This document shows positions 1 through 27,796 of a stretch of DNA of 27,796 nucleotides, one piece after another; the stretch's first letter is position 1, and each line of letters opens with the position of its first letter. The DNA comes from a bacterium (GTDB lineage: Bacteria > UBP18 > UBA7526). The translations under genes and the position numbers were made by a program. Below the pieces are notes generated by a model, which saw only the letters and a program-made list of their open reading frames with translations, was not told the DNA's origin and ran no database searches. The stretch covers positions 1 through 27,796 of the forward strand of contig JAUWYL010000018.1 of NCBI GenBank assembly GCA_030615855.1. Direction: 5' to 3'.

Positions 1-31
1 ATGTCAAATATTTTTTCAATTTTGAGGCCAA

Positions 32-955
32 TTAGTCCTCAGAAGGCTCGTAAGGGATCCCATCTGCTGCTGGAGGAACCGCTCTTCCAATGGCACTTGC
101 CAAAACAACCAAGGTTAATAGGTAGGGAATCATCTGGACGAACTGGGTAGGAATCTTCACTCCTGCACTCTGGAGCTGAATCTGTAAGGCCTCGGCAAAG
201 CCGAATAGAAGGGCGGCTCCCGTTGCCCCCAGGGGAGTCCACTTGCCAAAGATCATGGCTGCTAAGGCGATGAATCCCCTCCCTCCACTCATCCCGTCTG
301 TAAAACAGTGCTGATCTAATGATAGCCACCCTCCGCCCAACCCAGCTAAAGCACCCGAGATCAGAACCCCGGAGTAGCGCATTAAATTTACCTTTACTCC
401 TAAGGTATCCGAGGCTTGGGGATGTTCTCCACAGGAGCGAAGCCTCAGACCAAAGGGTGTCTTAAAAATTAGGATATGGGAAAGGATGATAATGCCTAGG
501 GTCAAGAGAATGAGGGGGGTGGAGAAGATAGTATTAATTACAGGAATTCTATCGATTATAGGAATTTTCCAAAGAGGTAACCCCGCCACCCTCTCCGAGT
601 TAGAAGAGGAATGGAATACTATCTTTAAGATAAACTTGGTAATGCCGACTGCAAATAGATTGATGGCTACCCCGCTTATTATCTGATTTGCCTTATATCT
701 TATGCTAACTACCGCATGGATGAGGGCGGTCAAGGCTCCACCGATGACCGCAGCAATTACTCCTGCCCAAGCATTCCCTGTATACCAGGTGGCCAGGACA
801 GCGCAGAAGGCGCCATTTAAGATCATGCCCTCCAGACCGATATTAATTACTCCCCCCCTTTCAGAGAAGGTGCCCCCAATGGATGCCAAGATATAGGGAA
901 TGGAGATCCTTATCGTCTGGGTAACCATGACTAGGCTAAAAATGGTCTGCCACAT
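32..955 (-). CDS. ABC transporter permease, nucleoside (BMP) type, second permease
   Basis: This 307-residue polytopic membrane protein belongs to the BPD_transp_2 family, like B. subtilis NupQ. Hydrophobic helices span nearly the whole chain. The conserved GLEGMILNGAF stretch near residue 42 and the glycine-rich AGLGGGWLSL stretch near residue 205 are typical of this family. With the permease encoded upstream it should form the membrane channel for nucleosides delivered by the BMP lipoprotein. The ATG is preceded by GGAG. It is the last gene of the salvage operon seen here, separated from the first permease by 207 bases of repeat DNA. Substrate is inferred from family and operon; the family also includes sugar permeases. 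Confidence 0.9.
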   Translation of the reverse strand: MWQTIFSLVMVTQTIRISIPYILASIGGTFSERGGVINIGLEGMILNGAFCAVLATWYTGNAWAGVIAAVIGGALTALIHAVVSIRYKANQIISGVAINLFAVGITKFILKIVFHSSSNSERVAGLPLWKIPIIDRIPVINTIFSTPLILLTLGIIILSHILIFKTPFGLRLRSCGEHPQASDTLGVKVNLMRYSGVLISGALAGLGGGWLSLDQHCFTDGMSGGRGFIALAAMIFGKWTPLGATGAALLFGFAEALQIQLQSAGVKIPTQFVQMIPYLLTLVVLASAIGRAVPPAADGIPYEPSED

Positions 956-974
956 TCTCTACTCCATTTATAGG

Positions 975-1148
975 ATACGTCTATCGGTTGCGGTTGCGTA
1001 ACTCGTCACGGCTATCGTTGAGTAAAATCAAAAATGAAAAATGAAAATGGAAAATTACAATGCAAAATGTAAAATTACAAATCAAAACTCATTAATTTTG
1101 ATATTTGATCTTTAATATTTAATTTTTCAGCGCAACCCTTCAACGTAT
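975..1148. repeat. Composite intergenic inverted repeat, GGTTGCGGTTGC element
   Basis: The outer arms are ATACGT and GGTTGCGGTTGCG (975-998) facing CGCAACC and ACGTAT (1131-1148). The interior is AT-rich and carries AAAAATG 7-mers (1030-1043). The same outer arms with a different interior occur at 8306-8370. It fills the gap between the two permease genes and is probably transcribed within the operon. Confidence 0.75.
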
Positions 1149-1162
1149 AACGAAGAACGAGT

Positions 1163-2245
1163 TTATTCTTTGCTCGTCCCTGCTATTCCTTGTGCCAAGG
1201 TTTTTTTCTTCAACTTCATTATATAATCCCGGAAGGGCTTGCTGGAAGCGATAACGAAGATGATGACAATGGCCTGTAATATCTCGACCAGTTCCTTGGG
1301 AACATAGGCATTGATTATCAATCCTCCGAAACTCAATAAGCCAAACAAGAGAGCAGCCAGAATCACTCCTATGGGAGTATTCCTTCCTAAGAGGGCCACA
1401 GCAATCCCCATGAATCCCACTCCTCCGGCAAAGCCTTGCTCAAAGTAGTACTTATAGCCCATAACATAATTTACCCCTACTAAGCCCGCTAAAGCACCAG
1501 AGATGGCCATGGTGAGGATTACGCTTTTGGGAATATTTATTCCTCCATACTCACTAGCAGAAGGGCTCAAGCCCACGGCCCTCAATTCATACCCTAAGGA
1601 GGTCTTCCAGAGAATATAGTAGACAATGAAACAGGCCAAAAGAGCCAGAAAGAAACTATAATTTAAAGGAGAGCCAGAGAATTTGGGAAAGATGGTGGAA
1701 AGGCGTGGTATCCTAGCAACAAGGGCTATTGATTGGGTATGAACCGTCTCTGGCATATGGAAGTAACGAACAATGAGATAATTGGTTAGCGCCAAGGCAA
1801 TGAAGTTCATCATGATGGTGGTAATTACTTCATGGGCCCCTCTCTTTGCTTTGAGTATTCCCGGAATTCCCGCCCAGAGAGCACCACCCACCATCCCTCC
1901 TAAAATACATAATGGGATAAGGAGAAAACCAGGAAGGCCAACTAAGGTAAAGCCGAGATAGGCGGCCAGGAAGGAACCGATGTAGAGCTGTCCCTCACAA
2001 CCAATATTGAATAGTCCCGCCCGAAAGGCAAAGGCCACCGCCAGGCCAGTGAAGATTAAGGGAGTGGCCTTGAATAATACCTGGGCAATACCATAAGGAT
2101 TACCCAGGGTGCCAGAGAATAGTTTCCCATAGATGAAGATTGGATTCTGGCCGATAATCAGGATGAATATTCCTCCTACCAAAAAGGCAGCGATTACTGC
2201 CAGAAGGGGAGTGAAAATCTCCAGTAATTTCTCTCTTTTAATCAC
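1163..2245 (-). CDS. ABC transporter permease, nucleoside (BMP) type, first permease
   Basis: This 360-residue integral membrane protein of the BPD_transp_2 family resembles B. subtilis NupP. It has a cytoplasmic start, many hydrophobic helices, the conserved FNIGCEGQLYIG segment near residue 75 and a glycine-rich loop around 265-285. It pairs with the 307-residue permease as a heterodimeric channel. The start is a GTG that overlaps the TGA of the upstream HAMP gene as GTGA, so translation is probably coupled. Two different permeases plus one double ATPase and one BMP lipoprotein is the usual make-up of this transporter class. Nucleoside specificity is inferred. Confidence 0.9.
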   Translation of the reverse strand: MIKREKLLEIFTPLLAVIAAFLVGGIFILIIGQNPIFIYGKLFSGTLGNPYGIAQVLFKATPLIFTGLAVAFAFRAGLFNIGCEGQLYIGSFLAAYLGFTLVGLPGFLLIPLCILGGMVGGALWAGIPGILKAKRGAHEVITTIMMNFIALALTNYLIVRYFHMPETVHTQSIALVARIPRLSTIFPKFSGSPLNYSFFLALLACFIVYYILWKTSLGYELRAVGLSPSASEYGGINIPKSVILTMAISGALAGLVGVNYVMGYKYYFEQGFAGGVGFMGIAVALLGRNTPIGVILAALLFGLLSFGGLIINAYVPKELVEILQAIVIIFVIASSKPFRDYIMKLKKKTLAQGIAGTSKE

Positions 2246-2676
2246 TTACTCACCCTTCTCTTTAGGTTCTCTACCATTTCATTCAGGGCATCGGCCAAGG
2301 GCATAAGATCATCCCCCTTCCTCAACGTTATCCTTTCTTCAAAGTTACCCTCACTAACTTTCTTGATATAGTTCTGAATTCTACCCAGTGGACCAAATAT
2401 CTTATTGGAGGTTATGAGACTGGCAATGGTCACCAGTATCAGCCAGAGAGCCAGGATACACCCGGCAACGATATTCGCTTCCCGATAAGTATCCCACATA
2501 GCGGGATTCTCTCCAATAATAACCTTATTGGCTATTGACCAGTAGAGAGCGTACATCCCTCCCGTCAATAACGCAGCCAATAGACTGCAGACAACAGCCA
2601 CTAGGATGTACTTTGACTGGAGTCTTTTCTGGACAAAGAAGTATTGCCTTTGTTCCCCTCTCAATCGAAATTTCAT
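2242..2676 (-). CDS. Small two-helix membrane protein with HAMP domain
   Basis: This 144-residue protein has a basic N-terminus, a helix at about 24-48, a short extracytoplasmic loop, a second helix at about 68-90 and then a HAMP domain (about 91-142; GPLGRIQNYIKKVSEGNF with ALNEMVENL). It ends after HAMP with no kinase, cyclase or methyl-accepting output domain. The ATG follows GAGAGGTG. It sits between the ATPase and the first permease and overlaps the permease by 4 bases, so it is a true operon member. HAMP normally relays signals across membranes. A role in regulating or assembling the transporter is only inferred from position. Confidence 0.85.
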   Translation of the reverse strand: MKFRLRGEQRQYFFVQKRLQSKYILVAVVCSLLAALLTGGMYALYWSIANKVIIGENPAMWDTYREANIVAGCILALWLILVTIASLITSNKIFGPLGRIQNYIKKVSEGNFEERITLRKGDDLMPLADALNEMVENLKRRVSK

Positions 2677-2699
2677 CTTACACCTCTCTTCATTTAATT

Positions 2700-2751
2700 A
2701 ACATTTAACATTTAATAATGAACAATTATTACTTGCTACTTGCTACTTGCT
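2700..2751. repeat. 7-mer tandem arrays (ACATTTA x2, ACTTGCT x3)
   Basis: ACATTTA occurs twice at 2701-2714 and ACTTGCT exactly three times at 2731-2751. On the minus strand the second array encodes the last residues (ASSK) of the ABC ATPase and touches its TAA stop (2729-2731). Confidence 0.85.
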
Positions 2752-4264
2752 GAGTGGCTCCGGTCATCATGAGTCCTATCTCTTCCTCTTTTGTCTTCTT
2801 GGGGTCTACCTCTCCCACAATTCTTCCCTCATACATCACTAAGATACGATCGGATAGGGACATAACCTCTGAGAGTTCAGCAGAGACCAAGAGAACCGCC
2901 TTCCCCCTCTCCCTCTCCTCTAAGATCTTCTTGTGAATAAACTCTATAGCACCGATATCCACCCCTCGCGTAGGCTGGGAAGCAATCAAGAGCCAGGGAT
3001 GGCGGGATAATTCCCGGGCAACGATCACCTTCTGCTGATTCCCTCCAGATAGGGAACTTACCAAAAGCTCCTTATTCGCTGGTCGGATATCAAACCTCTT
3101 TATTAGATTCCGAGCATTCTCAGAGATTCTCTTGAAATTAAGTCTCAATAACCTCTTCCTCACTGGTGGTTTATAGTGATGTCCCAGGATGAGGTTATCC
3201 TCCACAGAATACTCCAGAATCAATCCTCTCTTATGTCTATCCTCAGGGATATGAGCCACCCCGGATTCAAAGATCATTCGCGGACTGGCATTGGTTACCT
3301 CTTTCCCTCCTAAGACTATCCTCCCCTTTTTCACTTTCCTTAAACCAGTTAAGACCTCAACCAGTTCTGTCTGACCATTACCTTCTACGCCTGCAATCCC
3401 CAATATCTCGCCGGCTCTTATCTCAAAGGAGACTCCTTTTAGGGTAGGAAGACCGCGATCGCTTAATGCCTCTAGGTCCTTTGCTCTTAGGACAACCTCT
3501 CCTATCTGGGAAGGACCCTTCTCTACTTTTAAAAGTACCTCTCTTCCTACCATGAAACGTGCTAGTTCTTCCTCTGTAGTCTCCTCGGTCTTCACTACCC
3601 CCACCACCCTTCCATCCCTCATTACTGTAACCCAATCGCTTATCTCCCTAACTTCCTTTAATTTATGGGTGATGAAGATGATGGTCTTCCCCTCTCTCTT
3701 TAAAGAGTGCATAATGGTGAATAGTTCCTCAACCTCCTGGGGGGTTAAGACCGCAGTTGGCTCATCCATGATGAGGATTTCTGCTCCCCGATACAAGACC
3801 TTTATGATCTCCACCCTTTGCTGTAATCCTACAGATAGATCCTGAATCTTTGCTTCGGGATCAATGATCAGACCATACCTTTTAGAGAGTCCCCTGATAT
3901 CCTGAGTGGCTTTTTTTCTATCATTAAAAATCTTTCCTCTTTTAGGCTCCCTTCCCAGAATAACATTCTCTGCCACAGTGAAGGGAGGGATGAGCATGAA
4001 GTGCTGATGAACCATCCCAATCCCCTGTTCAATGGCCACACTGGGAGAAGAGAGATCAATCTCTTTCCCCCTAATAAGGATCTGGCCCCCATCCTTCTGA
4101 TAGAGCCCATAGAGTATCTTCATAAGAGTTGACTTCCCAGCGCCATTCTCTCCCACTAAGGCATGGATCTCTCCAGAATGGACCCTAAAGTTTACGTCGT
4201 CATTGGCCACCACTCTAGGAAAGCGCTTAGTGATGTGGCGCATCTCAACCACTCTTTCAGTCAT
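2729..4264 (-). CDS. Double-domain ABC ATPase of nucleoside transporter
   Basis: This 511-residue cytoplasmic ATPase is the energy-coupling subunit of the BMP-type importer (NupO-like). The first ABC domain has Walker [10 protein letters not shown] near residue 40, signature [11 protein letters not shown] and Walker [11 protein letters not shown]. The second has the degenerate Walker [11 protein letters not shown], signature LSGGNQQKV and a Walker B ending [11 protein letters not shown], where Gln replaces the usual Glu. This asymmetry is standard for the family. ATG follows AAAGGAG. The C-terminus (QQVASSK) is encoded partly by a 7-mer repeat array. It lies 12 bases after the lipoprotein gene. 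Confidence 0.95.
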
Positions 4265-4276
4265 TACTTACTCCTT

Positions 4277-5287
4277 TTATTCTCTGGGAACCTCTATCTC
4301 TCCCGCAATGATCTGGGCTTTGAGTTCTTCCACTTTCTTTCTTACTTCATCCGGAATGAGGTCTCTGTTATTCTCATCATAGACATAGCCCACCCCATCC
4401 TCTTTCAATCCAAAAATATGAACCCCTCCCTTAAACTGGCCAGCGATGGTGTCCTTTATGGTATTATAGACTGAATTATTCACCCTCTTGACCATACTGG
4501 TCAGGATATATCCCGGGGCCTCATGGTACTGATCGGAGTCGACTCCAATGGCAAGAACCTTCTTCTCCCTTGCAGCCTCAAAGACTCCCAGGCCAGTGGA
4601 GCCCGAGGCATGATAGACGATATCCACTCCCTGTCCATACTGAGATAGAGCGATCTCTTTTCCCTTGGCTGGATTCTTGAAGGCCTCTCCCGTCACTCCG
4701 GCATAACCCACCAGGATAGTAGCCTTGGGATTCGCCCTCCTCACTCCCGCCTTATAGCCCGATTCAAACCTATGGATTAAGGGGATGTCCATCCCACCCA
4801 CAAAGCCCAGCTTATTCGTCTTGGTCAATAGCCCTGCCAGAGCTCCTACCAGATAGGAGCCCTCCTCCTCCCTGAATTTCAAAGCAGCTAAGTTAGAGGG
4901 GATCTCCCTTCCTGGCTGAACAGTGTAGTCAACACAGGCGAACTTCTTCTCTGGGAACTCTCTTGCGATGTGAGTGATGTCATCGGAGAACATAAAGCCA
5001 ATGCCGAATATCAGATCGAAGTTCTGGTAGGCGAGCATCCTCAATCCCGATTCCCTATCTGAGCCCTCTCCGGGCTCGATATATTCGTAGTATATTCCCA
5101 AATCTTCTTTCGCTTTCTCCAATCCTCGGTAGGCTGAGTCGTTGAAACTCTTATCTCCCCTTCCTCCTACATCGAAGACCAGTCCCACCCTTAAGGTAGC
5201 CTCCACCTCTTCCTCCTTCCTGGCGCAACCTAAGATCAAGGCAATTGTCAGAAGAAGGACCAAACCGATTGGAAATGTTTTTCTCAT
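4277..5287 (-). CDS. BMP-family nucleoside-binding lipoprotein
   Basis: This 336-residue substrate-binding protein belongs to the Bmp/PnrA/Med family. A lipoprotein signal peptide ends at the lipobox LILGC (Cys21), so the mature protein should be lipid-anchored and face outward. Family hallmarks are VGLVFDVGGRGDKSFNDSA after the signal, FVGGMDIPLIHRFESGY mid-protein and IGVDSDQYHEAPGYILTSM. PnrA-type members bind purine or pyrimidine nucleosides. The ATG overlaps the TGA of the upstream PLD gene and has GGGAGG inside that gene. Linkage to a 5'-nucleotidase supports nucleosides as ligand. Confidence 0.93.
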   Translation of the reverse strand: MRKTFPIGLVLLLTIALILGCARKEEEVEATLRVGLVFDVGGRGDKSFNDSAYRGLEKAKEDLGIYYEYIEPGEGSDRESGLRMLAYQNFDLIFGIGFMFSDDITHIAREFPEKKFACVDYTVQPGREIPSNLAALKFREEEGSYLVGALAGLLTKTNKLGFVGGMDIPLIHRFESGYKAGVRRANPKATILVGYAGVTGEAFKNPAKGKEIALSQYGQGVDIVYHASGSTGLGVFEAAREKKVLAIGVDSDQYHEAPGYILTSMVKRVNNSVYNTIKDTIAGQFKGGVHIFGLKEDGVGYVYDENNRDLIPDEVRKKVEELKAQIIAGEIEVPRE

Positions 5288-6102
5288 TTCTCTTCCTCCC
5301 GCTCTTTAATTATTCTTCTAAATATCCTATCCCTCAATTCTCTACACTCCTTCCCGGATTTACTCTCCTCATTCCACAGGGCTAAAAACTCCTCTTTAAA
5401 ATCTTCTACTATTCTTTCCTCCCCTCCTCCAGAGAAGAGCATAAGGTTCTCCAAATTCTTGATCTCCGCAGACTCCGACCAGTTATAAGAACCAACCAGA
5501 AGGATCTGGCCATTGATGATGGCTGCTTTGTGGTGGAGGATGGAGGCCGTAGGATGAAAGTGGTCATAGTCTGGAGCCTTCTTCTCCCAGTTCCAGGAGA
5601 AGGCCGGATACCACTTGTATCTCACCTCAATGTTTGGTATCGCCTTTCTTCTATATCTTACCACCAGCCAGTTCAGGGTCTTTTTAAACTTCTCCTCTCT
5701 CTCCAGTTCATCTTCAATATAACTCGTCTTCCTCTCTGCCACTCTCTTATAATTCTCCATCCTCCCAGAGATGATATCTTCAATGTCTGGGGTGACGTGG
5801 TATTCCCCTCTTTTGAGCTGACTGAGGTCGGCCAATATCCTTATCTTTAACCTCGGGTTATCCCGAGCCATGCGTAATAGTTCATCCCTTAACCTCAGGG
5901 AAGTGAAACTGAAGATGAAGATATCAATCGTTCCCTCTTTGCCTTCCCTGGCTGCCTCCTCTGCCTTCCGGAAGCCAGCAATCAGGACATCATCCAGGCA
6001 CTGCTGGCTATTGAAGTAGACCTCCACCTTAGCATGAGAAACCAAGGAACATAAGAAGAGCCCTATCAACAGCCCTAATACTATCTTTTTCCCTTTATTC
6101 AT
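5284..6102 (-). CDS. Secreted single-HKD phospholipase D-like protein (putative nuclease)
   Basis: This 272-residue protein has a signal peptide or N-terminal anchor (KKIVLGLLIGLFLCSLVSHA, residues 5-24), so it should act outside the membrane. One HKD-type motif is visible, HHKAAIIN (residues 190-197), followed by GSYNWSESAE. This arrangement resembles the Nuc-like endonuclease branch, whose members have one HKD and dimerise. The motif Asp is replaced by Asn197. An upstream hydrophobic segment IDIFIFSFTS (about 63) matches the PLD core. The gene overlaps the BMP lipoprotein gene by 4 bases. Nuclease activity is inferred; phosphodiesterase action on lipids is the alternative. Confidence 0.82.
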   Translation of the reverse strand: MNKGKKIVLGLLIGLFLCSLVSHAKVEVYFNSQQCLDDVLIAGFRKAEEAAREGKEGTIDIFIFSFTSLRLRDELLRMARDNPRLKIRILADLSQLKRGEYHVTPDIEDIISGRMENYKRVAERKTSYIEDELEREEKFKKTLNWLVVRYRRKAIPNIEVRYKWYPAFSWNWEKKAPDYDHFHPTASILHHKAAIINGQILLVGSYNWSESAEIKNLENLMLFSGGGEERIVEDFKEEFLALWNEESKSGKECRELRDRIFRRIIKEREEEK

Positions 6103-6146
6103 CGCTCTTCACTCTAACGATAGACGATTTCCGCCCTCGTCCAACT

Positions 6147-6174
6147 GATCACCGATCACAGATCACTGATCACT
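6147..6174. repeat. 7-mer tandem array GATCACN x4
   Basis: Four consecutive 7-mers (GATCACC, GATCACA, GATCACT, GATCACT) lie between the 5'-nucleotidase and PLD genes. The TGA stop of the 5'-nucleotidase gene (6170-6172) lies inside the last unit. The reverse-complement unit recurs at 17934-17947 over the trxB stop. Confidence 0.88.
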
Positions 6175-8257
6175 GTTTCTTAATCAACCACTTCCCATTC
6201 CTCCAGAGGAGATCGAACTCTCCCTGAAAGGCACGAATTAAGGAAGGGTTATCCTTAAAGAAGAACCTATCCTCTGTATAGAGGGTATTTGCCTTGCGCT
6301 CTATATTGGCACTTCCGTTGAAGAGGTATTTGCCATCCAGGATGCCGAACTTCTCGTGCATGGTCCGGAAGGTGATGCCAATCTCCTTCTCTATTTTCTC
6401 TGGATCCAGAACCTTTATTTCTATAACAGGTTTTATGCTCTTCAACTCCTCAATGAGGGGATTGATAATGGGATTTCCTTCGTCATCCTTAATAGAGGTA
6501 TCTAAGAAGAGCCTGATCTTCACCCCCCTCTGATTGGCAGCCAATAATTCCCGATACTCCCAGGTATTAGAACTGAAGATGTAAGAAACGATGTCGATGC
6601 TCTTCTCACTTCTCCTTATGAGATCGATGAGCGGCCAAGAGAGGTCTCCCGGTTTTACTACTTCCTCCCCCTTCACCGGGTCCCAGACCAAGACCTTCTT
6701 ATTACGATTTACTTCAGCATATCCCCTTTCTGGAGAAAAGAAGACCCTACTCTCTCTTTTTAGAATCTGGATCCTTCCTTCAATTCCAGGACCCTCTATC
6801 GGTGAATTCTCTCTAATATACTCCTCCTCCAGATCCCTCAATCTCTTTCCCGTATCCTTAACATTCCTCCCTTTCTTGAAGGGCTCCTCATTGTAGGCTA
6901 AATAGTTATTGGTCACCATGGAATAGGTTCTCTCAAAGTCAAGAGGCTCTCCCTTTATCTTCACCTCCAGAAGCCTCTTCTCCTCTGGATCATAGACCAG
7001 GTTCAGACCCGATACCTGGAGGATCCCTGCCCGGCCCATGCTCTCCTCCAGGATCTGCCAGATCTCTCTTCCGGAAAAATCCATAGTAACCAAGGTATTG
7101 CCGAAGGGGGAGACCTGATAGATATCTCTCTTAGTTATCTCTCCCTTTGGGATATCTTCCCTTATTCCAAAACTATTTTGAAAAGCGATATTCGTTCCGG
7201 TAAAATCTCTCATGAGATCTGCCTGCCAGTTCCCAAGATTAGACTCTCTTAGGCCTTCTGGATCCCGTCTTATCTCCTCCCGAGCCTCCCCGATTACTTC
7301 ACCCATCTCCTCTCTCACCTTAGAGGTGGCGCTCTCAACTAAGGAGGCCATTCTTTCATCCGGTGGATATTCATCTTGCCAGAGGGTGATGATCTCTCCC
7401 TTAGCCTTGAGGATCTTCTTCCTTCTCTTATCGATTACCAAATCAAGGCGGCCGAGATAAGCCCCCAGCCCCTTCGTCTGGCAGATGATGGTCTTATACT
7501 TAGGAGAGATTACCGGGGGATGAAGTTCTCTTTCATAATGGCCTCCAATGATGATATCTATCCCGGAAACACTTTCTGCCAACTGATAGTCAGTAATCTC
7601 CTCCTTCTCCTCAGGATCAAATCCTAAATGGGTAAGGGCGATGATGATGTCTGCTTTCTCCTCCAATTTCTTGAGGCACTCTTCTGCAGTAGGTATTACT
7701 TCTTTAAATCTCAAACCCTCACAGATTGAAGTGGGAGTAGTGAGCCCGAAAATTCCAAACCTTATTCCTCTTATCTCCTTAATAATATATGGTAGGGCGT
7801 ATTCTACTCTCTTTCCTGTTTTCTCATCAATGATATTGGCGCTCAGGAAAGGAAACTGGGCCATCTCTGCTAAGCGTTTTACATTCTCATTCCCCTGGTC
7901 ATAGTCATGATTCCCTATGGTTAAAGCATCGTAGCCCAGTTCATTCATTACTTTAATCATTGCTTCTCCACCAGTGAAGTCTCCCTCTGGTGTCCCCTGG
8001 AAGAAGTCCCCAGCATCTAAGAGCAGGTCGTAGCTCATCCCTTTTAAACAAGTAGCCAGAGAGGCACTCCCCCCGATCAAGGGCTTGGGATCTTTCTCTA
8101 CCCATCTTGCCTCATAGGGAAGGATCCTTCCCTGCAGGTCATTGGTATAGAGGATGCTGACTTTCTCTTTAGAGAGACCTTGATAGAAAAAATGGCCTCC
8201 AATAAGAAGGCCAATTACTACTATACTTAAGATAAGAATCTTCTTCTTAGAAACCAT
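6170..8257 (-). CDS. 5'-nucleotidase / cyclic phosphodiesterase fused to PLD-like domain
   Basis: This 695-residue extracytoplasmic protein has an N-terminal signal or anchor (6-24). A UshA/CpdB-type metallophosphatase follows: ND(40)LQG, DAGD(84)FFQG, GN(116)HDYD, LTH(210) and GGH(240)YE. The 5_nucleotid_C domain (about 335-505) has ESNLGNWQAD, NSFGIRED and VSPFGN. A C-terminal PLD-like domain (about 530-690) has a canonical HKD, HEKFGILD (634-641), then GSANIERKAN. UshA positions His43 and Gln254 are Gln42 and Glu242 here. It is first in the operon behind a promoter at 8395-8423. Expected role: hydrolysing nucleotides to nucleosides, with the PLD part perhaps cleaving polynucleotides. The final TGA lies in a repeat array. 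Confidence 0.9.
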   Translation of the reverse strand: MVSKKKILILSIVVIGLLIGGHFFYQGLSKEKVSILYTNDLQGRILPYEARWVEKDPKPLIGGSASLATCLKGMSYDLLLDAGDFFQGTPEGDFTGGEAMIKVMNELGYDALTIGNHDYDQGNENVKRLAEMAQFPFLSANIIDEKTGKRVEYALPYIIKEIRGIRFGIFGLTTPTSICEGLRFKEVIPTAEECLKKLEEKADIIIALTHLGFDPEEKEEITDYQLAESVSGIDIIIGGHYERELHPPVISPKYKTIICQTKGLGAYLGRLDLVIDKRRKKILKAKGEIITLWQDEYPPDERMASLVESATSKVREEMGEVIGEAREEIRRDPEGLRESNLGNWQADLMRDFTGTNIAFQNSFGIREDIPKGEITKRDIYQVSPFGNTLVTMDFSGREIWQILEESMGRAGILQVSGLNLVYDPEEKRLLEVKIKGEPLDFERTYSMVTNNYLAYNEEPFKKGRNVKDTGKRLRDLEEEYIRENSPIEGPGIEGRIQILKRESRVFFSPERGYAEVNRNKKVLVWDPVKGEEVVKPGDLSWPLIDLIRRSEKSIDIVSYIFSSNTWEYRELLAANQRGVKIRLFLDTSIKDDEGNPIINPLIEELKSIKPVIEIKVLDPEKIEKEIGITFRTMHEKFGILDGKYLFNGSANIERKANTLYTEDRFFFKDNPSLIRAFQGEFDLLWRNGKWLIKKQ

Positions 8258-8281
8258 TTCTTTTTTTCCTTAACCTACCTT

Positions 8282-8295
8282 CGGCAAATTTGCCG
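8282..8295. repeat. Perfect 14-bp palindrome
   Basis: CGGCAAATTTGCCG is a perfect palindrome just upstream of the 5'-nucleotidase gene, inside its predicted 5' leader. It could be an operator or a small hairpin; no regulator is identified. Confidence 0.45.
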
Positions 8296-8305
8296 ATTAT
8301 CGTTA

Positions 8306-8370
8306 ATCGGTTGCGGTTGCATATATTAAGGATGGGGATGGGTAGTGAATTGTGCAACCTTTCAACGTAT
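8306..8370. repeat. GGTTGCGGTTGC element, second copy
   Basis: GGTTGCGGTTGC (8309-8320) faces GCAACC (8354-8359) and ACGTAT (8365-8370). These are the outer arms of the element at 975-1148, with a shorter and different interior. It lies in the predicted leader of the salvage operon. The rest of the 8258-8540 gap holds the palindrome, the promoter and AT-rich DNA with no gene. Confidence 0.7.
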
Positions 8371-8394
8371 GACGAAGTAACTTCTTCCTAATTT

Positions 8395-8423
8395 ACCATA
8401 GCATAAAAGAATATCAATGTCAA
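8395..8423 (-). promoter_or_regulatory. Sigma70-type promoter for the nucleoside salvage operon
   Basis: On the minus strand TTGACA (8423-8418) and TATGGT (8400-8395) are separated by exactly 17 bases. The predicted start of transcription near 8388 gives a leader of about 130 bases that contains the repeat element and the 14-bp palindrome. The -35 is perfect; the -10 matches four of six. Confidence 0.6.
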
Positions 8424-8540
8424 CGATTGCTTATCTTCTTCCCGATTTACTCTGTCAGATAAGACCCAAAACAACCTTTGGCATAGTATTCTTTATTCCT
8501 TCTGTTACATAAAGGACGAGTTCAATATTACCGTTGCCAT

Positions 8541-9290
8541 CTATCTAACGGGGTTAATGATGCTGGCTAAGTATCCGGCGCCGAAGCCATTATCGATATT
8601 GACTACCGCCACACCACTTGAGCAGGTATTGAGCATAGTGAGAAGGGCTGAAAGGCCCTTGAAGCTCGCCCCATAGCCCACAGAGGTGGGAACAGCGATC
8701 ACAGGGCAAGAGACAAGACCAGCGATGACGCTTGCCAGGGCCCCTTCCATTCCGGCAATGACGATAATAACCTTTGCTTTTAAGAGCCTCTCTTTTTGAG
8801 CAAGCAATCTTTGGAGGCCGGCCACGCCAATATCATATATCTTCTCTACTCTATTTCCCATAATCTTCAGGGTGACGATGGCCTCTTCTGCTACCGGGAT
8901 ATCTGCTGTTCCTGCGGTGACTACTAAGACTACTCCCCTCTTAACCCTTGGCTTCTTTTTCTGGATGGAGATTATTCTTCCTTCCTTATAGTACTTACAA
9001 TTTGGGAAGCGTTTCTTAATTGCTCTATATATCTTTTCGCTTGCCCTAGTGGCTACACAGTCGCTTCCCCTCTTCACCATGCTATCTATAATCTTCTCTA
9101 TCTGTCCTGTGTTCTTTCCCGGACAAAGAATGACCTCAGGAAATCCTTTTCTCAAGGCCCGATGGGTATCTATCTTGGCAAATCCCAGATCCTCAAAGGG
9201 CAGGAAGCGTAGTTCATTCATAGCCTCATCAATCCCTATCTTCCCTGCCTTCACTTTTTTCAACAGTCTCTCAATATCCTTAGCATCCAT
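8541..9290 (-). CDS. larB: LarB, nickel-pincer cofactor synthesis (carboxylase/hydrolase)
   Basis: This 249-residue cytoplasmic enzyme catalyses the first step of nickel-pincer nucleotide synthesis, carboxylating and hydrolysing nicotinic acid adenine dinucleotide to pyridinium-3,5-biscarboxylate mononucleotide. The C-terminal half (about 120-245) is a PurE/AIR-carboxylase-like fold: VVTAGTADIPVAEEA, IAGMEGALASVIAGL, PTSVGYGASFKGL and NIDNGFGAGYLA. The N-terminal part with EVILCPGKNTGQ is specific to LarB. Length matches the family. It follows larE across a 333-base gap filled by nested palindromes. LarC, which inserts nickel, and LarA-type racemases are not in this window. Confidence 0.95.
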   Translation of the reverse strand: MDAKDIERLLKKVKAGKIGIDEAMNELRFLPFEDLGFAKIDTHRALRKGFPEVILCPGKNTGQIEKIIDSMVKRGSDCVATRASEKIYRAIKKRFPNCKYYKEGRIISIQKKKPRVKRGVVLVVTAGTADIPVAEEAIVTLKIMGNRVEKIYDIGVAGLQRLLAQKERLLKAKVIIVIAGMEGALASVIAGLVSCPVIAVPTSVGYGASFKGLSALLTMLNTCSSGVAVVNIDNGFGAGYLASIINPVR

Positions 9291-9317
9291 TTCGACTTCT
9301 TTCTCTAACCAGAATAG

Positions 9318-9644
9318 GTTAACAAGTTAACAAGGATACAAGTTAACAAGATATAGGTTAGGTCAAAGGGTAACGGTAACGAAGCCCGTATCGGTAACGT
9401 TGATAGGCTAGGTAAATTTAAAGAGAATATCAGATTATCAGAGCATCAGATGGAGAAAGGCAGATATCAGAATTCAGATTAAATCTGATATTCTGGCCAT
9501 CTGAAATCTCATTCTGGTATTCTGATGTTCTGATACTCTTTTTTACGACCGCCGTAACCGTAACCGCTAAACGAAACGGGCATCGTAACCCTAACCGTAA
9601 CTGGATGTTGCCTTATTAACTTGTCAACTAATCAACTTGTCAAC
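9318..9644. repeat. Nested palindromic repeat complex between larE and larB
   Basis: This fills the gap between larE and larB. Outermost: four 8-mers of GTTAACAA type (9318-9349) face four inverted 8-mers of TTGTCAAC type (9613-9644). Next inside: GGTAAC units (9369-9398) face GTAACC/CCGTAA units (9553-9601). Next: GAATATCA-type 8-mers (9425-9448) face TCTGATAC-type units up to 9538. At the centre, about 9459-9497, is an imperfect hairpin of GATATCAG units. No gene is present. The right outer arm encodes the LarE C-terminus and stop. Confidence 0.88.
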
Positions 9645-10448
9645 TGTCTTGAGGGCTTCATCCATACTCCCGCTTCGATAGCCCTCCAGATCGAGGGCGA
9701 TATAGGTATAGCCCATTCTTTTCAATCTATTGATAACCTTTTTTCTTATATCTTTCTTCACCAGGATTTTTATTTCTCTTGGATTGACCTCAATCCTTGC
9801 CATATCTTCATGATCTCTTAAACGTACCTCTTTTAGGCCAAGACCTCTCAAGAACTCCTCACCCTTCTCTATCCTTTCTAGTCTCTTTTTGGTTATTCTC
9901 TCTCCATAGGGGATCCTGGTCGCCAGACAGGTCTGAGAAGGGCTATTCCAGGTGGAAAGTCCTAATTCCTTAGATAGCTTGCGGATCTCTTTTTTCCTCA
10001 ATCCTACCTCTGCCAAGGGACTCCTTATTTTCAATTCCCTTAAGGCCTTCTTGCCTGGACGAAAGGACCTCAGATCATCGTAGTTTGAACCATCGAGAAC
10101 AAACCGAAGACCGTTCTTTCTAGCAATTCTCTTTAATTCCTTAAAAAGTTCTTTTTTGCAGAAGTAACATCTATCAGCGGTGTTTTTAATAAAATCTTCA
10201 TTCCCGCATTCCCGGGAATGTGAGATGAGATGTTTCACCCTCAATTGCCGGGCTAACTCCTTTGCTTCCTTCACTTCATAAGAGAAGTGGATGGGTGAGG
10301 AGGAGGTCACTGCCACTACCTTATTCCTTAAGACATCAGAGGCTACCTTTAATAGGAAGGTAGAATCCACCCCACCAGAGAAAGCGATTAAAGTACTTCT
10401 CATCTCTTTCAAATTTTCTTCAAGTCTTTTTAACTTTTTATTCGCCAA
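9624..10448 (-). CDS. larE: LarE, ATP-dependent sacrificial sulfur transferase
   Basis: This 274-residue cytoplasmic enzyme adenylates the LarB product and donates sulfur to make pyridinium-3,5-bisthiocarboxylate mononucleotide. It has a PP-loop SGGVDSTFLLKVA near residue 24, a RCYFCKKELF segment near 93, and SQTCLATRIPYG, whose Cys aligns with the sacrificial Cys176 of the L. plantarum enzyme. The start is a TTG 3 bases after the mdh stop. The best ribosome site (AAGGAG) is 15 bases upstream, so the start is uncertain. The last residues (VDKLIS) and TGA are encoded by an 8-mer repeat array. Confidence 0.93.
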   Translation of the reverse strand: MANKKLKRLEENLKEMRSTLIAFSGGVDSTFLLKVASDVLRNKVVAVTSSSPIHFSYEVKEAKELARQLRVKHLISHSRECGNEDFIKNTADRCYFCKKELFKELKRIARKNGLRFVLDGSNYDDLRSFRPGKKALRELKIRSPLAEVGLRKKEIRKLSKELGLSTWNSPSQTCLATRIPYGERITKKRLERIEKGEEFLRGLGLKEVRLRDHEDMARIEVNPREIKILVKKDIRKKVINRLKRMGYTYIALDLEGYRSGSMDEALKTVDKLIS

Positions 10449-10451
10449 TTG

Positions 10452-11384
10452 CTAATATTTTATCTCCTTCATCAATTCCTTGATAGATTTTTTTATAGTC
10501 TCTGCTGATCTATTTAAAGCCTCCCTTTCCTCTTTATTTAATTCTAACTCTACTATCTCTTCTATTCCCTCTCTGCCCAGCCTTGCCGGGACACCGATAC
10601 AGATATCGTCCAACCCGTACTGGCCTGATAAGTAGGCTGAGGTGGGTATTACCTCCTTTTTATCCTTGATTATGGACTCGATCATTGAATAGGCTGAAGC
10701 CGATGGTCCATAATAGGCACTACCTGTTCTTAAAAGGGAAACGATCTTTGCCCCAGTCTCACGAGTCTGAGCAATTAATTCCTCTATCTTCTCTTTAGAG
10801 AGCAACTGGGTAAGGGGGGTGCCGGAAACCGTAGAATGGCGAGGCAGAGGCACCATAGTCTTATCATGACCCCCCAAAACCACAGCCTCAATCTGTGAGA
10901 CCGGCACATTTAGTTCCTGGGCAATTAATGTGCTAAATCGAGCAGAGTCTAAAACCCCGGCTACCCCAAAGACCCTCTGCAGCTTAAAGCCACTTAGCTT
11001 ATATGCCAAGTAGGTCATGACATCTAAGGGGTTAGTAACCACGAGTATCATGGAATCTGGGGAGTGAGTGGTGACCTTTGAGACCACATCCTTTATAATA
11101 TGGGCATTCTTTTTTAATAAATCTTTCCTTTCCATCCCCGGCTTCCGACTTAACCCGGCGCTAATGACCACCACATCCGAGCCAACAATCTCTTTATAAT
11201 CATTCGTCCCGGTGATCTTTCTATGATGACCTACAATTGGTGCTGCGGTAGAAAGGTCCAGGGCCTTACCTTGGGGGAGGCCCTCTATCATATCCAATAA
11301 AACCACATCACATAGGTCACTCTCCGCAATTCTCATGCCGATCAGGGCTCCCACGTTTCCTGCTCCAATAATACTGACCTTCAT
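10452..11384 (-). CDS. mdh: Malate dehydrogenase (NAD-dependent, LDH-like type)
   Basis: This 310-residue enzyme interconverts (S)-malate and oxaloacetate. The Rossmann motif GAGNVGALIG is at 7-16, and an Asp at the end of strand two (LLDMIEG) favours NAD. The substrate loop AGLSRKPGMERKDLL has Arg where lactate dehydrogenases have Gln, which indicates malate rather than pyruvate. VTNPLDVMTYLAYK and the catalytic His in VVLGGHDKTMVPL are present. It is 3 bases upstream of larE and 3 bases downstream of the deoxyhypusine-synthase-like gene, so all three are probably translated from one message. Confidence 0.95.
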   Translation of the reverse strand: MKVSIIGAGNVGALIGMRIAESDLCDVVLLDMIEGLPQGKALDLSTAAPIVGHHRKITGTNDYKEIVGSDVVVISAGLSRKPGMERKDLLKKNAHIIKDVVSKVTTHSPDSMILVVTNPLDVMTYLAYKLSGFKLQRVFGVAGVLDSARFSTLIAQELNVPVSQIEAVVLGGHDKTMVPLPRHSTVSGTPLTQLLSKEKIEELIAQTRETGAKIVSLLRTGSAYYGPSASAYSMIESIIKDKKEVIPTSAYLSGQYGLDDICIGVPARLGREGIEEIVELELNKEEREALNRSAETIKKSIKELMKEIKY

Positions 11385-11387
11385 GGT

Positions 11388-12437
11388 TTAATCTATCTCT
11401 TTCAGACTAATTAGACGATGGTTTCTCCAGTTGAACTTGAGCCTCTTCCTCTTCTTATATGCTCTTCCCTGCAGAATGGCACCCACTAAGAGTGGTAAAC
11501 CAATGGTGGAGTCGATGTAGGTGGTGGCCTTCTTGGCCTTCCTGGCCACCTTTCCCCAGGACTGGGCCTCCTCCAAGGTGCATCCTGATAGACCCCCCCA
11601 GTGAGGAGCATCTGCCGTTAATTGAATGGCATAGTCGTGTCCCTTCGTCTGGCCCCGGGGAATAATCTCTAAAGATTCTAAGGTGACTGTGGCCTGCTGG
11701 ATGAAGTTCTTGGGATAGCCACCAGAGACATAGACCACTCCCGTCTTCTTAGTCTTCATCACCAGCTGGGTGATCTCATAATTATCCAGGATAGCATCGA
11801 TTACAATATGATTCTTATTCCAATAGTAATGCATGGTAAGCGCGATGCCGATTGAGGAGTCATTCAGTGCCGGGCAGATCACCGGGATGCCATGCTTAGC
11901 TGCGGTATATAGAATGGAGTTCTCATCCTTTAATCTCTTACCCAGTATCTTTAAGAATTCACTTGAGGAATAGGTCCTCTTGGGAAGTTTATCCGCAATG
12001 GCGCATATCGCCTTATCCGTGGTATCGAAGGTCGCCTCATCCACATAGGTATCGTAGATGCGATTGATATATAACTTTCTCAACAAAACATCGTCTGCAT
12101 AGGGGGTTCCCACATAGAATTTACTACCTCTGGCCAAGGCAAAGTCTTGATAGAGGTTTCCACCCGTAGCTACCAGGCAATCAACCAAGTTATACCCTAT
12201 CATATCCCGGATGACCTTCCTTAAGCCTCCCGCCATAAGGGGGCCGGCTAACCCCAGAAATATAAAGGGGCGATCTGGGTCCTTCAGGCAGTCCTCATAG
12301 ACCTGAAGGCACCTGCCTAAGTTCCGCGACTGAATGGATGATTTCTCAAATGCCTTTAGTAGCCCTCTAATATCCCTTATTTTCTCAAGATCGATCTGCT
12401 CCACTTCTTTACTTAAAACCTCTTCTTTTGTTACCAT
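11388..12437 (-). CDS. Deoxyhypusine synthase-family enzyme
   Basis: This 349-residue enzyme belongs to the DHS/homospermidine synthase family, which transfers an aminobutyl group from spermidine using NAD. The motif SWGK, with the Lys (residue 296) that carries the imine intermediate in DHS, is conserved, followed by TYIDSTIGLPLLV. FLGLAGPLMAGGLRKVIRDMI and the VATGGNLYQDF region match the NAD-binding part. The ATG at 12437 was chosen over an in-frame GTG 6 bases earlier because AAGGAGG lies 5 bases before it. Most bacteria lack eIF5A, so homospermidine or another polyamine product is more likely than hypusine. Confidence 0.88.
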   Translation of the reverse strand: MVTKEEVLSKEVEQIDLEKIRDIRGLLKAFEKSSIQSRNLGRCLQVYEDCLKDPDRPFIFLGLAGPLMAGGLRKVIRDMIGYNLVDCLVATGGNLYQDFALARGSKFYVGTPYADDVLLRKLYINRIYDTYVDEATFDTTDKAICAIADKLPKRTYSSSEFLKILGKRLKDENSILYTAAKHGIPVICPALNDSSIGIALTMHYYWNKNHIVIDAILDNYEITQLVMKTKKTGVVYVSGGYPKNFIQQATVTLESLEIIPRGQTKGHDYAIQLTADAPHWGGLSGCTLEEAQSWGKVARKAKKATTYIDSTIGLPLLVGAILQGRAYKKRKRLKFNWRNHRLISLKEID

Positions 12438-12513
12438 CTCCACCTCCTTTATATACAGATTTCCACAGATATTTACAGATCAACACAGATCACAGATAAT
12501 TGCGAATCTTTGA

Positions 12514-12597
12514 GAATATCAGAATATCAGAGTATCAGAATGAGAATTCAGAAATCAGATTTCAGATTTTATCTGGTATTCTAGTAATCTGATACTC
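12514..12597. repeat. GAATATCA 8-mer inverted repeat array
   Basis: GAATATCA occurs twice and GAGTATCA once at 12514-12537. They face inverted units ending TCTGATACTC at 12597. The same unit family forms an inner layer of the complex at 9318-9644. ACAGAT-type repeats also lie at about 12456-12500, upstream of the DHS-like gene. Confidence 0.85.
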
Positions 12598-12622
12598 TTT
12601 TCACTTTGCATTGCTAATTTTG

Positions 12623-12650
12623 CATTTTTCATTTTTCATTTTCCACTTTT
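12623..12650. repeat. 7-mer tandem array CATTTTT x4
   Basis: Four degenerate 7-mers (CATTTTT, CATTTTT, CATTTTC, CACTTTT) overlap the 3' end of the epimerase gene. The TGA stop (12636-12638) and the final SGK codons lie in the array. Related AAAAATG units are at 1030-1043. Confidence 0.85.
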
Positions 12651-13532
12651 AATTGTTGACCGGTAGTCTCTTATGCCCTCTTCAATGCTATATCTCGCTT
12701 CAAAGCCCAATAATTCCTTTACTCTTCTAGTATCTGCTCTTGTCTCATTCTGATAGAAGGAATAAGGGTTGTCGAAGTACTCTGGCTTGAAAGAAGTCCC
12801 CAGGACTTCGTTTAGAATCTCTATTATCCTATTAAAAGTTATGGCAACCCCCGTTCCCACATTCACAATCCCCGATTCCTTGGCCTTCACGGCCCTTATG
12901 GTAGCATCGACCACATCCTTTACATAGATAAAGTCCCGTGACTGCTCTCCATACTTGAAAATCCTCGGATTCTTATTCGCTTTCATCTGTTGGGCAAGCT
13001 GATAGATCATACTGGCCGCCTTCTTCTTATACCTTTCCCGCGGGCCATAGACATTGAAGTATCTTAAGCCTACTATCTTAATCTCATCTTTATGCCTCAT
13101 GGCCTCTTCATCCATGAGGGACTTGGACCGGGCATAGGCGTTCTGAGGGGACAATTTCTGATCCTCTCGCATGGGACAGGGACCATTCCCATAGACCCCG
13201 GCAGATGAGGCATAGACCAGAATCGCTCTTTCCTTCAGGACAAAGTCCAATACCTTCTTAAATCCCCCAAGATTGACTTCCACCATCTTTTTTCCGTCAC
13301 TAAAGGTAGTATCTGTGATTGAAGCCTGATGAAAGACGACATCCATATCCTTAAACTGGAAAAGGTTCATACTAGTAATATCATCTATTACCAAATTTCC
13401 CCTAAAGCCTGTTAGATTCTCAGTATTCCCACCTAATAGGTTATCTACTACTGTAATATCATTATCTCTCTGTAAGGTTAAAGCGAGGTTAGAACCGATG
13501 AACCCCACCCCTCCTGTGATTAGAATTTTCAT
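12636..13532 (-). CDS. NAD-dependent sugar-nucleotide epimerase, HldD-like
   Basis: This 298-residue extended short-chain dehydrogenase/reductase has the NAD motif GGVGFIG near residue 7, VYASSAGVYG with the catalytic Ser, and YARSK as the catalytic Tyr-x3-Lys. HQASITDTTFSDGKKM and RYFNVYGPRERYKKKAASM are close to ADP-L-glycero-D-manno-heptose 6-epimerase, which would indicate lipopolysaccharide heptose synthesis. UDP-glucose 4-epimerase is the alternative. The ATG at 13532 is chosen because GGAGAGGAG precedes it and MKILITGG begins the fold. A relic start with MRILIT lies 107 bases upstream. Confidence 0.85.
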   Translation of the reverse strand: MKILITGGVGFIGSNLALTLQRDNDITVVDNLLGGNTENLTGFRGNLVIDDITSMNLFQFKDMDVVFHQASITDTTFSDGKKMVEVNLGGFKKVLDFVLKERAILVYASSAGVYGNGPCPMREDQKLSPQNAYARSKSLMDEEAMRHKDEIKIVGLRYFNVYGPRERYKKKAASMIYQLAQQMKANKNPRIFKYGEQSRDFIYVKDVVDATIRAVKAKESGIVNVGTGVAITFNRIIEILNEVLGTSFKPEYFDNPYSFYQNETRADTRRVKELLGFEARYSIEEGIRDYRSTIKSGK

Positions 13533-13590
13533 TCTCACTCCTCTCCAATCAAGTTCGAACAACGCATGGAATAATGATTTAGCCTTCTTA

Positions 13591-13612
13591 AAGGAGGGAC
13601 GGGGTGAACCTC
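13591..13612. repeat. Partial GACGGGGTGAACC repeat
   Basis: GGAGGGACGGGGTGAACCTCC matches the right half of the hairpin units between ccdA and trxA (16577-16637). It lies between the relic start at 13639 and the epimerase start. The 13533-13966 gap otherwise holds promoters, the relic start and the MITE-like repeat. Confidence 0.65.
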
Positions 13613-13616
13613 CGCT

Positions 13617-13656
13617 CCCTCAGTGATTAATATCCTCATACTTTTTCTCCTTGTCC
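13617..13656 (-). pseudogene. Relic translation start of an epimerase-like gene
   Basis: On the minus strand AAGGAG lies 7 bases before an ATG at 13639 that reads MRILIT, nearly the MKILIT start of the intact epimerase at 13532. The frame then runs into the GC-rich repeat and is out of phase with the epimerase by two bases. I read it as the remnant of the old start or of a deleted paralogue. Confidence 0.4.
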
Positions 13657-13667
13657 CGTTGATAATC

Positions 13668-13696
13668 AAACTAACACAAAAGGATAGACCTGTCAA
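13668..13696 (-). promoter_or_regulatory. Candidate promoter for the epimerase
   Basis: On the minus strand a perfect TTGACA (13696-13691) is 17 bases from TAGTTT (13673-13668), a weak -10. The start of transcription would fall near 13661, just ahead of the relic start at 13639. Confidence 0.4.
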
Positions 13697-13743
13697 CCCC
13701 GATACGCAGATTTCTTTATTTTGCTTACTGCTTGGGCTTTAAA

Positions 13744-13916
13744 AAACGCTGGCACTCAACGCACTTCGTTTGCCTTGAGGCGTTAGCCTCTGATAATCTG
13801 CGGTCATTGCTTGATTTCGAGCAAAGTGAGAAACAAGGTTCTTGAGCGAAGCGAAAGGCTTCCTTATATTCATGCTCTCTCGGATGCCAGCGAAGCGCAT
13901 CCGGCATCTGCGTTTA
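13744..13916. repeat. MITE-like repeat, copy 1
   Basis: This 173-bp element shares about 40 identical bases at its left end and 51 at its right end (13866-13916) with copy 2 at 26153-26324, while the middles differ. The left end begins AAACGCTGG and the right end finishes CTGCGTTTA, forming short terminal inverted repeats. The right end contains a CGGATG...CATCCG hairpin. No coding capacity beyond short chance frames. Confidence 0.8.
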
Positions 13917-13920
13917 AGAC

Positions 13921-13949
13921 TTGACAATCTGAAGAAAGTAGTTTACAAT
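13921..13949 (+). promoter_or_regulatory. Near-consensus sigma70 promoter for the M23 peptidase gene
   Basis: TTGACA (13921-13926), a 17-base spacer and TACAAT (13944-13949) precede the ATG at 13967. Transcription would start near 13956, leaving a very short leader made essentially of the ribosome site GGAGGAG. The -35 begins 5 bases after the end of the MITE-like repeat. Confidence 0.75.
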
Positions 13950-13966
13950 TATTCTGGGAGGAGAAA

Positions 13967-14851
13967 ATGGTAAAACCCAAGAAGGTCTTAACCATTATGT
14001 TCATTCCTCATGGTCAGAGGAGGACCAGGAGTCTGCGCATCTCCTATCCCCTCTTCTCTTGCCTGGTCGGTCTCTTCTGCCTCCTTCTGGTCACCTCCGC
14101 CCTCTTTCTCACAAGGTATCACAAATACAGAAGGACACTAAGGATAAATAAGGAGTTAGTAGAAGAGGTGACTGAATTTGAGAGAGCCATGAGGGTAGTG
14201 GGAGAGTTAGAGACCAAATTAAGGATAATGACCGATACAGAGAAAGAGGGAATCGCTACTGGCGGGCCAACAGAGGAGAGGCTATCCGATCTTTTAAAAT
14301 ATATTGAAGAGAGACCTACCCTGGCCTTAGAAGATGTAAGGGCCTTAGAGAGGCGAGCGGTCTTACAGGCCAAGAGCCTGAAAGAGCTTGCCCAAATATT
14401 GGAAGGGCAGACCATAGAGTTGGCCCATACTCCATCGGTGAGCCCAGTAAAGGGAAGGGCCTGGGTCACCTCCCTCTTTGGCAAGCGGCGGGATCCCTTC
14501 ACCAGGCGCTGGAGGATGCATGAGGGGCTGGACCTCGCTGCCCGGCATAGGACATCCATTATCGCTACCGCAGATGGTAGGGTAAGGTTCTCAGGACGAA
14601 AGGGAACCTGGGGAAATGTGGTTATTATTGATCATCGCTATTATGGCTTTGAGACCCGGTATGCCCATAATAGAAGAAACCTTGTCAAGACGGGGCAAGA
14701 GGTGAAGAGATACCAGAAGATTGCTGAGTTGGGATCGAGTGGTCGCACCACCGGCCCCCATGTCCACTATGAAGTAAGAAAGCTAGGTAAACCCATCAAT
14801 CCCATGCTGCATATTGTCAATTTAGAAGACATTGGACGAGAGAGTTATTAA
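13967..14851 (+). CDS. Membrane-anchored M23 (LytM) murein endopeptidase
   Basis: This 294-residue protein has a basic cytoplasmic N-terminus, one membrane helix (about 26-49), a helical coiled-coil stretch (about 55-150) and a C-terminal M23 domain (about 165-285). All zinc and catalytic positions are present: His185 and Asp189 in HEGLD, His234 in RYAH, and HVH at 265-267. It should therefore be an active peptidase cutting peptidoglycan cross-links, unlike the EnvC homologue at 24014-25303. ATG follows GGAGGAG. The gene is alone between its own promoter and terminator. Confidence 0.92.
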   Translation: MVKPKKVLTIMFIPHGQRRTRSLRISYPLFSCLVGLFCLLLVTSALFLTRYHKYRRTLRINKELVEEVTEFERAMRVVGELETKLRIMTDTEKEGIATGGPTEERLSDLLKYIEERPTLALEDVRALERRAVLQAKSLKELAQILEGQTIELAHTPSVSPVKGRAWVTSLFGKRRDPFTRRWRMHEGLDLAARHRTSIIATADGRVRFSGRKGTWGNVVIIDHRYYGFETRYAHNRRNLVKTGQEVKRYQKIAELGSSGRTTGPHVHYEVRKLGKPINPMLHIVNLEDIGRESY

Positions 14852-14865
14852 GACTCCGAGATTTT

Positions 14866-14900
14866 AAAAGACTATTCTTTAAGGAATAGTCTTTTTTCTT
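14866..14900 (+). terminator. Rho-independent terminator
   Basis: A perfect 12-bp stem AAAAGACTATTC (14866-14877) pairs with GAATAGTCTTTT (14884-14895) around a 6-base loop, followed by a T-rich tail. It sits 15 bases after the M23 peptidase stop. Confidence 0.92.
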
Positions 14901-14908
14901 AGGTGATA

Positions 14909-15874
14909 ATGGTGAAATATATCTTTGGACCAGTCCCATCGAGGAGATTGGGGATCTCTTTGGGAGTGGACCTCGTTCCTTTTAAGACCTGTACCTTCAA
15001 CTGCATCTACTGTCAATTAGGAAGAACCACCAACCAAACCCTAAAGAGGAAGGAATACATCAAGGCTCAAGAGGTCTTAAAAGAATTAAAAGAGAAACTG
15101 GCGAACTGGCGGGCACCCCGGCAGATGTCGGGGTCGGGCAAACTGATAAAACAGAAAATTAATTATATCACCCTCTCTGGCTCGGGAGAACCGACCCTTA
15201 ATTCAAAGATTAGTAAAATAATCTCTGGGACAAAGAAGATGACCTCCATCCCGGTTGCCGTATTGACCAATGGCTCCTTACTATATAGAAAAGAGGTGAG
15301 GGATAGCCTGAAGAAAGCAGACTTAGTCATCCCCTCTCTCGACGGGGGAAGCACCAAGATTTTTAAGAAGATAAATCGACCTGTCGAATCCTTGGGAATC
15401 GAAAGGATAGTTAAGGGGCTTATGGCTTTTAGAAAAGAGTACTGGGGAAAGATCTGGCTTGAGGTTATGCTGGTAAAGGGGGTAAATGATAAGAAGGAAG
15501 CGATTGAGAAGTTAAAGAGGGCGATCGCTAAGATCAAGCCAGACAGGGTGCAACTCAATACCGTTGCTCGTCCACCCTGCGAAAAGTTCGCTAAGGCCTT
15601 AAGTAAAGGAGAACTGGAAAAAATAAAGAATCTCCTTGGTCCTCCGACAGAGGTAATCATCGATTTTGAAAGAAGAGCCTTGCCCGAAAAGATGAAGGAT
15701 CTAAAGAAAGGAATAATGACCATGCTTAAGAGGAGGCCGGCTACGGTGAAGGATTTAGTAGATGGTCTCGGTGTCCATAGAAACGAAGTTCTCAAGTATC
15801 TTGCTTTTCTAGAGAAAGAGAAAAAGATAAAATCGCTTAGTTATAAAGGTAAGAGGTATTACCAAGCAGAATGA
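14909..15874 (+). CDS. Radical SAM protein with C-terminal winged helix (COG0731-like)
   Basis: This 321-residue enzyme has the radical SAM cluster CTFNCIYC (Cys28, 32, 35) after the family signature [10 protein letters not shown], then [10 protein letters not shown], which binds SAM. Residues from about 265 form a winged-helix-like segment ([20 protein letters not shown]). The reaction catalysed by this family is not established to my knowledge. A GTG lies 6 bases before the chosen ATG and another GTG follows it; AGGTG at 14901 does not settle the choice. A palindromic segment (15115-15134) appears inserted near residue 72. It overlaps ccdA by 4 bases. Confidence 0.85.
15115..15134 (+). repeat. 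Palindrome inside radical SAM gene
   Basis: ACCCCG and CGGGGT flank an 8-base loop. The GC-rich segment encodes [10 protein letters not shown] between the EKL helix and the [12 protein letters not shown] strand, where I would expect a shorter linker. Confidence 0.45.
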
Positions 15875-16989
15875 AGGCTTCCCTCTCTCTATTGGTCGCC
15901 TTTGGTGCTGGGATAGCTTCCTTTTTCTCCCCCTGCGTATTGCCCCTCATTCCTGCCTACCTTGCCTTTATAACTGGTCTTTCTATTGATGACTTAAAGG
16001 ATTCTCAAGAAAAGATTAGAAATCTAAAGAAGATCCTTTATGAGACCATCCTCTTCATTTTAGGTTTTTCTTTTGTCTTCGTTATCTTAGGGGCCTCTAT
16101 CACCTACCTGGGAGGTTTTATCTCTTCTTACCAAAGAATCTTACAAAGAGTGGGGGGAGGATTAATCATCCTCTTTGGTCTCTATCTCACTGGTCTATTG
16201 AAGATTAAGCCTCTTCAATACGAGAAGAGGATTCATTTAAAAGCGAAGCCGACCAATCTCTTTGGTTCTTTTCTGATCGGCTCTGTCTTCGCCCTTGGCT
16301 GGAGCCCCTGCGTAGGACCGATACTTGCCTCTATTCTGGCCTATGCTGCTACCCAGGAGACCCTATCTCAAGGGATTCTTCTCTTGGGTCTCTATTCCCT
16401 GGGCTTGGGGGTTCCCTTTCTACTAACCGCCTTGGCCATTAATACCTTTTTAAATTTCTTTCAGAGGATAAGAAGATACCTCAGAGGAATATCGATAGCA
16501 AGTGGATTATTGCTCATTATTGTGGGTCTCTTAATCATATTCCAAGGAGGGATAACCCAAAGGGTTAGTAGTAAATCCCGTCCCTTATGGAGGGGCGAGG
16601 GTGAACCCCGTCCCCTTGAAAAGGGGCGGGGTGAACCTCTTAAACATATCCCAAGGAGGGTCGGTATGGAGATAATATTAACTGAAGATAACTTTCAGAA
16701 AGAGGTCTTAGAATCTGATGTTCCGGTCTTGGTCGACTTCTGGGCCGAGTGGTGCGCCCCCTGTCTCATGATTGCTCCTACAATAGAGGAGATCGCTCAA
16801 GAGTACTCTGGAAGGTTGAAGGTAGGCAAGTTAAACGTGGATGAAAATCAGAACCTGGCGGCAAGATACGGCATTAGGGGCATCCCCACCCTTCTCATCT
16901 TCAAAAAGGGCAAAGTCATAGAACAGATCGTAGGGGCCTTGCCCAAAGAGGCTCTGAGGTCCAAGATAGATATGGCCTTAGTAAAATAG
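15871..16989 (+). CDS. ccdA: CcdA thiol-disulfide transporter in frame with thioredoxin
   Basis: This 372-codon frame joins CcdA (about 1-228; six membrane helices; Cys22 in [13 protein letters not shown] and Cys147 in GWSPCVGPI) to a thioredoxin (266-372; WCAPC at 294-298). CcdA passes electrons from cytoplasmic thioredoxin across the membrane. The roughly 35-residue linker ([19 protein letters not shown] and onward) is encoded by two GC-rich hairpin repeats. A strong internal ribosome site and ATG at 16666 would give a normal free thioredoxin, so the in-frame fusion may be a by-product of repeat insertion. The ATG overlaps the radical SAM stop. trxB follows. Confidence 0.9.
16577..16637 (+). 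repeat. Two GC-rich hairpin repeats inside the ccdA-trxA frame
   Basis: Two tandem units each read CCCGTCCC, a short loop, GGGGCG(A/G)GG and then GTGAACC. The second has an 11-bp arm around a GAA loop. A partial copy lies in noncoding DNA at 13591-13612. Confidence 0.8.
16666..16989 (+). CDS. trxA: Thioredoxin from internal start (alternative product)
   Basis: AAGGAGG (16653-16659) lies 6 bases before an ATG that would give a 107-residue thioredoxin, exactly the usual length, beginning [10 protein letters not shown] and carrying [11 protein letters not shown] and the cis-Pro loop GIPTLLIF. Its reductase gene starts 11 bases after its stop. I think independent translation from here is likely, with or without read-through from ccdA. 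Confidence 0.65.
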
Positions 16990-17000
16990 GAAGGGGAAAG

Positions 17001-17945
17001 ATGAAAGATTATGATATCATTATTATCGGTGGAGGGCCGGCAGGCTTAACGGCTGGGATCTATGCTTCCCGAGCCAGAATGAGAACCCTATTGATTGAAA
17101 GACTGGCCCCTGGTGGACAGGCCGCCCTTACCGAGATAATTGAAAACTATCCTGGCTTCCCGGAAGGGATCTTAGGTCCTAAGTTGATGGAGAAGATGAG
17201 GGAACAGGCTATTAAAACTGGCCTGGGGATTATTTCTGGAGAAGTAACAGAAATTGAAGTAAAAAAGGGGATAGTAAAAACTAAAGATAGAGAACATAAA
17301 GCATTAGCCATAATTATAGCCAGTGGCGCTCATCCTCAGAAACTTGGGGTTCTAGGAGAAGACCTGTTACTGGGCAAGGGGGTCTCTTACTGTGCCACTT
17401 GTGACGGCCCACTATTTAAGGGGCAAGATATTGTGGTTGTTGGAGGAGGAGACAGCGCAGTGGAAGAAGCCCTATTCTTAACAAAATTCGCCAAAAAAGT
17501 CATTCTTATTCATCGTCGGGATAGATTGCGAGCCGCTAAGATATTACAGGGAAGGGCTCTGGCTAATGAAAGAATAGAATTTATCTTGGACTCAGTAATA
17601 ACAGAGATCCTAGGAAAAAAAGGAGTAAATAGGGTTAAGGTAAAGAATAAGAAGACGAAAGAAGAAAAGGAAATTCCTTGCCAAGGAGTCTTTATCTCAA
17701 TAGGTATTATTCCCGCCACCGAGTTCTTAAAAGGTCTTATCAATATGGATGAAAAGGGGTATCTCTTAACCGATGAAGATATGAAGACCTCAGTAGCGGG
17801 GATCTATGCTTGTGGGGATTGCAGAAAGAAGCTATTGCGCCAGATAATTACTGCCTGTGGCGAAGGGGCTTTAGCTGCCTTTGCTGCTACAAAATATGTG
17901 GAAGAGTTAAAGGGAATGGCCTATCCAGGAAATAGTGATCGGTGA
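17001..17945 (+). CDS. trxB: Thioredoxin reductase
   Basis: This 314-residue FAD enzyme reduces thioredoxin with NADPH. FAD motif GGGPAGLTAG starts near residue 10, the redox pair is CATC (Cys131, Cys134), the pyridine-nucleotide site has GGGDSAVEEA and HRRDRLRA, and the C-terminal FAD motif is ACGDC. The GGGDSA plus HRR pattern favours NADPH. GGAAGGGG precedes the ATG. With the adjacent thioredoxin and CcdA it supplies reducing power to the cell exterior. The last residues (NSDR) and TGA lie in a 7-mer array. Confidence 0.95.
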   Translation: MKDYDIIIIGGGPAGLTAGIYASRARMRTLLIERLAPGGQAALTEIIENYPGFPEGILGPKLMEKMREQAIKTGLGIISGEVTEIEVKKGIVKTKDREHKALAIIIASGAHPQKLGVLGEDLLLGKGVSYCATCDGPLFKGQDIVVVGGGDSAVEEALFLTKFAKKVILIHRRDRLRAAKILQGRALANERIEFILDSVITEILGKKGVNRVKVKNKKTKEEKEIPCQGVFISIGIIPATEFLKGLINMDEKGYLLTDEDMKTSVAGIYACGDCRKKLLRQIITACGEGALAAFAATKYVEELKGMAYPGNSDR

Positions 17946-17987
17946 TCAGGAGAAAGTGGGAAAGTGAGCAGGTGAGAAAGTGAGAAT
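17934..17987. repeat. 7-mer tandem array, GTGATC/GTGAGAA type
   Basis: AGTGATC and GGTGATC (17934-17947) are followed by degenerate AAAGTGAG-type units to 17987. The trxB TGA (17943-17945) is within the array. The first unit is the reverse complement of the array at 6147-6174. Confidence 0.75.
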
Positions 17988-17993
17988 ACTGAA

Positions 17994-18512
17994 ATGAAAT
18001 TAAAGAGAGGGCTGGTTCAAGTCTATACTGGTAATGGAAAGGGAAAGACCACTGCTGCCTGGGGACAGGCAATAAGGGCCTCTGGCCAGGGATTAAGAGT
18101 AGGCATCATTCAATTCTTCAAAGGAAAAGGCTCGGGCGAAGCGAAAATGGCAAGGAAGTTGAAGCTAGATGTCTATTCTTTCTGTCCTGTCCATCCTTTC
18201 TTCGGTGGAAAAAGAGAGAAGTTAAAAAAGGAATGTGGGGAAGGTTTAGCCTTTGCTAAAAGATTAGTTATGAGTAAGAAATACGATATGATTATTCTGG
18301 ATGAGATAAATATCGCCATGCGTGATAGACTTATAGAAGTAAATGATGTTCTGAGCCTAATAAAAGAGAAGCCGAAGGAAGTAGAGTTAATCCTTACCGG
18401 AAGAGGCGCTCCAAAGAAGATAATGGAAGCGGCAGACTTAGTAACCGAGATGAGAGAGATCAAGCATCCCTATCAGAAAGAAATAAAAGGAAGGAAGGGA
18501 ATCGAATATTAA
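17994..18512 (+). CDS. cobO: Corrinoid adenosyltransferase (CobA/CobO/BtuR type)
   Basis: This 172-residue cytoplasmic enzyme transfers adenosyl from ATP to cob(I)alamin or cobyrinate diamide. The P-loop GNGKGKTTAA is near residue 11, IIQFFKGKGSGE near 40, and a Walker-B-like ILDEINIAM near 102. Length is usual for the BtuR family. No corrinoid genes or cobalamin riboswitch are adjacent, so it probably serves salvage or adenosylation of cofactor made elsewhere. The ribosome site is weak because the leader is a 7-mer repeat. Confidence 0.93.
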   Translation: MKLKRGLVQVYTGNGKGKTTAAWGQAIRASGQGLRVGIIQFFKGKGSGEAKMARKLKLDVYSFCPVHPFFGGKREKLKKECGEGLAFAKRLVMSKKYDMIILDEINIAMRDRLIEVNDVLSLIKEKPKEVELILTGRGAPKKIMEAADLVTEMREIKHPYQKEIKGRKGIEY

Positions 18513-18536
18513 TTCTGAATAGATATGTACGATAGA

Positions 18537-18667
18537 GGTTTACGGTTAACGGTTTACAGTGTACGGTAAAAAAACCGCCTCTCGTCTTCACTCGAGACTG
18601 GGCGATCCTGAATGAAATGAAGGACCGTAAACGGTAAACAGCCCGAAGGGCGGGTAAACTGTTAACC
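18537..18667. repeat. Inverted 7-mer arrays, GGTTTAC unit
   Basis: Four 7-mers (GGTTTAC, GGTTAAC, GGTTTAC, AGTGTAC) at 18537-18564 face inverted units at 18624-18641 and 18654-18667. The latter two are separated by a small GC hairpin. The array fills the cobO to MTH1187 gap; no riboswitch was recognised. Confidence 0.85.
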
Positions 18668-18695
18668 AATACCTACCTGAAGGGAGGTAAATGAG

Positions 18696-18992
18696 ATGGC
18701 AGTAGTTGAAGTAAGTATTCTACCCTTGGGGACAGGAACCCCGAGCATGAGCAGGTATGTAGCCGATGTTCTGAAAGTTCTGAAAGAAAGTAATCTGAAG
18801 CACGAACTGACCGCCATGGGGACCATCATCGAAGGAGACTTGGATGAGGTCTTGAAGTGGGTTAGAAAGATGCACGAGGTCCCTTTCAGAGAAGGAGCAA
18901 AGAGAGTAGTCACCACCATTGAGATCGATGATAGAAGAGACAAAGAGTTGACCATCGAAGGGAAGGTAAAGGCGGTGGAAAGTAAGAAGTAA
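18696..18992 (+). CDS. MTH1187-family thiamine-binding protein
   Basis: This 98-residue single-domain protein belongs to PF01910 (MTH1187/YkoF-like, formerly DUF77), a ferredoxin-like fold whose members bind thiamine or related compounds. Family features are VSILPLGTGTPSMSRYVADVLKVL, LTAMGTIIEGDLDEVLKWV and VVTTIEIDDRRDK. AGGGAGG precedes the ATG at good distance. A terminator follows. Whether it acts in thiamine transport or salvage is not known. Confidence 0.92.
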   Translation: MAVVEVSILPLGTGTPSMSRYVADVLKVLKESNLKHELTAMGTIIEGDLDEVLKWVRKMHEVPFREGAKRVVTTIEIDDRRDKELTIEGKVKAVESKK

Positions 18993-19012
18993 TTTCCGCC
19001 CTATAAATATGG

Positions 19013-19038
19013 AAAGCCCCCATATTGGGGGCTTTTTT
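19013..19038 (+). terminator. Rho-independent terminator
   Basis: A 10-bp stem AAAGCCCCCA / TGGGGGCTTT with a 3-base loop runs into six Ts. It ends the plus-strand block and lies between two convergent genes. The rest of the 18993-19128 gap has GGCTAAAA-type short repeats. Confidence 0.93.
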
Positions 19039-19128
19039 ATTAGGGAAACGGCTAAAAATGTTAAAGTTGAAGCCAAAAATGGCTAAAAGAGAGTCATTTT
19101 TGAGGTTTTTAGGCTTGTTTTTGTGGTT

Positions 19129-19917
19129 TTATGGGCTCTTTTTGATGATTTTGGCTAAGATTTCTCCCATTTCTCTATGAATTTTTCCATTTGAGGCCAA
19201 GATCTCTTTTTCATAGATATCGAGTTTATCTCCTTTGAAGTCTGTTACTCTTCCACCAGCCTCGGACACTATGAGGCTTCCTGCTGCCACATCCCAGGGG
19301 GCAAGTCTCTCCTCCCAGAAGCCATCGAAGCGACCATTGGCGGTATAACAAAGGTTTAAGGCCGCTGCCCCATCCCTCCTCACCCCTTGAGAGTTTACCA
19401 TGAATTCTCTATAAATCCTGAGATATTCGTCTGCCCTCTCCCTTCTATCGTAGGGAAAGCCAGTGGCTAAAAGGCTCTTATCTAATTTATTTATCTTAGA
19501 GACAGAGATTCTCCTTCCGTTTAAAGTGGCTCCCTTCCCCTTCTCTGCCAAGAATAGTTCATCGGGAACTGGATCATAGACCACTCCTTTTATGACCTCA
19601 CCGTTTTTCTCCAAAGCGATAGAGACACAGTATCTGGGATAGCCGTGGACATAGTTCGTCGTCCCATCCAAGGGGTCAATAATCCATTTATATTGACTGC
19701 CCTTCTCTTTTATTCTTCTTTCCTCAGTCAGGATGTCATGAGAAGGATATCTTTCCTTAATGAGACTAATAATTCTCTCCTCTGCCTTCCTATCGATATC
19801 TGTAACCAGACTTACCCTACCCTTGTAATCAATCCTCTTTATCTTACCCAGGTTTTCTCTTAATATATCCCCGGCCTCTTTTGCTGCCTTAACAGCAAGC
19901 TCCCTAAAATCTTTCAT
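19129..19917 (-). CDS. Inositol monophosphatase-family phosphatase
   Basis: This 262-residue Mg-dependent phosphatase has the metal-site motifs LTEERR (about 70), DPLDGTTNYVHG (about 85-96) and WDVAAGSLIVSEAGG (about 210). Substrate may be inositol phosphate, fructose bisphosphate, NADP or histidinol phosphate; sequence alone does not decide. The ATG at 19917 is chosen because AAGGGAAGAG precedes it, while the in-frame ATG 30 bases earlier has no ribosome site. It is convergent with the thiamine-binding gene. Confidence 0.92.
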   Translation of the reverse strand: MKDFRELAVKAAKEAGDILRENLGKIKRIDYKGRVSLVTDIDRKAEERIISLIKERYPSHDILTEERRIKEKGSQYKWIIDPLDGTTNYVHGYPRYCVSIALEKNGEVIKGVVYDPVPDELFLAEKGKGATLNGRRISVSKINKLDKSLLATGFPYDRRERADEYLRIYREFMVNSQGVRRDGAAALNLCYTANGRFDGFWEERLAPWDVAAGSLIVSEAGGRVTDFKGDKLDIYEKEILASNGKIHREMGEILAKIIKKSP

Positions 19918-19978
19918 ATCTCTTCCCTTTTGTTTCTCGTCATACATTGAAAGATTACTTAATCATACGGGAATAAGG

Positions 19979-20082
19979 GTGAGTTGTGGGTTGTGAGTCG
20001 GGTTGTGGGGGTGAGGGTGTGGGATATATCCCCATCCACACAACTCATCCCCGACCCACTACTCACTACCCATCCGCACCCC
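19979..20082. repeat. Inverted 7-mer arrays, GTGRGTT unit
   Basis: GTGAGTT, GTGGGTT and GTGAGTC (19979-19999) continue into G-rich DNA and face ACCCACT, ACTCACT and ACCCATC (20054-20074). A remnant of the GGTTGCGGTTGC element (CGCAACCGAT, ACGTTCAACGTA) follows at about 20089-20112. Confidence 0.85.
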
Positions 20083-20131
20083 TATAACCGCAACCGATTG
20101 ACGTTCAACGTAATCTATTACACTACTACCT

Positions 20132-21211
20132 TCAGGTTACACTTAGGCTTAAGTTGGCTACCGCGTTTAAGGAGAGGTCTGATTCAATCCCTTCCTTTAG
20201 CTTATAATAACCACAGCAAGCGATCATAGCCGCATTATCTGTGCACAATTCCTCTCTCGGATAATAGAGTCCTAAGCCTTTTGCCTTTGCCTCTTCTCCT
20301 AACCTCTTTCTCAAACGACTATTTGAGGCTACCCCCCCAGCCAAAACAATTCTTTTTACCCCCTTTATCTTCGCTGCCCTCAGGGTATTTTTGATAAGCA
20401 TATCAACCACCGCTTCCTGGAAGCTAGCCACTAGATCGGGTAACGAGTGACGAGTGATAGAAGATAATTTTTCCCTGTAACTCGTGATCCGTGACCCGTG
20501 ACCCGTGACATAATTTACTACTGCAGTCTTTATTCCGCTGAAGGAGAAGTCAAGGGTCTCTTTAGTCTTGAAGTATGACCTGGGAAAAGGGATTGCTTTG
20601 GGATCCCCATTCTTTGATAATTTATCTATAATGGGTCCACCAGGATAGCCCAACTTTAAAAACTTTGCTATTTTATCAAAGGCTTCTCCTGGGGCATCAT
20701 CCCGCGTTCGTCCCAATACCTCATACCCGCCATGATTCTTGACATAGACTAAGTCTGAATGGCCACCAGAGACGATTAATACTAAGAAGGGAAATTTTAA
20801 GGCCTCCGGCCCAGAGGGGCCTCTGCCCCGGAGGGAAGGATGTTCCAGGTAGTTGGCATAGATATGGCCCTCTAAGTGATTGATACCTACAAAAGGAAGG
20901 TTATTGGAATAGGCGATGGCCTTTGCAGTAGAGAGGCCGACTAAAAGAGCGCCCACCAGGCCAGGGCCGTAGGTGACCGCTATCCCATCCAGATCAGAGA
21001 AACCAATCTTTGCTCTTGATAGCGCCTCAGATATGACAGGATTTATTAATTCCAGGTGTTTCCGGGAAGCGATCTCTGGCACTACCCCCCAGAACTTCCT
21101 ATGGATAGCAACCTGGGAGGCCACAACATTCGATAGAATCTTCTTGCCATCCTTTACTACCGCTGCTGCCGTCTCATCACAGGAGGTCTCAATCCCTAGA
21201 ATAAGCGTCAT
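20132..21211 (-). CDS. tsaD: tRNA threonylcarbamoyladenosine synthase subunit TsaD
   Basis: This 359-residue ASKHA-fold enzyme transfers threonylcarbamoyl to A37 of ANN-decoding tRNAs. [12 protein letters not shown] opens it; metal-binding NHLEGH is at 111-116; [20 protein letters not shown] and [11 protein letters not shown] follow. It is about 20 residues longer than usual. The excess is at two repeat-derived segments: residues 127-137 (GC palindrome) and about 234-258 (7-mer arrays encoding [16 protein letters not shown]). Both are at surface-loop positions of the family alignment as I recall it. It overlaps the deacetylase gene by 4 bases. Confidence 0.95.
20440..20510 (-). repeat. 7-mer arrays inside tsaD
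   Basis: GAGTGAC and GAGTGAT (20445-20458), a spacer, then CTCGTGA, TCCGTGA, CCCGTGA, CCCGTGA (20481-20508). Same 7-mer architecture as the intergenic arrays, but in frame within TsaD residues 234-258. Confidence 0.88.
20803..20834 (-). repeat. GC-rich palindrome inside tsaD
   Basis: Arms of 15 bases (20803-20817 and 20820-20834) pair with two mismatches around GG. It encodes about residues 127-137 ([11 protein letters not shown]) between EHP and [12 protein letters not shown]. Confidence 0.8.
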
Positions 21212-22329
21212 TCTACCAATTCTGAAACTAAAACAAATTCTATTCCTTGATTCTCCAGTTCTGGGATGGTCTCTTTAATTGCCTGAACAGTGAGAGAATG
21301 GGCATGGCCGATGCCTATCGCCTCTCCCTCATTCAGGGCTATTTTAGCCAGAAGCCGAATCTGCCCCTTAATGTAATCGAGATCGATCTCATTGTCTAAG
21401 AAAACATTTCTCTCCCCACACTTAAGGCCCAGTCTTTTGGCTTCTCTGTAGGCAACAGATTCGTCAGAGGTCTTACTATCTATAAAGAAGAGGTTTCTTT
21501 TCTTTAACTCTTTCAATATTAGATTCATCATCTCCTTATCCTCTGTTAAGCGGGAACCCGTATGGTTATTCACTCCCTGAACATAGGGGATACCAGAAAG
21601 ATCACGGGCAATTATCTTTGCTATCTCCCTTCGGGGAGTACTCATGAGAATGGCACCCTTTCCCGGGTCCTTATCTCGTGCCGGATATCCCTTAGGCTCC
21701 ATGGGAAGATGGAGCATGACTAAAAAGCCTTTCTTCTTCGCTTTGCTCGCTATATCTTTGGAATGGGGTAGAAAGGGGAGGATGGAGAAGTTTAAGGGAC
21801 GATCTATAGCTAAGAGTTCCTTCGTTGCCCTTCCTCCCATCCCCAGATCATCGATAATGATAGCCACCCTTGCTTTCGGTTGCTCTAAGATGAGCCTCTG
21901 AATGGGAATCTTTCTTATCCCGATTTTCATGCTCAGGATCTTCTTCCCTTTAATCTCTCCCTTCTTGACCTTGACTATCCTTCCTCCTTTTCTCTTCACT
22001 ATCTGGGTAACGGCCTTCTCATACTTCTCTAAAGGCTCCTTGGGAGATACCCTCACCCTCTTTGTAGTATGGGTCCACTCTATCTTTCCCTTCTTCTCTT
22101 TTTTACTGTACTTCTCAATAATATCCTTACGGCCTACTCCCAGTTCAGCAAGTCCCTTATCGATGGCAGAATCTATCTCCTTTGCCTTTGCCTCATAATC
22201 TATCCTCTTCAACCAGTCAAAGAGAGTTACCCTTCCCATCTGCTGATAATCAACCCAGAAGCAGGCAAAGAGAAGTCCCAGAATAGCGATTACCATTGTT
22301 ATCTTTAAAAATCTATACTTGTCAGTCAA
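21208..22329 (-). CDS. Divergent polysaccharide deacetylase (YibQ/COG2861-like)
   Basis: This 373-residue protein has an N-terminal membrane helix (about 8-26), a long basic linker and a C-terminal divergent NodB-like domain (about 150-370) with [27 protein letters not shown] and IGHAHSL. These replace the usual NodB motifs. The family is commonly beside envC and ctpA, as here, suggesting cell-wall or envelope work; its reaction is not established. The start is TTG with GAGG 6 bases before it; an in-frame ATG at residue 12 is the alternative. Confidence 0.87.
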
Positions 22330-22357
22330 CTCTAACCTCGATTCATATCTATTATTT

Positions 22358-22473
22358 GGTTACGGTTAAGGTTAGGTTGTTGGTTTAGTTGCTGGGTTAG
22401 GTAGTTGGTCTTTTTAAAAACACCTAACTCTTACCTAACTACTAAACTCACTACCTTACCCTAACCCAACTAC
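22358..22473. repeat. Inverted 8-mer arrays, GTTGGTTA-like unit
   Basis: Degenerate units such as GTTAGGTA and GTTGCTGG (22358-22410) face CTAACTAC/TACTAAAC-type units (22421-22473) around CTTTTTAAAAAC. The ctpA TAG stop (22470-22472) lies in the right arm. Confidence 0.8.
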
Positions 22474-23906
22474 TTTACTGCTTGGGCTAAGGCCTTTTTG
22501 GAGAGCTCTTCTTTAATCACTTCTACTGCCTTTTGAAACTGAGGATCCTCATCTCGGGTAATCTGATAAGCAACCTTTTCTCCCAAGCCCTGCCTTATTA
22601 TGGCAATCCTCAACTGCTTCTTAATCTCGGGGAGTCCTTCTTTCCACTCCTTCTCTTCAAGATCAAACTTCTTCTCTTTTAAGAACGAAGAAAACTCGTC
22701 CAGAGCCGCTATTCGAACCCTGAATTCCTTATTCACATCAGGATGGGTGAGGAGATACCTCTGGCTGAAACCTCTGAAGTATCCCTTGCTCGCGATCTTG
22801 GAGGCTATCTTGGGAAGGGTGGGTAATTCTACTTTGATGTCTGGTTCGATCCCCTTCTCATCGATGTTCCTTCCCTTGGGAGTGAGATAATGAGCAGTAG
22901 TAAGCCTCAAGCCCGAACCATCCTCTAAGGCCAAGACGCTCTGAACCGTTCCCTTGCCAAAGGATTTCTCTCCAATAATGGTTCCTCTCTTGTAATCCTG
23001 GATGGCACCTGCCACTATCTCAGAGGCAGAAGCACTTCCCTTATTGATGAGGATGACCAAGGGATAATCGGGATGGGGCGCCTCGCTTGAAAGGTATCTC
23101 AGGCTCTGAGAAGAAACCCTCCCTTGGGTAGAAACGATTAATTTCTTCTTGGGAAGAAATTTATCGCATATCTCTACCGCCTCATTCAAAAGCCCCCCAT
23201 GGTTATTGCGTAGATCGAGGATCAGTCCCTCCATCCCCCCCTTCTCTAACTCTCCTAAGGCCTCTTCCAAATCTTCACTCGCTTGCTTCTTGAACTCCCT
23301 GATCCTGATGCAGCCGATCTTCTCTTCTGTTAGAAAAGAATAGGGAATGCTTTTTACTATAATCACGCCTCGAACGATAGTAAATTCTAAAGGTTCATCA
23401 ATTCCTTCTCTCTCTATGGTCAGGGTAACCGAGGTCCCCCTGGGTCCTCGCATCTTCTTTACTGCATCCTGTAAGGTGATATCCTTTGTCGACTCCCCGT
23501 CTATCTCCACAATCTTATCCCCGGCCTGAATCCCGGCCTCATACGCAGGAGTCCCCTCAATAGGGGAGACAATGGTGAGCTGCCCATCCCTTATCCAGAT
23601 GCTTATCCCCAATCCCTCGAACTTCCCTTCGGTCTCAATCTGCATCTCCTTATAGGTCTCAGGGTCCATAAACTGGCTATGAGGATCCAGAGTGGCCATC
23701 ATTCCTTTCAGGGCCCCATAGATGAGGTCCTTGGTCTTCACTTCCTTTATGTAATTCTTTTCAATAAGGTAGTAAACCTTGGAGAAGAGGCCAATATACT
23801 TATGTCTCTCTTTTCTCCCGTTTACCTTACCAGATATTCCTCCCCCAACAATGAGGACTAGCACAATCGTCAAAATTAGGATTTTTATTCCATTCTTTCT
23901 TTTCAT
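22470..23906 (-). CDS. ctpA: C-terminal processing protease, S41 family
   Basis: This 478-residue exported serine protease has a signal anchor (about 7-27), an N-terminal helical region, a PDZ domain (about 95-180) and the S41 core. Catalytic Ser293 is in GSASASE and Lys318 in GEKSFGKGTVQ, 25 residues apart as in Prc. DLRNNHGGLL carries His where Pro is usual. CtpA proteases trim or degrade envelope proteins, including murein hydrolases. AAGGAGGAG precedes the ATG. The gene lies downstream of envC, a common arrangement. Its final codons overlap a repeat array. Confidence 0.94.
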   Translation of the reverse strand: MKRKNGIKILILTIVLVLIVGGGISGKVNGRKERHKYIGLFSKVYYLIEKNYIKEVKTKDLIYGALKGMMATLDPHSQFMDPETYKEMQIETEGKFEGLGISIWIRDGQLTIVSPIEGTPAYEAGIQAGDKIVEIDGESTKDITLQDAVKKMRGPRGTSVTLTIEREGIDEPLEFTIVRGVIIVKSIPYSFLTEEKIGCIRIREFKKQASEDLEEALGELEKGGMEGLILDLRNNHGGLLNEAVEICDKFLPKKKLIVSTQGRVSSQSLRYLSSEAPHPDYPLVILINKGSASASEIVAGAIQDYKRGTIIGEKSFGKGTVQSVLALEDGSGLRLTTAHYLTPKGRNIDEKGIEPDIKVELPTLPKIASKIASKGYFRGFSQRYLLTHPDVNKEFRVRIAALDEFSSFLKEKKFDLEEKEWKEGLPEIKKQLRIAIIRQGLGEKVAYQITRDEDPQFQKAVEVIKEELSKKALAQAVK

Positions 23907-23939
23907 CTTAATCTCCTCCTTCGTTTTAGTAAAATAGGT

Positions 23940-23998
23940 GGATTAGTTGGATTGGTTGGATTATAAATCAACCTAATATACTAATCCAACTAATTTCC
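23940..23998. repeat. Inverted 9-mer arrays, GGATTRGTT unit
   Basis: GGATTAGTT, GGATTGGTT and GGATTATAA (23940-23966) face ACTAATCC and AACTAATTTCC (23980-23998). It occupies the envC-ctpA gap. CTTGTCAAC units follow at 23998-24013 next to the envC stop. Confidence 0.85.
23960..23989 (-). promoter_or_regulatory. Possible ctpA promoter inside repeat array
   Basis: On the minus strand TTGGAT (23989-23984) and a perfect TATAAT (23965-23960) are 18 bases apart, both made of array units. Only the -10 is convincing. Confidence 0.3.
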
Positions 23999-24013
23999 TT
24001 GTCAACTTATTGA

Positions 24014-25303
24014 CTATTTTCTCAGCCAGTGCAGGGGATTTTCGGGTGCACCATCCTTCCTCATCTCGAAGTAGAGATAGGGTCCTTTCTTGGAGGCCGT
24101 CTGGCCCACCTTGCCGATCAATTGAACCCCTTCTACTTCCTGATTCTCTTTAACCAGGATGCTATCCAGATGGGCATAGAGGGTGTAGTAGCCCCCTCCG
24201 TGAGCGATCATGACCATCTTTCCATATTCTCTTAACCCCGGTTTCTGCGACCACTGGGCAAAGACTATTCTTCCCTTTGATACCGCCCACACCTCTTGAC
24301 CTTTCGGGGCCTTGATGTCAATCCCCTCATGAGGGGTATATGTCTTATACTGAGGATGTTGATGCTTCCCATAGCGTTTTGTTATCTGGTGGCTTATGGT
24401 CGGCCAGGGAAGGCGGCCCTTCTTCTGCCTGAAGGCCAAAGAGGCGAGCCTCGCCTGCTCTATAGTCTCCTTCTTCTTGGCTTCCAGATTTCTAATCAAG
24501 GCCTCCAGTTCCCTTGAGGCCTTCTTTAGTTTCCTAACTCTCTTCTCATAGGCCATCCTCTTTTTCTCTGTCTTGGTTAAAAGCGTTTCCTTCGCCCTCT
24601 TATTCTTCTCTATCTCAGTTTTTCTCTTTAAAGCTGCTTCTTTGTAGATAGTAATCCTTGCCTCTTTTTTCTCCAGAGACTCCTTCTCTTTTTCTCTCGC
24701 TTCTTTCCTTTCTTCATCCCCGGCTAACCGGTTAGCGTCGCAGGAGGCGATAATATTCATAGATTTCTTCTGTAGAATATTTTGGGGAAAGTCATGGGGA
24801 TAGGAGGGGCTCTTTCCCTTGTAGATAACGATCAATCTTTCTCCCAGAGTATCCCGACTAGTTTTCAGTTCCGAGGTCGCCTCTTCCAAGTCCTTTTTCT
24901 TCTTCTCTAATTGTTTCTTAGTTTTCTTTAGGTTCTCACCGTAGATAACGATCTCCTTCTTCTTGACTTCCAAATCCTTCTTGATTTTAGTAAGTCTCTT
25001 ACGAAGGTTTCTTTCTTGGATCCTCTTCTTCTCTAACTCCTTCTTCTCGGTGGCAAGTTCCTTCTTTGCTTTCGTCTTCTCCTTCTCCTTCTCTTGAATC
25101 TCCTTGTCATACTCTTTAATCTTCTCCTCATAGGTAGCGAGGGCAGGAGATAAGTTGACAAGTTGACAAGTTGACAAGAAGATAAAACAAAAAATAAGTC
25201 TCTTATAACGAGTAGCCCTTGTCCTCCGTTCATTTGGCAAAGACGAAGAAGGCACAAAAGTTGGTAATTTTGTATTGTTAATTGCTAATTTTTCATTTTG
25301 CAT
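24014..25303 (-). CDS. envC: EnvC-like murein hydrolase activator (degenerate LytM)
   Basis: This 429-residue exported protein has a signal peptide (YKRLIFCFIFLSTCQL..ALA, about 33-56), a long Lys/Glu-rich coiled coil (about 57-290) and a C-terminal LytM/M23 domain (about 315-428). HEGID (325-329) and LYAH are kept, but both His of the HxH motif are Tyr (Tyr409, Tyr411 in GPYLYFEM), as in E. coli EnvC. It should therefore activate amidases rather than cut murein, driven by FtsX next to it. The start is uncertain: the first ATG lies in repeat-like AT-rich DNA and residues 1-30 look non-native. The signal peptide contains an 8-mer array. Confidence 0.88.
   Translation of the reverse strand: MQNEKLAINNTKLPTFVPSSSLPNERRTRATRYKRLIFCFIFLSTCQLVNLSPALATYEEKIKEYDKEIQEKEKEKTKAKKELATEKKELEKKRIQERNLRKRLTKIKKDLEVKKKEIVIYGENLKKTKKQLEKKKKDLEEATSELKTSRDTLGERLIVIYKGKSPSYPHDFPQNILQKKSMNIIASCDANRLAGDEERKEAREKEKESLEKKEARITIYKEAALKRKTEIEKNKRAKETLLTKTEKKRMAYEKRVRKLKKASRELEALIRNLEAKKKETIEQARLASLAFRQKKGRLPWPTISHQITKRYGKHQHPQYKTYTPHEGIDIKAPKGQEVWAVSKGRIVFAQWSQKPGLREYGKMVMIAHGGGYYTLYAHLDSILVKENQEVEGVQLIGKVGQTASKKGPYLYFEMRKDGAPENPLHWLRK
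25153..25176 (-). repeat. 8-mer array AGTTGACA x3 inside envC signal peptide
   Basis: Three exact 8-mers span 24 bases, an in-frame length, and encode most of LSTCQLVNL in the hydrophobic core of the EnvC signal peptide. The unit is that of the outer layer at 9318-9644. Confidence 0.85.
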
Positions 25304-25310
25304 TGATTTT

Positions 25311-25350
25311 TCTACTTTTCTACTTTTCGACTTTCCTACTATCCTACTTT
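25311..25350. repeat. 8-mer tandem array, TCTACTTT x5
   Basis: Five consecutive degenerate 8-mers (TCTACTTT twice, TCGACTTT, CCTACTAT, CCTACTTT) lie between ftsX and envC, ending 4 bases from the ftsX stop. No inverted partner is seen. Confidence 0.88.
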
Positions 25351-25354
25351 TTTC

Positions 25355-26140
25355 TTACTTGATTCTTCTCCAAGAGAATAGGCTTCCCAGAAGACCAAAG
25401 ACTAAACCAGCACCTACTAAACCAAGAGCCATCTCTAAATTCATAAATGAGATGGCCTCCACTCTCAGAATTGATAAGCGGTATATTCCATATAAGATGC
25501 CCAGAGCCACTAATGAAGTGGAGAGGCCCTCCAGGATTCCCTGACCAAGGAAGCTCCCCCTTATCATCCAGATGCTCTTTCCCTTCTCCTTTAATCTTCC
25601 TATTCTCTCCCTAAGTAAGGTCAGCCTAAAGAGAAGGGAAGCGACTATTAAAAGTCCTAGGCCAAGAATGACTCCTAAGATGAGGCCAATCATCCGAAAG
25701 CGAGAAGTAGCCCTGAAGAGTTCCTCTACTCCTCTTCCCCCATAGTCCACCTCTTCTATCTCTGGATAGCCGGCTATTCTTTCTGAAATCTCTTTTATAA
25801 CTTTAATCCTCTTTTCTGTCTTAACAAGCAAGGAGGCAGGAAAGGGATTTTCCTTAAGAATATCCATCTCTTTCTCCAGGGCTTCCTCCTTCAAAAACTT
25901 CTCCAGAGCTTCCTCTTTTGAGGTATAGATTATCTCCTCCACTCCTTCCTGGATCATTATCTTACTATATAGTCCCTCTACCTCGTCTGGACTAAGGCCT
26001 TCTTTTAAGAAAGCAACTATTGCCACCTCTTCCTCCCAACCAGAGATTACTTGATCCATATTCTCTATTCCTATTAAAAAGACCCCTAGCATAATAAAAG
26101 AGATAAATAGGGTTACTATAAGTGGCCAGTTTAACTTCAC
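25355..26140 (-). CDS. ftsX: Cell-division ABC permease-like protein FtsX
   Basis: This 261-residue membrane protein has helix 1 at about 4-24, an extracytoplasmic domain (about 27-150, with EEEVAIVAFLKEGLS and PFPASLLVKTEKR) and three more helices from about 150 to 255. FtsEX signals from the divisome to EnvC and amidases outside. The chain lacks the usual 20 or so residues before helix 1. The GTG start has GGAGG 6 bases before it; the upstream ATG meets a stop after two codons. No ftsE adjoins it, and a MITE-like repeat ends 12 bases upstream. Confidence 0.88.
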   Translation of the reverse strand: MKLNWPLIVTLFISFIMLGVFLIGIENMDQVISGWEEEVAIVAFLKEGLSPDEVEGLYSKIMIQEGVEEIIYTSKEEALEKFLKEEALEKEMDILKENPFPASLLVKTEKRIKVIKEISERIAGYPEIEEVDYGGRGVEELFRATSRFRMIGLILGVILGLGLLIVASLLFRLTLLRERIGRLKEKGKSIWMIRGSFLGQGILEGLSTSLVALGILYGIYRLSILRVEAISFMNLEMALGLVGAGLVFGLLGSLFSWRRIK

Positions 26141-26152
26141 TTCATACCTCCC

Positions 26153-26324
26153 TAAACGCTGGCACTCAACGCACTTCGTTTGCCTTGAGGCGTCAGCCGC
26201 TGATATAGTACACTGATTGCCGCTGATTTTTTTATCTGCGTTTATCTGCGTTTTGATCTGCGGTTATTGCTTGATATTCATGCTCTCTCGGATGCCAGCG
26301 AAGCGCATCCGGCATCTGCGTTTA
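26153..26324. repeat. MITE-like repeat, copy 2
   Basis: This 172-bp element in the same orientation as copy 1 (13744-13916) has the same 40-base left end and 51-base right end (26274-26324). The interior differs and holds tandem TTTATCTGCG units. Ends TAAACGC / GCGTTTA are inverted. It lies directly upstream of ftsX. Confidence 0.8.
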
Positions 26325-26350
26325 GTATATCACGCCTCCGAAATAATGTC

Positions 26351-26383
26351 AAAAAAAGACGCCCCTCTTCCTGGGCGCCTTTT
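26351..26383 (-). terminator. Rho-independent terminator after TolB-like gene
   Basis: On the minus strand AAAAGGCGCCC (26383-26373) pairs with GGGCGTCTTTT (26364-26354), one G-T pair, 8-base loop, then further Ts to 26351. It separates the TolB-like gene from ftsX. Confidence 0.88.
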
Positions 26384-26421
26384 ATCCGTGCTAATCTGTT
26401 TTTTAATCCGTGCTAATCTGT
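26384..26421. repeat. Direct repeat ATCCGTGCTAATCTGT x2
   Basis: Two identical 16-mers at 26384-26399 and 26406-26421. The second contains the TAG stop (26413-26415) of the TolB-like gene and encodes its last residues. Confidence 0.85.
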
Positions 26422-27796
26422 GCTTTGGGACCAGAGATGAGGGTTTGGTTTCTCGATGGGCCTCTCCTTCCCGGAGGAGAGGATCTGTTCCCCAGTACCA
26501 TCGATATTCATAATCCAGAAGTGATACTCTGTACCCTCTATGGTCCAGAAAGCAAGATGCCTTCCATCAAAAGAGAATTCCGGGCGTTCTAAAACTATTT
26601 TCTCCCTGGTCAATGCCACTTGATTCTCTCCTTCCCTATTCACTATCCATATGTCATTGGTATTCTTTTCCTCATCCGATCTGGTAAAAACGAGCTTTTT
26701 TCCATTCGATGACCAGGAAGGATAATTACTATTATTTCCTTCTGTTAATTGTCTAAGGTCGCTGCCATCTGTGTTGACCGTCCAGATATTATAATTCGTG
26801 AGAAAAAGAATTCTTTTTTCATCTGGAGAGAAGGAGAATTTATCTTCATTAAGTTCTGCATCTCCACTTACTTTCTTCTTATTGCTTCCCTCACTATCCA
26901 TGGTGTAGAGGACGCCTTCTACAGCATAGGCAATCTTCTTCCCATCTGGAGAGAACTTGAAGCCCCAGTCATTGCTCTCCCATCTATTCTTGGTCAAGGG
27001 CTTCTTTTCTTTTCCATCACTGCTTGCCGTCCAGATATCCAAAATCTTCCCCTTGCTCAGTCTATTATGAAGGAGATAATCACTATCTGGTGACCAGGCG
27101 AAAGGACACCCCAGCCCCAGGTTACTCTTCTTGGGATCCTTTGGAGAAAATATCTTGGCCTCCGTTCCCTTCTCAACATCTACTACCCGGATCTCCCCAT
27201 CCTTAGAAAGGAAGGCGACCCTCTCTCCATCTGGAGAGGGCAGAAACTCATGGGAGACTATTGCTTTACCAGTGGTCAGGGGTTTCTTGTCGCTACCATC
27301 TCTATTCACCATCCAGAGGTCAGAATCCAGTTCAAAGATAATCCTCTCGTTCCCCTTCAACCACATGGGCCGGAGATAATTCCCCGGGTCATGAGTTAGA
27401 TTCTTTCTTCCACTTCCATCAGCGTTTGCTATCCAGATATTTTCTCTATCAATATAGAGGAGCTGATCTATAGTAGTAAAGTAAGAGGTAGCCAGAGGCT
27501 TACCTTGAGCATCCTTAACCACCGTGCCCAGGGAAATGATATAGGTGGTAGAAGGAATGAGCTCTTTTTCAGGATGAAAGATTAAGGTATTTCCCTGCCC
27601 CGTTAGATGTTTACTATCTAATGGGGCTTCCCAACTAAATCTTCCTTTTACTTGAGGATTGATAGCGAAGTTATCTTCCACGCTCTTCTTATCCATCTCC
27701 TTACTGAAGTTGATCCTGATTAGGGTATTAGTCTTTACTTCCTGGGCTCCTTTGGAAGGAGAGACAGAGACTATCTCTGGTGGCTGCGCTCCGACA
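26413..27796 (-). CDS. TolB-like beta-propeller protein with Ig-like domain (5' end beyond window)
   Basis: At least 460 residues; the frame stays open to the right edge, so the start lies outside. The visible N-terminal part reads like a Big_5/SbsA Ig-like domain (PPEIVSVSPSKGAQEV, IRINFSKEMDKKSVEDNF). It is followed by at least six PD40/TolB-type blades with repeated IW(I/T)VN.DGS...LT, and FSPDGKKIAY. Such proteins are secreted or periplasmic and usually bind other proteins or sugars; no catalytic motif is visible. The C-terminus (WSQSTD) and TAG come from a direct repeat. A terminator follows. Confidence 0.85.
   Translation of the reverse strand, partial: VGAQPPEIVSVSPSKGAQEVKTNTLIRINFSKEMDKKSVEDNFAINPQVKGRFSWEAPLDSKHLTGQGNTLIFHPEKELIPSTTYIISLGTVVKDAQGKPLATSYFTTIDQLLYIDRENIWIANADGSGRKNLTHDPGNYLRPMWLKGNERIIFELDSDLWMVNRDGSDKKPLTTGKAIVSHEFLPSPDGERVAFLSKDGEIRVVDVEKGTEAKIFSPKDPKKSNLGLGCPFAWSPDSDYLLHNRLSKGKILDIWTASSDGKEKKPLTKNRWESNDWGFKFSPDGKKIAYAVEGVLYTMDSEGSNKKKVSGDAELNEDKFSFSPDEKRILFLTNYNIWTVNTDGSDLRQLTEGNNSNYPSWSSNGKKLVFTRSDEEKNTNDIWIVNREGENQVALTREKIVLERPEFSFDGRHLAFWTIEGTEYHFWIMNIDGTGEQILSSGKERPIEKPNPHLWSQSTD

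Follow-up and report, generated by a model that had tools for sequence, protein, structure and literature searches.

Tandem repeat arrays in the intergenic gaps of a UBA7526 bacterium as probable parts of dispersed hairpin elements

The intergenic gaps of this bacterium are probably occupied by small, non-autonomous hairpin elements that belong to several dozen families. This is our best overall explanation for the dispersed families, for their turnover between related genomes, for the nesting of elements in hairpin tips and for the occurrence of one family in other phyla; insertion directed by hairpins is the part of it that we infer. The window analyzed here is the whole of contig C5 (27,796 nucleotides), and its genes lie mostly on one strand, in tight runs. 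The parent genome (G000, 1.375 Mb, 93.6% complete) was sampled in stretches that cover 71% of it. Five relatives were found in the family (f1), of which two are congeneric, while the other sampled genomes share the domain only. Between the window's genome and the relatives compared, median protein identity is 82-91%.

Arrays in the window and across the genome

The arrays cited in a preliminary description of this DNA were located by a window scan where it had placed them, namely AAAATGA at 1024-1087, TACTTGC x3.1 at 2730-2751, ACTGATC x4.6 at 6144-6175, GTTAACAA at 9318-9350, a GGTTTAC-type array at 18537-18567, GTGAGTT x2.9 at 19979-19998 and TTTTCTAC x5.5 at 25308-25351. By hand count, 11 to 12 of the 16 gaps of at least 40 bp carry an array, in agreement with its statement that arrays occur in most gaps, and the recurrence of units between gaps was also borne out (GAATATCA at both 9424 and 12513). 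The features are listed below by position in the window, with no strand assigned.

1024-1127, AAAATG / TTAATAT inverted 7-mer hairpin (self-inverted score 36, shuffle maximum 30)
2698-2751, lone TTAACAT and TACTTGC arrays, TACTTGC within the 3' end of the neighboring gene (array scan)
6144-6175, lone GATCAC-type 7-mer array at a gene end (array scan)
9318-9645, outermost of three concentric hairpins, with GTTAACAA-type arms at 9318-9350 and 9612-9644, the right arm extending into the larE 3' end
9365-9610, middle hairpin, family F21 (GGTTACGG...GCCCGTWTCG), tip interrupted by F12 (family alignment)
9420-9542, innermost hairpin, family F12 (AGAATATCAG units; family alignment)
12513-12600, second F12 copy, left CACAGAT 10-mer array and right TTTTGCA array (family alignment)
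12598-12654, TTTTCAT/TTTTGCA 7-mer array (array scan)
17950-17986, lone GAGAAAGT 8-mer array (array scan, inverted-partner test)
18537-18680, GGTTTAC-family hairpin with GCCCGAAGGGC and an insert in the center
19964-20090, family F26 hairpin (GGGTTGTG / CCCACTACTCAC; family alignment)
22360-22474, family F18 hairpin (GGTTAGGTTGTT; family alignment)
23928-23999, hairpin of GGATTAGTTGG units with 36-nt arms, 72% complementary
25308-25351, lone TTTTCTAC 8-mer array (array scan, inverted-partner test)
26157-26323, composite F1/F11 element (TAAACGC...GGATGCCAGCGAAGCGCATCC) with an ATCTGCG 10-mer array inside; a related copy lies at 13563-13966
26380-26424, ATCCGTGCTAATCTGT 10-mer array

Some arrays reach into genes. 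Those at 9612-9645 (larE) and 2730-2751 (an ABC transporter ATPase, gene 2729-4264, of which the array is the 3' end) enter gene 3' ends and alter the C-termini, and the LarE C-terminus is different in each of the four relatives compared. Another array, AAGTTGAC x3.4 at 25152-25178, lies in the 5' part of an M23 peptidase ORF (24014-25303), within a signal-peptide-like N-terminal part.

The preliminary description had foreseen two objections, that shuffled sequence might yield as many arrays and that arrays might be absent elsewhere in the genome, and neither was borne out. Arrays of period 6-8 (TRF score of at least 30) were found in 114 of 305 gaps in 589 kb sampled, compared with a mean of 3.7 gaps (maximum 5) in dinucleotide shuffles and with 6 arrays in coding chunks, used as a control. 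Extending the sample to 976 kb and the period to 6-10, arrays were found in 233 of 494 gaps. Overall, degenerate 7-, 8- or 10-bp tandem arrays are present in approximately half of the gaps, roughly 30-fold over shuffled sequence. The autocorrelation of intergenic DNA has maxima at lag 7 (z 26) and lag 8 (z 15), followed by 14, 21 and 10; the favored periods are 7, 8 and 10 bp and their multiples, and periods of 6, 9 and 11 bp are nearly absent.

Two further statements in the preliminary description held in part. Many arrays were said to have an inverted partner, and for 118 of 226 the partner score within the same gap exceeds all 10 shuffles (20.5 arrays expected); about half stand alone, including those at 2698, 6144, 17950 and 25308. 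The units were also described as locus-specific, which is not quite the case, as they fall into families spread genome-wide.

Dispersed families, nesting and turnover

In an all-against-all comparison of gaps, 44% of intergenic bases matched another gap at E<=1e-5, compared with none in shuffles. Copies of families F12, F18, F21 and F26 align over their full length between unrelated gaps at 74-95% identity, and their ends are sharp. Because copies align end to end and flanks are unrelated, the arrays are parts of dispersed elements of approximately 100-150 bp. In elements of the array type, degenerate units of 7, 8 or 10 bp make up two arms that run in opposite orientations. Units would then recur between gaps through the copying of elements, and not through each gap coining a word for itself.

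The preliminary description had proposed an active process that copies short units and inverts them, perhaps by replication slippage with strand switching. Activity, fast turnover and the likeness to STRR and REP-type repeats were upheld, but copying and inversion in place was not retained as the main mechanism, since the end-to-end alignment and sharp ends of family copies point to dispersal of whole elements. In its fuller form this explanation has slippage making the arrays of each gap and template switching at quasi-palindromes at the replication fork copying units to the other arm. It would account for the discrete unit variants common to both arms, for the half of the arrays that are partnerless and for the failure to find a transposase. 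We nevertheless consider it unlikely given the homologous copies across unrelated gaps, the presence of the same element in other phyla and the exchange of whole cassettes at orthologous sites. As the source of the elements, local generation is largely refuted by the full-length paralogues, yet it may still shape the arms: a retained orthologous array differs between two species by one 16-bp double unit (L199:8839 versus L134:18949), a sign of slippage superimposed on dispersal.

The gap at 9291-9623 consists of three concentric element families, and similar nesting was collected genome-wide as interruption events, in which one copy is broken relative to an intact copy. The 82 events gave 77 usable insertion points, which, under a position-matched null, had a mean depth percentile of 0.62 versus 0.5 (p 3e-4), with 44% in the deepest quartile of the host hairpin. 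F12 and F26 have each inserted in the F21 tip, at a near-identical site in different gaps. There is a clear but moderate insertion preference for hairpin tips, a bias that would be expected both from tolerance of tip insertions and from targeting. A separate observation is a 20-bp micro-palindrome, CCTGTCTGCCGACAGGCAGG, within the F18 copy at L168:3109; similar micro-palindromes are present in other elements.

Comparison of relatives, in place of the strain comparison suggested in the preliminary description, showed that array turnover is fast. For the genome's own arrays, alignment with the orthologous gap succeeded in 5 of 29 cases in G002 (median protein identity 91%), 4 of 22 in G001 and 2 of 27 in G003, so that more than 80% are unalignable in the orthologous gaps of congeners, a turnover measured between species. 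These gaps usually hold another family or none. The larE-larB gap is an example, with three nested families in the window, a CGAAAT hairpin in G001, a CAGTTAGA hairpin in G005 and no such array in G003. At L195:1500 and L154:12882, shared outer GTTGACAAG arms enclose different centers.

Arrays are less frequent in divergent gaps (9 of 36) than in co-directional ones (213 of 431; p 0.005), a deficit that is expected if arrays are tolerated where promoters are rare. The co-directional bias, together with stable folds and frequent proximity to stop codons, could also reflect regulatory hairpins in transcripts (terminators, mRNA stabilizers or arrays of binding sites) maintained by selection. We regard this as very unlikely considering the speed of turnover, stems nearly devoid of compensatory change and the lack of any match to Rfam within the window. 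When stem pairs were counted in two families, they proved mainly invariant and compensatory change was almost nil, leaving the idea of an RNA function unsupported. In our view, no host function needs to be invoked to explain the arrays. Distinct from the arrays, a GC-rich structured intergenic segment (GGTCCTGCCTCGGCATTCTC...GGTGTGGATCCTCC) without an Rfam match recurs at L186:1744-2010, L186:6688-6967 and in L197.

Mobilizer search and insertion chemistry

A REP-type mobilizer, and with it a RAYT-like transposase, had been suggested at the outset. The RAYT version of this suggestion failed: the RAYT/IS200 model PF01797, which was positive in 5 of 14 control genomes, had no match in G000 (93.6% complete), G001, G002 or G003. 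Reverse transcriptase (PF00078), TnpB (PF07282), DDE_Tnp_1 (PF01609) and rve (PF00665) were likewise absent from G000, G001 and G002, and G003 has one broken rve fragment with a stop. No multicopy ORF was found in the 71% of the genome sampled.

At the junctions of the array families, which range from apparent overlap to apparent gap and have no fixed size, no target duplication recurs consistently. F15, a palindromic family that lacks arrays (CCCCGCACC...GGTGCGGGG, approximately 47-112 bp), differs in this respect: 13 of 23 copies, versus 18% by chance, have 4-bp target duplications (TTCA/TGAA/TCAA/TTGA). Copies are found at L142:3292, L147:1115, L164:1260 and L203:3386, among others. F15 is a classical MITE with no parent in sight. 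A REP-like palindrome, TCCATCCTCCG...CGGAGGACGGG, has inserted cleanly, with neither duplication nor loss of the target (L161:14842, L164:10294, L179:17045). Since F15 duplicates its target and this palindrome does not, at least two insertion chemistries have been at work.

The F15 duplications imply that a transposase did act here, and they speak for the proposal that the elements are classical MITEs of an insertion sequence now lost from the genome. The array families do share with MITEs their short length, non-autonomy and terminal inverted repeats, the arms being inverted end to end. Their lack of a consistent target duplication and of a parent element, with none of the five transposase or reverse transcriptase models matching in the genus, argues against the proposal, as does their preference for hairpin tips. 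A lost parent would have to be assumed separately for dozens of unrelated families, and we judge this origin improbable.

We prefer hairpin-directed insertion or copying. An element copy would enter single-stranded or extruded hairpin DNA, and either an enzyme supplied from elsewhere (in trans) or template switching by the replication machinery would insert it. The sites used would be mostly harmless ones, namely gaps flanked by co-directional genes and the tips of elements already present, and slippage and exchange among equivalent units would later reshuffle the arms. Several results weigh against the overall explanation: the unsuccessful search for a mobilizer, the inconsistent junctions of the array families, the moderate size of the tip preference and the near absence of compensatory change in the stems of two families.

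Spread to other phyla and relation to known repeats

The CGAAAT hairpin was matched in 32 of 290 genomes. Of these, 26 lie outside the family, where E reaches 5e-30, whereas a reversed query that preserves its periodicity gave marginal matches only, in 2 of 290 genomes. In other phyla the identity is 73-80% across most of the length; the strongest matches in far genomes span 138-146 of 154 bases (76-79% identity), and several further matches are partial or marginal. Copies in these genomes are mainly intergenic. The 7-mer units form a small set (AAATCCK, AAATTCK, AAATACK, AAGCACK, AATATCK and AAACTCK) whose three variable positions are strongly correlated (1.36 bits versus 0.48 in shuffles), and the far genomes carry this same discrete variant set. 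GTTTAC arrays accompany the hairpin in 5 of the 7 far genomes that have such arrays (p 8e-5). For a non-coding element to stay recognizable over most of its length across phyla is very unusual, and repeated horizontal spread is therefore indicated. No match to the CGAAAT element was found in phages, plasmids or IMG/VR as a possible vector. A GGTTTAC-type array is present in the viral contig IMGVR_UViG_3300038466_000067 (L264:716-743).

F12 and the F1/F11 composite are restricted to the family, save for marginal short matches elsewhere. Inverted-array hairpins built from other words occur in Candidatus Wallbacteria (L066), Candidatus Tritonobacter (L056) and bacterium BMS3Abin06 (L045). Tentatively, these elements may belong to a phylum-spanning class of inverted-array hairpins that draw their unit variants from a common alphabet and spread by tip targeting without the known mobilizers of small elements.

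REPINs are REP doublets that form hairpins [PMC3116915], and REP sequences carry GTAG or CGTC end tags [PMC3733652]. Like REPINs, the elements described here are intergenic, high-copy, hairpin-forming inverted pairs, non-autonomous and dispersed within the genome. REPINs are tied to RAYT transposases, none of which was found here, and our elements differ further in that their arms are degenerate 7-, 8- or 10-bp tandem arrays, in dozens of families nested in each other's tips. Heptamer arrays are known as GGGNATC in Nostoc and Xanthomonas [PMC4692102] and as a TAACTGA repeat in Beggiatoaceae, Cyanobacteria and Bacteroidetes, which are distant phyla, with no mechanism known and one inverted case among 170 sets [PMC4679880]. 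The resemblance to STRR and heptamer arrays lies in the intergenic 7-bp tandem arrays (64 period-7 rows, in addition to the lag-7 maximum) and, for TAACTGA, in the occurrence in distant phyla. Those are direct arrays of a single word, whereas here the arrays form the arms of inverted hairpins in many families, about half of those scored having a partner.

The cyanobacterial small dispersed repeats of Elhai et al. (2008) are reportedly very small mobile palindromes, intergenic and with nested insertion. Relative to those repeats, the present elements would be set apart by their array arms and by the one element found across phyla; we file the window elements with the small dispersed repeats, as a variant. 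The element class and its mobilizer appear to be undescribed in the literature searched, which omits most subscription journals and in which no paper contains any of six diagnostic words. Specialists reading such genomes have probably already noticed the array words.

Nearly half of the intergenic DNA in this family consists of recurrent hairpin elements whose mover was not identified, and their turnover outpaces a protein sequence divergence of approximately 10%. Nested tips provide the relative order of insertion and orthologous gaps provide a clock; the spread of small repeats without a RAYT, an old question, therefore becomes testable. If the phylum-spanning reading is true, the intergenic DNA of many uncultured bacteria would be a rapidly overwritten stack of elements.
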